Part shown: piece by piece, positions 1 through 64,000 of the stretch
Position numbering within the stretch: the first letter of the stretch is position 1
Layout: every line of letters begins with the position of its first letter
DNA from: a virus
Length of the DNA: 64,000 bases
IMG/VR virus record: IMGVR_UViG_3300012582_000194
Span: 186,001 to 250,000 of that record
Strand: one strand, 5' to 3'
Translations under genes and position numbers: made by a program
Notes under the pieces: generated by a model
What the model saw: only the letters and a program-made list of their open reading frames with translations
What the model was told of the DNA's origin: nothing
Databases searched by the model: none

Positions 1-273
1 ATATTCTTTTACAATATAAGGCTCTTCACCTTCATCAGTTATTTCTTCATCTCTTTCTGTAATAACTAAGTCTTTGATTAATTTAATGAAATAATTTTTG
101 AAGGATTCTTTCTCATTATCTTCAACAACAACTTCTTCTGTTTTAGGCACATCTTTAGAATTGATGTTTTGTAATTCAGATATAACTTGTTTTATTGCAA
201 GTTTAGCAGTTTCTAAATCACCATCTTCAATTCTTTTAATAGATATATTTAATATTTTAGTTAGATGTTTCAT
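1..273 (-). CDS. Partial acidic hypothetical protein (C-terminus beyond left edge)
   Basis: Open from ATG at 273 down to base 1 without a stop; 91 residues visible. The start MKHLTKILNISIKR is basic and amphipathic, followed by an acidic glutamate-rich stretch (residues about 45-90). The start overlaps the end of the 257-568 gene by 17 bases, the usual coupling here. Family not recognised. Confidence 0.7.
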   Translation of the reverse strand, partial: MKHLTKILNISIKRIEDGDLETAKLAIKQVISELQNINSKDVPKTEEVVVEDNEKESFKNYFIKLIKDLVITERDEEITDEGEEPYIVKEY

Positions 274-568
274 TGTTTATATTATTTATTTTATTTTTTC
301 TATTTTCAATAATAGAATTTCTTGTGAAGATTTCTGCATTATCATTAATTATTGCCCAACCAAAACCATTAGTATCTTGTATAGCTAAATGAGGTAAGTA
401 TTGCTTATTTCTATTTTGGTGAGATACACTTTTTATAGTTAATGTATATGGGTATTCAACTTTATCAACACCATATGTTCCACCATCAAGATGTGAATAT
501 ACGTATGGTTCTTTTAGTATAGTTACTCTATCACCTGGTTTTAAGTCTATAAAACTTAAATAGCTCAT
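257..568 (-). CDS. SH3-like tagged small protein, YPYTxTI family
   Basis: 103 residues. GDRVTI near the N-terminus, then YPYTLTI and a DTNGFGWAI motif, read as a small beta-barrel. Clear paralogues lie at 53865-54134 and 54142-54426 (YPYxFTI, NGYGWSI). Near the C-terminus is ENRKNKINNIN, a member of the window-wide C-terminal tag, followed by five extra residues. Function unknown. Confidence 0.8.
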   Translation of the reverse strand: MSYLSFIDLKPGDRVTILKEPYVYSHLDGGTYGVDKVEYPYTLTIKSVSHQNRNKQYLPHLAIQDTNGFGWAIINDNAEIFTRNSIIENRKNKINNINNETSN

Positions 569-569
569 A

Positions 570-980
570 TTATTTAATTAAGTTGAGTGCTTCATATAAT
601 GCTTTTTCTAATGCTTCTTCATAGCTATTAAAGCCAATTTCATTTTCTCTATTAATAAAAGCGAAGAACATTTTAGGATTAATAAAATAATGAAAATATG
701 CTTTTGAATTTTCATCCATGCTATCTTCCGCAAACGGTATAATTACTATTTGAATATCATGGACATCTCTTAGATATGCTTGTAGTACTGATTGTACAGG
801 TGCTAAATATCTAAAATCTATTCTATAATCTTCTTCTTGTATTTCACCATTTTTATACGTACCATTTTCTTCGTCTTCATAATATCCAGGTACATAATCC
901 GTAGAAGGCTTACCATTTGGTTTAAAACCTTTTTCTTTAGCTAATTTAGCTGTTTGAAATGATGTTAATTTTTCACTCAT
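570..980 (-). CDS. Hypothetical protein, 'LAKEKGF/LQAYLRD' family
   Basis: 136 residues from MSEKLTSF, preferred over an ATG 36 bases upstream that would overlap the next gene more deeply. The pattern LAKEKGF, then VLQAYLRDVHDIQIVI, then EEALEKALYEALNLI is shared with 5225-5590 and 26765-27091, so three paralogues exist here. Similar proteins are common as hypotheticals in Bacteroidetes phages and prophages (recollection). Function unknown. Confidence 0.8.
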   Translation of the reverse strand: MSEKLTSFQTAKLAKEKGFKPNGKPSTDYVPGYYEDEENGTYKNGEIQEEDYRIDFRYLAPVQSVLQAYLRDVHDIQIVIIPFAEDSMDENSKAYFHYFINPKMFFAFINRENEIGFNSYEEALEKALYEALNLIK

Positions 981-982
981 AA

Positions 983-1339
983 TTACATTAAATAGTCTAA
1001 CAATTTGTATACACATCTTTCGTTTGCAATGATTCTCAAATCATGAATGTCTAAGATGGTAATATTATATTCTTTGGAGAGTCTTTCTTTTAGAAGAACT
1101 GTATTAGTATAGACTAATGTTTTATAGCCTCTAAGCTTACAGAAGTTAATACCACGAAGAATATTATAATGAGTCATTCTAGGTTGATTCCATGACTTAA
1201 TTTGTTCTTCTTGTCGTATTCTATAACCTGCTTTAGTTAAAGCTTCTATAATTAAAGGAATAGCATCACCTTTATGATAATAGTCTAAATGTGTTTTCAT
1301 AATTAATCCAACTTTTGAAATTAAATGTGGTGTAATCAT
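983..1339 (-). CDS. Hypothetical protein
   Basis: 118 residues from the first ATG; an internal ATG at 1300 (MKTHLDYYHKGD) is an equally good start. Mixed alpha/beta pattern with KTLVYTNTVLLKERL. No recognised domain. It ends 3 bases before the start of the 570-980 gene, so it is in the same operon. Confidence 0.7.
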   Translation of the reverse strand: MITPHLISKVGLIMKTHLDYYHKGDAIPLIIEALTKAGYRIRQEEQIKSWNQPRMTHYNILRGINFCKLRGYKTLVYTNTVLLKERLSKEYNITILDIHDLRIIANERCVYKLLDYLM

Positions 1340-1342
1340 AGT

Positions 1343-1591
1343 TTACTTATTAAGTTTTCTATATTCACAAAATTTACAATTTCCTTTATGGGTAAAAGTT
1401 GTATGAGATGATCCTGGGTCAGATAGTAAATATTCACAGCTATCATAGTCAATGACTTTAGTATCCTTGATAAAATCATTGACTATTTTTTGTTTACGTT
1501 CAATTTTTTCTTTTTCAATATCTCTTTCGACATCCTGTCCACAGGAAATTAAAGTTGTGATGATTCCTATTATTAATAGTAGTTTTTTCAT
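1343..1591 (-). CDS. Small lipoprotein
   Basis: About 82 residues from MKKLLLIIGII. A hydrophobic signal ends in the lipobox LISC followed by GQDVERD. Acidic residues after the cysteine resemble Bacteroidetes lipoprotein export signals, so it is probably outer-membrane or surface anchored. An ATG at 1618 would add nine polar residues and is less likely for a signal peptide. Function unknown. Confidence 0.75.
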   Translation of the reverse strand: MKKLLLIIGIITTLISCGQDVERDIEKEKIERKQKIVNDFIKDTKVIDYDSCEYLLSDPGSSHTTFTHKGNCKFCEYRKLNK

Positions 1592-1604
1592 AATGCTATT
1601 TGAT

Positions 1605-1817
1605 TTATTTTTTATCAATTAACCATAGTAATACTATGAATAAGGGAACATACAAGAAAAGGAATAGATTACTTAGATGAAAAGTATCTATCATAAATGG
1701 TATTAAAAAAAGAACTAATACAAATAGAGCAACTATAGCAATAATTGCCATTGCTGTAAATAATATACCTATGGATGTTTTTGTAGAATCATAGAGTGAG
1801 TTGAGTATATTTTTCAT
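1605..1817 (-). CDS. Small membrane protein, two TM helices
   Basis: 70 residues with two strongly hydrophobic segments (about 17-43 and 48-67) and a KK end. First gene of its transcription unit: the promoter at 1844-1875 lies just upstream. Family not recognised. Confidence 0.7.
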   Translation of the reverse strand: MKNILNSLYDSTKTSIGILFTAMAIIAIVALFVLVLFLIPFMIDTFHLSNLFLFLYVPLFIVLLWLIDKK

Positions 1818-1843
1818 ATTTTAGTTATAGTTTATCTAATATA

Positions 1844-1875
1844 CAAATATAAGTATTTTTTTAGTTAAATACAAA
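1844..1875 (-). promoter_or_regulatory. Bacteroidetes-type promoter
   Basis: Minus strand: TTTG (1872-1875), 20 bases, TATATTTG (1844-1851). Drives the 1817-to-1 block. Confidence 0.75.
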
Positions 1876-1885
1876 TTATTTTAAA

Positions 1886-1933
1886 TGAAAAACCACAGCT
1901 ATATAGTTCTTGTTAGAATCTAAAGCTGTGGTT
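1886..1933 (-). terminator. Rho-independent terminator after the tRNA-like genes
   Basis: Perfect 10-bp stem (1891-1900 with 1924-1933), 23-base loop, followed on the minus strand by a T run (1886-1890). It sits directly downstream of the two minus-strand tRNA-like genes. Confidence 0.75.
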
Positions 1934-1952
1934 ATTGCTGTACATGGGATAG

Positions 1953-2027
1953 TAGCGTGTATGGGATTCGAACCACATGTCTTTTACCTGAATAGATAAT
2001 CGTCCTAAGCCCCTAGACGAACACGCC
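1953..2027 (-). tRNA. tRNA-Glu-like gene 1 (atypical)
   Basis: 75 bases. Acceptor 5' GGCGTGT pairs with 3' ACACGCT (first pair G-U). The D arm (GTCT...GGAC) and TTCGAAT T-loop are of tRNA-Glu type. The anticodon region ATCTATTCAGGT contains TTCA, suggesting UUC (Glu), but a clean 7-base loop cannot be drawn; the best stem gives a 6-base loop. The T stem carries one extra bulged T, as in gene 2. No CCA is encoded. tRNA-derived for sure; activity uncertain. Confidence 0.65.
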
Positions 2028-2033
2028 ATTTAA

Positions 2034-2089
2034 AATTGATAGTTACCCTCTTACGTTTCTGACTGTGTTTCTGAACTCATTATCAATTG
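2034..2089. repeat. Inverted repeat between the tRNA-like genes
   Basis: AATTGATA near 2035 pairs with TATCAATT near 2082 across about 40 bases. It could be a processing stem in the tRNA precursor; no T-loop is present, so not a third tRNA. Confidence 0.4.
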
Positions 2090-2164
2090 TAGCCCGTGCA
2101 GGATTCGAACCATGCGTATACGATCTGAAAAGAAAGTCGTCCTGAGCCTCTAGACGAACGGGCC
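2090..2164 (-). tRNA. tRNA-Glu-like gene 2 (atypical)
   Basis: 75 bases, paralogue of 1953-2027. Acceptor GGCCCGT/ACGGGCT, D arm GTCTAGAGGCTCAGGAC and TTCGAAT T-loop match tRNA-Glu. The anticodon region CTTTTCAGA contains TTC followed by A, consistent with UUC. The anticodon stem needs a bulge, and the T stem (GCA-T-GG/CCTGC) has the same extra T as gene 1. No CCA encoded. Either a divergent functional tRNA or a decoy/degenerate copy. Confidence 0.65.
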
Positions 2165-2259
2165 ATTTTATTATCAAATAATTTGTAGTAGATAACTATT
2201 TGATGATGTAAAGTTAGTAAACTTTTTTTTATTATGCAAATGTTTACTGAAATATTTTT

Positions 2260-2385
2260 TTATTTTTTACTATTAATTATCATTTCTTTTAATTGCTCTA
2301 ATGGAAGTTTCACTATCATAGAGATCCTTTCCAATGCTACGGTATCATTTTCATTTAGATTAGATAAAATGCTTACGTTTTTCAT
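2260..2385 (-). CDS. Small hypothetical protein
   Basis: 41 residues, MKNVSILSNLNEND then an amphipathic helix SMIVKLPLEQLKEMI. The frame stays open about 19 codons upstream but has no ATG there. The residue pattern looks more protein-like than the hydrophobic reading on the other strand. Unrecognised. Confidence 0.45.
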   Translation of the reverse strand: MKNVSILSNLNENDTVALERISMIVKLPLEQLKEMIINSKK

Positions 2386-2505
2386 ATCTTTATATTTTAA
2401 AATTTCAAACCAATAATATTTAGATTTATTTATGTCCGTTTAGATAATAAATATTTATTACAAACATAAACAATAACTTTATTATTTCTGATAAAATAGA
2501 AAACT
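2386..2505. other. AT-rich intergenic stretch
   Basis: No convincing gene, canonical promoter or hairpin seen. Confidence 0.4.
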
Positions 2506-3114
2506 TTATTTTTCGTCATATTTAAATACTTTATTAATGAACTCATTACCATTCATTCGTTCATTATGTTCTAATGATATAACATTAAATGATTGTATTA
2601 ATGGATAACAATGCGTTGCTATAAACAATTGACAGTTATTTTCAACTGCTTTATTAATTGCCTGTATTAGTTTATATTGATTTGTAATAGATAATCCTGA
2701 TTCAGGTTCATCTAAGAATATTACACTATTTTTAGCTTTCATTAGAGGTGTTATAATAAAGTTTTCTAAAACTTCTCCATGAGATTGAAATCTACTTTTA
2801 ATAGCTCCACCTAATCCGATTCCTTTACTTGTACCTGAAGGATTTGTAAACAACATAGGATCTTTTACACGAGGGTTATCCATTTCACTATCAAAGTAAA
2901 ATGTATTAACTCCATTTTTTATAACATTTTCACTAAGAGTTATTTCAATATCTTTATGACTTTGTTGTAGAAGGTTTAATAGAGTACTTTTACCACAACC
3001 TTGATTTCCTACAAAAAGATTAATATTATCACATTCTATTTCAAAGTCTTTTTTTAAGACTTTTGATCCTGGATAAGTATTTCCTTTTATTTTAATTTTC
3101 TCTACGTGAATCAT
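2506..3114 (-). CDS. Stand-alone ABC-type ATPase
   Basis: 202 residues. Walker A GNQGCGKST (36-44), Walker B with the catalytic glutamate VIFLDEPESGL (131-141), switch histidine ATH (166-168). No membrane segment and no long coiled coil, so it is a soluble single-domain ABC/SMC-like ATPase of the predicted-ATPase type that uses substrate-bound DNA or partner proteins; the partner is unknown. A second such protein lies at 41213-41815. Its ATG overlaps the stop of a short open frame upstream. Confidence 0.85.
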   Translation of the reverse strand: MIHVEKIKIKGNTYPGSKVLKKDFEIECDNINLFVGNQGCGKSTLLNLLQQSHKDIEITLSENVIKNGVNTFYFDSEMDNPRVKDPMLFTNPSGTSKGIGLGGAIKSRFQSHGEVLENFIITPLMKAKNSVIFLDEPESGLSITNQYKLIQAINKAVENNCQLFIATHCYPLIQSFNVISLEHNERMNGNEFINKVFKYDEK

Positions 3115-3189
3115 TTATTTAGACTTATAACACTATGTTCTTTATTAACTACATATAGAATATCTCTTTCATTAAAGCTCTTTGTTACC

Positions 3190-3453
3190 TTAATTATGCG
3201 ATTTCAAATTTAAAATAGGATCAATCATATTGCATCCATGATGTTTACATTCTCTATAAGGGTATTGAGGATATTTTTCATCGTATGAAAGCTCTTCTTT
3301 AAATTCACATTTGTGTGAAATCATACCGTCTTTAAAAGCACTCCATGACTTTCTTGTAGGTGATACACTCATAGCCCATAATGGAGTAACTAAACATAAC
3401 TGTATGTAATACCAAATACTCTTTTTACCAAGTAATATTTTTGTATCGTTCAT
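3190..3453 (-). CDS. Cys/His-containing hypothetical protein
   Basis: 87 residues from MNDTKILLG (an upstream ATG at 3471 would overlap the preceding gene). The C-terminal half has ECKHHGC plus HKC, a possible metal site. After its stop, a different frame encodes about 29 protein-like residues (to 3113) without an ATG, so the C-terminal part may have been split off by a frameshift. Unrecognised. Confidence 0.6.
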   Translation of the reverse strand: MNDTKILLGKKSIWYYIQLCLVTPLWAMSVSPTRKSWSAFKDGMISHKCEFKEELSYDEKYPQYPYRECKHHGCNMIDPILNLKSHN

Positions 3454-3457
3454 ATTT

Positions 3458-3754
3458 TTACTTACTTCCAATTTCCGAGTTATAAATTTTTAAAATTTCA
3501 ATATCTCTCAGAGATTTATGAATTCTTCTATTACCATAATATTTCTCACACAATGCGGATTTATTCATATTAGTTGTAAGTGTAATATCAGGTAGATTAT
3601 TCCACCATTGCTTAAAGTCTTCCGTTTTAAGTTTTTCTAATTCTTCGGCTAATGCTTTAAAATCTTCTTCTCTAATTCCGAATTCTGTATATGCAGAATC
3701 ATTAGAAAAATCAATTCTATATTTGTACAAGAGTTCTAATATTTTTTCTTTCAT
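3458..3754 (-). CDS. Hypothetical protein
   Basis: 98 residues, helical, MKEKILELLYKYRIDF and an ELEKLKTEDFKQWWNNLPD segment. Its start overlaps the stop of 3751-4158 by 4 bases (coupled). Family not recognised. Confidence 0.7.
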   Translation of the reverse strand: MKEKILELLYKYRIDFSNDSAYTEFGIREEDFKALAEELEKLKTEDFKQWWNNLPDITLTTNMNKSALCEKYYGNRRIHKSLRDIEILKIYNSEIGSK

Positions 3755-4158
3755 ATAGTTTTAAGTGTTGATGAATGAAATCCAATAAGTTCTAATTTTT
3801 TATTATGTAGTACATTTAAAAAAATAAAATAGCCTTCTATTTTAATTATTTCATATGTACCAGGATAGTCATGTTTTTTAAATTTTACTACTTTCCCAAC
3901 TTTGAAATTATTTTTAGGTTTGTTCCAATTAGGAATTAAATTAGACAATATTTTAGGATTAGTTAATTCTGTCATATATTCTTCAACAGATTTTCCCGAT
4001 TTGCGAATATATCTTTCAATCTTTTCACCATCTAAAATACTTAATTCACCTGATCTTTTAGAACAACTACGATATGCAGTAAAATTACCAATTGGTAATT
4101 CTAACTTAATATAGTTATTATGAATATGAAGTTTAGGTTTAGATGCTATAGTTTCCAT
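3751..4158 (-). CDS. Hypothetical protein with SH3-like C-terminal part
   Basis: 135 residues. The first 90 residues are unrecognised; residues 90-130 (VGKVVKFKKHDYPGTYEIIKIEG) read like the GDxV barrels found throughout this window, but no C-terminal tag follows. First gene after the structured leader at 4159-4240. Confidence 0.7.
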   Translation of the reverse strand: METIASKPKLHIHNNYIKLELPIGNFTAYRSCSKRSGELSILDGEKIERYIRKSGKSVEEYMTELTNPKILSNLIPNWNKPKNNFKVGKVVKFKKHDYPGTYEIIKIEGYFIFLNVLHNKKLELIGFHSSTLKTI

Positions 4159-4240
4159 ATTTTTAGTTTAACTATCAAAGGATGTTGACTCGGCCTCCGT
4201 GAGCCTGTAAGATCATCTTTTTACGAGACTTTAATAGCTA
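4159..4240 (-). ncRNA. Structured 5' leader
   Basis: Leader between promoter 4244-4275 and the 4158 start; richer in GC than its surroundings. Minus strand folds: GGCT-CACGG-AGGCC hairpin (about 4191-4205) and a GTAA...TTAC hairpin (about 4207-4224). Possibly a regulatory leader. No family recognised. Confidence 0.4.
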
Positions 4241-4243
4241 ATA

Positions 4244-4275
4244 CAAAGATAGTTAAAAATGTATTAGAATGCAAA
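4244..4275 (-). promoter_or_regulatory. Bacteroidetes-type promoter
   Basis: TTTG (4272-4275), 20 bases, TATCTTTG (4244-4251), minus strand; start about 80 bases upstream of the 4158 ATG. Confidence 0.75.
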
Positions 4276-4296
4276 TTTTTGTAATCAAATAACGTT

Positions 4297-5007
4297 TTAT
4301 TCTAAATCATAATCAACAAGTTGATTTCTCATTTCTTTTATACCATCTCTTTTATAATATGTTTCAATTAAAGGATTAATCGTGTTATTAATATCTTCAA
4401 TTTCAATTGGTGTGAAAGATAGTCTAATAAAACATCTTTCAATAGTGTTATTAATTTCAGGTCTTCTATGAATAATATAAGGGTCTAAACCATATAAGAC
4501 TTTACTACCCATTGTTTTTATATCATCCGTATAATCAATTCTTTTTTGAAAATATTTATGAATATTATGTTTTAATGGATTAAAATCTTTGGGAATAATA
4601 AAAGACTTTTCGATATATTCCGTAGGTAAAATATCTGTCCAAATATAATTTTGTTCAGGAAGATGTGTTATTGTTTTTGAAAATCCATCCACATGCCATT
4701 CATCATCCGTAGTAGATTTAACAAAACCTTTTCTTATAGTTAAATAAACAAATGGTTGAATTATACCCATTTCTTTTTGATAAGCATCAGCTTTTTCAAT
4801 TAGAGATTTACACCATGATAATTCATTTGGTATTTGATAATCATTGAACATTCTTTTGATGAGCATACGCAAAATATAGAATTCTTCTTTTGGTTGAATT
4901 AATTCTATATGTCCTACATTATCTATAGTATTAGTAGCACTATATTGTTCTATATTCAATACCTTAAACGCTCTATCTTTAAGCATAAAGGATTCTATAA
5001 TTTTCAT
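4297..5007 (-). CDS. 2OG-Fe(II) oxygenase-like protein
   Basis: 236 residues. The C-terminal half has a HxD pair (H105, D107 in EWHVDGF), a second histidine (H180 in PYIIHRRP) and arginines (R191/R195 in RCFIRLSF), the arrangement of 2-oxoglutarate/Fe(II) dioxygenases (HxD...H plus the 2OG-binding Arg). Phage members can modify nucleobases or proteins; the substrate is not inferable. No homologue identified beyond the motif, so the fold call is tentative. It ends 3' of a block led by 5225-5590. Confidence 0.6.
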   Translation of the reverse strand: MKIIESFMLKDRAFKVLNIEQYSATNTIDNVGHIELIQPKEEFYILRMLIKRMFNDYQIPNELSWCKSLIEKADAYQKEMGIIQPFVYLTIRKGFVKSTTDDEWHVDGFSKTITHLPEQNYIWTDILPTEYIEKSFIIPKDFNPLKHNIHKYFQKRIDYTDDIKTMGSKVLYGLDPYIIHRRPEINNTIERCFIRLSFTPIEIEDINNTINPLIETYYKRDGIKEMRNQLVDYDLE

Positions 5008-5010
5008 AAT

Positions 5011-5220
5011 TTATTTTATTAGTCCAACTTTTTTTTCTGCTGAATATCTTTTTATAGCTTTTTGGATTATTGAATCAGGGTTCTTGATAAAGTCGGATTG
5101 ACTAGCACATGAACACAGTACGTTATTAACAGATAAATGAAGTATGTTGCTATTTGGCGTAGATACATTAAGATTGAATATATCATTTTTATATCTATAA
5201 TTAATAGTTTTATTTAGCAT
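5011..5220 (-). CDS. Hypothetical protein
   Basis: 69 residues, beta-rich start then SIIQKAIKRYSAEKK helix. One cysteine pair (CSC). Between the LAKEKGF-type protein and the 2OG-like protein, 3-4 base gaps on both sides. Unrecognised. Confidence 0.65.
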   Translation of the reverse strand: MLNKTINYRYKNDIFNLNVSTPNSNILHLSVNNVLCSCASQSDFIKNPDSIIQKAIKRYSAEKKVGLIK

Positions 5221-5224
5221 AAGA

Positions 5225-5590
5225 TTATTTTTTAACCAATTCTAAACCTTTTTCAATTCCATATTTTAAAGCTTCATTATATTTAAAGCCTTTGAAATCA
5301 TTATGATATGTTTTTAGATTTGTAAAACATATCATATTACCCATACCAATATGTGTTATATTATAATTATTAATTACATCAACAACATATTTATCAGGTA
5401 AAGATATTCTAACTTGCACAATTATTTTATGATTTTCTCTTAACCAAGTTTGAAGTAATGATGGAGTTGGTATTTCTCCTAAATAATCATTTTCAGATCT
5501 TTTATTTTGAAACTCAAATCCTTTTTGGACAGCTAATTTAACTATTTTATATAATGCTTTTATTTCAGATATTCTATTTGAATTTTCCAT
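5225..5590 (-). CDS. Hypothetical protein, 'LAKEKGF/LQTWLRE' family
   Basis: 121 residues; YKIVKLAVQKGFEF, LLQTWLRENHKIIVQV and the helical end YNEALKYGIEKGLELV match 570-980 and 26765-27091. The promoter at 5595-5626 puts its -7 box 4 bases before ATG, so the mRNA is probably leaderless. Confidence 0.8.
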   Translation of the reverse strand: MENSNRISEIKALYKIVKLAVQKGFEFQNKRSENDYLGEIPTPSLLQTWLRENHKIIVQVRISLPDKYVVDVINNYNITHIGMGNMICFTNLKTYHNDFKGFKYNEALKYGIEKGLELVKK

Positions 5591-5594
5591 GATA

Positions 5595-5626
5595 CAAAGA
5601 TACTACAATTTGTATTAAAATACAAA
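5595..5626 (-). promoter_or_regulatory. Promoter for a leaderless mRNA
   Basis: TTTG (5623-5626), 20 bases, TATCTTTG (5595-5602), then TATC and the ATG at 5590. It overlaps the 3' end of 5615-6049. Confidence 0.8.
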
Positions 5627-6049
5627 TTTATTATAAAAAAATTGATCGGCTAATATATCTTGACATTCGGAAATATCAAAAATCTTAGTAAATTCTTTAT
5701 CATCAGTTATTATCAAAGATAAATATGAATAGTATCCATTATTAGAACCATATCCAGGTATCTTTACAGAAAATTCTTGTATAGGTATTAACTCTATACC
5801 ATACCCTTCTATTCTATTGAAGAAATTATCATTTGACAAGTCAAATTCTAATCCTTTAAAATCGTCTAAAGTTAAATCTGAAAAATGAAGATAGTGATAC
5901 TCACAGCAATCAGACTCATTGTATGAAGATAATTTTATACCATACTCAAACTCTACGAATTCGGCATTTACTGCAACAACTTTTACTCTTGTTACGTCAT
6001 CATCCTCTTCTTCTTCATCGTCCCAATCATTGTAATCTAAATCTTTCAT
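5615..6049 (-). CDS. Acidic hypothetical protein
   Basis: 144 residues beginning with a very acidic stretch (DWDDEEEEDDD, residues 8-18), like the acidic runs after the N-terminal tag of 39156-39545 and 54686-55114. The remainder is beta-rich. Preceded by the foldable leader at 6061-6150. Family not recognised. Confidence 0.7.
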   Translation of the reverse strand: MKDLDYNDWDDEEEEDDDVTRVKVVAVNAEFVEFEYGIKLSSYNESDCCEYHYLHFSDLTLDDFKGLEFDLSNDNFFNRIEGYGIELIPIQEFSVKIPGYGSNNGYYSYLSLIITDDKEFTKIFDISECQDILADQFFYNKFVF

Positions 6050-6060
6050 AAACTTTATCT

Positions 6061-6150
6061 GTTTTTTACATGTGATTGGTGGTGCATTAGCTGATGCTTA
6101 TAACATCGAAGCTTTTCTGTTTTAGTATCACAACCAAGAGCTATGCACAT
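6061..6150 (-). ncRNA. Possible pseudoknot-forming leader
   Basis: About 100-base intergenic leader before 6049. Two crossing pairings: 6071-6076 (TGTGAT) with 6127-6132 (ATCACA), and 6083-6091 (TGCATTAGC) with 6140-6147 (GCTATGCA), plus hairpin GATG/CATC (6093-6107). Crossing stems suggest a pseudoknot; regulatory role inferred only. Confidence 0.4.
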
Positions 6151-6152
6151 AG

Positions 6153-6485
6153 TTAATTTAGTTCTTTCCACATGTTTTTAACTTTATCCAATGTTTCAGA
6201 ATTGAGGTTGCTTCTAAATTTTACAGCTTCTTCTTTTCGTTTATCATCTTCTAATTTAGACTGAGTATCGTAGGCACTTTTAAACGCATATAGAATCTCT
6301 TGTGAAACCCCGTAAGCTTTGATACCATTTGTAACGAGTTCTATGCTTTCTCCTGCGATTATAGACATAAGAATTGTCCAAGCATTTCCTTCGGATATTT
6401 TTCTATCGTTAACTAAGAAATAGAAATACTTCTTTAATACGTTATCATCCGATTTATTAGAAAAGAATTTTGCGTAATCACTCAT
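6153..6485 (-). CDS. Hypothetical helical protein
   Basis: 110 residues, helical, ending in an amphipathic helix (LDKVKNMWKELN). Four bases after the 6489-6968 gene. Unrecognised. Confidence 0.65.
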   Translation of the reverse strand: MSDYAKFFSNKSDDNVLKKYFYFLVNDRKISEGNAWTILMSIIAGESIELVTNGIKAYGVSQEILYAFKSAYDTQSKLEDDKRKEEAVKFRSNLNSETLDKVKNMWKELN

Positions 6486-6488
6486 AGT

Positions 6489-6968
6489 TTATCTTTTAGA
6501 ATTAGAATTACTAATAACTTCTTGTTTCTTTAACTCAGCAATATCTTTAGAAGATAAGAATTTTCTTTTTGGTTTATCTGATTGAACAATCAGATGTTTC
6601 ATTTGTGACTTTCTTTTCCAATTCTTATAAAAAGATATTTCATAAACATTGTACACACCTTCCGCATTTTTACCATTCACTTTACAATAAGGAACGGATA
6701 CCCACCAATCTTTACATTCATCAGGAAATGAATATCCTTCGAATTGATATTTATCCCATATAACCTCAGATACAATATTATATTCCCACACGCTATATGG
6801 AATCCATACTTTCGATTTATTAGGAACAAGTTTATCAAATTTAATACACTCGTTTAACCAATTTTCAATTTTATAACTAGTACCATCTACATTAATAGTA
6901 GGCATCACTTCTTTTAATTTTTCAAGTGTGATTCCAGTACCGCCAAAATATTTTTCTAATCCTGTCAT
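6489..6968 (-). CDS. Hypothetical protein
   Basis: 159 residues from MTGLEKYFGGTG; this ATG, just after the stop of the HD-domain gene, fits better than one at 7007 inside it. Tryptophan-rich middle (KVWIPYSVWEYNI, CKDWWVSVPYC) and a very basic C-terminus. Co-transcribed with the HD protein. Unrecognised. Confidence 0.7.
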   Translation of the reverse strand: MTGLEKYFGGTGITLEKLKEVMPTINVDGTSYKIENWLNECIKFDKLVPNKSKVWIPYSVWEYNIVSEVIWDKYQFEGYSFPDECKDWWVSVPYCKVNGKNAEGVYNVYEISFYKNWKRKSQMKHLIVQSDKPKRKFLSSKDIAELKKQEVISNSNSKR

Positions 6969-6975
6969 ATAATTT

Positions 6976-7515
6976 TTATTTAGAACACTCAATAAGTTTT
7001 GCATCAATTAACTCAATTAACTTCAAATGGGTTTTAGTAAGGTTTCTATCCTTTTTTAAACCTTCAACAATAAATTTGTTATGAGTAATTGTTTTAATTT
7101 TAAACTCGTCTGACATATTATCCATATCTGATAGATTTTCTAATCTATCAACAAGTTTTATCACGAGTGAATAACTCGATATGTTTAACATTTTTTCAAG
7201 TAAATATACTTCTTTACCTTTTTCAGCAATCAACTCTTTATCCGAAGTTAATTCTTCTACAATTGCAGCTACATGAAAGCCAAACTCTTTTGCAATTTCA
7301 TCTAAAGAAGTTTCGCAATCTTCAACTACATCATGTAGAATAGCAGCAATGAATAGCAAAAGTTGATTTTTACTTTTCTTGATTTTACCTAGTGTGAACA
7401 TAACAGATAGTGGATGAAGTATATAAGGGCGTTGGTCGCCTTTACGCACTTGACCAGCATGTTTATTTGTAGCGAAAACAATTGCTTTTTCTAATATGTC
7501 AGATGATAATTTCAT
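6976..7515 (-). CDS. Small ppGpp-hydrolase-like HD protein (SpoT/MESH1 type)
   Basis: 179 residues. HD-domain signature of RelA/SpoT and MESH1 alarmone hydrolases: H34 (YILHP), H61-D62 with E65-D66 (LHDVVED), D123 (VKLVDRLEN), at spacings matching MESH1. No synthetase, TGS or ACT domain, so it would be a stand-alone hydrolase removing the 3' pyrophosphate of (p)ppGpp, in effect countering a stringent response during infection; the role is inferred. The start at 7515 (not 7563) is fixed by the promoter 4 bases upstream. Confidence 0.85.
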   Translation of the reverse strand: MKLSSDILEKAIVFATNKHAGQVRKGDQRPYILHPLSVMFTLGKIKKSKNQLLLFIAAILHDVVEDCETSLDEIAKEFGFHVAAIVEELTSDKELIAEKGKEVYLLEKMLNISSYSLVIKLVDRLENLSDMDNMSDEFKIKTITHNKFIVEGLKKDRNLTKTHLKLIELIDAKLIECSK

Positions 7516-7519
7516 AGTA

Positions 7520-7551
7520 CAAAGGTACGAAAATTTGTATTTAAATGCAAA
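7520..7551 (-). promoter_or_regulatory. Promoter for a leaderless mRNA
   Basis: TTTG (7548-7551), 20 bases, TACCTTTG (7520-7527), TACT, ATG at 7515. Confidence 0.85.
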
Positions 7552-7614
7552 TTTAAGATACATTATCTAAACAAATTATGTATTTTTTATATAATTAAAA
7601 ATAATAATTTAGTT

Positions 7615-7884
7615 ATGAAAACAATTGTATGTAAAAATACTTCTAATGGTGTAACAAAAAGTTATGGTGTTTTAAACGAAGAAGGTGATATTATTATAAT
7701 GTCATATTTAATTAATGATATTAAAAATTTAATAGCCCAAAATGTAATTTTTACTACTAAACAAGGTGGTCATGTTTATGTAGAACCTGGTACAGGTATT
7801 TTAAAAACAAGAAATAATCATACACAATTAGACAATTTATCAAGTTTAAATCAATGTTCATTAAATAATAGAATTACTAAATAA
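7615..7884 (+). CDS. Hypothetical protein
   Basis: 89 residues, beta-rich first half (VTKSYGVLNEEGDIIIMSYL) and polar end. An isolated plus-strand gene with its own terminator right after the stop. Unrecognised. Confidence 0.7.
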   Translation: MKTIVCKNTSNGVTKSYGVLNEEGDIIIMSYLINDIKNLIAQNVIFTTKQGGHVYVEPGTGILKTRNNHTQLDNLSSLNQCSLNNRITK

Positions 7885-7885
7885 A

Positions 7886-7919
7886 AAAAAGCCTTCCTGT
7901 TATTATAGGAAGGCTTTTT
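7886..7919. terminator. Bidirectional terminator
   Basis: A-run, GCCTTCCT (7891-7898), 8-base loop, AGGAAGGC (7907-7914), T-run. Confidence 0.9.
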
Positions 7920-7963
7920 GAATTTCATATTAGGTTTATAATAATAGTATATCTTAAATCTTA

Positions 7964-8038
7964 TTACGGTTGTCCACGAATTCTCATAAGAGCTGGGTTT
8001 AAAAGGTTATAAGGGTTATAAGGGTTATAAAATATCAT
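7964..8038 (-). CDS. Micro-ORF with NPY repeats
   Basis: 24 codons-worth of peptide: MIFYNPYNPYNLLNP then ALMRIRGQP. The YNPYNPYN part is encoded by a 9-bp tandem repeat (8005-8030). It follows the 52-residue membrane protein gene on the same strand by 22 bases. Translation unproven. Confidence 0.35.
   Translation of the reverse strand: MIFYNPYNPYNLLNPALMRIRGQP
8005..8030. repeat. 9-bp tandem repeat, three units
   Basis: GGTTATAAG at 8005 and 8014, then GGTTATAA at 8023; perfect copies. Confidence 0.8.
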
Positions 8039-8042
8039 TATA

Positions 8043-8073
8043 ATCATTAAGTTAGACTACTTAAAGATGGTCC
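8043..8073. repeat. Direct repeat copy 1 with hairpin
   Basis: About 30 bases shared with 9742-9772. It contains TTAAG TTAGACTA CTTAA, a hairpin just after (and overlapping) the stop of the 52-residue membrane protein gene; conserved 3' element. Confidence 0.7.
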
Positions 8074-8219
8074 TTTTCTTTTTTGTTATTTTTAATTAAT
8101 ACGTTAACTGAACCATATAATGTTCGATTCGATATAACAAAGAAGTCTTTGTCTACAGGTAAGAACAATAATGTAATAGTACCTATTAAAATGAATGTGA
8201 GATATATAATCAGAACCAT
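8061..8219 (-). CDS. 52-residue membrane protein, copy 1
   Basis: One strongly hydrophobic N-terminal helix (MVLIIYLTFILIGTITLLFL) and a basic tail ending KKEKDHL. The start at 8219 is set by the promoter (-7 box 5 bases upstream) and by identical length to its paralogue at 9760-9918, which ends KKERDHL. Probably an inner-membrane peptide with cytoplasmic C-terminus; function unknown. Confidence 0.75.
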   Translation of the reverse strand: MVLIIYLTFILIGTITLLFLPVDKDFFVISNRTLYGSVNVLIKNNKKEKDHL

Positions 8220-8224
8220 TGATA

Positions 8225-8256
8225 CAAAGTTAAACAGAATCATTTAATTATCCAAA
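8225..8256 (-). promoter_or_regulatory. Promoter for a leaderless mRNA
   Basis: TTTG (8253-8256), 20 bases, TAACTTTG (8225-8232), five bases, ATG at 8219. Confidence 0.75.
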
Positions 8257-8259
8257 TTT

Positions 8260-8382
8260 TCAATTAAATTTCTTAACAATTTTTTTAAATTTTTCAACCC
8301 GTTTACTTATATACTTTATTGATACACATAATAAAATTATGAATAATGCGAAAAAGAAATTATTAAACCATTTTATTTTCAT
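8260..8382 (-). CDS. Small single-TM protein
   Basis: 40 residues, one hydrophobic helix (FFFALFIILLCVSI) then a very basic tail. Starts 3 bases after the stop of 8385-8915. Confidence 0.6.
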   Translation of the reverse strand: MKIKWFNNFFFALFIILLCVSIKYISKRVEKFKKIVKKFN

Positions 8383-8384
8383 AG

Positions 8385-8915
8385 TTAAATTTTTTCGTCA
8401 AAAAATACTTCAAGATGATCTTTGTTATAGACACCAGTAATGCCTCTAACACAGTTTATATCACCGCTACCTGATTCAATTCGTAATCTGATACTATCCT
8501 TCATGAAAGCTTTTTTCCATACGGATAAAGACGTTTTAATCCATGAACCACTTCTTTCTAATACATCAAATGGTTTAGCATCTAAGTGATGCCAAATGTT
8601 TATATCTTTTTTAACTTTAAATTCTCTGCGGATATTACCATATACTTTTTCTCTTCTTTTAGTATGAGCAGTCCAAATTTCATCACGTTCTTCTTCTGAT
8701 AAACCTTTTGTAATAGGTTCTTTTGGAAAAATATATTTTTGAGTTGAACTAAGTGAGCCAATTAAAAAGAATTCTTGAGCAATTTTAGGCATAGCATAAA
8801 AGCCTCTTGGTGCAGGTGGTTGATGAAATGTAGTACGTTCCTTAGAATAGCCTTCTTGATTCTTTAAATCAAGCCCACCAAATCTTACAAAAACATCTAA
8901 TGATTTACCTTTCAT
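8385..8915 (-). CDS. Hypothetical protein
   Basis: 176 residues, basic, with PPAPRGFYAMP near residue 35 and ITGVYNKDHLEVFF at the end. A family of phage hypotheticals is possible, but I cannot name it. A leaderless promoter lies 4 bases upstream of its ATG. Confidence 0.75.
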   Translation of the reverse strand: MKGKSLDVFVRFGGLDLKNQEGYSKERTTFHQPPAPRGFYAMPKIAQEFFLIGSLSSTQKYIFPKEPITKGLSEEERDEIWTAHTKRREKVYGNIRREFKVKKDINIWHHLDAKPFDVLERSGSWIKTSLSVWKKAFMKDSIRLRIESGSGDINCVRGITGVYNKDHLEVFFDEKI

Positions 8916-8919
8916 AATA

Positions 8920-8951
8920 CAAAGGTAATAAATATTGTATAGAAATACAAA
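8920..8951 (-). promoter_or_regulatory. Promoter for a leaderless mRNA
   Basis: CAAA on plus at 8948-8951, 20 bases, TACCTTTG (8920-8927), TATT, ATG 8915. It abuts the terminator of the upstream gene. Confidence 0.8.
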
Positions 8952-8982
8952 AAAAAGCCTCTAAAATTTTAGAGGCTTTTTT
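8951..8982. terminator. Terminator
   Basis: Perfect A/T-flanked stem GCCTCTAAAA/TTTTAGAGGC; ends the 9011-9490 transcript. Confidence 0.9.
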
Positions 8983-9010
8983 AAATATTTTTTAAAAGAT
9001 GTAAACATTA

Positions 9011-9490
9011 TTAGAAAATACAAGATACAATTATAGCAACTGTTAAAAGTGTACCACCAGCAATTGGAATTCCCATAAAATTGCGAGCTTTGCGTGAATC
9101 TTCAAGTTCTCCTGTACCATTATATACGTTAGTATAATTATGCTTACCTAACTTGGATTGTACATCATATGTAGTAGTATTTTCTTCATAGTCTACTACA
9201 CGAGTAATAGATTTAACGTCATGTCCTTTTAAATCTTCGGCTACTAAAACTGGCGCATCATCAAGCTCGATGGTTTCAATTTTTAATAGCAATTCTCCAG
9301 TAGGTGACATAAGGAGAGAACCAAATGTGGTTTCAGTTTTAAAATAGGCTTCGTAGCCATGTCTATTTTTGTGCCATTTCACATCTTGTGTGGGGTATAC
9401 TTTTTTCAATGACTCCATTACTTGAGTCGGAACTTTCATTGCATGTGAAGCAAAGGAAATGAATAGAAGAATAAAGATTAGCTTTTTCAT
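9011..9490 (-). CDS. Secreted PepSY-like protein with C-terminal membrane helix
   Basis: 159 residues. Signal peptide MKKLIFILLFISFASHA. The body (VPTQVMESLKKVYP, VKWHKNRHGYEAYF, SPTGELL, repeated V/I-rich strands) has the pattern of the PepSY-like/BLIP-like domain common in Bacteroidetes periplasmic proteins. A last hydrophobic stretch (TLLTVAIIVSCIF) may anchor it. Possibly a periplasmic inhibitor or envelope modifier; inference. Long foldable leader upstream. Confidence 0.7.
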   Translation of the reverse strand: MKKLIFILLFISFASHAMKVPTQVMESLKKVYPTQDVKWHKNRHGYEAYFKTETTFGSLLMSPTGELLLKIETIELDDAPVLVAEDLKGHDVKSITRVVDYEENTTTYDVQSKLGKHNYTNVYNGTGELEDSRKARNFMGIPIAGGTLLTVAIIVSCIF

Positions 9491-9519
9491 ATAATTTTTG
9501 GTTTAGATTGTGAATAATT

Positions 9520-9700
9520 TTTTTATCTCTGTGGTTTTTCCATGGTAGCTGAGATACTTCCGCTCTAGGCTTTCAAGGAGAATTTTTGATACAATCTCAA
9601 CTCTCCGAGCCACTACCAATGCTATCAAATCTACTTGTAAGGCTTATTAGGCTGTGGTACATACAAGTTGTACTCTTTAGAAGTACTTGGAGATTAAATA
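9520..9700 (-). ncRNA. Structured leader or ncRNA
   Basis: Roughly 230 bases lie between 9490 and the stop of 9760-9918. Nested stems GGTAG/CTACC (9544-9548 with 9613-9617) enclosing GAGAT/ATCTC (9551-9555 with 9594-9598). A 7-bp stem ACTTGTA/TACAAGT (9633-9639 with 9662-9668). GTACT/AGTAC near 9670-9686. GC is clearly above background. Family unknown. Confidence 0.5.
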
Positions 9701-9741
9701 TTTTTAATTATTATTTTAGTTTATAAGTATAAAATTTATAA

Positions 9742-9772
9742 TCATTTAAGTTAGACTACTTAAAGATGGTCC
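9742..9772. repeat. Direct repeat copy 2 with hairpin
   Basis: Second copy of the 8043-8073 element, again overlapping the stop of the 52-residue membrane protein gene. Confidence 0.7.
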
Positions 9773-9918
9773 CTCTCTTTCTTATCAATCCGAGCAATAG
9801 GCATTTGATAAGTAGCGATACAATACATGTTAACACCTATGAAGGTGTTCCTCTTTGTCTTAATGCTCAACATTACTACGAGCATTAAAGTTAGAAAGAT
9901 TAGATACAGTAGAATCAT
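9760..9918 (-). CDS. 52-residue membrane protein, copy 2
   Basis: N-terminal hydrophobic helix MILLYLIFLTLMLVVMLSI, C-terminus KKERDHL. Same length, same promoter spacing and same 3' hairpin as 8061-8219, although the middle has diverged. Confidence 0.75.
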   Translation of the reverse strand: MILLYLIFLTLMLVVMLSIKTKRNTFIGVNMYCIATYQMPIARIDKKERDHL

Positions 9919-9923
9919 CAGTA

Positions 9924-9955
9924 CAAAGTTAGTGAAATTATTTCAGATAATCAAA
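9924..9955 (-). promoter_or_regulatory. Promoter for a leaderless mRNA
   Basis: TTTG (9952-9955), 20 bases, TAACTTTG (9924-9931), five bases, ATG 9918. Confidence 0.75.
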
Positions 9956-9957
9956 TT

Positions 9958-10179
9958 TTAGAGAAACTTTATTTCATCAAATATATTCTTTAAATCTTTT
10001 TTATCTATAGAATTTTTCTTTTCGACTCTACTTCTTATATCAAGAGGATAACCATATTTAACATAATTACCTTTACCTGTAATAGAGTCGTACTTTTCAG
10101 TTCTATCTTTTCCTCGTGCCCCATCAGTATGTCCAAAGAACTTACGTGTAGTTTTTTTATTTGCTTTTTTACTTGCCAT
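9958..10179 (-). CDS. Small basic protein
   Basis: 73 residues from MASKKANKKTTRKFFGH (the ATG at 10209 lies inside the upstream gene). Very lysine/arginine-rich first half with GKDRTEKYDSITGKG, so it may bind nucleic acid. Overlaps the 10169-10540 stop. Confidence 0.65.
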   Translation of the reverse strand: MASKKANKKTTRKFFGHTDGARGKDRTEKYDSITGKGNYVKYGYPLDIRSRVEKKNSIDKKDLKNIFDEIKFL

Positions 10180-10540
10180 AATTTTTACTTTTACTTTGAA
10201 ATAAAGCATTAATAGTTATATTTTCATAATTCTCATTTAATATTACGAAATGGGTTTCAAAAATATTGGGACCATTATCATAATATATGAGATATTTTGC
10301 TTTATTTTCATTTTTCAATTCGTTAAATATATTTAATATGTCTGATAAATGTTTTCTATATGGTAAAGATATATCAAAAAGTTTACCATAGTCTAATACA
10401 ATATCATTATCATTACTACCACGAGAATCATATGTATATACATCGTAATGTAATCTATATGGAGTTATTACACCATCTTTAATACCAAATATTTTAGATG
10501 GAATTTTATTTACTTGTTTCAAAATTTTGCTATTTTTCAT
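10169..10540 (-). CDS. Hypothetical protein
   Basis: 123 residues, mixed alpha/beta, with KAKYLIYYDNGPNIFETHFVILNE near the C-terminus. Unrecognised. Confidence 0.65.
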   Translation of the reverse strand: MKNSKILKQVNKIPSKIFGIKDGVITPYRLHYDVYTYDSRGSNDNDIVLDYGKLFDISLPYRKHLSDILNIFNELKNENKAKYLIYYDNGPNIFETHFVILNENYENITINALFQSKSKNYGK

Positions 10541-10567
10541 ATTTCAGATAATCAAATTTTAGTGAAA

Positions 10568-10801
10568 CTATTTTAGTAAATAATTTATCACAATAGCACC
10601 AAATAAAGCTATTACAAATATTGTAGGTAGCATATAATACCTCATGAATTTTTCTTGTTTTATAAGAGAAACATTAAGGTCATTAATCATACCTGTAGTT
10701 TTTCTATATCTGTCTTCTGCTTGTGTCAGTACCATATTATTGACTATTAAAGCCTCTTTTAATTCTTCTGGTATTATAGGATTTTGTATAAGTTTTAACA
10801 T
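10568..10801 (-). CDS. Tail-anchored membrane protein
   Basis: 77 residues: helical cytoplasmic part, then one C-terminal TM helix (LPTIFVIALFGAIVINYLL). Its size would allow a holin/antiholin-like or membrane-anchor role, but nothing specific shows it. Confidence 0.65.
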   Translation of the reverse strand: MLKLIQNPIIPEELKEALIVNNMVLTQAEDRYRKTTGMINDLNVSLIKQEKFMRYYMLPTIFVIALFGAIVINYLLK

Positions 10802-10808
10802 AGAGAAA

Positions 10809-11027
10809 TTATTTTAGTAAATAAACTGGTAGAATAATAAAATCACCTTTTGAATAATCAGTATTTTCTAAATATTTAATAGCTTCTTCTTCATAGTCAA
10901 AATCCTCAACAATAGAAAGAGTGTTTATAGTTTCTGTTTGCCAATCATTTCCTTTACGATAAAAATCATCGGATGGAACACATACTTCTTTTTCTACGAC
11001 ACAATATATCCGATATACTTTTTTCAT
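10809..11027 (-). CDS. Hypothetical protein
   Basis: 72 residues. Beta start KKVYRIYCVVEKEVCV, helix DYEEEAIKYLENTDYSKGDFI. Leaderless promoter at 11032-11063. Unrecognised. Confidence 0.7.
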   Translation of the reverse strand: MKKVYRIYCVVEKEVCVPSDDFYRKGNDWQTETINTLSIVEDFDYEEEAIKYLENTDYSKGDFIILPVYLLK

Positions 11028-11031
11028 GATA

Positions 11032-11063
11032 CAAAGGTAGTTAATTTTGTATTAAGATACAAA
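11032..11063 (-). promoter_or_regulatory. Promoter for a leaderless mRNA
   Basis: TTTG (11060-11063), 20 bases, TACCTTTG (11032-11039), four bases, ATG 11027. Confidence 0.85.
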
Positions 11064-11358
11064 TATTTTCTAATTTAAATTTAAAGAAATATGAATGCTT
11101 ATTCCAAGACATTTGCTCAAAACTAATAAAGGTGGCTTTTATTGGAGTATTAACTATTTCAATGTTTGATATTTCATCAGGTGTATTATTCAAACAGTGT
11201 AGATGTAAAAAGAATTCATTTTCTTTTAGCCCCATACTATTATGAATATAATTTACACTATATGCTGTATTTTTAAATAAATTGAGCATACTTTTCATAG
11301 TAGCTTTTTTATTAATGAAAAATTGAATTTTTTCAGGTGAGGGTGCAAGTCTTTCCAT
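11041..11358 (-). CDS. Hypothetical protein
   Basis: 105 residues, basic N-terminal half, beta-rich C-terminal half. A weak -7-like sequence (AAATTTTG) lies 4 bases before the ATG. Unrecognised. Confidence 0.65.
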   Translation of the reverse strand: MERLAPSPEKIQFFINKKATMKSMLNLFKNTAYSVNYIHNSMGLKENEFFLHLHCLNNTPDEISNIEIVNTPIKATFISFEQMSWNKHSYFFKFKLENICILIQN

Positions 11359-11378
11359 AATACAAAATTTTTGCTATT

Positions 11379-11570
11379 TTATTTAGACTGTAGTTCTAAA
11401 ATGATTTCTAATTCTTTTTTAGTTTTGTCTTTCGAGGAATCGATACTGTGTAATTCTTGTACAATATCTAAAACTAAAGACTTTAGTTTCTCTATAGTTT
11501 TTTCATCTTTTTCCAAAGTAGATTTGCTATATTGAATTATTTTTGATAATTTGTCTTCTATCTTTTCCAT
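11379..11570 (-). CDS. Short coiled-coil protein
   Basis: 63 residues, almost entirely one amphipathic helix with heptad-like leucines (EKLKSLVLDIVQELHSI). Leaderless promoter 4 bases upstream. Confidence 0.65.
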   Translation of the reverse strand: MEKIEDKLSKIIQYSKSTLEKDEKTIEKLKSLVLDIVQELHSIDSSKDKTKKELEIILELQSK

Positions 11571-11574
11571 GATA

Positions 11575-11606
11575 CAAAGTTAATCAATTTTGTATTAAGA
11601 TACAAA
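11575..11606 (-). promoter_or_regulatory. Promoter for a leaderless mRNA
   Basis: TTTG (11603-11606), 20 bases, TAACTTTG (11575-11582), four bases, ATG 11570. Confidence 0.85.
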
Positions 11607-11709
11607 TATTTTGGTATTTTTATTTTATTAACAAGTTATCCACATATCTCCTTTCCAAATTAGTTACTCTATTTTAAAACTTTTGGTAATAGAGAATCTA
11701 TAATTGGAT

Positions 11710-11967
11710 ATGGCTAATAAAAAATTTGAAATAGTAGGAGGTAATTTGGAAATATCTGATGATATTATATATGATAATGGATTTAGTATAGGTATATCAT
11801 ATACTAAATCTCAATTTAATATGATGGAAGATAAGTATAAAGGTGGTGTAATTTCATTAGAACAAGCTAAAGAGTTAGCCGACCATATTTATGAAAAGTT
11901 ATCTAAAACTGATAAATATAAAGGTGAAATAAGAAAATATAAGATTGAATCTTTAAACAAAGAATAA
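11710..11967 (+). CDS. Tagged small protein
   Basis: 85 residues from the ATG at 11710 (a TTG two codons upstream is less likely). First gene of the 10-kb plus-strand block. The C-terminus EIRKYKIESLNKE is a class A tail. The body (residues 1-65) is not recognised. Confidence 0.75.
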   Translation: MANKKFEIVGGNLEISDDIIYDNGFSIGISYTKSQFNMMEDKYKGGVISLEQAKELADHIYEKLSKTDKYKGEIRKYKIESLNKE

Positions 11968-11968
11968 T

Positions 11969-12364
11969 ATGAAAAAAGTTATAATAACATTAATAATTTG
12001 TATTAGTATATTTAGTTGCGCTAAGAGTGATAAAACTATCAATATTAATAAAGATACTGATATCAATACTGATAAGATTCAAAGTTCTAATGTTCAGTCA
12101 AATGGTGATATAATAGACACTCTTAAGATAGAGCCATATAGGCATGGTACAATAAGTATGGGTGGTAAAAACTTTGTTATTATTGGTGCAAATGTTATCA
12201 CTAAGGATTCTACATATTCAGAAGATTTTATACTTATGGAAAGTATAACATTAGATATGATTAAATATGCGTACAGTATGAATAATGGACCATTTAAGGT
12301 TGTTATAATTTATGACCCTAAATTGAAAATGGATAAAGTTATATTCAATATAATCTATAAGTAA
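11969..12364 (+). CDS. Lipoprotein
   Basis: 131 residues. Signal MKKVIITLIICISI with lipobox FSC, then a polar Asn/Asp/Lys linker (to about residue 50) and a compact C-terminal domain containing KNFVIIGANVITKD. Probably anchored in the envelope of the infected host. Confidence 0.75.
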   Translation: MKKVIITLIICISIFSCAKSDKTININKDTDINTDKIQSSNVQSNGDIIDTLKIEPYRHGTISMGGKNFVIIGANVITKDSTYSEDFILMESITLDMIKYAYSMNNGPFKVVIIYDPKLKMDKVIFNIIYK

Positions 12365-12537
12365 TGAGTAGAGTAAAATATGTAGCTAATAAAATGATGG
12401 CAATAGTCCTTGGTGGCTGTGCGGGCGCAATGTTTAGTAACTTATTTACTAAACATACACCATCAATGGTTATATGTACTATAGTGGGAATGCTATTATA
12501 CTACTTCGTAATAAGTAAAGAAAAAGTAAATGGATAG
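12364..12537 (+). CDS. Two-TM small membrane protein, copy 1
   Basis: 57 residues; ATG overlaps the preceding stop (TAATG). Two hydrophobic segments with small residues (AIVLGGCAGAMF) and end YYFVISKEKVN. Paralogue of 13220-13414 (ends YYLLLMKENN). It overlaps the next gene by 8 bases. Confidence 0.65.
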   Translation: MSRVKYVANKMMAIVLGGCAGAMFSNLFTKHTPSMVICTIVGMLLYYFVISKEKVNG

Positions 12538-12799
12538 TTTTTCTAAATATAAAGATTGTACATATTTAATATGTCGTACTACATTTAAAACTGATGTGTA
12601 TGGATATGATGATGGATTAACTTATACATTTGAGAAAGGAGTTAAATATAAATGTATAGTTGGGAATAGTGGTAACTATATTATTTTTAAACCTATGGAT
12701 GTATTGTTTAATACACTTGATAATAATACTGTTAATCAAATTACAGAAAACTTTTTTACTATAAATGAATATAGAAAATTTAAAATAGAGAATTTATGA
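12530..12799 (+). CDS. Tagged protein of the YLICxxT family
   Basis: 89 residues. CTYLICRTTFKTDVYG, FEKGVKYKCIVG and the tail ENFFTINEYRKFKIENL. Closest relative 12966-13223; more distant relatives run to 16782. The tail combines class B (FxTIxEYRK) with the class A ending (KIENL). Predicted small beta domain followed by a C-terminal helix; function unknown. Confidence 0.8.
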   Translation: MDSFSKYKDCTYLICRTTFKTDVYGYDDGLTYTFEKGVKYKCIVGNSGNYIIFKPMDVLFNTLDNNTVNQITENFFTINEYRKFKIENL

Positions 12800-12966
12800 A
12801 AAAATTTAAAGAATATCTAATGATATTGATAATTATTTCAACAATATTTGGATTATTTGGTATTGTATTTGGTGGTGGTAGTTTTCTGTTCGGATTTATT
12901 TTTGGGTTATTTTTATTTAATGCTTTATATCTATTGGATTATTTAATAAAAACAATATTTAAATAA
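12796..12966 (+). CDS. Small membrane protein
   Basis: 56 residues, two glycine/phenylalanine-rich TM segments (LIIISTIFGLFGIVF; FIFGLFLFNALYLL). Its ATG overlaps the preceding TGA and its stop overlaps the next ATG, so it is translationally coupled. Confidence 0.65.
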   Translation: MKKFKEYLMILIIISTIFGLFGIVFGGGSFLFGFIFGLFLFNALYLLDYLIKTIFK

Positions 12967-13223
12967 TGAACAAGTTTTCTAAATATGTCGGTTGTAAATA
13001 TTTAATCTGTCATACAACATTCACTACGAATGTATATGGTGGTACTCCAATTACATTTGAGAAAGGAGTTAAACATCTATGTGTAATAGGAGAAAGTGAG
13101 AATATTATTTTTGTATCTTTAGATATAATATTTGATAACACTGATGATAATGATGTTAAGCTTATTTATGAAAACTTCCATACACCAGTTGAGCACAGAA
13201 AATTTAAAATAGAGAACTTATGA
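12966..13223 (+). CDS. Tagged protein of the YLICxxT family
   Basis: 85 residues, near-duplicate of 12530-12799 (CKYLICHTTFTTNVYG, FEKGVKHLCVIG, VEHRKFKIENL). Tandem duplication with an inserted membrane-protein gene. Confidence 0.8.
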   Translation: MNKFSKYVGCKYLICHTTFTTNVYGGTPITFEKGVKHLCVIGESENIIFVSLDIIFDNTDDNDVKLIYENFHTPVEHRKFKIENL

Positions 13224-13414
13224 AGAATATATTGAAAGAATTTATGATTTCCTATAATATGAAGTCTACTAAAATAGCAAGAGCGGTAGTAATGGGTGGT
13301 ATTGTTGGTGCTTTAGTTGGTAGCTTAATATCTGAAACAGTTATACCAATGGCTATAGGTAGTCTATTAGGAATGGTAGGATATTATTTATTATTGATGA
13401 AAGAGAATAATTAA
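13220..13414 (+). CDS. Two-TM small membrane protein, copy 2
   Basis: 64 residues (an internal Met15 start is possible). GGIVGALVGSLI and IGSLLGMVGYYLLLM segments; paralogue of 12364-12537. Confidence 0.65.
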   Translation: MKNILKEFMISYNMKSTKIARAVVMGGIVGALVGSLISETVIPMAIGSLLGMVGYYLLLMKENN

Positions 13415-13441
13415 AATTGATGTTAATAAATTATTAATATT

Positions 13442-13744
13442 GTGAATAAAAAACAACAAAAAGAAGAATATTATAAAATATATGGCGGTAAAAATATCAA
13501 CCCTAATCCTTTTCCTATTGGTAGTAAATTAAGACATCGTAATGGAACTGAAGAGGTTGAATTAATATCTTATAAAAATGAATTAATGATACTTATACCA
13601 TTAAATGAAGCTGCTTTATATCATTATGATACAATGAATCCTGATATAATTGAATTTTCAAAAAAGAAAGGGTATAAGCCTAATATGGATAATACTACGC
13701 AATTACATTATATGTATGCTGATAGATATATTATAATAAATTAA
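13442..13744 (+). CDS. Hypothetical protein
   Basis: 100 residues, apparently GTG start. Contains NPNPFPIGSKLRHRNGTEEVELISYKN-like strand segments suggesting a small barrel, but no tag at the end (YADRYIIIN). Unrecognised. Confidence 0.6.
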   Translation: MNKKQQKEEYYKIYGGKNINPNPFPIGSKLRHRNGTEEVELISYKNELMILIPLNEAALYHYDTMNPDIIEFSKKKGYKPNMDNTTQLHYMYADRYIIIN

Positions 13745-13746
13745 TA

Positions 13747-14031
13747 ATGAATAAGTTTTCGGAATATAAGAATTGTAAACATTTAATTTGTTGTGAAACA
13801 TTTGATACTGAAGCTAATGGTGTCGGGTTAGTGCCTAATATAAAGTTTACATTTGAAAAAGGTGCTAAGTATAGTTGTGAATATGTGAAATATAACAATG
13901 ATTATTTCATAAAATTTCCAACTCAAGATATAGCTTTTTATGGTGGTGATAATAATGATGTTAAACTTATTTATGAAAACTTTATGACTCTAAATGAACA
14001 CAGAAAAACTATTATAAATGAATTATTATGA
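13747..14031 (+). CDS. Tagged protein of the LICxxT family
   Basis: 94 residues: KHLICCETFDTEAN, FEKGAKYSCEYV, tail ENFMTLNEHRKTIINELL (class B). The stop TGA overlaps the next ATG (TTATGA). Confidence 0.8.
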   Translation: MNKFSEYKNCKHLICCETFDTEANGVGLVPNIKFTFEKGAKYSCEYVKYNNDYFIKFPTQDIAFYGGDNNDVKLIYENFMTLNEHRKTIINELL

Positions 14032-14297
14032 ATGTAGATGATTTGAAAAATTTAAATTATTTGATATGTGTAAAAACGCATATGTATAAAGAAGAACTTG
14101 AATATTTACAAGGTATAAAATATAAATGTAAATTTGAAGAAGGAAAAAATTATAATTGTATCTATATTGAATATCCTGATGGTAGTGGATGGCGTAAGAT
14201 GTTATTAAGTGATAATGATATTGTTATCGAATATTGTAGAAACCATTTTATGACAAAATCAGAATATAGAAAGTATATAATAAATGAACTATTATGA
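14028..14297 (+). CDS. Tagged protein of the LICxKTH family
   Basis: 89 residues: NYLICVKTHMYKEELEYLQGIKYKC, tail NHFMTKSEYRKYIINELL. Coupled to both neighbours by 4-base overlaps. Confidence 0.8.
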   Translation: MNVDDLKNLNYLICVKTHMYKEELEYLQGIKYKCKFEEGKNYNCIYIEYPDGSGWRKMLLSDNDIVIEYCRNHFMTKSEYRKYIINELL

Positions 14298-14521
14298 AGA
14301 AAGAATATATATTACTTTGTAAAAAATCTAATGGAAATTTTATAAAAGGTAGAAAGTATAATAGTACGTTTGATGGTTATAATCTTTATATTGAATTATC
14401 TGAAGGTAAACAAACATTAATATCAATGTCGAGATATAACGACGAAAATCTTAAATATATTGAAGAACATTTTACAACAGTTAATACACATAGAAAAAAT
14501 ATTATAGATTCAATTGAATAA
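14294..14521 (+). CDS. Tagged protein of the LICxKTH family (short)
   Basis: 75 residues; YILLCKKSNGNFIKGRKYN, tail EHFTTVNTHRKNIIDSIE. The most reduced member of the family. Confidence 0.75.
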   Translation: MKKEYILLCKKSNGNFIKGRKYNSTFDGYNLYIELSEGKQTLISMSRYNDENLKYIEEHFTTVNTHRKNIIDSIE

Positions 14522-14826
14522 TGAAACCTATTAAACATAACGATATTCCTAATGCAACTACAGACTTAGATATGTTTCTTACTTATTTAAATAAGAATAA
14601 GATAGCATATTCTAAGTATGATATTGTTAGTAATATAGGTGATATTATTTGCGTGGTATGGGAAAATAAAAAAGAAGACTATTATGTAGATATATTTGCT
14701 GGTGAAAATTACTATGATATATTTACTAATGGGAAAAGAATAGAAACTACATTCCCTAATGCAGGATGCTATAGTATGGATATAGACTCAGTAACAGAAT
14801 TATTATTAAGCTTAGATTATTTATGA
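14521..14826 (+). CDS. Hypothetical protein, no tag
   Basis: 101 residues, acidic, alpha/beta; DLDMFLTYLNKNKIAYSKYD at the N-terminal side. Ends SVTELLLSLDYL, not a tag. A rare untagged gene within the tagged array. Confidence 0.7.
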   Translation: MKPIKHNDIPNATTDLDMFLTYLNKNKIAYSKYDIVSNIGDIICVVWENKKEDYYVDIFAGENYYDIFTNGKRIETTFPNAGCYSMDIDSVTELLLSLDYL

Positions 14827-15086
14827 AATTTGATAGATTTAAAAACGTAAATACTTTAATATGTATAAAAACACATAGTAAATTTTCTATGCATGGTAAA
14901 TTAGAATACTTAGCTGGTAGAAAGTATAAATGTGCATTAAGTACAGTTAATGATGTAATTAATATTTTTAATGATAATGGCCATTGTAGTATAGCAACTT
15001 ATAATGAAAATTCTATTAACTACTTTAGAGAACATTTTATAACAATAGCAGAATATAGAAAGTCTATTATAGAAGAATTATTATGA
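14823..15086 (+). CDS. Tagged protein of the LICxKTH family
   Basis: 87 residues: NTLICIKTHSKFSMHGKLEYLAGRKYKC, tail EHFITIAEYRKSIIEELL. Very close to 15666-15944 (SMHGELKYL). Confidence 0.8.
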   Translation: MKFDRFKNVNTLICIKTHSKFSMHGKLEYLAGRKYKCALSTVNDVINIFNDNGHCSIATYNENSINYFREHFITIAEYRKSIIEELL

Positions 15087-15370
15087 TTGAAATCATAGGT
15101 GAACATAGTAATGTGTATATAAATGAATTCAGGATTTCTATATGGATTGAAGAACCCATAAAACATTCAGGTACGATATCATTATATAGGGAGGCTAAAA
15201 TAGAGTACTTCTACAATGGTAAAAAGAAACATGAAGTATTACACACATATAATGATGACCATGTTCTGATTTATTTAAGTATATTAGCTAATTATTTAAA
15301 AGGAATAGCTGAATACTATGTACCAAGTATCCACGATTTGAGGAAAGGTAAAATAGATGAATTATTATGA
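15083..15370 (+). CDS. Tagged hypothetical protein, different body
   Basis: 95 residues. The body (EIIGEHSNVYINEFRISIWIEE) is unlike its neighbours, yet the end is HDLRKGKIDELL, the same tail; supports a modular tail. Confidence 0.75.
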   Translation: MIEIIGEHSNVYINEFRISIWIEEPIKHSGTISLYREAKIEYFYNGKKKHEVLHTYNDDHVLIYLSILANYLKGIAEYYVPSIHDLRKGKIDELL

Positions 15371-15669
15371 ATTTAGACAAGTTTAAAAATATTAATAATG
15401 TAATATGCATAAAAACACATAAAAAATGTTTATATTGGAATAATGGTGAAGTAGAATATTTTGTTGGTAAAAAATATAAATGTGTAGTTAATAAGCATTC
15501 TGCTTATATTAACACTATAATACATTCATATGATGTTCTTCTTGTCAAAACGTCTGATGGAAATAGTAGTGGTGGTCCAATGGATAAGGAAGATATTATT
15601 AAATACTTCTTAGAACACTTTATAACAATTGATGAACATAGAAAATCTATAATAGAGAAATTGATATGA
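15367..15669 (+). CDS. Tagged protein of the LICxKTH family
   Basis: 100 residues: NNVICIKTHKKCLYWNNGEVEYFVGKKYKC, tail EHFITIDEHRKSIIEKLI. It has an extra loop before the tail. Confidence 0.8.
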   Translation: MNLDKFKNINNVICIKTHKKCLYWNNGEVEYFVGKKYKCVVNKHSAYINTIIHSYDVLLVKTSDGNSSGGPMDKEDIIKYFLEHFITIDEHRKSIIEKLI

Positions 15670-15944
15670 TTGGATATATTGATAATGATTTAGATAAGTA
15701 TATAGGTACTCTAATATGTACGAAATCACACATAAGATATTCTATGCATGGTGAATTAAAATACTTAAAAAATGTAAAGTATAAATGCGAATTTGGTGTA
15801 GTTCGTGATGTAGTTAAGGTTTTTAATGATAATGGTTGTTATATTCTATCAAGTTATAATTATAATACTATTATCTATTTAAAAGAATTCTTTATGACAG
15901 TTGTAGAATATAGAAAAACTATTATAGACAATATTGAGTATTAA
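15666..15944 (+). CDS. Tagged protein of the LICxKTH family
   Basis: 92 residues: GTLICTKSHIRYSMHGELKYLKNVKYKC, tail EFFMTVVEYRKTIIDNIEY. Confidence 0.8.
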   Translation: MIGYIDNDLDKYIGTLICTKSHIRYSMHGELKYLKNVKYKCEFGVVRDVVKVFNDNGCYILSSYNYNTIIYLKEFFMTVVEYRKTIIDNIEY

Positions 15945-15946
15945 TT

Positions 15947-16480
15947 ATGTGGTTAGAAAATATTAAGAAGAAATTAAATATTCAAAGCACTGAACAAAAA
16001 AATATTGTTTCAGATGAATATACTATTGTTATGAATTTTATAAATGAAACCCAAAAGAAATGGGATAAACGTACAGATGATGAATATCAAAAGGATAAGG
16101 ATAGATTTGAAAAAAGTCAAAATACATGTTCTGTCTGTGGTTCAACAAAAATAGTTAATAAGATAATATCACAAATTAAAACACGTACAAATTATCCGAG
16201 GTTTGTTTTTCAACAACCTACAAAATATAGCTATTCGGTAAATGATGAAATAAGACATTGTTCTGATTGTGGTAATGAATGGTATAAAAGAAGCTGGTAT
16301 GATTCATACTTCTATACAAAAAGAAGAAGTGATTTCAAATCTTTTCTAATTAAAAGAAAACATTTATTAAAAAGTTATACAGAAATTAATAAACTGCATG
16401 CAGAAAGTTTATATAAAGCATTTGATAGAGAAATACCACTTTATCAATTAAGGTGTGATTTTAAATCTGTTTTTGAATAA
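15947..16480 (+). CDS. Zinc-ribbon hypothetical protein
   Basis: 177 residues with two CxxC pairs (CSVCGSTK near 61-68 and CSDCGNEW near 104-111), a four-cysteine zinc ribbon, flanked by basic helices. Possibly nucleic-acid binding. No tag. Confidence 0.7.
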   Translation: MWLENIKKKLNIQSTEQKNIVSDEYTIVMNFINETQKKWDKRTDDEYQKDKDRFEKSQNTCSVCGSTKIVNKIISQIKTRTNYPRFVFQQPTKYSYSVNDEIRHCSDCGNEWYKRSWYDSYFYTKRRSDFKSFLIKRKHLLKSYTEINKLHAESLYKAFDREIPLYQLRCDFKSVFE

Positions 16481-16527
16481 TATGATAGAAATATTTACGA
16501 ATTGAGAAAAAAGTTTATAAACGATTT

Positions 16528-16782
16528 ATGATAAATGGATTTGATGGTATAGCAGTTTGTATAAAAACTCATAAGAAAGATACATACTTTGGTGAAATAG
16601 AATACATAGCTGGAAGTAAGTATATTATCAGTTTTGATAAAATTGGAGAATACTTATACGCTGTTATAAAAATACCAAATAGTACACAATGTGTTCATAT
16701 TCGAATTGATGATGATTATGTATTAGAACACTTTATAACAATTGCAGAATATAGAAAAACTATTATAGAAAAATTAATATGA
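16528..16782 (+). CDS. Tagged protein of the ICIKTH family
   Basis: 84 residues: IAVCIKTHKKDTYFGEIEYIAGSKY, tail EHFITIAEYRKTIIEKLI. Last of the main class B run. Confidence 0.8.
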   Translation: MINGFDGIAVCIKTHKKDTYFGEIEYIAGSKYIISFDKIGEYLYAVIKIPNSTQCVHIRIDDDYVLEHFITIAEYRKTIIEKLI

Positions 16783-17183
16783 TAGACATATCAAAAATTA
16801 TAGAAGCATTATCACCATATCCAATATCATTGATATTCGGATATGGTAGTTCCTATGGATTTAATACTTCATTTGTTTCTTTACATTTTAAAGATAATAA
16901 TGATAATAGATTAAATAATTTAATTAAATTATTTTCAAATAGTTTAAATTTTTCAAAATTTAATATTTGTTTTATATCTAATAATATGTTAGGATATAAT
17001 AATGAAGATATAATTAAATATATGGATGATTTTATCACTGAAAGAAAAATAGGAACGAATAAAGTAATTATTATAAATTCTATAGAAGAATTGAACGAAA
17101 TTATTAATATAATTTCTTTAATATTGACTGGTATATCTTATAAGAAAATTAAAAGAGATTTAATTATAAATGAAATATGTTAG
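16779..17183 (+). CDS. Hypothetical protein, paralogue of 18934-19380
   Basis: 134 residues. 'LSPYPIxL', a central NIxFISNN region, SIEELNEIINIISLILT and end SYKKIKRDLIINEIC. The last residues resemble the class B ending. Unrecognised fold. Confidence 0.7.
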   Translation: MIDISKIIEALSPYPISLIFGYGSSYGFNTSFVSLHFKDNNDNRLNNLIKLFSNSLNFSKFNICFISNNMLGYNNEDIIKYMDDFITERKIGTNKVIIINSIEELNEIINIISLILTGISYKKIKRDLIINEIC

Positions 17184-17190
17184 ATTATCT

Positions 17191-17210
17191 AGTCTAATTT
17201 AAATTAGACT
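17191..17210. terminator. Perfect 20-bp palindrome, probable terminator
   Basis: AGTCTAATTT/AAATTAGACT just after the 16779-17183 stop, followed by a short T-poor region; a hairpin or operator. Confidence 0.55.
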
Positions 17211-17228
17211 CTATTTAAATAAAAGCCT

Positions 17229-17564
17229 ATGAAAAAGATAATAGTATGCCCAAAGTTATTAGTAGATGGATTAGCAATATTTCCTTTCATATTAGTTAAA
17301 GATGAAAGTTATCTATCAGACAAGAAATTGATTAATCATGAGAAGATTCATCTAAGACAGGAGATAGAATTATTGATTATTCCGTTTTATATCATATATG
17401 GTATTAACTGGGTTATTAATTACTTTAGATATGGCTCATGGATAAAAGCATATAGTGAAATTATATTTGAAAGAGAAGCATACATTAATGATGCTGATTT
17501 AGAATATTTAGAGAATAGAAAACCTTTCTCTTTTATTAAGTATTTCTTTAATAAACCTATATAA
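17229..17564 (+). CDS. Putative membrane metallopeptidase-like protein (HEKIH)
   Basis: 111 residues. HEKIH (37-41, HExxH zincin signature) followed by a TM-like segment (LLIIPFYIIYGINWVI) and FEREAY (80-85), whose glutamate could be the third zinc ligand. This HEKIHLRQE...FEREAY arrangement is found in small Bacteroidetes membrane proteins (recollection). Proteolytic activity is inferred. Confidence 0.65.
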   Translation: MKKIIVCPKLLVDGLAIFPFILVKDESYLSDKKLINHEKIHLRQEIELLIIPFYIIYGINWVINYFRYGSWIKAYSEIIFEREAYINDADLEYLENRKPFSFIKYFFNKPI

Positions 17565-17566
17565 TT

Positions 17567-17656
17567 ATGAAAGAAAGTGATTTTAAAGAATTTCTATTAA
17601 TTATAGGACTTATATTAGGATTAAGTTTAGTATATTATATATGGTTAATAATATAA
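17567..17656 (+). CDS. Single-TM micropeptide
   Basis: 29 residues: acidic start MKESDFKEF and one hydrophobic helix to the end. Confidence 0.5.
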   Translation: MKESDFKEFLLIIGLILGLSLVYYIWLII

Positions 17657-17667
17657 AATAAATAATT

Positions 17668-17805
17668 ATGAAAAAACCAACACCACCTCCAACTCAATAT
17701 ATTAAAGAGGATTTTAATATGTATGGTAAAATAGTATTAATAGTAGCAGGATTACTATTAGGATATTCTATAGGATACTTTATCTTTATATTAGTTACTC
17801 TATAA
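17668..17805 (+). CDS. Single-TM small protein with proline-rich start
   Basis: 45 residues: KKPTPPPTQY, then one C-terminal TM helix (IVLIVAGLLLGYSIGYF). Confidence 0.55.
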   Translation: MKKPTPPPTQYIKEDFNMYGKIVLIVAGLLLGYSIGYFIFILVTL

Positions 17806-17817
17806 CTTGCTTTCTAT

Positions 17818-18054
17818 ATGAAAATAATTAAATCTATTGGTGAAATACTATTAGTTATATTAGCAATAATAGCTTGCTTATTAACGCCATTTTTAATATT
17901 TGGTCCAGTTATGCTATGTATAGAATATAAGACTTATTGGTTCTTATTAATATACCCGTCTTATTATTTAGGAATGTTTATACATATTTTTTTAAAAGAA
18001 AGATATTCTATTAATAATAGAAAACGTAAAATAAACAATTTAATTTCAGATTAG
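17818..18054 (+). CDS. Membrane protein with class A tail
   Basis: 78 residues, two TM segments (about 8-33 and 41-58), then the cytoplasmic end NNRKRKINNLISD. The tail is therefore displayed on a membrane protein. Confidence 0.75.
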   Translation: MKIIKSIGEILLVILAIIACLLTPFLIFGPVMLCIEYKTYWFLLIYPSYYLGMFIHIFLKERYSINNRKRKINNLISD

Positions 18055-18055
18055 T

Positions 18056-18268
18056 ATGATACCATTTCAAAAAGGCGACAGAATAACACTTAAAATTGAG
18101 TATAATTTATCAAACAAAAGAGAAATATGTATAGTTAGAAATTGTGAACTATATTTTCATGGTATATACGCATTAGCTATTGAAGGTAAACCATATACTA
18201 CTTATGATAGTTCTTACTTTGAGAAAGTTAATGATAGAAAGGATAGAATAGATAATTTAAATCTATGA
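18056..18268 (+). CDS. SH3-like tagged protein
   Basis: 70 residues: MIPFQKGDRITLK barrel start, YFEKVNDRKDRIDNLNL end. Belongs to the F-x-GDxV...FxKxxxRKxRIxxLNL family with 18265, 18719, 19377, 19826 and 37041. Confidence 0.8.
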   Translation: MIPFQKGDRITLKIEYNLSNKREICIVRNCELYFHGIYALAIEGKPYTTYDSSYFEKVNDRKDRIDNLNL

Positions 18269-18480
18269 TTATGTTTATAAAGGGTGATAAAATAGTTGTT
18301 AGGAAAGATATACCATTACATGTATTAAAAGATAAGGTAAGCACAGTTTTGTCTTGTTTTGAATATTATAAAGGATTATACATATTAACTATTGAGGGTA
18401 ATTATAATATTTATAAACCTGATGATTTTGAGCTAGCTAATAATAGAAAATCAAGAATAGAAAACTTAAAATTGGATTAA
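18265..18480 (+). CDS. SH3-like tagged protein
   Basis: 71 residues: FIKGDKIVVRKDIPLH, tail NNRKSRIENLKLD. Coupled to 18056-18268 by a 4-base overlap. Confidence 0.8.
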   Translation: MIMFIKGDKIVVRKDIPLHVLKDKVSTVLSCFEYYKGLYILTIEGNYNIYKPDDFELANNRKSRIENLKLD

Positions 18481-18495
18481 CCTCTTTTCATTACA

Positions 18496-18732
18496 ATGAG
18501 CAACGAATTACACTATATTGATGAATTTCGTATTTGTATTACATCATTTAAAATTAATGAATTTACATTTGAAAAAGGTAATATGTATAATGTGGATTTT
18601 ATTGTTGATGAAATTTATAAAAAAGAGCTTAGTAATAGAGTGGAATGTATTGTGTTTTTATCAGATAACTTTCGAACAATACATGAATATAGAAAAATTA
18701 AAATAGAAGATATAAATAATGATACCATTTAA
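18496..18732 (+). CDS. Tagged small protein
   Basis: 78 residues: FTFEKGNMYNVDFIV resembles the LICxKTH family core; tail DNFRTIHEYRKIKIEDINNDTI, an intermediate between classes A and B. Confidence 0.75.
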   Translation: MSNELHYIDEFRICITSFKINEFTFEKGNMYNVDFIVDEIYKKELSNRVECIVFLSDNFRTIHEYRKIKIEDINNDTI

Positions 18733-18937
18733 ACCAGGTGATAAAGTAGTTCTTAAAAATGGTATGTTAACACCTAGATTAACAGAAGGTATTGTATATA
18801 CAGTTTCTTCTTGTACTAAATATTCATCAATAGAATATCATATAGTAATTCTTGAAAATAGATTATCATTATTTTCAAGCGGTTATTTTGACAAAGTTGA
18901 TAGTAGAAAGGATAGAATAGATAAACTAAATTTATGA
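18719..18937 (+). CDS. SH3-like tagged protein
   Basis: 72 residues: MIPFKPGDKVVLK, YTVSSCTKY, YFDKVDSRKDRIDKLNL. Confidence 0.8.
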   Translation: MIPFKPGDKVVLKNGMLTPRLTEGIVYTVSSCTKYSSIEYHIVILENRLSLFSSGYFDKVDSRKDRIDKLNL

Positions 18938-19380
18938 AAAATAAAATAGAAAGCATATTGTCTCCATATCCAATAACTCTTGTGATAAGTGCTACAAATT
19001 ACGAATTTGTAAAAAATCCTGATTATTATCATACAAAATTTTATTTTTCAGATAATAAGCATAAATGGCTTAATTTAGTTAAAATATTTGAAGATATGAA
19101 TATTGATAATGTGAAATATAATTGTAATGAATATAACTATAAAACAAGTGTTGAAATTAGCAATTTAACTATAATAAAAAATATAGATGATTTTATAGCT
19201 GATAAAAGATTAGAAATAATATATTATAAAAATAAATATTTAAAAAGCTACAAATATATTAAAATAACTCTTAATTCAATAGAAGAAGTAGAAGAAATTA
19301 TTAATATACTTGTATTTCTATTAACAGAACCATCATACAAGAAATTAAAAAGAAATACTATTATAAACGAATTATTATGA
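18934..19380 (+). CDS. Hypothetical protein, paralogue of 16779-17183
   Basis: 148 residues: LSPYPITLVI, SIEEVEEIINILVFLLTEPSYKKLKRN and end TIINELL. Same layout as 16779-17183. Confidence 0.7.
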   Translation: MKNKIESILSPYPITLVISATNYEFVKNPDYYHTKFYFSDNKHKWLNLVKIFEDMNIDNVKYNCNEYNYKTSVEISNLTIIKNIDDFIADKRLEIIYYKNKYLKSYKYIKITLNSIEEVEEIINILVFLLTEPSYKKLKRNTIINELL

Positions 19381-19598
19381 AACCATTCGAACCAGGTGAT
19401 AAAGTAGTTATTAAAACTGATATACTATCGCATAGTTTAAAAGATGTAGTATGTACAGTCATAACTTGTTATCAACTATACATGAATATAGATTATGTAG
19501 TAACTATAGATTACGATAATTTTTTATATTATGCTGATAATTTCATGAAAATTAATAATAGAAAACATAGAATTAATAGATTATATGAAAATAAATAA
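19377..19598 (+). CDS. SH3-like tagged protein
   Basis: 73 residues: MKPFEPGDKVVIKTDILSHSLKD, CTVITCY, tail NNRKHRINRLYENK. Confidence 0.8.
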   Translation: MKPFEPGDKVVIKTDILSHSLKDVVCTVITCYQLYMNIDYVVTIDYDNFLYYADNFMKINNRKHRINRLYENK

Positions 19599-19833
19599 AA
19601 AGCTTATAGGAAATGTGTATGATGTAGTTGTAGATAGTAGAAAAGATGGTGTAAATTACTTAACTATTATTGATGTAATACGCAGTGAAAAACAAATCAA
19701 ATTATTAGATAATAATAATAAAGAATTGTATATACGCTATGATATATTTTTATATTTAGAGATAAATGATTATATAATTTATTCTAAAGATAAAAATAGA
19801 ATTAGAAAAATTAAATCCATTATTAATGAATAA
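19585..19833 (+). CDS. Small protein with variant tail
   Basis: 82 residues: IGNVYDVVVDSRKDG, LTIIDVI, end YSKDKNRIRKIKSIINE. Paralogue of 20071-20346; both have K-x-RIRKI-x-S. Confidence 0.75.
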   Translation: MKINKKLIGNVYDVVVDSRKDGVNYLTIIDVIRSEKQIKLLDNNNKELYIRYDIFLYLEINDYIIYSKDKNRIRKIKSIINE

Positions 19834-20068
19834 TATTAAACCATTCGAACCAGGTGATATAGTGATTGTTAGAAAAGATATACTATCCCACACACTAAAA
19901 AATAAAGTATGTACAATTAGAACTTGTTATTATCACATAACAAAAAAAGAATATGTAGTATCTATTAAGAATGGTAGTAATCTTTATTTTGGTAATCTTT
20001 ACTGTGCTCGTTATTTTGAGAAGTATAACAGTAGAAAAGACAGAATTGAAAGTCTTAATTTAGATTAA
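19826..20068 (+). CDS. SH3-like tagged protein
   Basis: 80 residues: IKPFEPGDIVIVRKDILSHTLKN, CTIRTCYY, tail NSRKDRIESLNLD. Close duplicate of 19377-19598. Confidence 0.8.
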   Translation: MNNIKPFEPGDIVIVRKDILSHTLKNKVCTIRTCYYHITKKEYVVSIKNGSNLYFGNLYCARYFEKYNSRKDRIESLNLD

Positions 20069-20070
20069 AT

Positions 20071-20346
20071 ATGGCTAAACCTGATGATATTATTAAAATA
20101 GGAAATGTATATAATATAGTTAGAGATAATGATAGAGGTATATTTAAGGGGATAGAACTCTTAACTATAACTAATATTATGCATATTGATAGAGAAATTG
20201 TTGATAGAACAATTGAATCAATATTATCTAATGGTAAAGCATATGATATGAATTATGAAATGTTTCACTTTTTTCATAGAAATAAACATTTAGAATATTC
20301 AAAAGAAAAAACAAGAATTAGAAAGATAGAGTCATTAACTGAATAA
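20071..20346 (+). CDS. Small protein with variant tail
   Basis: 91 residues: IGNVYNIVRDNDRG, LLTITNIM, end YSKEKTRIRKIESLTE. Paralogue of 19585-19833. Confidence 0.75.
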   Translation: MAKPDDIIKIGNVYNIVRDNDRGIFKGIELLTITNIMHIDREIVDRTIESILSNGKAYDMNYEMFHFFHRNKHLEYSKEKTRIRKIESLTE

Positions 20347-20367
20347 CTTTATGAGAAGTAAGAAAGC

Positions 20368-20799
20368 ATGAGAGTAGAATCATATCCATCATATGAGTTT
20401 TATAAGAAGACTGGTATAGAAGGACTCTATACCGAATGGAACATTCCTAATGAAGCATTGGAGAATAATAATTTTATAGTAGATGGTAGATATTTATGTG
20501 AAGATATTATATCACCAAAAATAGAGATACTTATAGAGGCATCTTACATGATGATTATTGATAGCAATAAAGAATTGAGTAGTATTAAAGCTTCTTCATT
20601 TATAGACAAACATAACGTTGTTTACGGGGCTATATCAAAGTTTAACTATTCGGACATTAAGTTCTTTACAGAGAACTATGATAACATATTAGAATATAAT
20701 AAAGGATGTAGGGATAAGTATAAGTTAATAGAAAAAATGTATGGTATTAGGCCACAATGGATAATGTCCACAGAGACATTACAATTAATTAAACTTTAA
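20368..20799 (+). CDS. Hypothetical protein, YPSxEFY family
   Basis: 143 residues. YPSYEFYKKTGIEGLYTEW, YGAISKFNYSDIKFFTENYDNI, and IRPQWIMSTETLQLIKL match 24955-25380 over the whole length. The two copies are on opposite strands. Unrecognised. Confidence 0.75.
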   Translation: MRVESYPSYEFYKKTGIEGLYTEWNIPNEALENNNFIVDGRYLCEDIISPKIEILIEASYMMIIDSNKELSSIKASSFIDKHNVVYGAISKFNYSDIKFFTENYDNILEYNKGCRDKYKLIEKMYGIRPQWIMSTETLQLIKL

Positions 20800-20815
20800 T
20801 AGATAAATTTAATTT

Positions 20816-21502
20816 ATGGATACTAAAATAGGAGTTGTTATTTCTTATAATAGAGAAAAAAGGTATGGATTTTTAATCTACAATGATGTTAACTATTTCT
20901 TTTTTAATGACTCTAAAAAAAGAAGCGTAAGACATTTTTACAGAGGTGATGAAGTAGAATTTCAATTTGAACAAATTGATGATAGCCTACAAGCAATTAA
21001 TGTAAAATTTATTAAGAATTCTTTTATAGATAAAATGATTGAAGAATATGAAAATAAAGGTTTTCTAATAGGATTTTTAAATATTATTAATGATAAATAT
21101 TTTGTTGTACATAAAACTAAAGTTGCTATTCCCATAGAAATATCTGAATGGGAAACTGATTTAGATAATACTTATACTAATCGTGTTAATCAATTAGTCA
21201 AATTCAGATTACATAAGGGTGGTGATATAACAAGAAGGTTTAGAGCTACTATAATAGATAGAAAATTTACTTCTGAATATTCTAAATTAATTAATATGTA
21301 TATTTCACAAGAAAGTATGGATGTCAAAATTGATAGTAGAGGTAACAATAATTTTGGATATTGTGTTAAAATATTTGATAATATAAGTGGATATATTACA
21401 GATAATATTTCTATCGGTGAAATTGAAAATGATAGTATAGTCAGTGTGAAAATTTCACAAGTATGTGAAAATAAATTCGTAAATTTAAAAATAGAAAATT
21501 AA
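20816..21502 (+). CDS. Cold-shock/S1-like RNA-binding protein
   Basis: 228 residues. Residues 1-70 (GVVISYNREKRYGFL, FFFND, GDEVEFQF, AINVKF) follow the cold-shock domain pattern; residues about 165-228 (NNFGYCVKIFDNISGYI, VSVKISQVCENKFVNLKI) look like a second OB/S1-like fold. Probably binds RNA or ssDNA. The aromatic RNP residues are partly conserved; the second domain is tentative. Confidence 0.65.
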   Translation: MDTKIGVVISYNREKRYGFLIYNDVNYFFFNDSKKRSVRHFYRGDEVEFQFEQIDDSLQAINVKFIKNSFIDKMIEEYENKGFLIGFLNIINDKYFVVHKTKVAIPIEISEWETDLDNTYTNRVNQLVKFRLHKGGDITRRFRATIIDRKFTSEYSKLINMYISQESMDVKIDSRGNNNFGYCVKIFDNISGYITDNISIGEIENDSIVSVKISQVCENKFVNLKIEN

Positions 21503-21506
21503 CTAT

Positions 21507-21785
21507 ATGAAAATATTTAATTCAAATAGATACAAAAAAGTATCATACGGTACATTAGAAAAAGTTTTACTAAAACTTAAATATGAAAGAGTTGAATCAG
21601 AAACTAAATATAGAGTTTATGTTAATGATTCATATGATGCTGTAATAGCACTGCCCAATTATACTGATGATGTAATTTTAGATGATAGACATTATAATGG
21701 TGTTGTTACTAATATTATTGGTATGGGAGTTTTACCTAATATTGACAAATTTGAAAACCTCATTGATAAAATGGATAATCTATAA
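21507..21785 (+). CDS. Hypothetical protein
   Basis: 92 residues, LEKVLLKLKYERVES and a basic, aromatic middle. Last gene of the plus-strand block. Unrecognised. Confidence 0.65.
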   Translation: MKIFNSNRYKKVSYGTLEKVLLKLKYERVESETKYRVYVNDSYDAVIALPNYTDDVILDDRHYNGVVTNIIGMGVLPNIDKFENLIDKMDNL

Positions 21786-21795
21786 TAACATGTTT

Positions 21796-22014
21796 TTATA
21801 CACTAAACACAATACTTCTAATAATCTGAAATATTGGTATATAGAAAATTACGCTTAAAATAATGGTAAGTGTAATCAATATTAACACCAAGCTGCCATC
21901 ACCAATTTTAACATCCAGTTTTAATAATTTATATGAAATAAAATATAATGGCGTATAGAATAGAAAGACTTCTATATTAAAGACGGATAAACAAAATATT
22001 AGTAATTTGTACAT
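21796..22014 (-). CDS. Membrane protein, two TM helices
   Basis: 72 residues, hydrophobic segments at about 1-27 and 41-70. Convergent with the plus block. Unrecognised. Confidence 0.65.
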   Translation of the reverse strand: MYKLLIFCLSVFNIEVFLFYTPLYFISYKLLKLDVKIGDGSLVLILITLTIILSVIFYIPIFQIIRSIVFSV

Positions 22015-22019
22015 TTTAA

Positions 22020-22220
22020 TTATTTTTTATATGTTAATAGAAAAATAAAGCCGAATACAAGAGTAGTAAACCCCGTAATAAATTCAACAAACATTGCATT
22101 TCTGATACCTTCTATTAGAATGCATTCAGGAAATCCAACGAATGTAACAATTAAAAAACTAAAACAACATAGAGAAATGTATAATAGCAATTTAATATTT
22201 TTCATTTTTTCATTTTCCAT
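22020..22220 (-). CDS. Membrane protein, two TM helices
   Basis: 66 residues (alternative start at Met6). Segments about 8-27 and 43-63. Unrecognised. Confidence 0.65.
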   Translation of the reverse strand: MENEKMKNIKLLLYISLCCFSFLIVTFVGFPECILIEGIRNAMFVEFITGFTTLVFGFIFLLTYKK

Positions 22221-22225
22221 AATAA

Positions 22226-22408
22226 TTATTTTAAATATGTAGGCATAATCCCTAATTTAATATACCATTTAACAATTCTATCAACACAATTACCAGCTTT
22301 TTTACTTAATAAAAGTAATGGCGATATTGGTGTAATCAATAATGTCAAAGTAATAACGAATACCAAAAATGATACAAATTTTAAAATTTCAATAGTAATA
22401 TTTTTCAT
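22226..22408 (-). CDS. Membrane protein
   Basis: 60 residues, one long hydrophobic segment (IEILKFVSFLVFVITLTLLI), basic C-terminus. Third of a run of small membrane genes. Confidence 0.65.
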   Translation of the reverse strand: MKNITIEILKFVSFLVFVITLTLLITPISPLLLLSKKAGNCVDRIVKWYIKLGIMPTYLK

Positions 22409-22449
22409 ATGTTAATTGTTATTTATTTTTATGATAAATTCAAACAATA

Positions 22450-23154
22450 TTATTCAAGGCTAATTTTTTCTACCACTTCTTTAAATCGAGGATTCTTCAT
22501 ATTAGAATACTCCTGTTCAGTTATTTGATGCTCTGTATATTCAGTAATATCAAAATGCTTTATAGTATCTTGAATATAAGTATTCAAGAAGGTATTTTCT
22601 CTATCAAGAATGGTTATACCAAATGAATATAGATTTTGCTTCTTAATAATATCATAAGAATCATTACCATAATCAACAACGTCTAAACCATCAATAAGAA
22701 ACATTGATTTAATATTTCTTAGATTATTTTTAAAATCTTTGGTTTTTTCACCAACAGATATTTTGTAATGTATATACATCATACAATCTTCTATTTCGTT
22801 AATTTTTTGTAATCTATTAAACTCATTTTGAAGATCTATCATAGTCGATACTCTTCTACTGATTAACAACTGTAGCTGGTTCTGTTCTATAGTATTCAAT
22901 TTGTAATCTATTTTTTGTTCCTTTTCTATTGCCTGTTTATCTTGATAGAAATTAAACCATCCATCATATGCAGTAAAATAGATATTTATAAGTTTAATTA
23001 TATTATTTGCTTCTGGCTTTTTCTCAATTTCTTGTTTTAGATTCTCGTTGGTTTCATACGCCCAACTCTTAATACCAAAGAATTTAGCAATATTTTTTAA
23101 TGCAATATTTCTTGCAATTTCTCTATCAGCCTGTGTAATAAATATATTGTTCAT
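22450..23154 (-). CDS. Helical protein with 'DKENxFLxxYI' C-terminal domain
   Basis: 234 residues. N-terminal 130 residues helical (ADREIARNIALKNIAKFFGIKSW). The C-terminal 100 residues (IDGLDVVDYG, ITILDRENTFLNTYIQDTIKHF, TEQEYSNMK) match the stand-alone proteins 44177-44488, 60146-60472 and 60462-60743. Function unknown. Confidence 0.75.
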   Translation of the reverse strand: MNNIFITQADREIARNIALKNIAKFFGIKSWAYETNENLKQEIEKKPEANNIIKLINIYFTAYDGWFNFYQDKQAIEKEQKIDYKLNTIEQNQLQLLISRRVSTMIDLQNEFNRLQKINEIEDCMMYIHYKISVGEKTKDFKNNLRNIKSMFLIDGLDVVDYGNDSYDIIKKQNLYSFGITILDRENTFLNTYIQDTIKHFDITEYTEHQITEQEYSNMKNPRFKEVVEKISLE

Positions 23155-23176
23155 ATTTTATCAATTTTATTATGGA

Positions 23177-23260
23177 CACTGAGCAATCTCCGATTGAAAC
23201 CTCGCGAGTCATCTTTGTGGAATTGTCCCGTATTTGCATAACGGGATCGAAGACTCAGTG
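23177..23260. ncRNA. Compact multi-branch RNA-like element
   Basis: GC-rich island in AT-rich DNA. Closing stem CACTGAG (23177-23183) with CTCAGTG (23254-23260). Inside: CAATC-TCC-GATTG (23184-23196), palindrome CTCGCGAG (23201-23208), CCCGT/ACGGG hairpin (23227-23245). Not a tRNA (no T-loop). Strand not determinable. Confidence 0.55.
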
Positions 23261-23310
23261 ATATATGTAAATGTACTAAATAATATAGTGATATGCAAAT
23301 ATTTATGAAA

Positions 23311-23484
23311 TTATTGTATAGTAATTGAAGCAATTAATACAGTAATTGCTAAAATAAATGTTCCCACACCAGAAATAAAATATAATGGTTTCATATATTT
23401 ATTATCTTTATTACAATCAGCCAATAAAAAGGTGAAAATAATTACAACCAATTTAATGAAAACAACCCCAATAAGAATATACAT
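23311..23484 (-). CDS. Small membrane protein, two TM helices
   Basis: 57 residues; hydrophobic segments MYILIGVVFIKLVVIIFTFLL and FISGVGTFILAITVLIASI. Unrecognised. Confidence 0.6.
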   Translation of the reverse strand: MYILIGVVFIKLVVIIFTFLLADCNKDNKYMKPLYFISGVGTFILAITVLIASITIQ

Positions 23485-23820
23485 AGTTTTTATAGTTTAA
23501 ATACTTGTATACTAATACAAAATATATTCCATTTTTAGGTATATTTTTAATCTATTGTAAATCAGTGTAATAGATTAATTATTAAAAATGTGGGAGTTTT
23601 TTATATAGAAACAAGTTCCTCATTATAAGAATTTTGTCTACAATATGTGTAATAATGGTTTAACATATTAAACATATTATTTTTTTAGCTAGACATATCA
23701 TAAAAATAATACATCAAAGCTCAACGTAGTTTTTAGAAAAATATTTCTCATTCATTACACCAAATATGGTATTTTATTCTGATGAATTTAATAATTAAAT
23801 CTAATTCATGTTTGATTTTA
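23485..23820. other. 336-bp region without a convincing gene
   Basis: AT-rich. One inverted repeat, AATCTATT (23549-23556) with AATAGATT (23569-23576). Only tiny open frames (at most about 13 codons); no canonical promoter. Confidence 0.5.
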
Positions 23821-24267
23821 TCAATTGTGTTGATTTAGTTTCTTTATAGTAGCTTTTAATTCTTCAATCTTCTTATCTTTTTTAGCAATAGTCTCATTAG
23901 CTACAGATAATTCTAATACTAAATCAATATTAATATTATCTCTATTTTCTGCTTCAATATTTTTCTCTGCTATAGTATTATTAAGTTGTAGATTTCTATC
24001 TCTTTCAACAACATATCTATTTGACCAATGTTCATGTAGTTTAGCGAACTCATTTCCCTTTCCGTCCAATTGATACTTATACCAACGTTCAGTAGCTTCT
24101 AATTCAACTTTAAGTTCTTGTTGATCACCATGACCAGTATTAAAAGCTTCTCCACCTAAATGAGATACTTTTTGAAATTCCTCCCATGAAAGTTTATGCC
24201 ACTCATTACTGACTTCATTTAAGAAGTCTTCGCGTGTTAGTTCTATAGACTTTTTATTTTTTCCCAT
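23821..24267 (-). CDS. Coiled-coil protein
   Basis: 148 residues. N-terminal part (LTREDFLNEVSNEWHKLSWEEFQ) helical; residues about 85-148 are a continuous coiled coil (IAEKNIEAENRDNINIDLV, ANETIAKKDKKIEELKATI). Unrecognised. Confidence 0.7.
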   Translation of the reverse strand: MGKNKKSIELTREDFLNEVSNEWHKLSWEEFQKVSHLGGEAFNTGHGDQQELKVELEATERWYKYQLDGKGNEFAKLHEHWSNRYVVERDRNLQLNNTIAEKNIEAENRDNINIDLVLELSVANETIAKKDKKIEELKATIKKLNQHN

Positions 24268-24307
24268 ATTAAAATTACTTAATGTTTTTATTCAATAAAT
24301 CAAACCA

Positions 24308-24490
24308 TTACCCCTTTGGCATACCTAATTGTACAAAAGCCCAATATACTGAATATAGGACACCTAAACCAATCCATATCAATATGGTTAAAATGTAATT
24401 ATGCATAAAGTTAGGTCCAATACAACCACTAATTATAGCGGAGAAGTTAACTATTATGAATATTGCTAATATTTTTTTTAATGTCTTCAT
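24308..24490 (-). CDS. Small lipoprotein/membrane protein
   Basis: 60 residues: signal with lipobox SGC at residue about 22, then a TM helix and end LYSVYWAFVQLGMPKG. The ending recurs in 32976-33086 (LYSVYWTFTQLDMPI). Confidence 0.6.
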   Translation of the reverse strand: MKTLKKILAIFIIVNFSAIISGCIGPNFMHNYILTILIWIGLGVLYSVYWAFVQLGMPKG

Positions 24491-24509
24491 ATTATCTATT
24501 GGTATAATT

Positions 24510-24950
24510 TTATTTTTTATCTCTACGATTTTTAAAATCTTCGATGGTTTTATCTAACTCCTTAATAGAAGCATCAACGTCCTTATACATATCAGGTAAA
24601 GAATCTCTACCAAATTGTTTTTCTATTTCAAGAATACTATTCTTAATAGAAGTTAAACTGTCAATACAATTCTGCCAACTATTTTTCTTTTCTTCAGGTG
24701 TATTGATTACTCTAACAATTGCAAACCCTTCAGTAAAGTCACCATTATCATACTCAGTTTGTCTTACTTCAAACTCTCCTTTCCCAAGAGAATTTAAAAA
24801 TTCTTGTCTTGATACAAGACTTCCTTTAGAATTTCTACCAGTATAACCTATGGTATTTAGTTCAGCTAATTCAGCATCACTTAGAAAAGGTAATGAAATT
24901 CTTTTGGTTAATTTACCCATCGAGGTTTCAATATTGTATGTCTGTATCAT
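24510..24950 (-). CDS. Hypothetical protein
   Basis: 146 residues; N-terminal alpha/beta part, then a long helix (LTSIKNSILEIEKQFGR; DASIKELDKTIEDFKNRR). Unrecognised. Confidence 0.7.
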   Translation of the reverse strand: MIQTYNIETSMGKLTKRISLPFLSDAELAELNTIGYTGRNSKGSLVSRQEFLNSLGKGEFEVRQTEYDNGDFTEGFAIVRVINTPEEKKNSWQNCIDSLTSIKNSILEIEKQFGRDSLPDMYKDVDASIKELDKTIEDFKNRRDKK

Positions 24951-24954
24951 AGTC

Positions 24955-25380
24955 TTACTTTAAGTCTAATTCTATTTTTAATAATTCAATTGTTTTAGGT
25001 GATATTACCCATTCAGGTATAACCCCATATATTTGTTCTATTAACAGATAAAAATCACTATTCATGATATTATATAATATTATATTATGTGAATTTTCAG
25101 TAAAATATTTAATATCATCATAGTTAAATTTAGAAATAACTCCAGCTAAAACATATAATTTATCCATTTCGTCATTAACTATTATACCTGTTAATTCCGA
25201 GTTATCAGTAATGTGTTGCTTATAAAGTTTATTGATATTTATTTTTTTAAATTTTTTACCGCCACTATGTAAAGAATTATAATAAGATAAATTAAAAGAT
25301 ATAAACCATTCTTTATATAAACCTTCAATTTTTACTTTATTATAAAATTCTTTTGATGGATATCTCTCTTTTATTTTCAC
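24955..25380 (-). CDS. Hypothetical protein, YPSxEFY family
   Basis: 141 residues; YPSKEFYNKVKIEGLYKEW, AGVISKFNYDDIKYFTENSHNI, IPEWVISPKTIELLKI. Paralogue of 20368-20799. Confidence 0.75.
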   Translation of the reverse strand: MKIKERYPSKEFYNKVKIEGLYKEWFISFNLSYYNSLHSGGKKFKKININKLYKQHITDNSELTGIIVNDEMDKLYVLAGVISKFNYDDIKYFTENSHNIILYNIMNSDFYLLIEQIYGVIPEWVISPKTIELLKIELDLK

Positions 25381-25640
25381 TATTTTTCGGTGAATTGTAA
25401 TAGTTTTTTAAACTTGTATTTTTTACATAAAGACGCTGGATGACATGACTTTAGAAACTCCGAACTCACATCATGCAAATAAACAGAATTTCCATCAGGA
25501 TATTCTTTATCCCCTACTTTATAGTAAGTACATACTACACTATCATTTTTATTAAGCTCTATAACCGCTGAGATAGATTTATCAGCATTGGTTATTCTTA
25601 CAGGCAAACCTAAAGCGCAATATAGTTTTTTGATATTCAT
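25380..25640 (-). CDS. Hypothetical protein
   Basis: 86 residues, beta-rich with four cysteines, ending LLQFTEK. Overlaps the neighbour stop by one base. Unrecognised. Confidence 0.65.
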   Translation of the reverse strand: MNIKKLYCALGLPVRITNADKSISAVIELNKNDSVVCTYYKVGDKEYPDGNSVYLHDVSSEFLKSCHPASLCKKYKFKKLLQFTEK

Positions 25641-25641
25641 A

Positions 25642-25884
25642 TTATTTTTCAGTGAACTTGTCTAAGAAATCTTTTACGTATTCTGTATAATATTCTTCTG
25701 CTTTTTCATGCGCTATATCAAGGTCATATTTATAATAAGGATAATAATTAATATTAAGTAATTCAGTAAAATATATTGTATAAGTAGCACCATCTCTTAG
25801 AAGAAAACATACTACTACATTACTTACACTACCTGTATAATCATTTCCATTTGGGTGTAATCCCCACTGTATCTTTTTTATCAT
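25642..25884 (-). CDS. Hypothetical protein
   Basis: 80 residues; beta-rich start (SVSNVVVCFLLRDGATYTIYF), helical end DFLDKFTEK. Shares the FTEK ending with 25380-25640. Unrecognised. Confidence 0.65.
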   Translation of the reverse strand: MIKKIQWGLHPNGNDYTGSVSNVVVCFLLRDGATYTIYFTELLNINYYPYYKYDLDIAHEKAEEYYTEYVKDFLDKFTEK

Positions 25885-25911
25885 AATATTAGAATTTAAT
25901 CATCATATAGT

Positions 25912-26055
25912 TTAAGATAAGATACGTCTCATTAACAAGGCTTTTTCACACATAGTGAAATTACCATTGTAAATAAACCTATTTAGATTTTTACATTGGT
26001 CAACTGTATTACATGAACTAATCCATTTAGAAATAATATCAATATTCTCTTCCAT
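25912..26055 (-). CDS. Small hypothetical protein
   Basis: 47 residues, MEENIDIISKWISSCN then a helical end ALLMRRILS. Supported by a canonical promoter whose -7 box is 4 bases before the ATG. Confidence 0.65.
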   Translation of the reverse strand: MEENIDIISKWISSCNTVDQCKNLNRFIYNGNFTMCEKALLMRRILS

Positions 26056-26059
26056 AGTA

Positions 26060-26091
26060 CAAAGGTAGTTAATTTTGTAGAGAAATACAAA
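26060..26091 (-). promoter_or_regulatory. Promoter for a leaderless mRNA
   Basis: TTTG (26088-26091), 20 bases, TACCTTTG (26060-26067), four bases, ATG 26055. Confidence 0.85.
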
Positions 26092-26511
26092 TTATATTTT
26101 ATAAAAATCAGAATTTGTTCTATAATCACCTAAATTAATAGTATCAAATTCATCAAGACTATTGTTTTTCATTACACCCAAATTGAATAAAGCAACATTA
26201 ATACGCTCACAATGTGAGACATTATTGTTATCTACCAATATAGCACTTTGTTCACCAAAACCACCGAAATAGTCAGTCTGTGCTATTACGTATTTAGCAT
26301 TTAAATCTTCGGAAACTGGTTTTAATGTTTGATCAAAATCAAAATGTTCATCAAAATCTACAATTGGTGCATTTCTATTAAACTCTTCAATAGGAATAGC
26401 AAAAAATTCATTATGATTATTGTCAGCCAATTTTACTGAATGGACTTTAAACTTTTCAGCAATTATCTGTAAGTTTTCTTTATCTACAATTACAATGTTT
26501 ATACTGTGCAT
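26092..26511 (-). CDS. Hypothetical protein, 'TDYFGGFGEQSA' type
   Basis: 139 residues. YVIAQTDYFGGFGEQSAILV and INVALFNLGV, a pattern I associate with phage hypotheticals of unknown function. Promoter 26531-26562 gives a roughly 15-base leader. Confidence 0.7.
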   Translation of the reverse strand: MHSINIVIVDKENLQIIAEKFKVHSVKLADNNHNEFFAIPIEEFNRNAPIVDFDEHFDFDQTLKPVSEDLNAKYVIAQTDYFGGFGEQSAILVDNNNVSHCERINVALFNLGVMKNNSLDEFDTINLGDYRTNSDFYKI

Positions 26512-26530
26512 ATCCTTTTAATTTGTAATA

Positions 26531-26562
26531 CAAAGATATAAAAAATTGTAATCAAATACAAA
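26531..26562 (-). promoter_or_regulatory. Bacteroidetes-type promoter
   Basis: TTTG (26559-26562), 20 bases, TATCTTTG (26531-26538). Confidence 0.8.
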
Positions 26563-26573
26563 TATTTATGATA

Positions 26574-26762
26574 TTAATTAGTAGCATTTCCAAATTTACC
26601 ACAGATTCCGCACCTATGTATACCACCAAAATCATACCATTGGTGTTTACATAGTTTAGGTTTGGGTATATTTGTTTTCTTATTAGATAGTTTCTCTAAC
26701 ACATAAATACGCTCATCATTATTTAAACTTAGTATAAAGTTGTCTAATTGATTTTTATCCAT
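26574..26762 (-). CDS. Small zinc-ribbon protein
   Basis: 62 residues; C38-x2-H (LCKHQW) and CGIC (HRCGICGK) form a C-H-C-C zinc site at the C-terminal half; helical N-terminal half. Unrecognised function. Confidence 0.7.
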   Translation of the reverse strand: MDKNQLDNFILSLNNDERIYVLEKLSNKKTNIPKPKLCKHQWYDFGGIHRCGICGKFGNATN

Positions 26763-26764
26763 AT

Positions 26765-27091
26765 TTATATGAGTTTAAGAGCTTCTAATAATCCTATTTC
26801 AAGTGCATCTTCATATTTGACATATGAATCACTATTAAAATCATCATAATTTGTTAATATAATTTGTAATTCTTTCCCAAAGTAATTTACAGTAGAAAAG
26901 AATTTTAATTGATTTGGATATTCCGATGTATTATATAATACTTCTACTATACAGTTATGATTCTTTCTTAACCATGTCTGTAATTCGTATTGAGTTGGTA
27001 TATTTACTAATACAGTTCCTATGTATTCGAATAAAAATCCTTTTTCTTCTGCTAATTTAGCTGTTTCGAATTTTATTTGGTCATCATTCAT
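26765..27091 (-). CDS. Hypothetical protein, 'LAEEKGF/LQTWLRK' family
   Basis: 108 residues; FETAKLAEEKGFLF, PTQYELQTWLRKNHNCIVEV, YEDALEIGLLEALKLI. Third paralogue with 570-980 and 5225-5590. Confidence 0.8.
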   Translation of the reverse strand: MNDDQIKFETAKLAEEKGFLFEYIGTVLVNIPTQYELQTWLRKNHNCIVEVLYNTSEYPNQLKFFSTVNYFGKELQIILTNYDDFNSDSYVKYEDALEIGLLEALKLI

Positions 27092-27117
27092 ATTACTTTA
27101 TTTTATAAAATGTCTGT

Positions 27118-27435
27118 TTATGCTCTAATAAATAATTCCATCTTATGAAATATAGCTTTACCGTCTTCTATTTTATACAATGCAGAAGATGCTCTTCCTG
27201 ATAATGGTGCTATACAACTATACACATATCTATAGATGTTTTCTTCTACATGTTCAAAGCATAGGATAGCCATAGCACCTCTTCTTTGTGGTTTATAATA
27301 TAAAGCACACAATTCATCAAGAGATAAGCTATCATTTTCAATATGTTTAAAATTCAGGATAGCTCTAAAAGCCTCTGCATGTTCTTTGATTATTTCAGAA
27401 TAATCATTTTCTCTTAAGCCATAGCTATTTACCAC
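27118..27435 (-). CDS. Hypothetical protein
   Basis: 105 residues, LDELCALYYKPQRRGAMAIL; alpha/beta. Unrecognised. Confidence 0.65.
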   Translation of the reverse strand: MVNSYGLRENDYSEIIKEHAEAFRAILNFKHIENDSLSLDELCALYYKPQRRGAMAILCFEHVEENIYRYVYSCIAPLSGRASSALYKIEDGKAIFHKMELFIRA

Positions 27436-27451
27436 TTCTTATACGTTTATG

Positions 27452-27784
27452 TTATCGACTTTGTTCAATTAAGTATAATGTTCCATCAACATCTAATCTA
27501 CCTGCCCACCAACCCATACTAAACCATCCACCTTTAATTGATTTTACAAAGATAATTTTCTCAATAAAATCATCATTTACTTTCAAATCACCTTTTATAA
27601 AATAATCAGTTTCTTTTGAATATAACCAATCGCAATCTTTAACTTCACCTTTCCATAAAGATAGAGTATCTGAATCTATATTATTAAAAGGAATTATCTC
27701 TGTAATAGTAACAGGACTTCTTCTGCTTTCTCTAATCTTACCATCATCGTAATAATTATACGTTTGATTAAGTTGTACTTCCAT
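27452..27784 (-). CDS. Hypothetical protein
   Basis: 110 residues from MEVQLNQTYNYYDDGK; the ATG at 27802 would run into the upstream gene. Beta-rich with GGWFSMGWWAGRLDVDG near the end. Unrecognised. Confidence 0.65.
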   Translation of the reverse strand: MEVQLNQTYNYYDDGKIRESRRSPVTITEIIPFNNIDSDTLSLWKGEVKDCDWLYSKETDYFIKGDLKVNDDFIEKIIFVKSIKGGWFSMGWWAGRLDVDGTLYLIEQSR

Positions 27785-27785
27785 A

Positions 27786-28091
27786 CTATTTATTTTTACC
27801 AATTATTCTAATATGTTCTATCTTTGTTTCGTATACATTACAAGTGCAATCAACTTCTTTAATGTTGTTAACATCTAATACAACATACGTATAATAATCA
27901 TCATTAATAGAATACCCAATAATTTCACTCGAAGGGAAAATTCTTTTAATATGATTTATACATTTTTCTTTACATTCACTTTCTATCTCCGCTCTAAATT
28001 TGTGGATACAAGAGTCTAATGCTATTACAAATATAAATACGATTATAAATATAATCGCACCTAATATTTTTTCAATGGTTGATTTTTTCAT
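27786..28091 (-). CDS. Membrane-anchored cysteine-rich protein
   Basis: 101 residues: one TM helix (ILGAIIFIIVFIFVIAL) then CKEKCINHIKRIFPSSEIIGY and DCTCNV. The soluble part matches residues 98-162 of 48772-49260 (CREKTLNEVKRIFPNSKVIYY, CSC). Probably displayed outside the inner membrane. Confidence 0.7.
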   Translation of the reverse strand: MKKSTIEKILGAIIFIIVFIFVIALDSCIHKFRAEIESECKEKCINHIKRIFPSSEIIGYSINDDYYTYVVLDVNNIKEVDCTCNVYETKIEHIRIIGKNK

Positions 28092-28094
28092 ATC

Positions 28095-28394
28095 TTATTT
28101 CTCTAATTCTTTTTTAATTAATAATTTCAACATAACTGGTGAAATATTAGCACTACCATGACTTCTATTCATATTGTTGATGATAGTAAGCAAATCTACT
28201 ACATTAATACTTGTTTTTGCATAATCATTAGCTTCTAAAGCATTTACAATTTTTTTAGCATCTTCTAAAGTTTCAGAAGTAACTACAAAATACTTACCGT
28301 GAGGTTTAGTATCAAATGGAATGTCGCTCGTAGGTTTTTCGGTTCTGCCTAGAATTTCAAAGCTTTTTCTTTCTACAATATATTGATTAGCCAT
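28095..28394 (-). CDS. Hypothetical protein
   Basis: 99 residues: beta start, GKYFVVTSETLEDAKKIVNAL (ferredoxin-like half), helical end. Unrecognised. Confidence 0.65.
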   Translation of the reverse strand: MANQYIVERKSFEILGRTEKPTSDIPFDTKPHGKYFVVTSETLEDAKKIVNALEANDYAKTSINVVDLLTIINNMNRSHGSANISPVMLKLLIKKELEK

Positions 28395-28446
28395 AGTATA
28401 AATGTTTAGTACCTTTGTATTACCATATAAATAATTCTGTAATTAT

Positions 28447-28803
28447 TTAGAGAAAATAAATATTATGTTGTTCAGTATCCAATATAATAGATTCAACATT
28501 AAAGAAATTATCTCCTTCAATATAAGCATCTACTTCATCATTTACAAGTATTCTATCCACACTAATCTTAGATAGTAAATATTTTAAACGAAATTCTTTA
28601 TTGTCTTCTGTTTTAATAAAGTTGAGTCTATCGTGTTCCCATTGTTTTTTATAGGTTACATGAGCAAAACGTTGAATAATATGGCACAATTTATCTTTAT
28701 CCAATGGTAAACTACCATTATGTTTTAATGCAAGTAGCATCTGCATAATACTTAAGAAGATATTACCAAAATCATTATCACCGAACTTAATAGCTATTTT
28801 CAT
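28447..28803 (-). CDS. Hypothetical protein
   Basis: 118 residues, N-terminal helical half (IFLSIMQMLLALKHNG), C-terminal beta half. Promoter 28823-28854 gives a short leader. Unrecognised. Confidence 0.7.
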   Translation of the reverse strand: MKIAIKFGDNDFGNIFLSIMQMLLALKHNGSLPLDKDKLCHIIQRFAHVTYKKQWEHDRLNFIKTEDNKEFRLKYLLSKISVDRILVNDEVDAYIEGDNFFNVESIILDTEQHNIYFL

Positions 28804-28822
28804 ATTTCTAAATTTATTTATA

Positions 28823-28854
28823 CAAAGGTATTACAAATTGTATTAACATACAAA
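28823..28854 (-). promoter_or_regulatory. Bacteroidetes-type promoter
   Basis: TTTG (28851-28854), 20 bases, TACCTTTG (28823-28830). Confidence 0.85.
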
Positions 28855-28869
28855 TAATTCTATATTATT

Positions 28870-29187
28870 TTATCGTTTAATATTAAAAATATCTTGAATA
28901 ATCCACACAACACCCTGTACGATAGTTATTAATATAACAATAGGGAGAACTAAATAGGTTATTGGATTTTTAAAATTGGGACCATCCAAGCTATGTTTAC
29001 CTTCGTAATTAACTCCGTTGGTTTTTATAACCTTAATCTTAATAAGGAATGTTTGTATCATATCTGCTACAATATCAAAGAATTTATTAAATTTTGATAC
29101 ACAGTTAACAATATTCCCTTCTTTATCAATATAACATTTATTACCATTTTTATCAATAAATGGTATATTATTTTCGTTTTGTTTCAT
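28870..29187 (-). CDS. Membrane protein
   Basis: 105 residues: FIDKNGNKCYIDKEGNIVN (two turn-like repeats), amphipathic helix, and one C-terminal TM helix (YLVLPIVILITIVQGVVWII). Unrecognised. Confidence 0.65.
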   Translation of the reverse strand: MKQNENNIPFIDKNGNKCYIDKEGNIVNCVSKFNKFFDIVADMIQTFLIKIKVIKTNGVNYEGKHSLDGPNFKNPITYLVLPIVILITIVQGVVWIIQDIFNIKR

Positions 29188-29199
29188 AATTTATTTAGT

Positions 29200-29562
29200 T
29201 TATAACATGTAATAAAACATTCCTATATCTTCATTTTTGTCTACGAACTCTTCCCATATTAAATGGAAATCTTTTTGTAATTCTATATCTTCTGGATTTT
29301 CTTTTACCCAATCAAATACTCCCACATAGTCGGCTTTATCCGATTCATCTTTAGGTCCAAAATAGAATAAATTCATATGATAAATTAAACCCTTCCTATG
29401 GTCCTTATAGTCAGATTTATCACTTATAATCCAATTCCATACTCTTTTTCTAATACCCTTGCGCTTCGTTTCTAAGTAGTCTAAAGCAGGAAATAATTTG
29501 ACATATTGTATAGTTCCCTTAATAGGTTTTTTCCTGTTGATATGAGATGGTAGATTTGACAT
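29200..29562 (-). CDS. Hypothetical protein downstream of clpX-like gene
   Basis: 120 residues, basic first half and acidic helical second half (ENPEDIELQKDFHLIWEEF). Separated from the ClpX-like gene by 17 bases, so co-transcribed; an adaptor role is conceivable but not shown. Confidence 0.65.
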   Translation of the reverse strand: MSNLPSHINRKKPIKGTIQYVKLFPALDYLETKRKGIRKRVWNWIISDKSDYKDHRKGLIYHMNLFYFGPKDESDKADYVGVFDWVKENPEDIELQKDFHLIWEEFVDKNEDIGMFYYML

Positions 29563-29579
29563 ACTGTATAGTTTCCTTA

Positions 29580-30737
29580 TTAGGCTTCATATTGATTATA
29601 AATCATATTGATTCTTTCCTCGGTATATTGACATGTAAGCAAATAACTATCAACTTTCTGAGAAGGTAATTCAAACATAACATCACTCATGATTTTCTCA
29701 CAAATTGCTCTAAGTCCTCTAGCACCCAATTTAAATTCCAATGCTTTTTCAGCAATACATGCAATTGCATCTTCTTCTATTTCAAGCTTAATGTTATCAA
29801 GAGCGAATAATCTCACATATTGCTTCAATATAGAATTTCTAGGTTCAGTTAAAATTAATTTCAATGTTTCATTAGTAAGAGCATCCAAATGAGTTAGTAT
29901 CGGCAAACGCCCCAACAATTCAGTTATTAATCCGAATTGAATTAAATCTTGTACAGCAATACATTTCAATAGATTATCTTCGTTGATTGCTTGTGGAGTT
30001 TTGCTAGTGAATCCAACTTTACTATTCACATTCAATCTATTACGGATTATATCTTTAATACCACCAAAAGCACCACCTGAAATGAAAAGAATATTATCAG
30101 TATTCATTACCATCTCATTTTCAATGGCTTGTTTCTTACTTGGCTTTAGATTAACTATACTGCTTTCAAGTATTTTCAATAATGCTTGTTGTACACCGAC
30201 ACCCGCTACATCAAGCATTTGTGTTCCTTGAGTTCGTTTCTTAGCAATTTTATCAATTTCGTCAATATAGACAATACCTTTTTCTGCTTTTTTAATATCG
30301 AAATCCGATGCTTGTAATAAACGATATAAAATACTTTCAACATCTTCACCAGTATAACCTGTTTGAGTTAATGTAGTTGCATCTACAATGCAAAATGGAA
30401 CATCGAGAATTTTAGCAAGAATTTTAATCAAGTACGTTTTACCTGTGCCTGATTCACCAATCATAATAACATTGGATTTTTCGATAATTACATCATCTTC
30501 ATCTTTACAAGGATTGTTAATTCTCTTATAATGATTGTATGCTGCGACAGCAATAGTTTTCTTTGCTTCATCCTGACCAATAACATATTGATCCAAAAAT
30601 TCTTTGATTTGTATAGGTTTTAAATCAAATGTTGGCGCTGCTTTTTTTATGAAATCTGGCTTAGAAGCCTTTTTGATAATTTTTTTAGGAAGTGGTTCAA
30701 TCACTCTTTTTTTCTTCTTTTTGAATATTGTCTTCAT
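29580..30737 (-). CDS. clpX: ClpX-like AAA+ unfoldase lacking the zinc-binding domain
   Basis: 385 residues. Walker A GESGTGKT (94-101), Walker B VYIDEID (156-162), arginine finger R277 (LLGRLP), sensor-2 GARGLR (338-343): the ATPase is intact. The N-terminal C4 zinc domain is replaced by a lysine-rich stretch (5-24). Pore loop is GYTG (127-130; GYVG in E. coli ClpX), the conserved TRDVSGEGVQQ region reads MLDVAGVGVQQ (174-184), and the RKH loop is lost (KPSKKQ, 198-203). A VGF tripeptide (241-243) sits where ClpX has its ClpP-docking IGF. So it probably unfolds proteins, perhaps feeding host ClpP, with altered substrate choice. Leaderless promoter upstream. Confidence 0.9.
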   Translation of the reverse strand: MKTIFKKKKKRVIEPLPKKIIKKASKPDFIKKAAPTFDLKPIQIKEFLDQYVIGQDEAKKTIAVAAYNHYKRINNPCKDEDDVIIEKSNVIMIGESGTGKTYLIKILAKILDVPFCIVDATTLTQTGYTGEDVESILYRLLQASDFDIKKAEKGIVYIDEIDKIAKKRTQGTQMLDVAGVGVQQALLKILESSIVNLKPSKKQAIENEMVMNTDNILFISGGAFGGIKDIIRNRLNVNSKVGFTSKTPQAINEDNLLKCIAVQDLIQFGLITELLGRLPILTHLDALTNETLKLILTEPRNSILKQYVRLFALDNIKLEIEEDAIACIAEKALEFKLGARGLRAICEKIMSDVMFELPSQKVDSYLLTCQYTEERINMIYNQYEA

Positions 30738-30741
30738 ATTA

Positions 30742-30772
30742 CAAATATACTAATAATTGTGATAAATACAAA
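30742..30772 (-). promoter_or_regulatory. Promoter for a leaderless mRNA
   Basis: TTTG (30769-30772), 19 bases, TATATTTG (30742-30749), four bases, ATG 30737. Confidence 0.8.
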
Positions 30773-30773
30773 T

Positions 30774-31013
30774 TTATGAGAAATATAATGTTAAAAATTC
30801 TTTATGAAGCTCTCTAACCTTATGTTTATGCTCTTCTTGTTTATCTTTCCATAAAGACATCATAAATGACTTAGATATAGAATCCATCTGCCTTTCGGGA
30901 TATTTCTTATCAAGTAGTTTGATATGCCAATTAATCCAATCTTCGAAAGAATTTAACTCTTTATCTAAATCAGTTATTAGTTTATCAATATGATTTTTAG
31001 TAATATCATTCAT
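30774..31013 (-). CDS. Helical hypothetical protein
   Basis: 79 residues from MNDITKNHIDKLI, placed just after the stop of the 31015-31155 gene. Helical and charged. Unrecognised. Confidence 0.65.
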   Translation of the reverse strand: MNDITKNHIDKLITDLDKELNSFEDWINWHIKLLDKKYPERQMDSISKSFMMSLWKDKQEEHKHKVRELHKEFLTLYFS

Positions 31014-31014
31014 G

Positions 31015-31155
31015 TTATTTACTGACAGGTTCATCTACTATAACAATTTGATTATTCTTTAAATGTGCATTTAAAATAGCAAGATGTCCGTCTGCTTGAC
31101 ATACCTGTTTATTATCTACCCACATATACCAATCACCATTTTTTATTTTTTTCAC
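31015..31155 (-). CDS. Small hypothetical protein, GTG start
   Basis: 46 residues: VKKIKNGDWYMWVDNKQVC, then a helix and IVIVDEPVSK. Preceded by promoter 31178-31209 with a short leader; no in-frame ATG upstream. Confidence 0.6.
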   Translation of the reverse strand: MKKIKNGDWYMWVDNKQVCQADGHLAILNAHLKNNQIVIVDEPVSK

Positions 31156-31177
31156 AGTTTATACTTTTTTAATAGTA

Positions 31178-31209
31178 CAAAGGTACAATAAATTGTAGTT
31201 ATATACAAA
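31178..31209 (-). promoter_or_regulatory. Bacteroidetes-type promoter
   Basis: TTTG (31206-31209), 20 bases, TACCTTTG (31178-31185). Confidence 0.85.
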
Positions 31210-31262
31210 CGTATTGAGATATACTTTCCTATAATACGTTAAAATGAGACATTATTTACCTA

Positions 31263-31499
31263 TCAATATATATCCATTGTCCAACCATTTAATTCATCAA
31301 GTTTATTCAATTTATCTATTCTTTCAATAATACTATCTTTCAATTTCGCTGTATTATCATTAGAGCTTTCATTTGCAACATATTGAATATCACCCATTTT
31401 ATCCACAGATATTACAACACTGCTAGGTATAGTCGATATACTTTTTGTACAAACATAAAGTGTAAGCTGTCTCAATATTATATTAAATAAATATTTCAT
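31263..31499 (-). CDS. Hypothetical protein
   Basis: 78 residues; IIERIDKLNKLDELNG near the end resembles a class A tail followed by ten extra residues. N-terminal part mildly hydrophobic. Unrecognised. Confidence 0.55.
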   Translation of the reverse strand: MKYLFNIILRQLTLYVCTKSISTIPSSVVISVDKMGDIQYVANESSNDNTAKLKDSIIERIDKLNKLDELNGWTMDIY

Positions 31500-31616
31500 A
31501 ATGTTCTACTTTTAGATTTAATCCATATTATATAACAAATGTATTTCCATAATTATTTTAAAACTTTCGTCTTTAGTTTTACTATAATTAGTATATGGGT
31601 AAAATTGCGAATTAAT

Positions 31617-31868
31617 ATGAATGATGAAATAATAGGTAATATATTAAAAAGTAATGTACTCTATTGTAAAGAAAATTATTATCCTTTTATTAAAGGTAGA
31701 ATATACAGATGTGTAATAACAAATTTTAGTATAGTTATTACAATAGAAAGCAACTGCGGAAATCATAGATATTTTATAATAGATATTAAAGATAGTATGA
31801 ATAAACTACTAAATCATTTTACTACTGTTCAAGAACATAGAGAATCTATCATCAAAGATTTATTATGA
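31617..31868 (+). CDS. Tagged protein of the LICxKTH family (outlier)
   Basis: 83 residues from MNDEIIGNILKSN (the upstream ATG at 31539 adds an unlikely hydrophobic extension). FIKGRIYRCVI core and tail NHFTTVQEHRESIIKDLL. Isolated from the main array but with the same TTATGA junction to the next gene. Confidence 0.75.
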   Translation: MNDEIIGNILKSNVLYCKENYYPFIKGRIYRCVITNFSIVITIESNCGNHRYFIIDIKDSMNKLLNHFTTVQEHRESIIKDLL

Positions 31869-31990
31869 AAATAGATAAAATAGAATTAGATTCTCTAAAT
31901 AGAATGTTAAGAGTTGGTTTTGGTAAACATAATGGGAGATGGTTTTTCAGAATTGATTTATGGTTTGTCGGATATAGAATAACCAAATAA
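31865..31990 (+). CDS. Small hypothetical protein
   Basis: 41 residues, basic and aromatic (GRWFFRIDLWFVGYRITK). Starts in the TTATGA overlap. Unrecognised. Confidence 0.55.
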   Translation: MKIDKIELDSLNRMLRVGFGKHNGRWFFRIDLWFVGYRITK

Positions 31991-31994
31991 ATAT

Positions 31995-32186
31995 ATGGAT
32001 AAAATTACAGTAATTAAAGCATTTAAGTCTCATGGAATACAATTCAAGAAAGGTGATGTTTTCTATGGGCGATGGGTATATGCATCCAATCTTAATAAAG
32101 ATAAAATACTACCATTAGTCGTAGCATGTAATTATTCGTATGGTCCCTTCCTATTACCTAAAGAAAACTTTATAAAAAATGATTAA
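31995..32186 (+). CDS. Hypothetical protein
   Basis: 63 residues, single small beta domain (FKKGDVFYGRW). Overlaps the next gene by 8 bases. Unrecognised. Confidence 0.65.
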   Translation: MDKITVIKAFKSHGIQFKKGDVFYGRWVYASNLNKDKILPLVVACNYSYGPFLLPKENFIKND

Positions 32187-32403
32187 GAAGATATTAAGAT
32201 GCTTATTTATAGTACAGGAAAGAAGTAATAAAGGTAGAACACCTAAATTGGGGAAAGGTTATTTCACTGCCTATAGATTCAATCCTTACAACCCATTAAG
32301 CTATATCACTGTAGTGATAGCATTAATCATTGGAATTATTCTATATGGTATATTAGGTATTTGGAAAGAAATGGATTCTCAAAATCCTTTTAAATGGAAT
32401 TAA
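32179..32403 (+). CDS. Membrane protein
   Basis: 74 residues: basic N-terminal 40, TM helix (ITVVIALIIGIILYGILGI), short C-terminus. Confidence 0.65.
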   Translation: MIKKILRCLFIVQERSNKGRTPKLGKGYFTAYRFNPYNPLSYITVVIALIIGIILYGILGIWKEMDSQNPFKWN

Positions 32404-32404
32404 T

Positions 32405-32653
32405 ATGAGCTATTCAAAATTCAAATCTATTTTAAATAAAAACATCTGTTATGATGGATTACAAGATTATACAGTTGAAAATGTATTAGTAGAATACTTA
32501 AAAATATTAGGCAATACAGAAGATGTAGAAAAGAGTGCTGAATTTTATTCTACACATGTATCAAATGGTATAGACGAAGATAGAGAGCGAGCTAAACAAG
32601 ATTATATAGCTGGCGTTAATTATATTATTAATCAATTTTTAAATAGAGATTAA
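32405..32653 (+). CDS. Hypothetical protein
   Basis: 82 residues, helical and acidic (VENVLVEYLKILGNTEDVEKS). Unrecognised. Confidence 0.65.
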   Translation: MSYSKFKSILNKNICYDGLQDYTVENVLVEYLKILGNTEDVEKSAEFYSTHVSNGIDEDRERAKQDYIAGVNYIINQFLNRD

Positions 32654-32655
32654 CT

Positions 32656-32979
32656 ATGATAGGAACAGAAAGAGTAGTATATAATGTAATGTCCATATGG
32701 GCGTTTGAATGGTATGTGAAAGATTATTTAGATATTAATATAGTAGATGTATTAGAAGAGTTTGGTGGTGCTAAAGATATACGTATAGGCAGTCTTATCG
32801 AACAAGGAATTTCTAAAAGTATAGCATTTGAATTTAATATCACACAGGATAAATTAGATGTACATGGAGATAATTTATCATATGATTCTAAAACAGAATA
32901 CTATTTATATTCGTTATGTTCTAAAGGACTTATTCAACCAGGTAAATATCTGTTAAATTCTATAATTGAAGTATTATGA
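32656..32979 (+). CDS. Hypothetical protein
   Basis: 107 residues, alpha/beta; VLEEFGGAKDIRIG. Coupled to 32976-33086. Unrecognised. Confidence 0.65.
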   Translation: MIGTERVVYNVMSIWAFEWYVKDYLDINIVDVLEEFGGAKDIRIGSLIEQGISKSIAFEFNITQDKLDVHGDNLSYDSKTEYYLYSLCSKGLIQPGKYLLNSIIEVL

Positions 32980-33086
32980 AAAAATCATTAATTATTGTAA
33001 TAATAGCATCCCTATTAATATTGCTTGTTTTAGGTTCTCTATATTCTGTGTATTGGACATTTACACAACTTGATATGCCTATTTAA
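32976..33086 (+). CDS. Small membrane protein, SVYWxFxQLxMP ending
   Basis: 36 residues: one TM helix and LYSVYWTFTQLDMPI; same ending as 24308-24490. ATG overlaps the previous stop. Confidence 0.6.
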   Translation: MKKSLIIVIIASLLILLVLGSLYSVYWTFTQLDMPI

Positions 33087-33101
33087 TTTAAATAATTAAT
33101 T

Positions 33102-33302
33102 ATGAAAAACTCGTATCATAAAATTTTAATACAAAATATGAAAAATGGTTCATATGGTGAATTACCACCAAGAATAAATAGAGTAACTAATCCATCTAAT
33201 TTAAAGCAAATACGAACTGATACTAAATCAGAAATTACTTGGAATACTATTATATTATATGCTGTATTATTTACAACAGCCATTATAACAATTATTAATT
33301 AA
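33102..33302 (+). CDS. Tail-anchored small protein
   Basis: 66 residues: basic N-terminal 45 residues, C-terminal TM helix (TIILYAVLFTTAIITII). Confidence 0.65.
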   Translation: MKNSYHKILIQNMKNGSYGELPPRINRVTNPSNLKQIRTDTKSEITWNTIILYAVLFTTAIITIIN

Positions 33303-33505
33303 TATTAAAACATATTTTAAAATTTATCGTTTAATATAGTATGCGCAAACATCGCATCATATGGTATCTCGAATATTATCATATGTTAATTTAAGGCTTT
33401 TTATTGATGGTTTACATCTTTTTGTCGCGGAAACAGTATCCCATGCAGCCTTTTTTAGTAATAAGAAAGCAGGACTATTGGAGAAATTCAATAGTCTGTT
33501 TTTAT
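33303..33505 (+). ncRNA. Probable structured ncRNA/3' region with own terminator
   Basis: No plausible gene: the open frame through it lacks homology to its own 3' part, whose real start is 33568. Hairpin ATGCG/CGCAT (33341-33357), pairing AAGGCT/AGCCTT spanning roughly 33393-33453, then a strong terminator. GC above background. Confidence 0.5.
33470..33503 (+). terminator. Rho-independent terminator
   Basis: CAGGACTATTG (33470-33480), 8-base loop, CAATAGTCTG (33489-33498), T-run. Confidence 0.85.
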
Positions 33506-33510
33506 TTAAA

Positions 33511-33542
33511 TTTGGATTTGATTGTAAAATTTTATATATTTG
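33511..33542 (+). promoter_or_regulatory. Bacteroidetes-type promoter
   Basis: TTTG (33511-33514), 20 bases, TATATTTG (33535-33542); immediately after the terminator and 25 bases before ATG 33568. Confidence 0.85.
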
Positions 33543-33567
33543 GTGTTATAAAAATAAACTACAAAAT

Positions 33568-33801
33568 ATGAGCGTAATAAATGAAATACTTGATGGTAAT
33601 TATCAGTTAATTAAAACTCTTTTAACAGATGATGTAGAAATTCTTATCGAACATGTTAAATTAATGGAAGAAAATGATAAGTTAGACTTTATAACAAACA
33701 TTGTTGATGAAGAAATTTTTGATGTTTACCCAGTTGGTTCACTTAAAAAATTTCTATTAAGCTTTAAAGATGAATTGGTAAAAATTTCAGATAGAAGTTA
33801 A
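33568..33801 (+). CDS. Small protein, 'INEILxGNYxLI' family
   Basis: 77 residues. INEILDGNYQLIKTL, LDFITNIVD, FLLSFKDELVKIS match 34225-34503 and, in the last part, 45697-46194. This start, not 33361, fits the promoter and paralogue length. Ends in a 1-base overlap with denV. Confidence 0.75.
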   Translation: MSVINEILDGNYQLIKTLLTDDVEILIEHVKLMEENDKLDFITNIVDEEIFDVYPVGSLKKFLLSFKDELVKISDRS

Positions 33802-34217
33802 TGACAAGAATTAATGTGGGTATTGCGGTTTCAAAATTAACTGACCAACATCTATTAGCAGAACATAGAGAAATTACAAGGATACCTAATGTAATCAAAG
33901 GTAAGTCTATTACTAATACCATTCCTAAGCATTTTAAACTAGGTAAGGGACACGTTATGTTCTTCTATGATAAGATAGGTTATTTATATAATAGATACAT
34001 AGAACTCTACAAAGAATGTCTTAACAGAGGCTTTAATATTGATAGTAAAGAATCTACATTTAATGGACACAATTTAACTATTAATTGGGAAGCCGATATA
34101 GATTGTCGTGCGATATTGATTGAAAGAATATCTAATAGAATATATGATTCTAAACAAATTCCAAGATATTACGGCAAGCCTGTTACTAAAGAAGAAGCTA
34201 TAAATTTATTAAAATAA
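33801..34217 (+). CDS. denV: T4 endonuclease V-like pyrimidine-dimer glycosylase/AP lyase
   Basis: 138 residues, as in T4 (138). MTRIN start gives the catalytic N-terminal Thr2 after Met removal; R3 and catalytic Glu24 (EHREITRIP; T4 Glu23) are present; LGKGHVMFFYDKIGYLYNR, ELYKECLNRGFNI and the end YYGKPV align with DenV. It excises cyclobutane pyrimidine dimers by base flipping and beta-elimination, protecting phage DNA from UV. Flanked by two copies of the INEILxGNY family. Confidence 0.95.
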   Translation: MTRINVGIAVSKLTDQHLLAEHREITRIPNVIKGKSITNTIPKHFKLGKGHVMFFYDKIGYLYNRYIELYKECLNRGFNIDSKESTFNGHNLTINWEADIDCRAILIERISNRIYDSKQIPRYYGKPVTKEEAINLLK

Positions 34218-34224
34218 AAAATAT

Positions 34225-34503
34225 ATGAATGCTATAAATGATTCTGAAACTAATGATTTAGTTAATAATATCAAATTTAGATATATCAATGAAATACTCA
34301 ATGGTAACTATAAATTGATTAATAATATTACTTCTGCTACAGTAGATACTTTTATTAACCATGTTAAAGAAATGAAGGAAGATGAAAGATTGGATTTAAT
34401 TACAAATATTATTGATAATAGAGATAATATTATAGAAGGAAATCTTAAAGTAATTCTTTTAAACTTTAAATCTGAATTAGAAAAAATATCTTCAATGAGT
34501 TAA
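34225..34503 (+). CDS. Small protein, 'INEILxGNYxLI' family
   Basis: 92 residues; RYINEILNGNYKLINNI, LDLITNIID, ILLNFKSELEKIS. Paralogue of 33568-33801 on the other side of denV. Confidence 0.75.
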   Translation: MNAINDSETNDLVNNIKFRYINEILNGNYKLINNITSATVDTFINHVKEMKEDERLDLITNIIDNRDNIIEGNLKVILLNFKSELEKISSMS

Positions 34504-34519
34504 TTGTTTCTAACATCTT

Positions 34520-34831
34520 TTAATTAAAATAGTCGGAAATCTCCCTCCTATTTCTTATAATACTTTCTTTAAATTTAATATTTAATTCATCCTTAAAATA
34601 TCCCACATTTATTTCTTTAATTGTACCATCATATTCTTTAAATGATACTACGAACATTGTAGTTTCATTAACTAATAACCAACCACTATTATTAGGATTT
34701 ACCTTTATTTTTTCAGAAATAAAATATTTTTCGCACATAAAAATGTATTGATTAACATTCAATGCAATATTACTTATCCCAAATAGTCTATTGTGTATTT
34801 CAGATTCTCTAGATTCTCTATCGTGTTTCAT
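34520..34831 (-). CDS. Hypothetical protein with degenerate tail
   Basis: 103 residues; ends ESIIRNRREISDYFN, a possible degenerate class A tail. Central beta-rich domain. Overlaps the zincin gene by 14 bases. Confidence 0.6.
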   Translation of the reverse strand: MKHDRESRESEIHNRLFGISNIALNVNQYIFMCEKYFISEKIKVNPNNSGWLLVNETTMFVVSFKEYDGTIKEINVGYFKDELNIKFKESIIRNRREISDYFN

Positions 34832-35447
34832 TATAAAATTCTTTAAATAGTTTTATTTTCTCAACACATTCTTTACCATATTCCTCACCACTTAAATATG
34901 CTGCACCAGTTTCGGCGAAATCTTCTTTTATATTAGTAGTTGCATAGTTAGATACAAATTGATAATCGAGACTCTCCCATCTATCTTTATATTTACTATC
35001 GAATAACTTACGATTATCAAAGTATAAAGCATGACAACATTCATGTAATAAAGTGCGTAAATGTCTATGATTTTTAGATGCTATTAAAATAGTAGATACA
35101 CTTTTACCACTATTATGATGAGTAGTATAACATAAACCAATAGTAGATTCACCATCACCAGTATCAAACTCGGATGAGTTAGAAATAATAATTTCTTCTA
35201 TAGCCTTTATCTGATTGAGGGTGAATTTTTGAGAAAGTAGCTTTTTATACTCTTTCTCATAATTTTCAAACTCTTTTTCATCAGTCATTAACATTTCATC
35301 ACCAATAGGAATCCTCCTACTGCTCTCTACATATTTTAAACCAGTATATTGTTTATTATTGCTATGACTTATACCGTAGTATATAGAATATAAAAAGGAC
35401 ACAGATAGTAGTAACACTATACTCAATAAAGGTGTATATTTTCTCAT
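34818..35447 (-). CDS. Membrane-anchored zincin-like metalloprotease
   Basis: 209 residues. N-terminal signal anchor (LLSIVLLLSVSFLYSIYYG), then a zinc-binding HECCH (135-139) and a downstream EDFAE (175-179), compatible with a gluzincin third ligand, in a YATTNIKEDFAET context like anthrax-lethal-factor-type peptidases. Likely faces the periplasm. Substrate unknown. Start at 35447, 3 bases after a TATATTTG box (weak -33). Confidence 0.75.
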   Translation of the reverse strand: MRKYTPLLSIVLLLSVSFLYSIYYGISHSNNKQYTGLKYVESSRRIPIGDEMLMTDEKEFENYEKEYKKLLSQKFTLNQIKAIEEIIISNSSEFDTGDGESTIGLCYTTHHNSGKSVSTILIASKNHRHLRTLLHECCHALYFDNRKLFDSKYKDRWESLDYQFVSNYATTNIKEDFAETGAAYLSGEEYGKECVEKIKLFKEFYNETR

Positions 35448-35450
35448 ATT

Positions 35451-35458
35451 CAAATATA
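35451..35458 (-). promoter_or_regulatory. -7 box only
   Basis: TATATTTG 3 bases before ATG 35447; the -33 position reads TTTT, so a weak promoter. Confidence 0.45.
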
Positions 35459-35482
35459 CACAAAAAATTTGATATATTAAAA

Positions 35483-35803
35483 TTATTTATATAGATTATC
35501 TATTCTTTTCTTCCTTTTAGTCAAAGCATCGTCACCACCATACATCATGGTTCTATATTTTTGATATTGATATTCAAATGAATTTTCAAATATTATATTA
35601 CTATAACCATACGTCTTATCAACCAAATCATTAGAATAATCTGATATAGGATCAGCAGATATTACGATTCTATCAGATGTAATTTGTTCAGTATCAGGCA
35701 CAGTATAGCATATTAATTCACTTTCTCTAATAGAATTCGATAAATAATTATTAAGATATTCTACTACATCTATTCCCACTGTTGATTTATTTTTATCTTT
35801 CAT
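35483..35803 (-). CDS. Tagged hypothetical protein
   Basis: 106 residues; body not related to the barrels, end LTKRKKRIDNLYK (class A). Contains YLNNYLSNSIRESELICYTVP. Unrecognised. Confidence 0.75.
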   Translation of the reverse strand: MKDKNKSTVGIDVVEYLNNYLSNSIRESELICYTVPDTEQITSDRIVISADPISDYSNDLVDKTYGYSNIIFENSFEYQYQKYRTMMYGGDDALTKRKKRIDNLYK

Positions 35804-35821
35804 ATTATGTCATTTAAAATT

Positions 35822-36175
35822 TTAAATATTATTATCAATGATATACAACCTATGTTCTGTGATAGTCATATAGTTATTCATAATGTAATCCACTGTATGA
35901 TTAAAATATGATGCAACATAATATCGTTTATTATCCTCGTTAATAAAAATGGTAATAAAATCCTTTTCTAACTTAAAAAGATAATGCGTTTCAATAGATA
36001 CTTTCTTACCTGTTTTTTTAGAATAAATATGATTTAATCCTATGAACTTTTTTAACTTCTGATAATTTATAGCACAATCTTTATCATATTTTTTATTTAC
36101 AGACTTTTTTCGATCAAAAAATGTGTATATAAAATCAATAATATTAAAATATAGGCTGTATATCTTTTTAATCAT
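35822..36175 (-). CDS. Class B tagged protein, KKFIGL family
   Basis: 117 residues. LKKFIGLNHIYSKKTGKKV core and tail NNYMTITEHRLYIIDNNI. Has an extra N-terminal hydrophobic segment (YSLYFNIIDFIYTFF), possibly a membrane anchor. Related to the next two genes. Confidence 0.75.
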   Translation of the reverse strand: MIKKIYSLYFNIIDFIYTFFDRKKSVNKKYDKDCAINYQKLKKFIGLNHIYSKKTGKKVSIETHYLFKLEKDFITIFINEDNKRYYVASYFNHTVDYIMNNYMTITEHRLYIIDNNI

Positions 36176-36425
36176 TACATAATTTATTTATAATAGTTTC
36201 TCTATGTTCAGATGGTGTTATATAGTTATCCAATACGTATTTCACATGTGTATCAAAACTAGAAGTATAAAAATCTCTATTAACATGATCATGAACATGA
36301 ATTATATATGGTTCAAATTTATGAAAATCTCTCACTGAAACAAAAACCTTCTCACCAGTAGATTTACGATATATGTATTTTAAACCAATGAACTTTTTAA
36401 ACTTATTATAACTTTCTTTACTCAT
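36168..36425 (-). CDS. Class B tagged protein, KKFIGL family
   Basis: 85 residues: FKKFIGLKYIYRKSTGEKV, tail DNYITPSEHRETIINKLCND. Confidence 0.75.
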   Translation of the reverse strand: MSKESYNKFKKFIGLKYIYRKSTGEKVFVSVRDFHKFEPYIIHVHDHVNRDFYTSSFDTHVKYVLDNYITPSEHRETIINKLCND

Positions 36426-36694
36426 AATAACTCATTTATAATAGCTTCTCTATGTTCTGTAATAGTCAAGTAATTACTTAATAGTCGTTCCACATCTTCG
36501 TTATATAAAGAATTAAAAAGATGTATTCCATCACCAACTAGTATGTGAATACTATAGTCATAAATGTTATATTTAATCGGAATTTTAATACCTCTATATT
36601 TACAATATACGAATTTATCTTTTATAAACTTTTCGAATATTGAATAATTTATAGCACGTTGTTTAGTATTAATACTATCTATCATACCGCTCAT
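36422..36694 (-). CDS. Class B tagged protein, KKFIGL family
   Basis: 90 residues: FEKFIKDKFVYCKYRGIKI, tail SNYLTITEHREAIINELL. 4-base overlaps on both sides. Confidence 0.75.
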   Translation of the reverse strand: MSGMIDSINTKQRAINYSIFEKFIKDKFVYCKYRGIKIPIKYNIYDYSIHILVGDGIHLFNSLYNEDVERLLSNYLTITEHREAIINELL

Positions 36695-36861
36695 TTTTTA
36701 TAAACATCTACATCTATAAAATACTTCTCATTACACTCTGCGCTATAATTACCATCCAATGATATTACAAAACATAATCCACTAAGTCTAGTAGCAAGTA
36801 TTCTATACTTCTCATTCTTGATTAAACTACTATTAGTTTCACCTATATACACTCTAACCAT
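36691..36861 (-). CDS. Small hypothetical protein
   Basis: 56 residues, beta-rich (VRVYIGETN, EKYRILATRLSGLCFVI). Stop TGA overlaps the next ATG. No tag. Confidence 0.65.
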   Translation of the reverse strand: MVRVYIGETNSSLIKNEKYRILATRLSGLCFVISLDGNYSAECNEKYFIDVDVYKK

Positions 36862-36864
36862 ATA

Positions 36865-37032
36865 TCAATTTGTTTTACCTATTAAAGGTAATAACTTAAT
36901 ATAGTTTAACGCATACAGATGTTTAGGTACTGTATGATTCCACTCTTTTTTAATGGATATTTTATGATTAGATGTTGCTAATAAAACAACTATAATAGCA
37001 AACATTAAATACGCGATAAGTTTTAATTTCAT
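36865..37032 (-). CDS. Small protein with N-terminal signal/TM
   Basis: 55 residues: MKLKLIAYLMFAIIVVLLATS then a polar, aromatic tail. Probably secreted or membrane anchored. Confidence 0.6.
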   Translation of the reverse strand: MKLKLIAYLMFAIIVVLLATSNHKISIKKEWNHTVPKHLYALNYIKLLPLIGKTN

Positions 37033-37040
37033 ATTTTACA

Positions 37041-37250
37041 TTAATCTAAATTCAATTTATTTATTCTATATCGTCTATAATCACTTACCTTAATAAACAA
37101 ATGACATTTCTGTATACCACCATATCCACTCGCACCACCATCAAAAGTCATATACCATGTATTATTTATTTCACCACACGCTCTAACAGTATATACAACT
37201 TCAGAATTCTTTATGGATACTACTCTATCCCCTATATTAAATGGTTTCAT
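37041..37250 (-). CDS. SH3-like tagged protein
   Basis: 69 residues: MKPFNIGDRVVSI, YTVRACGE, tail SDYRRYRINKLNLD. Minus-strand relative of the 18056-20068 family. Confidence 0.8.
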   Translation of the reverse strand: MKPFNIGDRVVSIKNSEVVYTVRACGEINNTWYMTFDGGASGYGGIQKCHLFIKVSDYRRYRINKLNLD

Positions 37251-37252
37251 AA

Positions 37253-37930
37253 TTAATCTTGAATAAATTCTGCTATTGTATGTTGTCTACACCATTGTTT
37301 ATAATTTTGTATACCTAATTTATCAGCTATTAAATTAATAACATATTTCTCAATATCTTTATAGTTTTTATGTGCGCTTAATGATGCATAAATTATAGAA
37401 AGAGTATATGCATTAATATATTCTTTTGATGATACATCAACATTTGGAATATATTTAACTATAAAGTCTACATTTACTTCTCTTTTACCATCTGTCATAT
37501 AATCAAGTAAAAATAGAGAATATTGATATTCTTTAGTTGATGCTATAACATCATATTTTTTATTGAAATTAGTTTCATCCCATGGTGTTCCACGCTCAAT
37601 CATATGTAATCTCTCACATTCATAAGTATGATCCCAAGAAGCACCATATACACTTATAAGTTTTACTGTAGGTGTAATTGTTGTAAATAATATATTAACT
37701 TTATTATGTGTAAAATAATCAGATAATTTATCTACAATAAGTGTACCTATTATTATTTTTTCAAATTCAGAAAAAGTGGAAATGATTTGATTATATTTTT
37801 GTATTTCAGAGTCTTCTATAGATAAAATTATTGGTGGTGTATCAATTACATCATCATTTTCATAGTTCTTCACTACTTTTCTCATCCAATTAAGTACTTC
37901 TTCAAATTGTGTATGTAATTTTAATTTCAT
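37253..37930 (-). CDS. Hypothetical protein, tandem duplicate 1
   Basis: 225 residues. FSEFEKIIIGTLIVDKL, STKEYQYSLFLLDYMTDGKREVN, ADKLGIQNYKQWCR. Roughly half identical to 37941-38612. Helical; unrecognised. Confidence 0.75.
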   Translation of the reverse strand: MKLKLHTQFEEVLNWMRKVVKNYENDDVIDTPPIILSIEDSEIQKYNQIISTFSEFEKIIIGTLIVDKLSDYFTHNKVNILFTTITPTVKLISVYGASWDHTYECERLHMIERGTPWDETNFNKKYDVIASTKEYQYSLFLLDYMTDGKREVNVDFIVKYIPNVDVSSKEYINAYTLSIIYASLSAHKNYKDIEKYVINLIADKLGIQNYKQWCRQHTIAEFIQD

Positions 37931-37940
37931 ATTTTAATAA

Positions 37941-38612
37941 TTAATCTTCTATAATATCTGCTAAAATAACTCGTCTACACCATTTTTTATAGCTATATAC
38001 TTCTAATCTTTCAGCTATTAAATCTAACATATATTGGGATGCTTTATTCTTATCAATAGATATAGTATTGTAAATAACAGAAATTGCAAATAAGTTAACT
38101 ATTTCATTTGCTGGTACGTCTAAATTAGATACATTAATTTCTCTATTACCATCAGTTATGTAGTCTAATAGAAATAATGAATATTGATATTCTTTAGTTG
38201 ATGAAACTCTATTATATGTTTCTTCGAATGTTTCTTTTACCCATACATTTTTTTCTTCATTAAAGATTGCCTTTTCCCATGGTGTATGAGCATCTAATTT
38301 CTTTTTTTCGTATGTATCTGACCACGTATCACCATACGAAATATCTGATAGTAATTTGAGTACACTTATAACACTTTTTAATATGATTTCTATTTTATCA
38401 TCATTTATATAATAATGTGAAGAATCTATTATATGTGAAGCGATTAATATTTTCTCATATTCAGAGAAATTACTTATGTTATTTGCATATTTTTGTATTA
38501 TGACATCATCTACACAAAGAAGAAATGTTAAATCTGTTTCTGAATTCAGAAATATATTATTCCTTACCCAATTAAATGTTTCTTCAAATAGTGGATTTAC
38601 GTTAAATTTCAT
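37941..38612 (-). CDS. Hypothetical protein, tandem duplicate 2
   Basis: 223 residues. FSEYEKILIASHIIDS, STKEYQYSLFLLDYITDGNREIN, AERLEVYSYKKWCR. Recent tandem duplication with 37253-37930. Confidence 0.75.
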   Translation of the reverse strand: MKFNVNPLFEETFNWVRNNIFLNSETDLTFLLCVDDVIIQKYANNISNFSEYEKILIASHIIDSSHYYINDDKIEIILKSVISVLKLLSDISYGDTWSDTYEKKKLDAHTPWEKAIFNEEKNVWVKETFEETYNRVSSTKEYQYSLFLLDYITDGNREINVSNLDVPANEIVNLFAISVIYNTISIDKNKASQYMLDLIAERLEVYSYKKWCRRVILADIIED

Positions 38613-38635
38613 ATTATTTGATTTAGGTATTATAT

Positions 38636-38862
38636 AAAATCTGATAGGTAATGTTTTAAAATAGAGATATTATTTCGATAATAATGACCTGGTTTGAGCT
38701 TCTAAAATTTTTCTTCCTTCGGAAGAGCGGGAAAGGAGGACCGAGTATTTCCCTAATATTGTGAATATTCTGTTATTAATATGTCATTTATTCGGTAATA
38801 AATGGTATATGTCCAATATTCTTAATGCTTTATTTAAACAATAAAAATGCAATATATACAAT
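38636..38862. ncRNA. Structured divergent intergenic region
   Basis: 227 bases between divergent genes. Stems: CTTCC-TTC-GGAAG (38713-38725), GGGAAA/TTTCCC (38729-38753) with AGGAGG exposed in its loop, AATATT/AATATT (38756-38770), and an 8-bp hairpin CATTTATT/AATAAATG (38785-38804). Possibly an ncRNA or leader; strand unresolved. Confidence 0.45.
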
Positions 38863-39153
38863 ATGAAGCACTTTAAACTATTTGAGAATTATAATATAGA
38901 TAAGAATCAATCTGTATACGGATATTGGGATTTAGCAAATGCTTTAGATATTACAAAATTAGTAACCTTTCTTAAAGATAATAATGTAACCTACAAATAC
39001 GATAAATATTCTAATAAATTAGAAATTGAAGTTGAAACTATGGATAAAGACATTCACAGTCTTATACTAACAGAATTAGATAAAATTGAAAGTGATACAA
39101 CCGAATCAACAACAGATGATGTTATCTTAATAACTCCTATAAAATATTATTAA
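38863..39153 (+). CDS. N-tagged hypothetical protein
   Basis: 96 residues. Start MKHFKLFENYN is the shared N-terminal tag. The rest is a small acidic alpha/beta domain (LVTFLKDNNVTYKYD). Upstream ATATATACAAT is identical to that of 61266. Proposed packaged protein (inference). Confidence 0.75.
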   Translation: MKHFKLFENYNIDKNQSVYGYWDLANALDITKLVTFLKDNNVTYKYDKYSNKLEIEVETMDKDIHSLILTELDKIESDTTESTTDDVILITPIKYY

Positions 39154-39155
39154 TT

Positions 39156-39545
39156 ATGAAGTATTTAAAACTATACGAAAACTTCTCAGAGGATTGGGAC
39201 GATGAAGAACCCGAAGATTGGGATAATGAAGACGAAGAAGAGGAAGAATTCTATGATATGTTTACTACATACAAAGACAAGTTTACTATCATAAATTTCA
39301 AACATTTAATAGAATTATTTAAAAATCATGGTATAAATCTTACCAAAGAAAATTTCTTTATTGATGATGATAGACTACATATTTTTAATAAGCAGTTAAT
39401 ATTTAATGAATCTATAATTAATATTAGTATTATTTTAAAGAGTTATGATGAAGTAAAAGAATGTGGTTTAACATCAAATAGACATTTCATAATCAATTTC
39501 TATCATCCTATAAAAATGTTAGAACATTGGTGGGGAAATCTATAG
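39156..39545 (+). CDS. N-tagged acidic protein
   Basis: 129 residues. MKYLKLYENFSEDWDDEE followed by a very acidic linker (to about residue 30), then an alpha/beta domain (FKHLIELFKNHGINLT). Same operon as 38863-39153; N-terminus nearly identical to 54686-55114. Confidence 0.75.
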   Translation: MKYLKLYENFSEDWDDEEPEDWDNEDEEEEEFYDMFTTYKDKFTIINFKHLIELFKNHGINLTKENFFIDDDRLHIFNKQLIFNESIINISIILKSYDEVKECGLTSNRHFIINFYHPIKMLEHWWGNL

Positions 39546-39554
39546 TTCCGATAT

Positions 39555-39582
39555 AAAGGGAGTTTTTTAAGTTCCCTTTTTT
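39555..39582. terminator. Bidirectional terminator
   Basis: AAAGGGA/TCCCTTT stem with T-run between convergent genes. Confidence 0.85.
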
Positions 39583-39583
39583 A

Positions 39584-39802
39584 TTACTGTAAAACTTTCA
39601 AATTATAAACATCTTTAATACTTTTACATGGTAAAGGTGTATATATACCATTGGGTTTAGATAAAAGGTGTTCATTTAGCTTATCCATTGCATCTTGCTT
39701 AGATGTAGCTTTTACGATAGTTTCACCATATTCATATCTATCTGTTACGAAGTATTGATGCATTATTTTATACATTCCTTCTTCTTCTATAAATTGTACC
39801 AT
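39584..39802 (-). CDS. Hypothetical protein
   Basis: 72 residues (alternative start MYKIMHQYF at Met10). ETIVKATSKQDAMDKLNEHLL. Unrecognised. Confidence 0.65.
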   Translation of the reverse strand: MVQFIEEEGMYKIMHQYFVTDRYEYGETIVKATSKQDAMDKLNEHLLSKPNGIYTPLPCKSIKDVYNLKVLQ

Positions 39803-39822
39803 AATGTTTTTGTTTTATAATA

Positions 39823-39854
39823 CAAAGATAAAAAGAATTGTAGTCTAATACAAA
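39823..39854 (-). promoter_or_regulatory. Bacteroidetes-type promoter
   Basis: TTTG (39851-39854), 20 bases, TATCTTTG (39823-39830), minus strand. Confidence 0.8.
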
Positions 39855-39886
39855 CTTTTTTAACATTTTTTCTATATAAATAGATT

Positions 39887-40066
39887 ATGGAAGAAAATGA
39901 TGATTGGTATGATATTGCCATAAGTATTAAAAGAAATAGAGAAGCGTGGCTTCATCCAGAAATAACATTAGAAAGAAAATTAGTGGAAGAGCTTACAAAA
40001 GAAATTGATAGACAAATTCTACAAGATTTAATGGCTATGGGCGATATGGATATTGAAAATTTATAA
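39887..40066 (+). CDS. Small helical protein
   Basis: 59 residues: DDWYDIAISIKRNREAWLHP then a helix ELTKEIDRQILQDLM. The helix recalls segments in phage capsid proteins, too weak to assign. Confidence 0.65.
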   Translation: MEENDDWYDIAISIKRNREAWLHPEITLERKLVEELTKEIDRQILQDLMAMGDMDIENL

Positions 40067-40076
40067 AAATTTAATT

Positions 40077-40129
40077 GGTAGAGATTTAAACTCTACGACA
40101 GGTCTGGGTATCCTTTGTGTACCTGAGTC
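40077..40129. ncRNA. Two-hairpin structured element
   Basis: GTAGAG/CTCTAC with a 7-base loop (40078-40096), then GAC-AGGT (40097-40103) with ACCT-GA-GTC (40121-40129). GC-rich for this DNA. 130-base gap with no gene. Confidence 0.45.
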
Positions 40130-40196
40130 AAACAGGATATATTATGGTTGATATATGGGTTAGTCTTTTTATTACTACTTCCCTACAATTAAATTC

Positions 40197-40667
40197 TTAC
40201 AAATTATAAAGATTTGGATACTTATCTTTCATTTTTTTAGTCCATTCTAATGCTTCTCTTCTTCTCCGCGTTAAATCTATTTTAGAATACCTTCTAACAA
40301 CTGTCAGATTAGTTTTAATTAATACCTTATATGGTACATCACAGTTGGATATAATCCAATGGTAAATGGTTTCATATTTCTTAGGGATAAAGAATGAACA
40401 TACATCTTCATAATTTCGAGAAATATGTATTCCCGTAATTTCTTCAATTTCATCCAAAGCACAATCGTTCGCATCTGTCAAGTAAGTACGATACCATTCA
40501 TCTCTTAACTTACCAGTGATTTGCTCTATCACTAACCATTTGAATTCTATGAAAGCTTTTACTCTATCATAACAATGTTTATTATAAGCTTCAATATTTC
40601 CCAATTTAAGTTTTTCATCACCACCACATTTCACTTTGATGATGAAATAATCACTACATTTTATCAT
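40197..40667 (-). CDS. Hypothetical protein
   Basis: 156 residues: basic, KHCYDRVKAFIEFKWLVIEQI helix, C-terminal RRYSKIDLTRRRREALEW. Could bind nucleic acid; unrecognised. Confidence 0.65.
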   Translation of the reverse strand: MIKCSDYFIIKVKCGGDEKLKLGNIEAYNKHCYDRVKAFIEFKWLVIEQITGKLRDEWYRTYLTDANDCALDEIEEITGIHISRNYEDVCSFFIPKKYETIYHWIISNCDVPYKVLIKTNLTVVRRYSKIDLTRRRREALEWTKKMKDKYPNLYNL

Positions 40668-40740
40668 AAAACAATGTTATTGTATATTTGTTTTTCTATA
40701 GAAATAATTTTTTCGTTTTTCTGTATGTTTAGTAGATATC

Positions 40741-40995
40741 TTACATTTCTTCATCACGATCACGTTGAGCATCCAATTTAACTTCTTCTTTAATAGATTC
40801 AATGGCTTCATCCAAAGGTATTACCTTATAATTATTGGATAACATCCACCCGTAGGCGGTTTTCATTTTTTCATTACTTTTAATACATTCAGATTCAGCA
40901 AGAGTTTTATCAGTGAATATTTCAGAAATATCATAATCACCTTGTCTGAACACTACAAATACTTCTGTATAAGCCGAAAATAATTTCTTTCCCAT
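40741..40995 (-). CDS. Hypothetical protein
   Basis: 84 residues, EVFVVFRQGDYDISEIFTDKTLAESE. Common phage hypothetical style; unrecognised. Confidence 0.65.
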   Translation of the reverse strand: MGKKLFSAYTEVFVVFRQGDYDISEIFTDKTLAESECIKSNEKMKTAYGWMLSNNYKVIPLDEAIESIKEEVKLDAQRDRDEEM

Positions 40996-41213
40996 TATTG
41001 TAATGTGTTTATTTTAGATTTTCTATTATTCAATCTACGTAAAAGTTCACTGGATAGGATATCTATCCATTTATCTTTTCCTCCTAAATAATCAATTGGT
41101 ATTCTTACGTTCCCAATACCATTAAAACAATCAATAACAGAATTGATGTGTTCATTACTCATTTGAGATACAGGTATATGATTATCGTTTGCAGTAATCC
41201 AAATTGCTCCCAT
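40995..41213 (-). CDS. Tagged hypothetical protein
   Basis: 72 residues; MGAIWITANDNHIPVSQMS, end RRLNNRKSKINTLQ (class A). Lies directly after the ATPase gene with a 1-base overlap. Confidence 0.75.
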   Translation of the reverse strand: MGAIWITANDNHIPVSQMSNEHINSVIDCFNGIGNVRIPIDYLGGKDKWIDILSSELLRRLNNRKSKINTLQ

Positions 41214-41815
41214 TAGTTTTTAGTTTTATTTGAATTGATTCTATCTTGAATTGCTCTATGTAAACCACTTGCATATTTCTTAAAATCATCCACATTGACA
41301 GGTTTAATTTCTCTATTAAACCATTCGGATTCAGTCATTTTTTCGAGATTGACAAACTCGTCATGCTTTAAATTACTAACAATATGTTTACTATGTGTGA
41401 TTACCAAAATACCACAATTTACTTCTTTGATTTTTTCATTCAAATATTGAGCTAAACCAACTTGAAGTTCTTCACCTAAGCCAATTTCAGGTTCATCAAT
41501 AACAATGAAATCGGGATTCGTTTGTTTGAACACTGAATCAATTGTATGGATAGTATTATCAGAGGTAGCTAACCAATCCAAATCATGACACATAGTACTC
41601 AATGCACCCATCATAGGATTACTCTTAGTTCTAATTTCTTGGGAAGCTTGTGGAATATGAACTTTCTTTTTATTCAACACTTGCTCAAGATTAGTGCTCA
41701 AAAGCTTTCTAATCAATGATTTACCACTAGCATTTCTACCAGTAAGTATAGTAACCTTATCATGTGAGATTTTGATATTGCTGATATAGTTAATATGTTC
41801 ATCGAAATTTTCCAT
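41213..41815 (-). CDS. Stand-alone ABC-type ATPase
   Basis: 200 residues. Walker A GRNASGKS (26-33), Walker B/catalytic FIVIDEPEIGLG, switch ITHSKH. Soluble single domain, distinct in sequence from 2506-3114. Leaderless promoter 4 bases before ATG. Partner and role unknown. Confidence 0.85.
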   Translation of the reverse strand: MENFDEHINYISNIKISHDKVTILTGRNASGKSLIRKLLSTNLEQVLNKKKVHIPQASQEIRTKSNPMMGALSTMCHDLDWLATSDNTIHTIDSVFKQTNPDFIVIDEPEIGLGEELQVGLAQYLNEKIKEVNCGILVITHSKHIVSNLKHDEFVNLEKMTESEWFNREIKPVNVDDFKKYASGLHRAIQDRINSNKTKN

Positions 41816-41819
41816 GATA

Positions 41820-41851
41820 CAAAGGTACTAAAACTTGTATGTAAATACAAA
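41820..41851 (-). promoter_or_regulatory. Promoter for a leaderless mRNA
   Basis: TTTG (41848-41851), 20 bases, TACCTTTG (41820-41827), four bases, ATG 41815. Confidence 0.85.
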
Positions 41852-41876
41852 TATATATGTAAATATATTTTTAATA

Positions 41877-42524
41877 ATGAAATATTTAAAGATTTTCGAA
41901 GATTACAACTTTCTTTTCTATCTAAATGAAATTGAAGAAACTTACTTTTCACCATATTCAAAGATAGTTTTAGATACTAATACAGAAGGATATATAATAA
42001 CTAATAAAATTGCGCATGTTGGTGCTAGAATAGCATTTATTAAGAACTCTACAGAAGCTTTAAGAGATGGCTTATTTCATGAAATGGGACATATAGTAAT
42101 GTTTAAAAATTTAGAAAGATTAAAAATGAGTAATTTTGGATTTGATTATTCAACAAAGGATAATTTAGGTTATAATGTTCCAATATCATGGAATGGTATT
42201 AAAAATGAATGTAAAGCTATTATATGGCAATCAATTATATGTAAAAAATATGATATTCATTTTAACATTAATGACTTCGTTAAAGCATTAAAATATATGG
42301 AAGATTTTACAAATGTTCCTTTAAAAGGGTGTTTTAAAAATGAATATAGATGGTATTATAATATAGAATTTACAGAAGAAGTTAATTATAGAGATTCAGA
42401 TAAATTGAGACTTGAAACTATTAAGGATTATGTACATAATGAATCAAATAATAGTGAATATACAATAATTAATTTTGATAAAAGATGGAGCATTAGATGT
42501 CAGTGGTTAGAAGACAACTTATGA
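41877..42524 (+). CDS. N-tagged zincin metalloprotease-like protein
   Basis: 215 residues from MKYLKIFEDYN, the shared N-terminal tag. HEMGH (68-72) is a HExxH zinc motif; acidic residues downstream (KNECKAI; MEDF) could complete the site, but a third ligand is not certain. If the tag directs packaging, this would be an injected protease (inference). Confidence 0.75.
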   Translation: MKYLKIFEDYNFLFYLNEIEETYFSPYSKIVLDTNTEGYIITNKIAHVGARIAFIKNSTEALRDGLFHEMGHIVMFKNLERLKMSNFGFDYSTKDNLGYNVPISWNGIKNECKAIIWQSIICKKYDIHFNINDFVKALKYMEDFTNVPLKGCFKNEYRWYYNIEFTEEVNYRDSDKLRLETIKDYVHNESNNSEYTIINFDKRWSIRCQWLEDNL

Positions 42525-42563
42525 TATTTTCACAATAATATATAATTAAAAATAACATCAATT

Positions 42564-42746
42564 ATGAAAATAGTAATAATTCAAGTTTTATTATTCTTAT
42601 TGGGAGTAGTATTATTAATCGTAGATGGTAGCGGCGGACATATAGCAAATGCATCATTTATATCGGTATTGGGTATAGTATCTTGTGTGATAGGTATTGG
42701 ACTTTCCCAATTATTGGGACTTATAAGTTCATTAAAGAAGAAGTAA
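42564..42746 (+). CDS. Small membrane protein
   Basis: 60 residues, two TM helices separated by GSGGHIAN, KKK end. Followed at once by a terminator. Confidence 0.65.
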   Translation: MKIVIIQVLLFLLGVVLLIVDGSGGHIANASFISVLGIVSCVIGIGLSQLLGLISSLKKK

Positions 42747-42752
42747 TAAAAT

Positions 42753-42776
42753 GGAGTTTAAACTCCCTTTTATTTT
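42753..42776 (+). terminator. Rho-independent terminator
   Basis: GGAGTTTAAACTCC palindrome followed by a T-rich run. Confidence 0.85.
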
Positions 42777-42801
42777 TATATATAGTAAAAATAGCTATTA
42801 T

Positions 42802-43515
42802 ATGGTTTTTAATTTTAACTTACATTCTATACTCGAATCAAAAGAAGCTGATTTTGATAAAGTAATTAAACTTTCTCAAATGAATACTAACAGAGGAGCT
42901 TCCGCTGGCGAAGAAGCAAATGCTATATCTTTAGCAAAGCAATTAGTTAAAAAGAATAATTTCACACGCGAAGATTTTAAAGGTAAAATAGATGATGCAA
43001 TTCTAATTTCAATTTTTGGTAAATTAAAACCATCTGCTAAAAAAGAACATCCATTCGAAAGAGATGAAAGACAATATCAAGAAGATAAATCTAAGAAAAA
43101 AGATTTTATTGATTTAGTAGATGATGAAGGTAAAAAAGTATCATTGAGAAAAATTAAATTAAACTTTGGTGATAAAAATGGTGGTATGTTAGATGTATTA
43201 ATTGAAGATGAATATGATTTATTTGACCAATTTATCAATTCTCCTTTTTATACATTTATGGATTGGGGTAATAATGGTATGCCAACACGCACTACAAATT
43301 CTCGTATTGATATAGTACATACAAGTTGGTTTGAGCCCGCGGATAAAGGTGCTTTAAGTGCATGGTTTTTTGAAAAAATAACAGGTAAAACTATTGGTGG
43401 ATTTGCATTGTTTCCCACTAAATGGAGATATGATGGTAAAAACTTCACATTCAAAACACCACCTTATCCAATATTATTTATAGTACCAGAAAAAATTGCA
43501 GGAAATTATATGTAA
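42802..43515 (+). CDS. Hypothetical protein with DUF2786-like start
   Basis: 237 residues from MVFNFNLHS; the ATG at 42751 lies inside the preceding terminator. NTNRGASAGEEANAISLAKQL resembles the helical NRGAxxGExxxAxxLA motif of DUF2786-type phage proteins. C-terminal 130 residues beta-rich (HTSWFEPADKGALSAWFF). Function unknown. Confidence 0.7.
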   Translation: MVFNFNLHSILESKEADFDKVIKLSQMNTNRGASAGEEANAISLAKQLVKKNNFTREDFKGKIDDAILISIFGKLKPSAKKEHPFERDERQYQEDKSKKKDFIDLVDDEGKKVSLRKIKLNFGDKNGGMLDVLIEDEYDLFDQFINSPFYTFMDWGNNGMPTRTTNSRIDIVHTSWFEPADKGALSAWFFEKITGKTIGGFALFPTKWRYDGKNFTFKTPPYPILFIVPEKIAGNYM

Positions 43516-43525
43516 TATTAAAAAT

Positions 43526-43547
43526 GGAGTTTTTAGACTCCTTTTTT
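43526..43547. terminator. Bidirectional terminator
   Basis: GGAGT/ACTCC stem (43526-43541) and T-run between convergent genes. Confidence 0.8.
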
Positions 43548-43733
43548 ATTTTTATAAATTTTATTCCAATCAGATACTACAGCATTCCAATCGGATATTA
43601 ATGCATCTTTATCAGACTTAAAAATATCACTGCTATTTATATCCATATCTTCATATGTATTATAATTACCCACTATATTAAATATAGAACCCATTCCCTT
43701 AAAGAAATTGGATATAAAGCTTTTAAATTTCAT
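43533..43733 (-). CDS. Small protein with possible N-tag variant
   Basis: 66 residues from MKFKSFISNFFKG (internal Met, upstream residues polar). It resembles a relaxed N-terminal tag. C-terminal SDWNAVVSDWNKIYKN is an amphipathic repeat. Confidence 0.55.
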   Translation of the reverse strand: MKFKSFISNFFKGMGSIFNIVGNYNTYEDMDINSSDIFKSDKDALISDWNAVVSDWNKIYKNKKGV

Positions 43734-43792
43734 ATTAATATTTTTATTCAAATAATTCACAATCATTTTTATTTATTTTAAAAAAGCTACTC

Positions 43793-44173
43793 TTAATTTC
43801 CACACTTTAACTTTAAAACTGTTTCTTGAAATGTCTTGAATAATTCAGGCTCATCATCAAAATATTTTAAATAGGTATCTTCCAACTCCATATCATCGAG
43901 AGCCTTCATAATATAATCACCAACATCATCAGAAAGTAAATCATATATTTTATCTATGATCTCATCAAAGTTACTATCTGTAACATCTTTATATTCTCTA
44001 CCTGTAGAAAAATAACTACCTATCTCTATCTTATTTCTTCCTGAATAATATAAATTATACACAGATTCAGCAGAATAAATTGTTTTCATAGGTACATGAT
44101 ATAATGTTATCATACCATTAATACTTCTAACACTTAAAATGGCATCTCTTAATTTGTCTTTTGTTATATTCAT
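43793..44173 (-). CDS. Hypothetical protein
   Basis: 126 residues, acidic C-terminal half (LSDDVGDYIMKALDDMELEDT). Unrecognised. Confidence 0.65.
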   Translation of the reverse strand: MNITKDKLRDAILSVRSINGMITLYHVPMKTIYSAESVYNLYYSGRNKIEIGSYFSTGREYKDVTDSNFDEIIDKIYDLLSDDVGDYIMKALDDMELEDTYLKYFDDEPELFKTFQETVLKLKCGN

Positions 44174-44176
44174 ATC

Positions 44177-44488
44177 TTATTTGAAACCTGTTCTTTTTAG
44201 ATTCATTATTTGTTTATCACTTATATCAAAAAAAGTTATTTTTAATTTTATTCCAAATCGTTTTATAATATGTCTAATATAGGGTTCTAAGAAACTATTT
44301 TCTTTATTTTTAATTATAATATAAAGTATATAAACTTTTTCACCTCTTATAAAATCATATGAAAAAACATCATATCCTTTATCAATAATCTCTATCCCAT
44401 CAATAGAAAATTTAGATATTAGACTTTTTGATGTCTTTTCTGCCTTATTGGTTTTTTGAAGTAAAGATACTCTATAATATTTATACAT
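44177..44488 (-). CDS. 'KENxFLExYI' family protein
   Basis: 103 residues: FSIDGIEIIDKGYD, YIIIKNKENSFLEPYIRHIIKRFGI, DISDKQIMNLK. Single-domain version of the C-terminus of 22450-23154. Confidence 0.7.
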   Translation of the reverse strand: MYKYYRVSLLQKTNKAEKTSKSLISKFSIDGIEIIDKGYDVFSYDFIRGEKVYILYIIIKNKENSFLEPYIRHIIKRFGIKLKITFFDISDKQIMNLKRTGFK

Positions 44489-44679
44489 TATAAATTCAAT
44501 TTTTCGATTCTTTCTTTTCTTGTTTCTATTTTGGTATCATCAAATTCTAACATACCCAATTGTAAATATTCTTTAATTTCTTTTATACTAATCATATGCA
44601 TTGGAAATGATTCTATTTCACTAGTTATAGCATTTATTGTATAAATTCTACCATCATTACGTAAATAATATTTTTTCAT
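44488..44679 (-). CDS. Tagged small protein
   Basis: 63 residues: short beta domain (YYLRNDGRIYTINAITSE), helix, end ETRKERIEKLNL (class A). Confidence 0.75.
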   Translation of the reverse strand: MKKYYLRNDGRIYTINAITSEIESFPMHMISIKEIKEYLQLGMLEFDDTKIETRKERIEKLNL

Positions 44680-44681
44680 AA

Positions 44682-45119
44682 TTAATTAAGATGTCTATTA
44701 TCTTTGTGTTCTCCTTTAGGTGCATTATTATGTGTCCATAATCTCGCAAAAGGTGTTGTGAAATTATTATTGTAAATCTGTGTATCGTCTATATGTAGAG
44801 TAATTTCATGATCTCTACAATAGTCTCCTTTAGTTCTATCCCATACATCATCATCAATTTTAGGGATATTGAATTTTACATGATGTCCAATTATTTCAGT
44901 GCCAATTTCTCTATGGTAATCAAAAATAGAGAAACTATGTGTAAATGGAATATCCAGTTCTTTTAACTTATCAATACACAAAGGTGTCCAAGTCATACCA
45001 GTAATGATATGTACTTCACCACCTTGTGCAATTACAGCTTTAGCTAAAAACGAAATGATTTCTGGTACAGCATCTAATACACCGTGCCAATCAATTCCAA
45101 GTTTAAAAGATTTGTTCAT
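44682..45119 (-). CDS. HAD-superfamily phosphatase-like protein
   Basis: 145 residues, cap-less. Motif I GIDWHGVLD (D10; the usual second Asp is H12), motif II T40 (HIITGMT), lysine region around K97, motif IV HIDDTQIY (D111-D112). Short phage HAD proteins of the deoxyribonucleotidase/PNKP-phosphatase group look like this; the D-x-H change may alter or lower phosphatase activity. Substrate unknown. Confidence 0.75.
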   Translation of the reverse strand: MNKSFKLGIDWHGVLDAVPEIISFLAKAVIAQGGEVHIITGMTWTPLCIDKLKELDIPFTHSFSIFDYHREIGTEIIGHHVKFNIPKIDDDVWDRTKGDYCRDHEITLHIDDTQIYNNNFTTPFARLWTHNNAPKGEHKDNRHLN

Positions 45120-45120
45120 A

Positions 45121-45297
45121 TTATCTACGATTATATCTTCTTCTTTTTGGTGTTGATAAATTTTCGTCTATTTTATAATATTTACTATTACCACTAAATA
45201 GTGATTCATATTCAGCTTTTTCGATGTTAGCTAATTCTTCATCAATTGTTCCATTCTCTCTTAATGGGTAACCTTTATTATTTCTTACTACTGACAT
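45121..45297 (-). CDS. Small basic-tailed protein
   Basis: 58 residues: VRNNKGYPLRENGTIDEEL, helical middle and end TPKRRRYNRR. Starts inside the end of 45288-45509. Unrecognised. Confidence 0.6.
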   Translation of the reverse strand: MSVVRNNKGYPLRENGTIDEELANIEKAEYESLFSGNSKYYKIDENLSTPKRRRYNRR

Positions 45298-45509
45298 ATG
45301 CTATTAATTTTACGTTCTAAATATACAATTTTTAATTTAGTACAAGTTATTCCATGTCCTAAACAATCAGATGAATATTTGCTCCACATATTCTCAAAAT
45401 TAACCAACTCTGCTTTTAAGTATGTAATTGCTTTTTCAATTGAACCATGTTCTTTCACATCGTTTTCGGCTCTTTCAACTACTTTGTATTTTTTTTCTTG
45501 TTCAGACAT
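45288..45509 (-). CDS. Helical hypothetical protein
   Basis: 73 residues, two long helices (EKAITYLKAELVNFENMW; CTKLKIVYLERKINSI). Unrecognised. Confidence 0.65.
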   Translation of the reverse strand: MSEQEKKYKVVERAENDVKEHGSIEKAITYLKAELVNFENMWSKYSSDCLGHGITCTKLKIVYLERKINSICQ

Positions 45510-45511
45510 AA

Positions 45512-45694
45512 CTAAATTTTTAAACCTATCATTCCTTTACATGGAGATTTTCTATTATTATGACACTCCATAAACTCTATATTCAAATTATTTTTTACTT
45601 TTTTAAGGCCATTGAGTTTAGCTTCAATAGCTTTTTGATTATTTATAGAAGATGCTGTTGAAAACGGACAGCCCGTACATGGTTTATTTTTCAT
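45512..45694 (-). CDS. Cysteine-motif protein (DUF6283-like)
   Basis: 60 residues from MKNKPCTGCPFSTA, just after the stop of the upstream gene. CTGCPF...MECHNN...PCKG matches the CxxCPF/CH/C-G pattern of DUF6283-like small proteins, possibly a metal site. Function unknown. Confidence 0.7.
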   Translation of the reverse strand: MKNKPCTGCPFSTASSINNQKAIEAKLNGLKKVKNNLNIEFMECHNNRKSPCKGMIGLKI

Positions 45695-45696
45695 TG

Positions 45697-46194
45697 TTAA
45701 GGATTTTGTATTTCCCATTCAGCAATTAATTTATCAATATCAAATATTATTGTATGGTAATATAGCATTTTCTCAGAAGTTTCTAAAGTGAGAATCGTAT
45801 CATTTGTATTGATAAAATATTCTCTCATTATTTCTAATAATACTTCAGGTGTATCGGTGTTCATTTTTTTACAAACTAATTCTCTACATTCTGTTATTTC
45901 CATGAATTCAATTACATCATCAATAATTAATATTTCATTTCCCAACTCCCATGGTTTACTTTCATCACTAATTTTAGAAGAAATTGATATTAATTCTTCT
46001 TTAAAGTTTTTTAAAATCATTATAAAAATTGGATCCGAATCATGTACTTTATCTGGTAAATTATCTAAAATTAAACACAATAAATTCTTCCTAATATCAG
46101 AATCTAATGCTTTCATTTCTTCTATAATATCCATACCTTCTTGATATGTTATTGTATCATTTTTAAAATGCTCTTTAATTCTTTCTTCTAACAT
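45697..46194 (-). CDS. Helical protein related to the INEILxGNY family
   Basis: 165 residues from MLEERIKEHF (no ATG at 46215, only TTG). ITYQEGMDIIEEM and ILKNFKEELISISSKI resemble 33568-33801 and 34225-34503. C-terminal half unrecognised. Confidence 0.7.
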   Translation of the reverse strand: MLEERIKEHFKNDTITYQEGMDIIEEMKALDSDIRKNLLCLILDNLPDKVHDSDPIFIMILKNFKEELISISSKISDESKPWELGNEILIIDDVIEFMEITECRELVCKKMNTDTPEVLLEIMREYFINTNDTILTLETSEKMLYYHTIIFDIDKLIAEWEIQNP

Positions 46195-46222
46195 ATTTTT
46201 AAATTTGTGTTCCAACTATTTA

Positions 46223-46762
46223 TTATGCTTTAATTTTTAATCCTAATTCTTCTAAACCTTTATCATGACAATCTTTAACAGCTTTCATTCCATATTTAGT
46301 AGCTATTGATTCAAGTGCTTTTGCGTGATATGCTTCTTATGGTTCAATAATCGCAAACATATCTCTTAAATCATCAGGTGTACTTTTATCTTTAATAATA
46401 ACTCTCATTCTTTTCAAAGATAATCCTTCTGCATATGCACCAATGGCTGCTGCTGTTTTTTTATCAACAATACATGGTAATGTATTTCTCCAATATCTAC
46501 CATTCTTAGAAGTCTTTTCATATAAAGAAATTCCTCTATTTTTTATAACTTTCTCTACAATTTCTGCATGATTTTTTTCTTGCATAGCAATAGTGTAAAA
46601 AGTGATATATGCATCTTTATCACCTAAGCAATACGTTTCCGCAAAATGAACAAATCTTTCTTCGGCATCTTTTTCATTATTATAAAGAGATACCAACCAA
46701 TGTTCCAATTTTTCTTTGTCATTAAGACATCTATTCCACCAATCTTCTGTTATACGTTTCAT
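46223..46762 (-). pseudogene. Ferritin-like protein gene interrupted by an in-frame TAA
   Basis: Residues 1-141 from MKRITEDWW carry ferritin-like helices with E62-x-x-H65 (QEKNHAE). Codon 142 (46337-46339) is TAA, but the same frame continues with EAYHAKALESIATKYG and ends GLEELGLKIKA. The second E-x-x-H needed for a diiron site (EAYH) lies after the stop. A GAA-to-TAA change would explain it. A functional truncated protein, readthrough or sequencing error remain possible. Promoter at 46773-46805. Confidence 0.7.
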
Positions 46763-46772
46763 ATATAATTGT

Positions 46773-46805
46773 ACAAAAATACATAAATTTATAGACAAAT
46801 ACAAA
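46773..46805 (-). promoter_or_regulatory. Probable Bacteroidetes-type promoter
   Basis: TTTG (46802-46805), 21 bases, TATTTTTG (46773-46780). Confidence 0.65.
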
Positions 46806-46809
46806 TTTA

Positions 46810-47094
46810 TTATAAATTATTTAAATTGTCTATTTTAGACTTTCTTTCAGATAAAATATCAACTTTATCAAAAAGTCTTGGGTTTATTCCACTTATTTCA
46901 CTATGATCAATATCTTCGAATCTTAAAAAACTAACACCAAAACTATAAGGTGTTATTGATTTTATAATGAGAACTTTATCACGTAATGTATCAGCTATGC
47001 GTTTAGATGATTCTCGACTTATATCACCAATTCTACTTTCAATTAATATTACTTTATCACCAATATTAAACTTACACTGATTGTACATCATCAT
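46810..47094 (-). CDS. SH3-like tagged protein
   Basis: 94 residues: CKFNIGDKVILIESRIG, LIIKSITPYSFGV, LFDKVDILSERKSKIDNLNNL. Same barrel-plus-tail plan as 18056-20068. Confidence 0.8.
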   Translation of the reverse strand: MMMYNQCKFNIGDKVILIESRIGDISRESSKRIADTLRDKVLIIKSITPYSFGVSFLRFEDIDHSEISGINPRLFDKVDILSERKSKIDNLNNL

Positions 47095-47340
47095 TTTTCT
47101 TAGCTATATAATTTTTAACATGTTCATATTTCTTTCTACCTATGATAGTACAGAATAGAGATTGATATGTTTTATCTAAATCGAGTTGATAAATTCCTTT
47201 ATGCTCAATTAAATATATTTCGTGAAATGTGCTTCTTTACGGAACTCGACATCAATTAAATATAGATTGTAATTCTCGTCTTTTATGGTATGATTTTGAT
47301 ATCTTTTAATTCTTACGTCTTTGTTTAGCTCTACTTCCAT
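47072..47340 (-). pseudogene. Frameshifted gene
   Basis: MEVELNKDVRIKRYQ... (like MKVELNKNIRIRKE of 47595-47987) runs 43 residues to a TAA at 47209. The next frame takes over near 47226 (HEIYLIEHKGIYQLDLDK) and continues to 47072. One missing base near the TTT at about 47225-47228 restores a protein of about 89 residues. Real frameshift or assembly error. Confidence 0.65.
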
Positions 47341-47382
47341 TTTAATATTTTTATATTTACAATACAAAATTAGAACCAACTA

Positions 47383-47589
47383 TTAAAGATATGTAGTCCA
47401 TGATATTTTTTTATTAACTTTTTCCATTTTTGAGAGATATAACATTTTATTTTTTATTAAAATGCATTCACACCCCACACCAAAAATAGTTATAAATGTA
47501 CATACCCAATTTCCAATTAAAATGAATATTACACCACATACAATGTATCCGAATATTCTTATATAATTTGCAACAAAATACTTTCTCAT
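47383..47589 (-). CDS. Small membrane protein
   Basis: 68 residues: two TM segments (IFGYIVCGVIFILIG; FITIFGVGCECILI) and a basic C-terminus. Confidence 0.6.
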   Translation of the reverse strand: MRKYFVANYIRIFGYIVCGVIFILIGNWVCTFITIFGVGCECILIKNKMLYLSKMEKVNKKISWTTYL

Positions 47590-47594
47590 ATTTT

Positions 47595-47987
47595 TTAGTA
47601 TAATTTTTCTATTCGAGATTTTCTATCTAACACTTCAACTGATAATAAATAAGAAAAAGTAATAAGTGATGGTTTACCATCACTTATATCAGGTGAAGTG
47701 AATTTGAAATATGATCTATTCGTAAGCTCTTCTATATATCCATTATATTCATTAATTACTGTTGAATTTCTTCTGTTTTGTGTTTTTATTTTAATTAATG
47801 TATTAGACGTAATATTTCTTAATAAGGTATAAGCTTCTATTCGAAATGCAACATCTTCTTTATAAAGTTTATTATTCTCGGCTATTAATTCTAAATTTTC
47901 TGTTTGACCATCCAAATATTCAGCGTATAGCATCATAGTTATACACTCTTTTCTGATTCTTATATTTTTGTTTAATTCAACTTTCAT
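47595..47987 (-). CDS. Tagged hypothetical protein
   Basis: 130 residues; N-terminus resembles the frameshifted gene at 47340; C-terminus VLDRKSRIEKLY (class A). Middle unrecognised. Confidence 0.75.
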   Translation of the reverse strand: MKVELNKNIRIRKECITMMLYAEYLDGQTENLELIAENNKLYKEDVAFRIEAYTLLRNITSNTLIKIKTQNRRNSTVINEYNGYIEELTNRSYFKFTSPDISDGKPSLITFSYLLSVEVLDRKSRIEKLY

Positions 47988-47999
47988 ATAATTTTAGAA

Positions 48000-48461
48000 T
48001 TAAAGAATCCTTGTTTGTTTATTTTGTTGCATTTTCATTTTTTCTTTTATCTCTCTACTTTCTGTTATCTTTCTATTATATGCCATTTTATTTTTATAGA
48101 CTACCCAATAAGATTTTATATTAGGATAATTCTCAACGAAACGTTCTAATGTAATATCATGACCCGAAGCATTGTTATTAAAATAGTAACTATGCTTACT
48201 TGCATTATATCCATTATACTTATATAAATTAAAATCAAATGTTTCATCCGCAGATTTTCCACTATATGATATTTTAGGAACTGGTTTCCAATGTCCTTTA
48301 TCAGTTAAATATTCCAAATATCTATACTCACCATCAGGAGAAACAATTCTATATTGAGTACAATTATTCACTTCATACTTAGACTTAGAGTCAGAGCTCA
48401 TCATTTTTAAAGTGACTGATGTTATAAGTAATAAACCTAAAATAATTAATAATATAATCAT
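48000..48461 (-). CDS. Membrane-anchored hypothetical protein
   Basis: 153 residues: N-terminal TM helix (IILLIILGLLLITSVTL), then a soluble domain with RIVSPDGEYRYLEYLTDKG. End basic but not a tag. Promoter at 48478-48509. Confidence 0.7.
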   Translation of the reverse strand: MIILLIILGLLLITSVTLKMMSSDSKSKYEVNNCTQYRIVSPDGEYRYLEYLTDKGHWKPVPKISYSGKSADETFDFNLYKYNGYNASKHSYYFNNNASGHDITLERFVENYPNIKSYWVVYKNKMAYNRKITESREIKEKMKMQQNKQTRIL

Positions 48462-48477
48462 AAATTTTATTTATTTA

Positions 48478-48509
48478 CAAATATAGCAAACTTTAAACAA
48501 ACATACAAA
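48478..48509 (-). promoter_or_regulatory. Bacteroidetes-type promoter
   Basis: TTTG (48506-48509), 20 bases, TATATTTG (48478-48485). Confidence 0.8.
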
Positions 48510-48537
48510 TTTAAATTAAAAATGTTCACAAATTTGT

Positions 48538-48708
48538 ATGTTTGTAAAATTTTACTTAAATTCGCCAAATTATTTAAAATATTATAAGAATAATACAACT
48601 AAGGTATCTAAAAGAGGTGATGTTAGAATGAATTTATCAGAGATTATTGAAGGTGGTGATATAGATGCTCAATTAAAAAAATCAATAGAAAAAATAATTA
48701 GTAAATAA
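48538..48708 (+). CDS. Small hypothetical protein
   Basis: 56 residues: MFVKFYLNSPNYLKYYKNN, basic middle (TKVSKRGDVR), helix LSEIIEGGDIDAQLKKSIEKI. Unrecognised. Confidence 0.6.
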   Translation: MFVKFYLNSPNYLKYYKNNTTKVSKRGDVRMNLSEIIEGGDIDAQLKKSIEKIISK

Positions 48709-48709
48709 A

Positions 48710-48741
48710 TTTGTATTTTTCTACAATATTTATTACCTTTG
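48710..48741 (+). promoter_or_regulatory. Bacteroidetes-type promoter
   Basis: TTTG (48710-48713), 20 bases, TACCTTTG (48734-48741); drives 48772-49997. Confidence 0.85.
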
Positions 48742-48771
48742 TAATATTAATCAATTAAACAACCTAAAACT

Positions 48772-49260
48772 ATGAAACTATACACAATCTTTATGGTACT
48801 AATGTCATTTATGATGATGTTATTAAGTACTATGCTTTATTATAAAGTATTTGATATGTCCGAAACAATGGATATTATCGCTAATGTTTTTTCTGCAACC
48901 ATTCTAATGATACTTGGAATTGGCGCAACATTTTATAATATTTCTAAACTATATTTCTCTAAAAGTAATAAATTCAAATTGATCAAATTGAAATGGAATA
49001 CAATTTTTAATATCAAAATGGTTATCCTTTGTATTTTATTTATGTCATGTTCAGATAGTAAAATGGAAACTGATTGTAGAGAAAAAACATTAAATGAGGT
49101 TAAAAGAATATTTCCCAATAGCAAAGTAATATATTACAATAATTATCGTGGTTATAATTATATAGTATCTGATACTATTAATGTAATGAAAGTATCATGT
49201 TCATGTTTGAACAATGGTAGTACGGTAATATTCCATATAGAAGTACTTGAACAAAAGTAG
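48772..49260 (+). CDS. Membrane protein fused to lipoprotein-like domain
   Basis: 162 residues. Two TM helices (1-27, 35-58), a basic linker, then a second signal-like segment with lipobox (MVILCILFMSC) at about 83-94 and a soluble domain (CREKTLNEVKRIFPNSK) paralogous to 27786-28091. Looks like a membrane gene fused with a lipoprotein gene; an internal start at the second Met stretch is possible. Confidence 0.7.
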   Translation: MKLYTIFMVLMSFMMMLLSTMLYYKVFDMSETMDIIANVFSATILMILGIGATFYNISKLYFSKSNKFKLIKLKWNTIFNIKMVILCILFMSCSDSKMETDCREKTLNEVKRIFPNSKVIYYNNYRGYNYIVSDTINVMKVSCSCLNNGSTVIFHIEVLEQK

Positions 49261-49263
49261 TCT

Positions 49264-49449
49264 ATGAGAAATAACTTTGTTTATTATAGTCCATTGATAC
49301 CAATTATTGGTATGTTGATTGTTATATTCGTACCCGTATATACAAAATTATGTATTACCGATGATACACTTTATAAAAAATCTAAACTGATTCAAAGATT
49401 ATCTTCAATAATTCTTGGAATTATATCCATATCATATGTGCTATGGTAG
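49264..49449 (+). CDS. Small membrane protein
   Basis: 61 residues, two TM segments (YYSPLIPIIGMLIVIFVPVY; LSSIILGIISISYVLW). Overlaps the next ATG. Confidence 0.65.
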   Translation: MRNNFVYYSPLIPIIGMLIVIFVPVYTKLCITDDTLYKKSKLIQRLSSIILGIISISYVLW

Positions 49450-49997
49450 AAAAAATTAAATCATATAATTTAATGAGAGCGTTATATTTTATATTATTAT
49501 TTTTTATATTATCTAATGCTTATTCACAAGATTCGACATTTAAAGTTAAATCATCTTATTATAGTAGAATTCAAAGTTTAACTTATGATGGGGTTGGTAG
49601 TAATAGACATTTACAAATAATAGAAGGTGGTAAATCATTTTCAGTTTTGGATATAGGAATCGCAATTGCGTATAGAGGTGGAGACTCTTTGATAATTATG
49701 CCTAAACTTACTTTGGATGCTTCACAGTACCAATATTTAAGCAACGAGTACTCAATTGGATTTGGATATTATTACAACAGTCAGACACCTATGGTATTTG
49801 ATATTTCGAGTACTATATTAGCACAAGTACATAAAAAAATAGCAATCGGTATAAGTGCTGGCTTTAGTGATTATAGTGGAGATGCTATAAATTATACAAA
49901 AAACTATATCGGGTTTATTGTTAGAATAGGTTTATTAAGAGACTTTAATGGAATGTTAACTAAAACAACTAGAATGAGATTTAATCATCATCGATAG
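49443..49997 (+). CDS. Secreted outer-membrane beta-barrel-like protein
   Basis: 184 residues (or from Met11). Signal peptide MRALYFILLFFILSNAYSQ, then alternating strands with aromatic ends (IGFGYYYNSQ, IAIGISAGFSDYSG, IGFIVRIGLL), about eight strands: an OmpA/OmpW-sized barrel. May remodel the host surface, e.g. to block superinfection (inference). Confidence 0.65.
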   Translation: MVEKIKSYNLMRALYFILLFFILSNAYSQDSTFKVKSSYYSRIQSLTYDGVGSNRHLQIIEGGKSFSVLDIGIAIAYRGGDSLIIMPKLTLDASQYQYLSNEYSIGFGYYYNSQTPMVFDISSTILAQVHKKIAIGISAGFSDYSGDAINYTKNYIGFIVRIGLLRDFNGMLTKTTRMRFNHHR

Positions 49998-50013
49998 TCT
50001 TAGTATATTTTTA

Positions 50014-50322
50014 TTATTTAGCTATTTCCCAATCATTTTTTTCATCATCCCAATGACGATTGTCATATGTATAGAATATAAAAGACTGTCCCAATATAGT
50101 CAAATCAAAATTAAATCCTGCATGATCACTTCTTCTTGTCCAACATAAATCAAATGAAAATATATTCCCCAATAAATTTAAATGTATTCCAAACCATTTA
50201 TTATCAGTCAATAAACGAACATTTAAATCAAACATTTGGTATACATTCAATTTATTCGGAAGCCATTGTAAACAGAATGATTTATTCTTACACCACTTAA
50301 TAGGTTTCTCTATAAAATACAT
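50014..50322 (-). CDS. Hypothetical protein
   Basis: 102 residues, tryptophan/phenylalanine-rich beta protein (FGIHLNLLGNIFSFDLCWTRR). Convergent with the beta-barrel gene. Unrecognised. Confidence 0.65.
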   Translation of the reverse strand: MYFIEKPIKWCKNKSFCLQWLPNKLNVYQMFDLNVRLLTDNKWFGIHLNLLGNIFSFDLCWTRRSDHAGFNFDLTILGQSFIFYTYDNRHWDDEKNDWEIAK

Positions 50323-50323
50323 A

Positions 50324-50533
50324 TTATAATATTTTTAATTCATCAACTTCGAATATATCACTACCTATAAAATTTCCCTTTATAGTAACCATTTTTCCTT
50401 CTAATTTATGTAATGGTTCGTCGTTCTTTCTCAATTTCATTTTCAACCAACCCAATACTATGAAAGCTTCTTCCTGTTCATTTTTAGAACCTTTGTCGAA
50501 TATATCAACGACTACTTTTCCACTAATTTCCAT
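50324..50533 (-). CDS. Hypothetical protein
   Basis: 69 residues, beta-rich (EISGKVVVDIFDKG, KMVTIKGNFIGSDIFEVDEL), OB-like strand pattern. Unrecognised. Confidence 0.6.
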   Translation of the reverse strand: MEISGKVVVDIFDKGSKNEQEEAFIVLGWLKMKLRKNDEPLHKLEGKMVTIKGNFIGSDIFEVDELKIL

Positions 50534-50999
50534 ATATTTTATCTATTCTTGATTTTCTATCTTGTTTAATTTCTTTTTCTCTTATTGGCATGTGCCAATC
50601 TAATTTTCTATCATTATCAAGAAATATAGTAATATAATACTTTAATTCATTATGGAATTCTATTTCTCTTATTACTGCTTTCACGTCTATTGAATTATTT
50701 ATTTTTGTTGTTATCACATCACCAACTTTAAACTTAGAGTTATCAATTATATATTGATTTCTCTGATTTTTTTCTATTTGTTTTAATTTTTTGCTATACG
50801 GAATATCTAATAATACTAATGGTCCAGTAAGAATAAATATTAAATTCCACCCTCCTACAATATTAGTTTTATTTAAATATTTAGAAAAATATGTTTTGTG
50901 TTCTTTTATTTCAATAATACTTTTCATACCAATAATTATCCACAAACAAAAACCCGTTGTAGAAATAATTATCAATAAAGCTTCCATTGTAGCATCCAT
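50523..50999 (-). CDS. Membrane SH3-like tagged protein
   Basis: 158 residues: two TM segments, then KFKVGDVITTKINNSIDV barrel and tail KQDRKSRIDKIYGN. Same plan as 55698-56135 and 61859-62320: barrel and tail displayed from the membrane. Confidence 0.8.
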   Translation of the reverse strand: MDATMEALLIIISTTGFCLWIIIGMKSIIEIKEHKTYFSKYLNKTNIVGGWNLIFILTGPLVLLDIPYSKKLKQIEKNQRNQYIIDNSKFKVGDVITTKINNSIDVKAVIREIEFHNELKYYITIFLDNDRKLDWHMPIREKEIKQDRKSRIDKIYGN

Positions 51000-51057
51000 A
51001 TTAATTATATGTTCTCAAATACTATTTGTTTTATTTGTATTGAATTAAAATAGAAAA

Positions 51058-51435
51058 TTATGGACAATATGAGTTTTTCAATGGACGAAATTCTTTTGGT
51101 AATTCTTCGAATGTTATAATATTATAATCAAGCTCACCACCATTATAATTTCTATCTACAATAAATATTGTTTTCGCTTGTTTTAAAATTTCTAAATAGA
51201 TAATAGCTTTAGATAGAAAATCTGATATTTGTGCTTTAGTTGATAACACATGGATGAATCTGACAAACTCTTGTTCAACATCATCTAATAATATAACACC
51301 AAGCACTACTGTACCATACTTATTTGTTCCATAATAAATAACATCATTTTCACCATCATTAGAAACAACAGTATAATCACTTACAATTTCATGTAAGTGT
51401 GGTATTAGATGTTTATGTTTTGCGACAATAAACAT
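51058..51435 (-). CDS. Hypothetical protein
   Basis: 125 residues, alpha/beta; VVLGVILLDDVEQEFVRFIHVL. Unrecognised. Confidence 0.65.
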   Translation of the reverse strand: MFIVAKHKHLIPHLHEIVSDYTVVSNDGENDVIYYGTNKYGTVVLGVILLDDVEQEFVRFIHVLSTKAQISDFLSKAIIYLEILKQAKTIFIVDRNYNGGELDYNIITFEELPKEFRPLKNSYCP

Positions 51436-51436
51436 A

Positions 51437-51658
51437 TTACTTTTTTAATGATAATAGTTTATTAATTGTATTAGACAATTCTTCGTCCAATTCAGCATCT
51501 AACCAATAACTACCATTGTTACCATCTCTAATATTAATATCCCATTTTTTACAAATTTGTTTCAATCTTAAATCATTCAATTTAACATTATGAATTTCTA
51601 AGCCATTAACATAAGATGTAAAATCTTCTCTATATAATTTGTATAATTTTTCGTTCAT
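51437..51658 (-). CDS. Hypothetical protein
   Basis: 73 residues, helical (LYREDFTSYVNGLEIHN; DEELSNTINKLLSLKK). Unrecognised. Confidence 0.65.
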   Translation of the reverse strand: MNEKLYKLYREDFTSYVNGLEIHNVKLNDLRLKQICKKWDINIRDGNNGSYWLDAELDEELSNTINKLLSLKK

Positions 51659-51666
51659 TTTAATTT

Positions 51667-51777
51667 TTATGTGTTAAATATCCAATAGAAAAATAAACAT
51701 AATACAATCATTATCGGAAATAATGCTAACATCCATGCCAACAACCACTTAGATGTATTTAATATTTTTTTAATCAT
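51667..51777 (-). CDS. Single-TM micropeptide
   Basis: 36 residues, MIKKILNTSKW then one TM helix to near the end. Start overlaps the previous stop. Confidence 0.55.
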   Translation of the reverse strand: MIKKILNTSKWLLAWMLALFPIMIVLCLFFYWIFNT

Positions 51778-51917
51778 AACCTTTTATATTTTATTTGTAA
51801 TATTAAGCAATTTAATTTATCACTTTCTGATAAATTATTATTTATTTCATTTATAATATAATTAGTTATTTTTTCATGTAATACTAACTTCTTTGCTAAC
51901 TTTTCAAATGTATTCAT
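51774..51917 (-). CDS. Small helical protein
   Basis: 47 residues: FEKLAKKLVLHEKITNYII and LSESDKLNCLILQIKYKRL. Coupled to the TM micropeptide. Confidence 0.6.
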   Translation of the reverse strand: MNTFEKLAKKLVLHEKITNYIINEINNNLSESDKLNCLILQIKYKRL

Positions 51918-51919
51918 AA

Positions 51920-52252
51920 TTATGATATAGAATTTTCTATAATTTTAGTTCTATATTCTTTGAGTGATAAGGAAGTTTTACTATTGAATTTTATAGTAAC
52001 TCTATTTCCATTAATAGAAATTTCATCAACATCATAATGATATACCCAAGCATCAGATGAACGATTTTCCATGTATAATTCTTTACTATCTCTTATTCTA
52101 TTCCATATTTTAATATCAATAATATCAAATTTGGCACAACCATTTTTTGAAAAATATGTTGTATTATCTTTAAATTTAACTTTACCAAAAGAAAAAGTAA
52201 ATTCTAAAGCTGCTTCCCATACTATGTTCTTATATTCTTTAATACTTATCAT
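51920..52252 (-). CDS. Class B-like tagged protein
   Basis: 110 residues from MISIKEYKNIVWEAAL. End LSLKEYRTKIIENSIS. The body differs from the LICxKTH and KKFIGL families. Start chosen after the stop of 52270-52905. Confidence 0.7.
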   Translation of the reverse strand: MISIKEYKNIVWEAALEFTFSFGKVKFKDNTTYFSKNGCAKFDIIDIKIWNRIRDSKELYMENRSSDAWVYHYDVDEISINGNRVTIKFNSKTSLSLKEYRTKIIENSIS

Positions 52253-52269
52253 AATTGTAATTTTAACAT

Positions 52270-52905
52270 CTATAGCCAAGTACCGTACCTTCTACCATTT
52301 CTTTCACTCCTTTCAGGCATATCAATTTCACGCACCTTACTTTTAAATATATTTAAATAATAGTCATTTAATCCTTTCTTAAAAATTCTTGATAGTTTTA
52401 ATGATTCTTCGCTTGTTAAATCTATTGTAAATTCTTTATATTTTAAATAACATCTAACATTTTCTACAGTAGTATAATACAACTGTGGATAAAATTCTCT
52501 ATGAATATCATCAGCAAAATAATAATAATCATTATTTTGAATATATTTACTAATGGTATTACTACCACATAATCTATTAAACCAATCCTTTAAATATCTC
52601 TCAGGTGTTTCTGGTTCAGGTTGTGTTGGTAATATAGGCGTTAATATATTTTCTGTATTGATAGCTTCTTCAATTTCATCCAAATCATCATCATTTAAAA
52701 AAGTAAAATCTTCTTCTACGGTTGGATCAAAATCTGTGAAATCGTCATAAATATCACCATCATTATCAATAACTTCTGATGTAAAATTACTACCATTTAT
52801 ATGCGAATCAACCTTCGGTGTAACTAATCTACCCTCCATATACAAATCTGATTTTGGAATAGGCGGGATGGTATGTTTTTTTACTAAATTAATTAATTTT
52901 CTCAT
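52270..52905 (-). CDS. Acidic two-domain protein, tandem duplicate 1
   Basis: 211 residues: acidic N-terminal half (DDFTDFDPTVEEDFTFLND), linker LTPILPTQPEPETPE, C-terminal domain (YLKDWFNRLCG, FKKGLNDYYLNIFKSKV). C-terminal domain shared with 52902-53348. Confidence 0.7.
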   Translation of the reverse strand: MRKLINLVKKHTIPPIPKSDLYMEGRLVTPKVDSHINGSNFTSEVIDNDGDIYDDFTDFDPTVEEDFTFLNDDDLDEIEEAINTENILTPILPTQPEPETPERYLKDWFNRLCGSNTISKYIQNNDYYYFADDIHREFYPQLYYTTVENVRCYLKYKEFTIDLTSEESLKLSRIFKKGLNDYYLNIFKSKVREIDMPERSERNGRRYGTWL

Positions 52906-53348
52906 AATATTATTTCTTTATATGTAAATTTCAAATCATTTATTTTATTAGTAAAAATATTTAAATAATAATCATTAATACCTTTATTAAATATAGCTAT
53001 TAAATTATCCATTTCTGTTCTATTAAGAGAAACTTTAAATTCTTTAAAGCTTAATTTAGTGTATGTAATTGATAATATGGGATAATTATTTGATTCAACA
53101 TTATTTTCACCAAAATAATAAGTCGTTGTACCACAACTATATTTATTTATATTCAAATCATTACATAATATAATAAACCATTCTTTTATTAATATTTCTG
53201 GTGTTGGCGGTAATGGTAATTGAGGAGTTAATGTATTTTGTTCTTCTTCCATTTCTATTTCTTCAATATCATCAGAATTTAAAAATATTGATTCCATTAC
53301 ATTCTGTTTCATATTATTTTCAATATTTTTGGATTTAAAAAACATCAT
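52902..53348 (-). CDS. Acidic two-domain protein, tandem duplicate 2
   Basis: 148 residues: acidic SDDIEEIEMEEEQ, linker LTPQLPLPPTPE, C-terminal domain (LIKEWFIILCN, FNKGINDYYLNIFTNKI). Duplicate of 52270-52905 with a shorter N-terminus. Confidence 0.7.
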   Translation of the reverse strand: MMFFKSKNIENNMKQNVMESIFLNSDDIEEIEMEEEQNTLTPQLPLPPTPEILIKEWFIILCNDLNINKYSCGTTTYYFGENNVESNNYPILSITYTKLSFKEFKVSLNRTEMDNLIAIFNKGINDYYLNIFTNKINDLKFTYKEIIL

Positions 53349-53418
53349 AACTCTACAATTTAAACATTATAGATAAATTAATGATGAAAGTTTTAAAATG
53401 AATATTTTTTTATAAAAA

Positions 53419-53450
53419 TTTGTTTTTTTCTTCAGTTATGCGTATATTTG
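53419..53450 (+). promoter_or_regulatory. Bacteroidetes-type promoter
   Basis: TTTG (53419-53422), 20 bases, TATATTTG (53443-53450), six bases, ATG 53457. Confidence 0.85.
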
Positions 53451-53456
53451 TCATAT

Positions 53457-53726
53457 ATGAAGAGAAAATACAGAATCAAACACATCATAAAAAAAGGTAA
53501 TACATGCTATATTCCACAAATTAGGAAGTTTTTTATGTGGTTTGATATACAAGCAGAAGGAATGTTTGGTATGTATGACGTTTATTTTAATAACCAAGAA
53601 GATGCTAAAGATTGGATTAAAAAAGACATCGAACATCGAAAAAAGATGGCAGATAATAGAACAATTGAGTGTATTCCATTTCATACAAGAACAGAAAGAA
53701 TTCAAAATCTAATTGATAAAAAATGA
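53457..53726 (+). CDS. Tagged hypothetical protein
   Basis: 89 residues from MKRKYRIKH, the first ATG after the promoter. Aromatic middle (FMWFDIQAEGMFGMYDVYF), tail FHTRTERIQNLIDKK (class A variant). Confidence 0.75.
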   Translation: MKRKYRIKHIIKKGNTCYIPQIRKFFMWFDIQAEGMFGMYDVYFNNQEDAKDWIKKDIEHRKKMADNRTIECIPFHTRTERIQNLIDKK

Positions 53727-53878
53727 TTCTTATTAAAGAAACAAAATATCAAGATGGTATCATGAAAGTCTATGAAGTAAAAACGCAATGCTTTATTCCC
53801 GAACATGGTAAAAAAGATATGAAAGAAAGTATATGTATTGAACACATCTTTATATTTGAAAAATATGAATCTATCTGA
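53723..53878 (+). CDS. Small hypothetical protein
   Basis: 51 residues: ILIKETKYQDGIMKVYEV, HIFIFEKYESI. 4-base overlap with the previous gene, 14-base overlap with the next. Confidence 0.6.
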   Translation: MILIKETKYQDGIMKVYEVKTQCFIPEHGKKDMKESICIEHIFIFEKYESI

Positions 53879-54134
53879 ATTATTTGATAAATTAAAAATT
53901 GGAGATATTCTAATTATAGAAAAACTACCCAGTCTTTGGTCAAATGCTGCTGGTGGAAAATGTGGTATGAATGTTATTAAATATCCATACCATTTTACTA
54001 TAGAATCCATAGTACTAAGTAGAATCTCAATTCATATTGCAATAAAAGATACAAATGGATATGGTTGGTCAATTAATGATGAAAATATAAAATTGTTTAC
54101 ACACATAAACAGAGTTAATAGAATAAAAATTTAA
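53865..54134 (+). CDS. SH3-like protein, YPYxFTI family
   Basis: 89 residues from MNLSELFDKL. LKIGDILIIEKLPSLW, VIKYPYHFTIESI, IKDTNGYGWSI; end NRVNRIKI is a truncated class A tail. Paralogue of 257-568. Confidence 0.75.
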   Translation: MNLSELFDKLKIGDILIIEKLPSLWSNAAGGKCGMNVIKYPYHFTIESIVLSRISIHIAIKDTNGYGWSINDENIKLFTHINRVNRIKI

Positions 54135-54141
54135 ACCTATA

Positions 54142-54426
54142 ATGGAATACAACGATTTTAAAAAATTAAATGTAGGTGATAATATCACAATTAAAGAAAA
54201 TCCAATTTCTTGGACATCCCACAATTATGGTAGATGTGGAACTGATAGAGTAAAGTATCCGTATACATTTACCATCGTTAAATTTGCATATTTGAAAGGA
54301 TTTTTTAATCATATTTCTATTATATGTCAAAACGGTTATGGTTGGTCAATTGAAGTGTCTAATTATGAAAAATTTGAAATTAATAAAAAAAGCAGAAGAA
54401 GTAGAATCGAAAATTTGAATATATGA
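54142..54426 (+). CDS. SH3-like tagged protein, YPYxFTI family
   Basis: 94 residues: LNVGDNITIKENPISW, VKYPYTFTIVKF, QNGYGWSI, tail SRRSRIENLNI. Confidence 0.8.
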   Translation: MEYNDFKKLNVGDNITIKENPISWTSHNYGRCGTDRVKYPYTFTIVKFAYLKGFFNHISIICQNGYGWSIEVSNYEKFEINKKSRRSRIENLNI

Positions 54427-54665
54427 AAATTGAAATTGGTGATGTAATGATTTGTTTACCAGGATTTACTAATAACATTAGTAACTCTAACTATGGTGGT
54501 GCTGGGTATACAGAAAATAAAATATTTACCGTAGGGAGCATTACAGGTAACGGTAGAGTTATATGGGCTAATGATGAAAGTGGTAAAGGTGTTTACAGTT
54601 ATACATTAAAACATTATACTAATAGAAAATCAAGAATTGAAAAATTACACAATGAAAATTTATAA
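54423..54665 (+). CDS. SH3-like tagged protein
   Basis: 80 residues: IEIGDVMICLPGF, FTVGSITGNGRVIWAND, tail TNRKSRIEKLHNENL. Confidence 0.8.
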   Translation: MKIEIGDVMICLPGFTNNISNSNYGGAGYTENKIFTVGSITGNGRVIWANDESGKGVYSYTLKHYTNRKSRIEKLHNENL

Positions 54666-54685
54666 TAATAAATAAAATACCATTT

Positions 54686-55114
54686 TTATATTATATGATA
54701 TTCTAAATAATTATGTTTCTCTATATACTCTTGTGGTGATTTATATTTTTCGGGGAAACCTTTCGACCTATCCCAACTTGGTTTTAGCATATCTATTGCA
54801 TACATAGCCCTAGCAATTGTTGGCTCATATGTAGAACCTAAACCAAAACCAGTTCCCCATTTAGATGATGGTTTATGTACAGATGCGAATCTGAACTCAC
54901 CATAACGATCATAATCAACTTTACCAATTTTATTATCCTTAGTAAATAAAAACCATGTCGATGGTTCTTCTGGTACTATAATATCAAATCCATTTGATTT
55001 TAGCAGTTTTGCATATTGATTTAATGCTTCGGATGTAGAGTAAATTTCATCTTCCTCTTCTTCTTCCTCATCCCAATCTTCCGAGAAATCTTCAAACAAT
55101 TTTAAGTATTTCAT
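54686..55114 (-). CDS. N-tagged acidic protein
   Basis: 142 residues. MKYLKLFEDFSEDWDEEEE, near-identical to the start of 39156-39545, then an alpha/beta domain (ALNQYAKLLKSNGFDIIVP, GFGLGSTYEPTIARAMYAI). Divergent from the 2H gene. Confidence 0.75.
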   Translation of the reverse strand: MKYLKLFEDFSEDWDEEEEEEDEIYSTSEALNQYAKLLKSNGFDIIVPEEPSTWFLFTKDNKIGKVDYDRYGEFRFASVHKPSSKWGTGFGLGSTYEPTIARAMYAIDMLKPSWDRSKGFPEKYKSPQEYIEKHNYLEYHII

Positions 55115-55137
55115 GAACTATATATAATATATACTTT

Positions 55138-55692
55138 ATGAATTTCTACTCAAATTTCGATGATTTTCTATTAGAGAAAAATGGATTTACACACAATGTA
55201 TTATTATATAAATTAAATATTCCTGGATGGGAAAATATTATAAACAGTATTGATAAAGAAGATATTTGGAAAATAGAGAATACAGAATTACCTGGTATAC
55301 CAGGTGGTTATCAATTGTATCCACATGTTACTTTATTGTATAATTTAAGAAATACAAATATAAACAAAATTGGTTCATTAATAAGCACCTTAGAACCTAT
55401 TAAATTTGAAATTAATGGTATAAATATATTTAGAACATCTAAGGGATACGATGTATTAAAAATGTCTGTTAAACCAACCGAAGAACTTCTTTATATACAT
55501 CAAATATTTAAGGATATTTTTCATACAAATTCTAATGATGATTATACACCACATATTACAATAGCATACTTAAAAGAAGGTACTGCTCTAAAATATGTTG
55601 ATTATGAATATAAAAATATTATTTATTCCGATACTATCATATACAGTCTAAAAAGTGGTTATCAACTCGAATTTAAAATTGATGCTAAATAA
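55138..55692 (+). CDS. 2H phosphoesterase-like protein
   Basis: 184 residues. Two H-x-T motifs about 75 residues apart: HVT (63-65, YPHVTLLYN) and HIT (139-141, TPHITIAYL), the active site of LigT/2H phosphoesterases acting on cyclic or 2',5'/2',3' phosphodiesters. The T4 anti-CBASS protein Acb1 has the same fold and size range. The start MNFYSNFDDFLLEKN resembles a relaxed packaging-type N-terminus. Anti-defence role is inference; RNA-end processing is the alternative. Confidence 0.8.
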   Translation: MNFYSNFDDFLLEKNGFTHNVLLYKLNIPGWENIINSIDKEDIWKIENTELPGIPGGYQLYPHVTLLYNLRNTNINKIGSLISTLEPIKFEINGINIFRTSKGYDVLKMSVKPTEELLYIHQIFKDIFHTNSNDDYTPHITIAYLKEGTALKYVDYEYKNIIYSDTIIYSLKSGYQLEFKIDAK

Positions 55693-55697
55693 GTAGC

Positions 55698-56135
55698 TTA
55701 ATTATAAAGATTATCAATTCTCGATTTTCTATCAAGTTTTACACATCTTTCATCAAATTCTATACGCTCTAATCCTTCCAATAAATAAACAATACTAAAA
55801 TTTTTAACTTTAATTTTAACTATTTTACCTTTTATATTATGATTGTATAATATGGCTATTACTCTATCATCAATTTTAAATTTGACGTTTCTCAGTAATC
55901 GTTTCTTGTGCTTTATGTTTATTATTGATGTAATTAAAATATCTATTGAAATTAATGGACCACTCAACATAAGTAATATATTATATTTACTAAATAAATC
56001 ATTTGTATCAAAATATTTAGATACTAAATACGTATTACTACAGTCATATAACATGTTAGTTAAAATAACACCTATCACAAACCAAAGCACACCTATTATA
56101 ATAAAAATTATTGCTGTCGTTACTATTGTTTCCAT
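55698..56135 (-). CDS. Membrane SH3-like tagged protein
   Basis: 145 residues from METIVTTAIIF. Two TM segments, FKIDDRVIAILYN barrel, tail KLDRKSRIDNLYN. Paralogue of 50523-50999. Confidence 0.8.
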   Translation of the reverse strand: METIVTTAIIFIIIGVLWFVIGVILTNMLYDCSNTYLVSKYFDTNDLFSKYNILLMLSGPLISIDILITSIINIKHKKRLLRNVKFKIDDRVIAILYNHNIKGKIVKIKVKNFSIVYLLEGLERIEFDERCVKLDRKSRIDNLYN

Positions 56136-56139
56136 TAAA

Positions 56140-56457
56140 TTAAAAATTATCAACTAATGTTATTTCTATTTTTAGTGCATCTTCTACTATACTTTTAATC
56201 CAATGATAACCAAATAGCGATTCTTTTGTTCCACATTTTTCTATAGCTTCTTTATGTGTTATAATATTAGAATTAACTGATTTATTTAGAATCATATTTC
56301 TAAACATATAAAAATCAACAATATCTAACATATATTGTTTACTTTTTAAATAATCTTTAATTTCTTCATCTTGTTTAATGAAATTTAACATTTCATAATT
56401 TACTCTACCCCCTGATAAGAAGTATTTCCATTTAGAACTTTTTGTTAATGATTGCAT
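56140..56457 (-). CDS. Hypothetical protein
   Basis: 105 residues, helical, SSKWKYFLSGGRVNYEML. Unrecognised. Confidence 0.65.
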   Translation of the reverse strand: MQSLTKSSKWKYFLSGGRVNYEMLNFIKQDEEIKDYLKSKQYMLDIVDFYMFRNMILNKSVNSNIITHKEAIEKCGTKESLFGYHWIKSIVEDALKIEITLVDNF

Positions 56458-56507
56458 AATATAAACTATGTGGGAATATTATAAAATTTAATATGAATGA
56501 TATGATA

Positions 56508-56915
56508 TTAATCATTATTAGCTTTTTTAGCGTTTTTTACTTTATTAACAAAGAAATTTTTCATTCTTGACGATATGTGACCATCAAATCCAATATCATC
56601 AACTTTTTTTGAATATTCTTGTAAAATTAATTTGTAAATATAAATTTTATTTTTAATATCGCTTTCAAAAATATCTTTAAATATAACATTAAATGTTGCT
56701 AATAATTTTGATACCCTTTTATCAACAATAGCTTCTTTATTTAAAATATATAAGACTTTAAATTCTTTTTCGCTACCAAACGTACCAACCATCAATTTTT
56801 CCATTTTATCTTGTGGAATTTGAGGAGCAGGTTCAATATCAGGTTTTGTCGTATTGCTTACAGGCTTAACATTAGTTCTAATATTACCTTCTGTTAAATT
56901 TGATTTCTTACTCAT
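56508..56915 (-). CDS. Helical hypothetical protein with proline linker
   Basis: 135 residues from MSKKSNLTEGN; the frame continues upstream to 57104, but that part overlaps the 57025 gene on the other strand. Linker TKPDIEPAPQIPQ, then helices and a lysine-rich end (FFVNKVKNAKKANND). Unrecognised. Confidence 0.65.
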   Translation of the reverse strand: MSKKSNLTEGNIRTNVKPVSNTTKPDIEPAPQIPQDKMEKLMVGTFGSEKEFKVLYILNKEAIVDKRVSKLLATFNVIFKDIFESDIKNKIYIYKLILQEYSKKVDDIGFDGHISSRMKNFFVNKVKNAKKANND

Positions 56916-57024
56916 ATTAAGTGTTTTTATTATGTGTATTATAGTTAAAATAAATCTAAATGTTTCAGATTTCATACTTTTTTTCAAAAAACAATTTAAT
57001 ATATAACAAAAACCCATAAATAAC

Positions 57025-57333
57025 ATGATAAAAATTACAAGTACTGCTAATAAAACAATTACAGTTAGCGATAATGGAACAAATGGTACGAGTGGTACAC
57101 CCATATCTTCTTTTATATGTTTAGGGATTGATTGTGAAGTTAAGGTTTTTGATGATAATGTTGATCAATTCAATTATAAATATAGAGTTTTAAGAACTGT
57201 CAATATTACAAACAAATTCACAAAACTTTTAATAGCTACTGTAAATGTAGAAACATTAGATACATCATCATCAAGCTATAGTTCAAATATGGATACGTAT
57301 GCCAATAATTTAATAAGTATTTTATACGCTTAA
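57025..57333 (+). CDS. Hypothetical beta-rich protein
   Basis: 102 residues: ITVSDNGTNGTSGTPIS, strands FKVFDDN, serine-rich SSSSYSSNM. Could be a virion decoration-type protein; not assignable. Upstream TTTAATATATAAC. Confidence 0.6.
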   Translation: MIKITSTANKTITVSDNGTNGTSGTPISSFICLGIDCEVKVFDDNVDQFNYKYRVLRTVNITNKFTKLLIATVNVETLDTSSSSYSSNMDTYANNLISILYA

Positions 57334-57350
57334 AATAAATTTTGTCAAAA

Positions 57351-57509
57351 ATGAAGAAATTTACTGACTACCAATTAGTTATAGAAAAAAAGGAAATAGA
57401 AAGAAAGAAATATTTAGAAGTAATTCACTTACCCGAATTATCAATAACAAAAGAATCACTTAATGAATACCTTAAACTATACAATCTAAAATTAGAAGAA
57501 TTAAAATGA
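57351..57509 (+). CDS. Small helical protein, possible N-tag variant
   Basis: 52 residues: MKKFTDYQLVIEKKE resembles a relaxed packaging-type N-terminus; then a helix. Stop overlaps the next ATG (ATGA). Confidence 0.6.
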   Translation: MKKFTDYQLVIEKKEIERKKYLEVIHLPELSITKESLNEYLKLYNLKLEELK

Positions 57510-57724
57510 AATATTTAAAAACATTTGAGAATTACTATCACGATGTTCTGAATTATTATATCAAGAAGTCTGAAGTAGAAAAAGAGAAAGATGGTGGAGA
57601 TGATAATGATGAAAATCTACCCGATGACTTACTCGATGATGATGAAATAGAAGTTAATGATGTAACTAAACCTTTAAAATATGATGTTAATAATTCTATA
57701 AACATCTTTAACAATTTAATGTAA
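57506..57724 (+). CDS. N-tagged acidic protein
   Basis: 72 residues: MKYLKTFENYYHDVLNYYI tag plus an acidic stretch (DDNDENLPDDLLDDDEIEV). Followed by a terminator. Confidence 0.7.
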   Translation: MKYLKTFENYYHDVLNYYIKKSEVEKEKDGGDDNDENLPDDLLDDDEIEVNDVTKPLKYDVNNSINIFNNLM

Positions 57725-57725
57725 T

Positions 57726-57755
57726 AAAAAAGGGATTCAAACGAATCCCTTTTTT
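57726..57755. terminator. Bidirectional terminator
   Basis: A-run, GGGATTC/GAATCCC (57732-57749), T-run; separates 57724 and the EF-G gene. Confidence 0.9.
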
Positions 57756-57757
57756 AT

Positions 57758-59884
57758 TTATTTAACTATTGTCATAGATATACTATCAGGAACAAAATCA
57801 TACTTAGAAAACGTCATATTAGGGACTGCTCTTCCAGATGTTAGAGTTCTTAATGATGTAATATAACCAAACAACATTGATAGTGGAACTGATGCAGTAA
57901 TAAGCTGAGTATTTCCTTTATTGTCAATATTCGTAATAGAACCTCTTCTCTTATTCAAATCACCAGATACAGACCCAATAAAATCATCAGGTGTAGTTAC
58001 AACTACTTCCATGATAGGTTCTAATAATTTTGGTTTAGCTTGTTTAGAAGCTACTTTAAATCCTTCTTTTGCTGCTAATTCAAATGACAATGCATCAGAA
58101 TCCACATCATGATAAGAACCATGTATAAGTCTAATTTTCATAGATTCTACAGGATAGCCACCTAAAGGACCATTTTTCATAGCTTCTTCAAATCCTTTTT
58201 GAATAGGTGTGATAAATTCTTTTGGAATTACTCCACCAACTATTTCATTAACGAATTCCAAACCTAATTTTCCATCTTCACGTGGACCAATTTCAAACAC
58301 AATATCAGCAAATTTACCTCTACCACCAGTTTGTTTACTGAATACTTCTCTATGTTGAAACTTATTAGTTAAGGTTTCTTTGTACGCAACTAAAGGCGCA
58401 CCTTGTTTTACCTCAACACCATGATCACGTTTCAATGTTTCAAGTCTAACTTCTAAGTGAAGCTCACCCATACCCCTTATTATAGTTTGACCAGTTTCTT
58501 TATCAGTATTTACTCTAAGAGATGGATCCTCTTCAACTAATTTAGAAAGAGCAATTCCCAATTTATCAGAATCCGCTTGACTTTTTGCTTCAATCGCATA
58601 ACCTATCACAGGCTCAGGAAAAGACATAGACTCTAAAACAACTTTGTTATCAATAACAAGTGTATCACCAGTTCTAATATTCTTTATACCGATAAACGCA
58701 ACTATATCACCTGCTTCTGCACTTTCAATTTGAATTTGCTTATTCGAGTGCATTTGTACAATTCTTGATACTCTTTCTTTAGTACCTGTTCTCATATTAA
58801 TAATATAAGAACCTGCATTAATATGACCAGAATAACATCTAACATAACACAACTTACCATATTGGTCAGTTGTTATCTTAAAAGCAAGTCCAGTAAATGG
58901 TCTACCAATCGCTGGAGTAATCTCAACTTCTTCATCAGTATCAGTATTTATACCCTTTGTGATCCTATCTTTAGGTGAAGGAAGATATGCACATACAGCA
59001 TCTATTACAGACTGAACACCTTTATTTTTAAAGGCAGAACCGCAAAGAACTGGAAATATTTTCATTTCAACAGTAGCCTTTCTGATAACAGATTTCACTT
59101 CTTCTTCACTAATTTCTTGATTATCCAAATATTTTAGCATAAGTTCATCATCATATTCAGATAGAGTTTCTAATAAAGATTTTCTGTATTCATTTACAGT
59201 TTCTACTATATCTGTCGGAATTTCAATTTCTCTATAAGTTTTACCTTCATCTTCAGTATTCCATAGAATACCTTTCATTGCAATTAAATCAACTACCCCG
59301 ATAAAACCATCTTCTGAACCAATTGGTATTTGTAATGGTATTGCATTCGCACCGAGTTTTTCTCTTATAGTTTTAACAGCCTTAAAGAAGTTAGCACCCG
59401 CTCTATCCATTTTATTAACAAAACATACTCTTGGAACACCATAACGATCAGCTTGTCTCCAAACAGTCTCAGACTGTGGTTCTACACCCGATACAGCGCA
59501 AAATAGAGCAACTGCACCATCCAATACTCTAAGTGAACGTTCTACCTCAACTGTAAAGTCAACATGTCCTGGTGTGTCTATAATGTTAATATTATAGGAT
59601 TCACTATTTGGTATAAGTTCACCTTGTGTTGTTGGATAGTTCCAAAATACTGTAGTTGCAGCAGAAGTAATCGTAATACCTCTTTCTTTTTCTAAATCCA
59701 TATGGTCCATTGTAGCACCCGCACCATCTCTATCATGTACTTCACCAATTTTGTGTGTTTTACCCGTATAATATAAAATACGCTCTGTTGTTGTAGTTTT
59801 ACCAGCATCGATATGGGCCATAATTCCAACATTTCTAAGTAGTCCGAGTTCCTTACCTTTCCTACCTGTATCCGAATCTTTCAT
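57758..59884 (-). CDS. fusA: Translation elongation factor G (full length)
   Basis: 708 residues, the normal EF-G length, all five domains. G1 AHIDAGKT (23-30), G2 RGITI (68-72), G3 DTPGHVDF (103-110), G4 NKMD (157-160), G5 region CGSAFKNKG; domain [21 protein letters not shown]; domain [10 protein letters not shown] and FGYITSLRT. Catalyses GTP-driven translocation and, with RRF, ribosome recycling. Odd: switch-I region reads [20 protein letters not shown] instead of the usual HDGAATMDWMxxExERG. The WNYPTTQG insertion after domain G2 resembles Bacteroidetes EF-G (recollection), suggesting capture from a host. Confidence 0.97.
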
Positions 59885-60145
59885 TTTCTTTTTTTTTATT
59901 TTTTGGTTAATTTTTACAAATAAAAAACCCTGAATTTTTTATGTTCAGGGTTTATATGATTGATTAAAAGTATTAGAATTTAGTCAATATATACCCTGTC
60001 GTATCTTGATACGATAATTGTTTTGATAATAAATTTTAATACTGTTTTCATAATATTCTATATATCTTTGTGTATTATACCTCTATAACGCAAAAATATC
60101 AAAAATGTTATATCTTTAAAGAAAACATTTTAAATATATATCATT
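59885..60145. other. 261-bp intergenic region
   Basis: Contains the terminator-like hairpin at 59927-59951, the perfect palindrome CGTATCTTGATACG (60000-60013, operator-like), a minus-strand micro-ORF of 23 codons (59980-60051, MKTVLKFIIKTII start, unproven), and a lone plus-strand TATCTTTG (60063-60070) without a -33 box. Confidence 0.5.
59927..59951 (-). terminator. Hairpin upstream of EF-G gene
   Basis: ACCCTGAA (59927-59934) with TTCAGGGT (59944-59951); followed on the minus strand by a T-run. Lies between promoter region and EF-G, so possibly an attenuator. Confidence 0.65.
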
Positions 60146-60472
60146 ATGATATTCAATTTCACCAAATTTAATGAATCAAATACTGAAAATAATAAAATAT
60201 ATCCATGTTATTGTTTTGCTGTTTATGATGATGAAGCACCTAAAAACTTAGAAAATATTAAAAAATTATTAAAATCAATAGATGGTATTCGAATAATATA
60301 TAATCATTATAATGATGGTGAAATATACTTACACGTAATAATACAAGATAAAGATGATGAATATTTAAAAACATACGTAAAAGATACATTATACAAATTA
60401 GATAAACTTGCAGTTAATTTTTATATGTATAGCGAAAATGATATAAAATTTTTAATTGGTCATGGAAAATAA
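60146..60472 (+). CDS. 'DKDDEYLKTYV' family protein
   Basis: 108 residues. MIFNFTKFNESN start, then KSIDGIRIIYNHYN, VIIQDKDDEYLKTYVKDTLYKL, YSENDIKFL. Paralogue of 44177-44488, 60462-60743 and the C-terminus of 22450-23154. Overlaps the next gene by 11 bases. Confidence 0.7.
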   Translation: MIFNFTKFNESNTENNKIYPCYCFAVYDDEAPKNLENIKKLLKSIDGIRIIYNHYNDGEIYLHVIIQDKDDEYLKTYVKDTLYKLDKLAVNFYMYSENDIKFLIGHGK

Positions 60473-60743
60473 TTATACTTGTTATAGACTAACTTTACCA
60501 GAATCTAAAGATATAGTATCTAAATTTAGAGGACTTAAAAATAAGCTTAATGAAATTGAAGGATTAGAAGTATATCACTATAAATTAACTGCTGTTTTAC
60601 ATACTATAATCATTATAATAAAAGATGAAAAAAATCTTTATTTAGTCGATTATATAACTAATTGTTTAAAGAAACTTGGAAGGAATTTTAATATGCTTTC
60701 TCTCACTGAAACCGATTTATTAAAATTGAGAAAATTAAAATAA
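60462..60743 (+). CDS. 'DEKNLYLVDYI' family protein
   Basis: 93 residues from the ATG at 60462. LNEIEGLEVYHYKL, IIIKDEKNLYLVDYITNCLKKL, LTETDLLKLRKLK. Confidence 0.7.
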   Translation: MENNYTCYRLTLPESKDIVSKFRGLKNKLNEIEGLEVYHYKLTAVLHTIIIIIKDEKNLYLVDYITNCLKKLGRNFNMLSLTETDLLKLRKLK

Positions 60744-60744
60744 A

Positions 60745-61266
60745 TTATTCAACCCCATATTTACCGTAGCAATATACTTTATATTTAGAAATATTTGACT
60801 TAAGGCTATTTAAAATACTTTCAAAATTATCAAAAGTTATTCTATTATCAAAGAAACCAATTGTCTCTAAAAACTTATCATTTTCTTCCATATCATCATC
60901 TGAATTTTCATCTGAATAAACATCTTCATTAATGTAGAATACTAAATTAACTTTAAGCTTTTTTAAAGCATGAAAAATATTAACTTCTAAAACAGTATCA
61001 AATGCTCTACCGTCAAATTCTTTTGTAATTATGAAATATATCATAGTAGAATTATTACTATCTTTTACATAAACATGCTCATTGTTAAATTCTGGAATAG
61101 CTTTAAAAACCATAGATTTTATATACTTAGTATAATTTGCTACTTCTGGTTCAGGTTTTCCAAACATAAATCTGCTAAATTTCTTTGTTTTAGCCATATC
61201 CTTTATTTCCGAATCGGGCAACTTTGCCATATCAGAATAATCATAATATTCTTTTATATACTTCAT
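60745..61266 (-). CDS. N-tagged hypothetical protein
   Basis: 173 residues. MKYIKEYYDYSDM is a variant N-terminal tag; then a basic segment and an alpha/beta domain (VYVKDSNNSTMIYFIITKEF) with an acidic insert (SDENSDDDMEEND). Upstream ATATATACAAT is shared with 38863. Confidence 0.7.
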   Translation of the reverse strand: MKYIKEYYDYSDMAKLPDSEIKDMAKTKKFSRFMFGKPEPEVANYTKYIKSMVFKAIPEFNNEHVYVKDSNNSTMIYFIITKEFDGRAFDTVLEVNIFHALKKLKVNLVFYINEDVYSDENSDDDMEENDKFLETIGFFDNRITFDNFESILNSLKSNISKYKVYCYGKYGVE

Positions 61267-61377
61267 ATTGTATATATTTAAAACATTTCTCTTTTTTAAT
61301 ACATCTCAACATGTTGATTATAAACAGTTTATTTAAAATTATTAGATTTTAAAACTTTTCAATTTCTAATCAATATA
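61267..61377. other. 111-bp AT-rich divergent intergenic region
   Basis: Holds the ATATATACAAT element next to 61266; no canonical -33/-7 promoter seen. Confidence 0.4.
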
Positions 61378-61590
61378 ATGTCTATGGAAAAGGTATTAAT
61401 TATTTCTTCAATCATATTGACAGTTCTATCAATTGGTTGATTTGGTGTATACACAATCAAAACATCCGTCGGAAAATTATTGATGTGTCAAGACAACAGA
61501 GAATTTTCCGATATAATGGGAAATGAGCTTATATCAGAAATACAAAAAGATTCTGTGAAAGTATTTAAAATAGATAAAAAACAAGAATAA
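61378..61590 (+). pseudogene. Small TM gene with an in-frame TGA
   Basis: MSMEKVLIISSILTVLSIG, then TGA (61438-61440), then FGVYTIKTSVGKLL and a charged helix to 61590 in the same frame. Replacing TGA by TGG (Trp) gives a normal 70-residue membrane protein. TGA is a true stop elsewhere here, so nonsense mutation, readthrough or sequencing error. Confidence 0.55.
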
Positions 61591-61611
61591 AAACTTTAAA
61601 ATTAAATTAAT

Positions 61612-61827
61612 ATGTCAATAGTAAGAAGTAGGGAAGATGAATTAGATAGATTGGAGAAAGCACATAGCGCATTATCCGATATAGCTTTTAGTAGCGCATA
61701 TAGCTCTCACCACGATACTTTAGTCAATGATATTATAAATTTTGACGAATTTACAGAAGTTTATGATAAAATTGCTAAATGGAGTATTGAATTTAGAAAG
61801 AGAGTAGATGATATTGAATATCAATAA
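61612..61827 (+). CDS. Helical hypothetical protein
   Basis: 71 residues: SREDELDRLEKAHSALSDIAF and IAKWSIEFRKRVDDIEYQ. Unrecognised. Confidence 0.65.
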   Translation: MSIVRSREDELDRLEKAHSALSDIAFSSAYSSHHDTLVNDIINFDEFTEVYDKIAKWSIEFRKRVDDIEYQ

Positions 61828-61858
61828 CATTTTTTTTCAATTTAACGTTATATAAATT

Positions 61859-62320
61859 ATGTTAATATTCACCATATTACTTTCAATAATAGCAAATATT
61901 GGTATTGGCGCAATATCATGTGGGTTAGCTTCTATAACTATGAATATGTTTAATGAAGATTATGAAAACTATTTAGCCAGATTAAATTTTTTACAGACTA
62001 TAATACTTTTCTCATTTGGCGTATTAGCCATTTTCACAATACCTTATGCTATAATAAAAAGTGATAAAAATATTATCAAGAGAACAAGATTTAAACTTGG
62101 TGAAAATGTAAAAATAAAAAAGAATGAGATAGAAAAACATTATTCTAAAGAAAGTGCAATTCATAGAGAAAATTGGGTTTATAAAGTAAATTCAATGTCT
62201 GTACGTAATGGTAGATTAGTATATACTATTGCACATGATGGTGGTATGATAATTCGCTTGTATTCATCGGATGTCGAAAAAGTTTTAAGTAGAAAAGAAA
62301 GAATAAAAAATTTATGTTAA
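61859..62320 (+). CDS. Membrane SH3-like tagged protein
   Basis: 153 residues: two TM segments (1-27, 42-65), FKLGENVKIKKNEIEKHY barrel, tail VLSRKERIKNLC. Third member with 50523 and 55698. Confidence 0.8.
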   Translation: MLIFTILLSIIANIGIGAISCGLASITMNMFNEDYENYLARLNFLQTIILFSFGVLAIFTIPYAIIKSDKNIIKRTRFKLGENVKIKKNEIEKHYSKESAIHRENWVYKVNSMSVRNGRLVYTIAHDGGMIIRLYSSDVEKVLSRKERIKNLC

Positions 62321-62745
62321 TTTTAATCATAGCAATTTTTTTAATATTTGGACTGGGTACATGGTATGCAGTTCATACAGATGAAACTTATGATAAAATT
62401 AATGGAGTAATTAAATATAAATACACCAATGTTATTACGGATTTAAAACCAGGTGATGATTTTTCTTGTCGCATAGATGGTGATAGATGTGTAGGCAAAA
62501 TACAGATTATATCAAATCGTGTTTATTTATGTCAAGATGTTAGCTATGGTGTAGCACCTGCGTGGCATTCACATCGTGATAAAATGGGATATGCTTATAG
62601 TTGGTTTGCTGGATATATTTATTTAACTAAAGGAATTAATACAAGAGTATTACAAGAATTTTTACAGTCCATTGAAAAGTACAGTATTACCGACTTTAAG
62701 TTGAGGGATAATAGTAGGAAAGAAAGAATAAAAAGGTTGTATTAA
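62314..62745 (+). CDS. Membrane-anchored tagged protein
   Basis: 143 residues: N-terminal TM (LILIIAIFLIFGLGTW), LKPGDDFSCRIDGDRCVG barrel-like part, WHSHRDKMGYAYSWFAGYIY, tail NSRKERIKRLY. Overlaps 61859-62320 by 7 bases. Confidence 0.8.
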   Translation: MLILIIAIFLIFGLGTWYAVHTDETYDKINGVIKYKYTNVITDLKPGDDFSCRIDGDRCVGKIQIISNRVYLCQDVSYGVAPAWHSHRDKMGYAYSWFAGYIYLTKGINTRVLQEFLQSIEKYSITDFKLRDNSRKERIKRLY

Positions 62746-63002
62746 TTCTCTTTTTTATCATTAAGCTTTCTAAGTTCTTCTAATATTTCCAAAGAATTAT
62801 TAAGTATTTTTCCAAATTTAGTTTCTTCAAAGCAATTCAATTCGGTGAGAGTATTTCTATCAGTTTTACTACCGTTCTCTCTCCACCAATTTTCAAATAC
62901 TTCATTATTTCCCAATTCGCATGCACGTGGTTCATCGGGAGTATAAACTTTTATTTTACCTATTTTATAAAATTTACAATTTGGACAATTTTTATTTTTC
63001 AT
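62742..63002 (-). CDS. Cysteine-motif small protein
   Basis: 86 residues: CPNCKFY at the start and further Cys (RACELG, LNCFEE), a probable metal site; helical end. Unrecognised. Confidence 0.65.
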   Translation of the reverse strand: MKNKNCPNCKFYKIGKIKVYTPDEPRACELGNNEVFENWWRENGSKTDRNTLTELNCFEETKFGKILNNSLEILEELRKLNDKKEN

Positions 63003-63361
63003 AAGAATAGGTTTTTAATATGTTCTGCTATAATTTCTTTTTCTTCTTCGGTGTAAGTACCTTTAACAATTTTTGAGAAATCTTTTAATGATTTGTAGTA
63101 TTCATTCATTGTATTTGCAACTGCGCCTTGAGCTTTATGTTTCTCTGTAATTTCTGGAATTATTCTATCTACATTAATTGGGCAGATAAAATATTTCTTA
63201 TCATCGTAGAATCCTTGAATAGAAACTATTTTACCATCTTTAGCTGTATTAATTTTAGTGATAGTAAATTTCATTTTGGTTTGAAATTTTGTATCGTATG
63301 TTTTACCTTCTTCTAAAGGTAGAGATACTTTAAAACTGAAGTTGTCTGTGAAGTTTTCCAA
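62999..63361 (-). CDS. Hypothetical protein
   Basis: 120 residues, N-terminal beta domain (FKVSLPLEEGKTYDTKF), helical C-terminus. Coupled to 62742-63002. Confidence 0.65.
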   Translation of the reverse strand: MENFTDNFSFKVSLPLEEGKTYDTKFQTKMKFTITKINTAKDGKIVSIQGFYDDKKYFICPINVDRIIPEITEKHKAQGAVANTMNEYYKSLKDFSKIVKGTYTEEEKEIIAEHIKNLFL

Positions 63362-63362
63362 G

Positions 63363-63743
63363 TTATTGTAATTTTATAATTAGTTCAACATCTTTATTTA
63401 GATAAGCTAATAGCATATTTTTAATTTTAGTATCATTTGTTATGGAATCATAAATGTTAACACCTGAACCACTTTCCATTGCTTCAATATCATTTACTTC
63501 CCAACCATCTACGGAGAATTCTATTGATTTCAATTCTATTGATTCTTCTACACCACCATAAATTACAGATAATGTTTTTTTATTTTTGAAGTATAGATAA
63601 CGCTTATCTGGGTCAGAAATTTTATAAATAATTTTTAGAAAGTAATCCATAATTGGTGATACTACACCATCATCCGTTAAAATAGATAACATTTCATGTT
63701 CAAATCCAATTTTAACTAATACAATCTTACCATTTATATTCAT
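63363..63743 (-). CDS. Hypothetical protein
   Basis: 126 residues, beta-rich (GKIVLVKIGFEHEML, LSVIYGGVEESIEL). Leaderless promoter 4 bases before ATG. Unrecognised. Confidence 0.7.
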   Translation of the reverse strand: MNINGKIVLVKIGFEHEMLSILTDDGVVSPIMDYFLKIIYKISDPDKRYLYFKNKKTLSVIYGGVEESIELKSIEFSVDGWEVNDIEAMESGSGVNIYDSITNDTKIKNMLLAYLNKDVELIIKLQ

Positions 63744-63747
63744 AATA

Positions 63748-63779
63748 CAAAAATAACATAATTTATCTAAATTTCCAAA
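63748..63779 (-). promoter_or_regulatory. Promoter for a leaderless mRNA
   Basis: TTTG (63776-63779), 20 bases, TATTTTTG (63748-63755), four bases, ATG 63743. Confidence 0.75.
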
Positions 63780-63803
63780 TAATGAAGCATTTTATTTAAA
63801 TTA

Positions 63804-63835
63804 TTTGTATTTGTCTACAAAAAATATTACCTTTG
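63804..63835 (+). promoter_or_regulatory. Promoter for a leaderless mRNA
   Basis: TTTG (63804-63807), 20 bases, TACCTTTG (63828-63835), four bases, ATG 63840. Confidence 0.85.
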
Positions 63836-63839
63836 TATC

Positions 63840-64000
63840 ATGTCAAATATTATAGAAGATAAAGATTATATATTGGTAAACATTGAAAACGCAAAATTCA
63901 ATGTTGAAGGCATTTTAGAAAAAATGCTTGATAAATCTTATTTGAAATATAAAATTTTTAATAATAGATTTACTATCTTTTTTAAAGATGGTGGATTTTT
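63840..64000 (+). CDS. Partial hypothetical protein (continues past right edge)
   Basis: 53 codons visible: MSNIIEDKDYILVNIENAKF, then a helix GILEKMLDKSYLKY. Start fixed by the leaderless promoter. Unrecognised. Confidence 0.75.
   Translation, partial: MSNIIEDKDYILVNIENAKFNVEGILEKMLDKSYLKYKIFNNRFTIFFKDGGF

Follow-up and report, generated by a model that had tools for sequence, protein, structure and literature searches.

The products of a 64,000-nucleotide stretch of phage DNA (the window), which by sequence match corresponds to bases 8008-72007 of LR756504.1, a 636-kb huge-phage record, raise an obvious question: why do so many small proteins with differing bodies end in much the same short peptide, and what might read it? 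An earlier note, made from the window's letters, had described two types of tail (classes A and B) on about 40 unrelated proteins, and had known of no described system of this kind; none turned up in our literature searches.

A common C-terminal motif

Examination of the two listed types of tail reveals one core motif common to both, which we used in a strict form, R[KRE]xxIxx[LIC], and a loose form, RxxxIxx[LIMVC]. When genes were called independently, 34 of the 175 window genes had the strict motif, and 40 the loose one, within 16 residues of the C-terminal end, against chance expectations, derived from the bodies of the same proteins, of 0.2 and 1.5, respectively; in 1000 composition shuffles, the mean was 0.29 (maximum 3) for the strict motif and 1.9 (maximum 9) for the loose motif. 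One of the 40 loose carriers, 3458, is probably a chance match. The tag is thus real, and larger than first noted. The carriers and the candidate reader discussed below are as follows.

257..568 (-): tagged protein, paralogue of 54142, tail ENRKNKINNINNETSN
11704..11967 (+): tagged protein, tail EIRKYKIESLNKE
12530..12799 (+): LICxKTH-family protein, tail EYRKFKIENL
12966..13223 (+): LICxKTH-family protein, tail EHRKFKIENL
13747..14031 (+): LICxKTH-family protein, tail EHRKTIINELL
14028..14297 (+): LICxKTH-family protein, tail EYRKYIINELL
14294..14521 (+): tagged protein, tail THRKNIIDSIE
14823..15086 (+): LICxKTH-family protein, tail EYRKSIIEELL, helix 75-86 in AlphaFold2 model
15083..15370 (+): tagged protein, tail DLRKGKIDELL
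15367..15669 (+): LICxKTH-family protein, tail EHRKSIIEKLI
15666..15944 (+): LICxKTH-family protein, tail EYRKTIIDNIEY
16528..16782 (+): LICxKTH-family protein, tail EYRKTIIEKLI
16779..17183 (+): loose tagged protein, paralogue of 18934, tail IKRDLIINEIC
17818..18054 (+): predicted membrane protein, tail NNRKRKINNLISD
18056..18268 (+): SH3-like-family protein, tail NDRKDRIDNLNL
18265..18480 (+): SH3-like-family protein, tail NNRKSRIENLKLD
18496..18732 (+): tagged protein, tail EYRKIKIEDINNDTI
18719..18937 (+): SH3-like-family protein, tail DSRKDRIDKLNL
18934..19380 (+): loose tagged protein, tail LKRNTIINELL
19377..19598 (+): small beta-rich protein, tail NNRKHRINRLYENK, AlphaFold2 model
19585..19833 (+): variant tail KNRIRKIKSIINE
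19826..20068 (+): SH3-like-family protein, tail NSRKDRIESLNLD
20071..20346 (+): variant tail KTRIRKIESLTE
29580..30737 (-): phage-encoded ClpX-like AAA+ unfoldase, candidate tag reader
31539..31868 (+): tagged protein (start 31617 in earlier note), tail EHRESIIKDLL
35483..35803 (-): tagged protein, tail TKRKKRIDNLYK
35822..36175 (-): near-match tail EHRLYIIDNNI
36168..36425 (-): tagged protein, tail EHRETIINKLCND
36422..36694 (-): tagged protein, tail EHREAIINELL
37041..37250 (-): SH3-like-family protein, tail DYRRYRINKLNLD
40995..41213 (-): tagged protein, tail NNRKSKINTLQ
44488..44679 (-): tagged protein, tail ETRKERIEKLNL
46810..47094 (-): SH3-like-looking protein, tail SERKSKIDNLNNL
47595..47987 (-): tagged protein, tail LDRKSRIEKLY
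50523..50999 (-): predicted two-TM protein, paralogue of 55698, tail QDRKSRIDKIYGN
51920..52279 (-): near-match tail EYRTKIIENSIS
53448..53726 (+): loose tagged protein (start 53457 in earlier note), tail HTRTERIQNLIDKK
54142..54426 (+): tagged protein, paralogue of 257, tail KSRRSRIENLNI
54423..54665 (+): tagged protein, tail TNRKSRIEKLHNENL
55698..56153 (-): predicted two-TM protein, paralogue of 50523, tail LDRKSRIDNLYN
61859..62320 (+): predicted two-TM protein, tail SRKERIKNLC
62314..62745 (+): predicted one-TM protein, tail SRKERIKRLY

We checked 41 coordinates of the earlier note, of which 21 belong to class A, 17 to class B (its 12530-16782 group being 11 ORFs) and 3 to the variants, with the motif sought in the last 18 residues. 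Class A held up, with 20 of the 21 tails strict and the remaining one, 53457, loose; in class B, 14 of the 17 fit the strict and 15 the loose form, 35822 and 51920 being near-matches only; among the variants, 19585 and 20071 are loose matches but 53865 (...HINRVNRIKI) does not fit. The sampled third of LR756504.1, which included five stretches besides the window, four of them picked because our models matched there, carries the loose tag on 107 of 466 genes, about one-fifth of those sampled.

Selection on the peptide

In its DNA form, the motif is distributed over the three frames as 67:4:1 in the last 60 nt of the 466 genes, that is, 67 in frame and 5 out, and in seven relatives, 109 occurrences are in frame versus 2 out. 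Codon usage in the tails of the 107 tagged genes stays close to background, apart from slight shifts at R and L. Because the motif is in frame and its codons are near background, selection acts mainly on the peptide, as the earlier note had supposed, and the frame and codon tests rule out the tail as a DNA or RNA element. A separate observation is that ATA is favoured at one isoleucine of the tail (0.68 versus 0.44), a preference that persists with the class of the next residue matched (p 6.5e-8) and is unexplained.

The distance from the motif to the stop ranges from 0 to 8 residues, and, counted from the C-terminal end, the motif R stands at residues 8 to 16; 52 of the 107 tagged proteins stop one residue past the motif, and the residue that follows it is L in 39, I in 19, N in 17 and Y in 9. 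Such variation bears on the idea that the tail functions at the time of translation, as a nascent peptide or a gene-overlap element that couples termination to the next start. Tagged genes do overlap the next same-strand gene more often than untagged ones (58/107 versus 71/356), and the ATA preference would also fit, but the distance to the stop is not fixed, an opposite-strand gene comes next after 14 of the 107 tagged genes, and the remaining codons and the frame speak for the peptide, so we regard this explanation as improbable.

One tail, many bodies

The claim of about 40 unrelated proteins stands for the number of loose carriers but not for their independence: the 40 carriers form only some 24 clusters of unrelated bodies, some of them paralogous arrays. 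Could the tail, then, simply be the last helix of one widespread family of small domains? Two families, one SH3-like (by look) and the other LICxKTH, dominate the window carriers, and in the AlphaFold2 model of a LICxKTH protein the tail is a confidently modelled helix, which may pack on the body of its own protein; Foldseek finds only weak SH3-domain matches for this model (best E 0.15). However, 240 tagged proteins from eight phages fall into 173 body clusters; a profile comparison of a class A family with a class B family aligns the tail only, over 23 columns; P-loop, BtpA-like and membrane bodies are found among the carriers; and the tag is present on L008:18757 but absent from its relatives LR756504.1 6125 and L007:11735. 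Common descent of entire proteins is accordingly a very improbable explanation, and the body clusters and the tail-only alignment bear out the modular tail on differing bodies that the earlier note had proposed, rather than the single long homologous domain that it had named as the opposite outcome. In the model of the class A protein 19377, the tail is a low-confidence appended helix (pLDDT about 55) on a well-modelled body (85-93, ten-residue means).

Predicted membrane spans are rarer in tagged than in untagged small proteins of LR756504.1 (10/107 versus 58/318), and a crude positive-inside rule places the tag on the cytosolic side in 12 of 16 predicted membrane-spanning carriers. Family look-ups for the window carriers yielded nothing useful (best PHROG E 3e-4 and Pfam E 3e-3, one member each); the sole match of a single class A protein was a near-identical contig, and one LICxKTH protein, compared with a phage collection, matched in LR756504.1 only. 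We scanned 69 tagged proteins (62 of the seven relatives and 7 of LR756504.1). For comparison, 69 untagged proteins, 95-250 aa long, were drawn from the stretches of the relatives; 3 were removed for a V-variant of the tag, and 66 were scanned. The tagged set matched 4 PHROG and 7 Pfam families and the untagged set 40 and 19, a contrast that is overstated because the figures count families, several apparently from one HNH protein. Most carriers in the scanned set lack a recognised family, and screening the tagged proteins for defence families turned up three matches, each single and weak. Few of the small proteins scanned match a known family; the tag would sort such dark matter into a functional class, predict proteins with a common fate or partner, and offer a direct handle on how these phages organise the host cell.

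Dialects among huge phages

The search of the genome and of related phages with tail models, which the earlier note had suggested, found the tag genome-wide in LR756504.1, whereas other huge phages use a dialect of their own, RDxK[IL]xx[IL]. Model A5, built from 52 LR756504.1 tails, gives 67 matches in that record and 4, 2, 1 and 0 in four other huge phages; model A7, built from 14 tails of LR756502.1 and LR745206.1, gives 44 and 46 matches in these two and none in LR756504.1, LR756501.1 and LR756508.1. That the models are nearly specific to their own phages fits a tag read by a co-evolving partner. For 45 orthologue pairs with at least one member tagged, scored on the residues of the partner, identity is 0.86 at R, 0.74 at K, 0.67 at I/L and 0.62 at the last I/L, compared with 0.49 for the body; for the 39 pairs of up to 260 aa, the values are 0.97, 0.82, 0.74, 0.61 and 0.43. 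In these alignments, R, K and I/L of the tag vary less than the bodies do, and every one of the 28 pairs in which both members are tagged has the tag in register, these pairs being pattern-selected. As judged from the sequences, then, the tag occupies the C-terminus, keeps to the reading frame, comes as a module on bodies that are unrelated and takes different dialects in several huge phages; very probably it is a modular tag read in trans.

A basic helix could conceivably tether its carriers to the host ribosome, RNA polymerase or nucleic acid, with the dialects following the host. The basic-hydrophobic pattern and the paucity of recognised families agree with such a role, but the second residue is acidic in the RDxK dialects and more uniformity might be expected among phages of one host phylum; we consider it unlikely. 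The Bacteroidetes host guessed at in the earlier note has one source of backing, passages of PMC7162821 on genomes of this size.

A possible docking signal or degron

C-terminal extensions common to unrelated cargo proteins are known in encapsulin systems as cargo-loading peptides, the sequences of which are unlike the tag. The capsid targeting sequence (CTS) of the internal proteins of phage T4 is N-terminal and sends proteins into the prohead core, whereas the tag is C-terminal and occurs on far more proteins, some of them membrane-spanning. The likeness is that of a short terminal peptide common to diverse small phage proteins, and passages of PMC3012670 describe the T4 internal proteins as a diverse set in which only the targeting peptide is conserved. 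A T4-like N-terminal leader, MKxLKxFE, also occurs in these phages, and the tag was found on 0 of 62 proteins with this CTS-like leader (Fisher p 8e-7); in the set seen, tag and leader thus appear mutually exclusive.

The tail might be a docking or sorting signal, a C-terminal counterpart of the T4 CTS that attaches its carriers to a single hub made by the phage (a scaffold, an assembly near the membrane or for replication, or a capsid core) and so gathers accessory proteins at one site. Modularity, dialects and conservation would fit any trans-read tag, and tag and leader exclude each other as two addresses would. Against this, no receptor candidate was found, no systematic search having been made; the terminase surroundings in relatives are almost untagged (6 of 1360 genes at 81 loci); and the predicted membrane spans in 10 of the 107 tagged proteins argue against docking in the capsid. 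We rate docking as a serious possibility, albeit one well below even.

ClpX is an AAA+ protein the hallmarks of which are a GYVG pore loop, an IGF-type ClpP loop, an RKH loop and an N-terminal zinc domain. The window encodes a match to a solved ClpX (E 7e-100) at 29580-30737 that retains a GYTG pore loop and a VGF loop, the one that docks on ClpP; the RKH loop is altered, aligning with KKQ, and the zinc-binding domain is absent. Beyond the window, LR756504.1 encodes ClpP, a tmRNA and a ClpC-type unfoldase without the N domain. Among 13 records, several of them fragments, a ClpX-like match was found only in LR756504.1; LR756508.1 has another, weak AAA match, which by eye does not resemble ClpX.

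Passages of PMC5143411 and PMC8138137 describe C-terminal degrons read by ClpXP, including the basic RRKKAI of MuA. The tag resembles these in being C-terminal, short and modular and, as in the MuA type, basic and hydrophobic; unlike ssrA (...LAA), it does not end in LAA or AA, and its basic-then-I pattern lies several residues before the end, in contrast to that of MuA. The phages themselves encode Clp parts. The Clp proteins belong to the same families as those of jumbo phages treated in PMC7824862, where the proposed roles are attack on host proteins, translocation and virion assembly; the passages that propose them make no mention of a tag carried by proteins of the phage itself.

The most likely reading, with a docking signal close behind, is that of a degron meant for Clp machinery which the phage itself encodes. 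Under this mechanism, the tag would be read in trans by a co-evolving partner: a phage AAA+ unfoldase, the window ClpX and/or the N-domain-less ClpC, would grip the basic-hydrophobic C-terminal helix and feed the tagged protein into ClpP of phage or host, so that many accessory proteins, of the host-takeover type, would act briefly and then be cleared, whereas leader proteins, perhaps virion-bound, would escape. We hold this mechanism tentatively, at somewhat less than an even chance. The cytosolic placing of the tag in 12 of 16 membrane-spanning carriers and the appended helix of 19377 speak for it; the lower share of membrane spans in tagged proteins, the LICxKTH helix that may pack on its body and the confinement of the ClpX-like match to LR756504.1 among the 13 records speak against it. 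If it is true, the virus would rely on Clp machinery of its own to time its accessory proteins. In more general terms, and with similar reserve, the tag may constitute a private, proteome-wide code through which a phage-encoded reader, a Clp unfoldase or another hub, schedules the lifetime or location of accessory proteins, a large share of which would bear one phage-specific address, with dialects that co-evolve and an N-terminal leader that marks a separate, perhaps virion-bound set.

We also considered that the tail is added by the phage tmRNA; this was rejected, as the tmRNA frame, set via alignment of the resume region, encodes DNVNSFEQSILNELFAPVEMAVAA instead. As the ...AVAA end given by this frame is an ordinary one, there is probably a separate degron, which counts against the tag as degron.

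Tag and ClpP occur together in LR756504.1, LR756502.1 and LR745206.1 (3, 3 and 2 ClpP-like genes, respectively) as well as in G002 and G005, and the tag-less LR756501.1 has no ClpP-like gene that we could find; in the fragments of the tagged G003, G006 and G007, no ClpP was found. ClpP is not a sufficient predictor of the tag, as shown by the sampled stretches of the ClpP-carrying Lak-A1 (2/139 genes tagged), Lak-C1 (1/43), Atu_ph07 (0/63), XaC1 (0/117) and Bacillus phage G (0/39), and in LR756508.1, where ClpP is distant and ClpC lacks the N domain, there is no tag match. In Tenacibaculum phage PTm1, the ClpP status of which was not checked, the tag is on 1 of 82. At three of the six ClpP loci viewed, the ClpP gene adjoins a tagged gene, one of the three bearing the V-variant of the tag.

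Occurrence and consensus of the tag

The C-terminal tail carried by many small proteins of the window, here called the tag, is a conserved, modular, dialect-specific peptide that is absent from the leader-bearing proteins seen. Over a length of 24 kb, the window matches positions 18007-42007 of LR756504.1 (636,363 bp, uncultured phage) with 100% identity, so the window represents bases 8008-72007 of this record; it is also contained in a 267,884-base virus record. Four complete huge-phage genomes, of 634, 636, 642 and 735 kb, have been described, and those above 634 kb are assigned to the Mahaphage clade, with predicted replication in Bacteroidetes (PMC7162821). The LR756502.1 and LR745206.1 terminases share 42% identity with that of LR756504.1, and the terminases of T4-like phages are more distant relatives.

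When the last 16 residues of the 175 genes called in the window were scored, the strict motif R[KRE]xxIxx[LIC] was detected in 34 genes (0.2 expected from the bodies, that is, the portions before the tag, and 0.29 from shuffles) and the loose motif RxxxIxx[LIMVC] in 40 (1.5 and 1.9 expected, respectively). Of the two tail classes recognized in the earlier note, class A matches the strict motif in 20 of 21 cases and class B in 14 of 17, with the tails at 35822 and 51920 misfitting; the proposed variant at 53865 does not fit the motif. Searches of the whole LR756504.1 record with models of the two classes yielded 37 and 30 places, nearly all within 0-90 kb, 374-395 kb and 550-636 kb. Within the first 8.1 kb, 19 of 28 genes are loose carriers. 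Three stretches that were also picked near model matches have 4 of 43, 7 of 50 and 30 of 106, respectively, and the mid-genome stretch L006 has 7 of 64. For the window and the five further stretches together, the count is 107 of 466, of which a small number would be chance matches. The tails have the consensus [E/D/N]-x-R-K-x-[K/I/R]-I-[E/N/D]-x-L-[L/I], with the stop 0-8 residues past the consensus L, most commonly one.

Modularity and carriers

The 240 tagged proteins of eight phages fall into 173 body clusters, including 139 singletons, and the 107 from LR756504.1 into 64; the claim that the tag sits on differing bodies is borne out by 24 clusters among the 40 loose carriers of the window. 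When we checked for one long homologous domain, hhalign aligned the class A and class B profiles over 23 tail columns only, with low probability. Furthermore, a body that is tagged in LR745206.1 (L008:18757) is untagged in LR756504.1 (6125) and LR756502.1 (L007:11735; L007 and L008 are stretches of the respective genomes). In AlphaFold2 models, a class A protein (8 sequences) has ten-residue means of 85-93 across body residues 1-60 and about 55 in the tail, still drawn helical, and the tail of a class B protein (16 sequences) is a confident helix and so may pack on the body.

An array at window 12530-16782 includes eight genes of the LICxKTH family of small proteins with class B tails, several overlapping the next by 4 bp, in which the tails are kept and the bodies have diverged. 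Another array (stretch L005, LR756504.1 624676-629909) has seven paralogues of 136-145 aa, all tagged, with a single LICxKTH-family gene in their midst. Two membrane-protein-like ORFs, at window 8061-8243 and 9760-9918 (-), have ends similar to each other, KNNKKEKDHL and RIDKKERDHL.

The tagged proteins are small (median 94 aa). Matches for 69 of them cover 4 PHROG and 7 Pfam families, compared with 40 and 19 for 66 untagged proteins of roughly similar size; these numbers count families, and a single HNH protein apparently inflates them. The four PHROGs include a DnaC-like helicase loader, and none bears a structural label. In relatives, the neighbourhoods of terminase genes comprise 1360 genes, of which 6 have the tag. 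A membrane span is predicted in 16 of 240 carriers (by a crude topology rule, 12 C-in, 3 C-out and one tie), and in LR756504.1 such spans are rarer in tagged proteins (10/107) than in untagged ones below 240 aa (58/318).

Selection on the peptide and dialects

The DNA form of the motif occurs in the last 60 nt of genes 67 times in frame versus 5 out of frame and has no frame preference in bodies; seven relatives gave 109 versus 2, most of their stretches having been picked near protein-model matches. Codon usage at R, K and L stays close to background apart from minor shifts, and the invariant I favours ATA (0.68 versus 0.44). As judged from these sequences, the tail is a peptide feature, not a DNA element.

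At the loci of the elongation factor G (EF-G) gene in LR756502.1 and LR745206.1, the tails have another form, RDxK[IL]xx[IL], counted by one pattern in seven genes of each. The EF-G homologue of the window itself, at 57758-59884 (-), is about 50% identical to its next best full-length matches. A model of 14 RD-dialect tails matches 44 and 46 places in LR756502.1 and LR745206.1 and none in LR756504.1, LR756501.1 and LR756508.1, and a model of 52 LR756504.1 tails matches 67 places there and 4, 2, 1 and 0 in the other four genomes; these counts include the training tails, with the C-terminal position checked for part of the matches. The RD dialect is also present in five IMG/VR relatives, where stretches were mostly picked near matches, biasing tagged proportions upward. 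An unguided test of C-terminal triplets ranked the tag pattern top or near-top in seven of eight phages (for instance, R..K...L in the relative G002, RD.K in LR756502.1 and R...I..L in LR756504.1), the exception being the relative G006.

Among 45 orthologue pairs, each with at least one tagged member and scored from the tagged side, the same residue is found in the partner at fractions of 0.86 (R), 0.74 (K), 0.67 (I/L) and 0.62 (last I/L), with 0.49 for bodies; without six pairs involving proteins above 260 aa, the values are 0.97, 0.82, 0.74, 0.61 and 0.43, respectively. Wherever both members of a pair are tagged (28 pairs), their tags align in register.

An N-terminal leader

A second modular peptide, an MKxLKxFExF-like leader, begins a diverse set of proteins, encoded by 62 of the 1129 genes scored in six phages, with further examples in the phage stretches L003, L005 and L006. 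Those of the window are:

38863-39153, leader protein
39156-39545, leader protein
54686-55114, leader protein
57506-57724, leader protein
60745-61266, leader protein

In the six phages, no protein combines the tag with the leader, scored as MKx[LIVF]xx[FY], a pattern written post hoc after inspection of the sequences (leader only 62, tag only 227, neither 840; p 8e-7). The leader resembles what we take to be the sequence of the T4 capsid targeting peptide. The role of the latter is addressed in PMC3012670.

A candidate reader

A trans-acting reader would recognize the tag. Among the phage proteins considered here, a Clp protease is the one concrete candidate. The relevant genes of LR756504.1 (L120, L125 and L138 being stretches of it) are:

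Window 29580-30737 (-), ClpX-like unfoldase, E 7e-100 to solved ClpX
L120:1186-3132 (-), ClpC-type two-AAA unfoldase, 648 aa, without N domain
L125:1282-2061, ClpP-like gene
L006:11826-12515, ClpP-like gene
LR756504.1 146269-146691, third ClpP-like gene, in-frame TGA within the match
L138:1501-1857 (-), LR756504.1 280507-280863, tmRNA gene, Rfam 65 bits

Walker motifs, a VGF loop and a GYTG pore loop are retained in the ClpX-like protein, which has KKQ at the RKH position and lacks the zinc domain. Proteins similar to the ClpC-type unfoldase are encoded in LR756502.1, LR745206.1, LR756508.1 and G002; LR756502.1 has three ClpP genes and LR745206.1 two, and LR756501.1 has neither tag nor ClpP. 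At three of six loci viewed, ClpP adjoins a tagged gene, one with a V-variant tag. Several observations count against a Clp reader: five ClpP-carrying phages outside the group have no clear tag in the sampled stretches; LR756508.1 encodes ClpC and a distant ClpP, yet lacks the tag; no ClpP was seen in three tagged fragments; and, among 13 records, only LR756504.1 gave a ClpX-like match. ClpP, ClpX and ClpA are already known in jumbo phages, where the roles proposed for them are attack on the host, translocation and virion assembly (PMC7824862). Degradation of tagged proteins by the phage Clp machinery is, tentatively, the most likely mechanism; docking of tagged proteins to a hub ranks next and is only slightly less likely.

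In agreement with the earlier note, no described system of this kind turned up in the literature searched, in which subscription papers are thinly covered, so that absence from print is unproven. The likely mechanisms of the tag, degron or docking peptide, are known in kind.

The tmRNA reading frame of LR756504.1 encodes DNVNSFEQSILNELFAPVEMAVAA, with an ordinary ssrA-like end, AVAA. Beside it, at L138:2039-2114 (-), ARAGORN predicts a tRNA with the four-base anticodon tcta. A nicotinamide phosphoribosyl transferase is encoded at L006:5542-7122 (-) (PHROG E 9e-143).

Follow-up and report, generated by a model that had tools for sequence, protein, structure and literature searches.

A predicted stand-alone small alarmone hydrolase encoded by a huge phage

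Phage alarmone hydrolases and the gene in the window

FaRel2 modifies tRNA, and PaSpo, a small alarmone hydrolase (SAH) of Salmonella phage SSU5, removes this modification (PMC11559606). Iyer et al. 2021 predicted a counter-defence enzyme of jumbo phages, the 'HD-alarmone PDease' (PMC7824862), and in 2025 the same inference was published for the SAH of Pseudomonas phage Adele (PMC12846349). We analysed a 64,000-nt window (positions 186,001 to 250,000 of IMGVR_UViG_3300012582_000194) of a 267,884-base viral record, which contains a candidate gene of this type (Table 1). LR756504.1, an uncultured phage record of 636,363 bases, matches the first 16 kb with 100% identity. Al-Shayeb et al. (PMC7162821) describe huge phages with complete genomes of 634, 636, 642, and 735 kb and place all five genomes larger than 634 kb in the Mahaphage clade, with predicted replication in Bacteroidetes. 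We infer that LR756504.1 is the 636-kb genome of that study.

The gene is one open frame on the minus strand, from an ATG at 7515 to a stop ending at 6976, while the plus strand of this interval is closed, with stops throughout. An in-frame ATG further upstream, at 7563, offers an alternative start with a 195-aa product, over which the 179-aa version is favoured because a promoter-like site ends 4 nt before the ATG at 7515.

Table 1. Coordinates of the features discussed in the text (window positions unless stated otherwise).
Feature	Position	Strand	Basis or remark
Predicted small alarmone hydrolase gene, 179 aa	6976..7515	-	Open frame, HD_4, MESH1 match, AlphaFold, Foldseek
R24-K25, RSH motif HD1, substrate contacts	7441..7446	-	Matches the R-K of human and fly MESH1 in the alignment
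H34, metal-ligand His of HD active site (MESH1 H35)	7414..7416	-	Invariant in all aligned groups
H61-D-V-V-E65-D66, HDxxED catalytic motif	7318..7335	-	H, D, E, and D invariant in phage, bacterial, and animal sequences
D123-R-L-E-N127, second metal ligand (MESH1 D122) and substrate-contact Asn	7135..7149	-	Alignment
Putative promoter of the hydrolase gene	7518..7551	-	TTTG-N20-TACCTTTG, ends 4 nt before ATG 7515
Element copies, first six	4242-4275, 5593-5626, 7518-7551, 8918-8951, 11030-11063, 11573-11606	-	
Element copies, next six	26058-26091, 26529-26562, 28821-28854, 31176-31209, 39821-39854, 41818-41851	-	
Element copy, thirteenth	48710-48743	+	
EF-G, 708 aa	57758-59884	-	TIGR00484, 963 bits vs cut-off 659
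ClpX-like unfoldase, 385 aa	29580-30737	-	Above both NCBIfam ClpX cut-offs
Eight-gene tRNA cluster: Leu (4), Ser (3), Cys (1)	G000 130455-131922 (locus L209:10455-11922)		

Family, active site, and phylogenetic placement

The 179-aa protein matches Pfam HD_4 (4.2e-16, 59.5 bits against a cut-off of 27.2), and NCBIfam spoT_relA matches it partially, with the N-terminal hydrolase part alone. Its best PDB relative by sequence is human MESH1 (phmmer, 1.6e-17), which is also the best PDB match of a profile built from 35 viral relatives (2.2e-38, covering almost all of its length). The same 35-member alignment served as input for an AlphaFold model with a mean pLDDT of 96.4, and in a Foldseek comparison with the PDB, ranks 1-16 are all SAHs (TM 0.75-0.83), namely MESH1 of human and fly, RelH of Corynebacterium, and a Pseudomonas SAH. 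Given these three sequence scores and the pLDDT, the family match is not due to chance; identity to characterised SAHs is about 21-33%. Motifs, single-domain architecture, and the modelled SAH fold agree, so that the assignment as a hydrolase-only small alarmone hydrolase of the RSH superfamily is well supported. The first-pass annotation of the gene product as a stand-alone alarmone hydrolase-like HD protein is thus backed by sequence, profile, fold, and active-site conservation, and its statement that a synthetase domain is lacking agrees with the single HD domain found here. PADLOC returned no defence-gene match for the protein.

H35, H61, D62, D122, E65, and D66, the metal-binding and catalytic residues of MESH1 and Rel, have their counterparts in H34, H61, D62, D123, E65, and D66 of the phage protein, which also has R24, K25, K120, and N127 of the RSH/MESH1 hydrolases. 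All MESH1-type catalytic residues are therefore present, as first noted, and the MESH1 numbers are kept except for a one-residue shift at H34 and D123/N127. R24, H34, H61, D62, E65, D66, D123, and N127 are invariant in 35 of the 35 family members aligned for the model, and the same residues together with K120 are identical in all members of the phage clade described below (26/26), where position 25 varies between K, R, S, and A. Across all aligned groups, D123 is invariant and N127 is missing in one bacterial row. In the predicted mechanism, H34, H61, D62, and D123 would hold a metal ion and E65/D66 would form the catalytic pair, allowing the enzyme to cleave the 3'-pyrophosphate off hyperphosphorylated nucleotides, and we regard such 3'-pyrophosphohydrolase chemistry as highly probable. 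Generic HD families are common in phages, but it is extremely unlikely that degeneration or another specialisation has cost this HD protein its alarmone hydrolase function, in view of the catalytic residues, all invariant across a divergent clade, the confident SAH fold, and the RSH-specific HDxxED and D-x-x-x-N motifs.

The Phe/Trp found in MESH1 near positions 143-145 is absent from the phage protein, which has I143 and H145 instead, and base recognition may therefore differ from that of MESH1. This absence also bears on whether the main substrate could be another 3'- or 2'-phosphorylated cofactor (NADPH, PAPS), as animal MESH1 can use, with consequences for host redox or sulfur metabolism. 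NADPH and PAPS are present in solved MESH1 structures and the bacterial XccSAH hydrolyses NADPH too, but the latter does so about a thousand-fold less efficiently than it hydrolyses alarmones (PMC9765508), and with the MESH1 aromatics missing, a cofactor as the main substrate is very unlikely. Among the alarmone-type substrates, (p)ppGpp is quite likely to be hydrolysed, and (p)ppApp is probably a substrate as well. The sequence does not decide among the candidates (p)ppGpp, (p)ppApp, and pyrophosphorylated tRNA. Since substrate choice differs widely among SAHs (PMC9765508) and identity to the characterised ones is at most about a third, we favour no main target beyond these likelihoods.

In a maximum-likelihood tree of 66 rows, the protein groups with a phage-only clade ('PHAGE_A', 26 sampled rows) with a support of 94/98 that is present in 95% of the bootstrap trees. 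The animal MESH1 clade (100/96) also takes in some bacterial and phage small hydrolases and excludes the window protein, which is thus not a MESH1 orthologue; the label 'MESH1-type' given in the first-pass annotation applies to fold and active site, but not to the position in the tree. Long RSHs form a clade of their own (99/94). SSU5 PaSpo is placed elsewhere in the tree, and membership of its subgroup was rejected owing to this separate clade and an identity of 25%. The window protein shares the signature of the phage clade, which comprises K46, S48, L89-T90-x-D92, K101, Y104, R124, D130, and R157-x-L159 (as motifs: K46, LT-x-D, GKxxYL, DRLxNxxD, and RxL).

Relatives occur at at least 508 viral loci in the viral scan, with about 50 long ones of approximately 40% identity or more among the matches listed, and matches to the protein are present in 277 annotated phage records; the family is thus conserved among very different phages, including Burkholderia, Vibrio, and other huge phages. 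A bacterial donor was considered and rejected, as none of the best 80 chromosomal matches listed exceeds 46% identity, a value reached over short segments (about 41% over ~125 residues), and those of the 80 that were entered in the tree are all outside the phage clade, which may nevertheless have bacterial members beyond these matches. Our literature search found no published biochemistry on members of this clade. The phage-only SAH clade and its signature are modest additions to knowledge. In several viral contigs (L035, L036, L041, L045, L048, and L076), the hydrolase frame continues into long C-terminal extensions, so that about 280-580 residues follow from the start of the match, and several of these frames end in similar Y-[LI]-D-E-K tails; these may possibly be fusion proteins.

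Genomic context and promoter-like element

All seven huge-phage records searched encode an HD_4 protein and none of them (0/7) a RelA_SpoT synthetase above the cut-off; the hydrolase gene is identical in three of them (G000, G002, and LR756504.1). No RelA_SpoT synthetase (PF04607) above the curated cut-off was found in the 268-kb fragment or in the full 636-kb record. The sole weak match, in the related contig G001, was rejected as a synthetase partner, being below the cut-off and stop-containing. In toxSAS operons, certain SAHs act as antitoxins (PMC11782079), but a function as antitoxin for the phage's own alarmone synthetase is largely refuted and retains a minimal probability, given that neither the 636-kb genome nor the related huge phages have a RelA_SpoT domain above the cut-off and that the adjoining genes lack a synthetase domain. 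A toxSAS module at this locus was rejected on the same observations.

The gene does not appear to be part of an operon or a conserved neighbourhood, as no neighbouring ORF of the window was matched beside related genes in eight other phage loci, and the adjoining genes, mostly of families of unknown function, provide no functional link. MazG, a candidate for a second (p)ppGpp-degrading enzyme, was not found in this phage, whereas two other huge phages have a MazG above the cut-off. The record LR745206.1 encodes two separate HD_4 proteins (40159-40701 and 468398-468841). On the plus strand of the window, 12530-15944 holds a run of small paralogous-looking ORFs with an N-terminal 'LICxxTH/TF' and a C-terminal 'EHRKxxIxxL', possibly a gene-family expansion.

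In addition to the hydrolase, the window encodes an EF-G. This factor was found in all four complete huge phages tested that carry the hydrolase, with 49-56% identity between the window EF-G and those of the three relatives; overall, its relatives in other huge phages (including the 735-kb one) are about 47-56% identical, and its occurrence in huge phages has already been published (PMC7162821). The tRNA cluster of G000 is unusually narrow in its set, with Leu, Ser, and Cys only.

The 20-nt spacer of the promoter-like site before the hydrolase gene holds the dyad TTTGcAT...ATACAAA. Promoters of the form TAnnTTTG are of the Bacteroidetes type, in line with the predicted host phylum. The arrangement TTTG/TAnnTTTG/ATG occurs 14 times in the window compared to 0.72 expected, and a longer, degenerate form with an inverted repeat has 13 copies compared to 0.00 expected from shuffles. 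The repeated element consists of a TTTGTAT-N4-ATACAAA inverted repeat over the -33 box followed by TAnCTTTGTA, and many of its copies end 4 nt before an ATG; a looser pattern yields only 8 more sites in the remaining 204 kb. Judged by its pattern, the element resembles a phage regulon that has an operator of its own. The hydrolase mRNA may be leaderless, since the site ends only 4 nt ahead of the start codon, and the repeated arrangement suggests a leaderless gene set under one control that includes the hydrolase. The ClpX-like gene has a TTTG-N19-TATATTTG site 4 nt before its ATG, and one HD_4 protein of LR745206.1, belonging to the same phage clade, has TATATTTG 4 nt before its ATG.

Predicted role and relation to known systems

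Taken together, we consider it likely that the gene product is an active stand-alone SAH that lowers alarmones during infection. The hydrolase would be transcribed from its own promoter in an infected Bacteroidetes cell and hold down the host stress signal, which would keep transcription, replication, and translation going, the last with the phage's own EF-G added. The chances that keeping the stress response down is its main role appear about even. Where toxic alarmone synthetases serve as anti-phage defence, the hydrolase could in addition reverse what they make. Both roles proposed at first, keeping host biosynthesis going and blunting toxic alarmone synthetases, are reasonable, and PaSpo, a phage SAH of another clade, is a direct precedent.

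An alternative is that the main job is counter-defence, the enzyme reversing toxSAS abortive-infection systems of the CapRel or FaRel type through removal of the pyrophosphate from the tRNA CCA end or degradation of (p)ppApp instead of tuning the stringent response. Besides counteracting FaRel2, PaSpo neutralises other toxSAS toxins, for which reason it was co-expressed in the purification of CapRel, and CapRel has representatives in the Bacteroidetes (PMC9712102), the predicted host phylum of the phages larger than 634 kb (PMC7162821). In addition, damage to tRNA would harm this phage, since it carries a cluster of eight tRNA genes. However, with a protein outside the PaSpo clade and no toxSAS linked to the hydrolase gene, counter-defence as the main job is possible but rather doubtful. 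A more far-reaching and unlikely idea is that the phage-only SAH lineage is specialised in protecting translation during infection and, in the largest Bacteroidetes phages, works beside the phage EF-G by repairing toxSAS-pyrophosphorylated tRNA and clearing ppGpp, within a phage-run translation programme from leaderless promoters. If the SAH is active as we expect, the largest sequenced phages would join the group able to counter both the stringent response and toxSAS defences, and the enzyme offers a concrete candidate reason why phages have hydrolases without synthetases. As the phage-only clade is large and no biochemistry on it was found, an assay of one member would inform many phages.

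Compared to MESH1 (HDDC3), the SAH of metazoans and bacteria, the phage protein shows a near full-length match, the same fold (TM about 0.8), the same active-site residues, and likewise no synthetase, but it shares 33% identity with human MESH1, is placed outside the MESH1 clade, lacks the aromatics near 143-145, and has the signature K46, GKxxYL, DRLxN, and RxL. PaSpo is also a phage-encoded SAH, for which reversal of 3'-pyrophosphorylation has been demonstrated and is the function predicted here, whereas its C terminus is extended and it lacks K101/Y104/R157. With the long RSHs (SpoT/Rel), the phage protein has homology in the hydrolase domain and the active site, but it lacks their synthetase, TGS, and ACT domains, and they have NMRT instead of NxxD. 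The jumbo-phage 'HD-alarmone PDease' belongs to the same superfamily and carries the same prediction of alarmone hydrolysis as counter-defence, although the example BBI90576.1 is longer (a 327-residue frame) and matches the phage-family profile weakly (E 0.002); in PTm1, BBI90623.1 is closer (E 8.5e-13). The SAH-like proteins of the Burkholderia phages BcepSauron and BcepSaruman and of Vibrio phage phiKT1024 are 43-48% identical, and those of BcepSauron and phiKT1024 are in the same phage clade, but these phages have proteobacterial hosts and other gene neighbourhoods. Some of these relatives already carry the annotation GTP pyrophosphokinase or guanosine phosphopyrohydrolase, and close relatives bear the database name 'putative guanosine phosphopryohydrolase'. 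With the work of Iyer et al. 2021, the Adele paper, and these existing names, the finding is a good annotation whose functional idea was already known, and the protein is a new enzyme of a widespread, already predicted phage family, not a new type of system.
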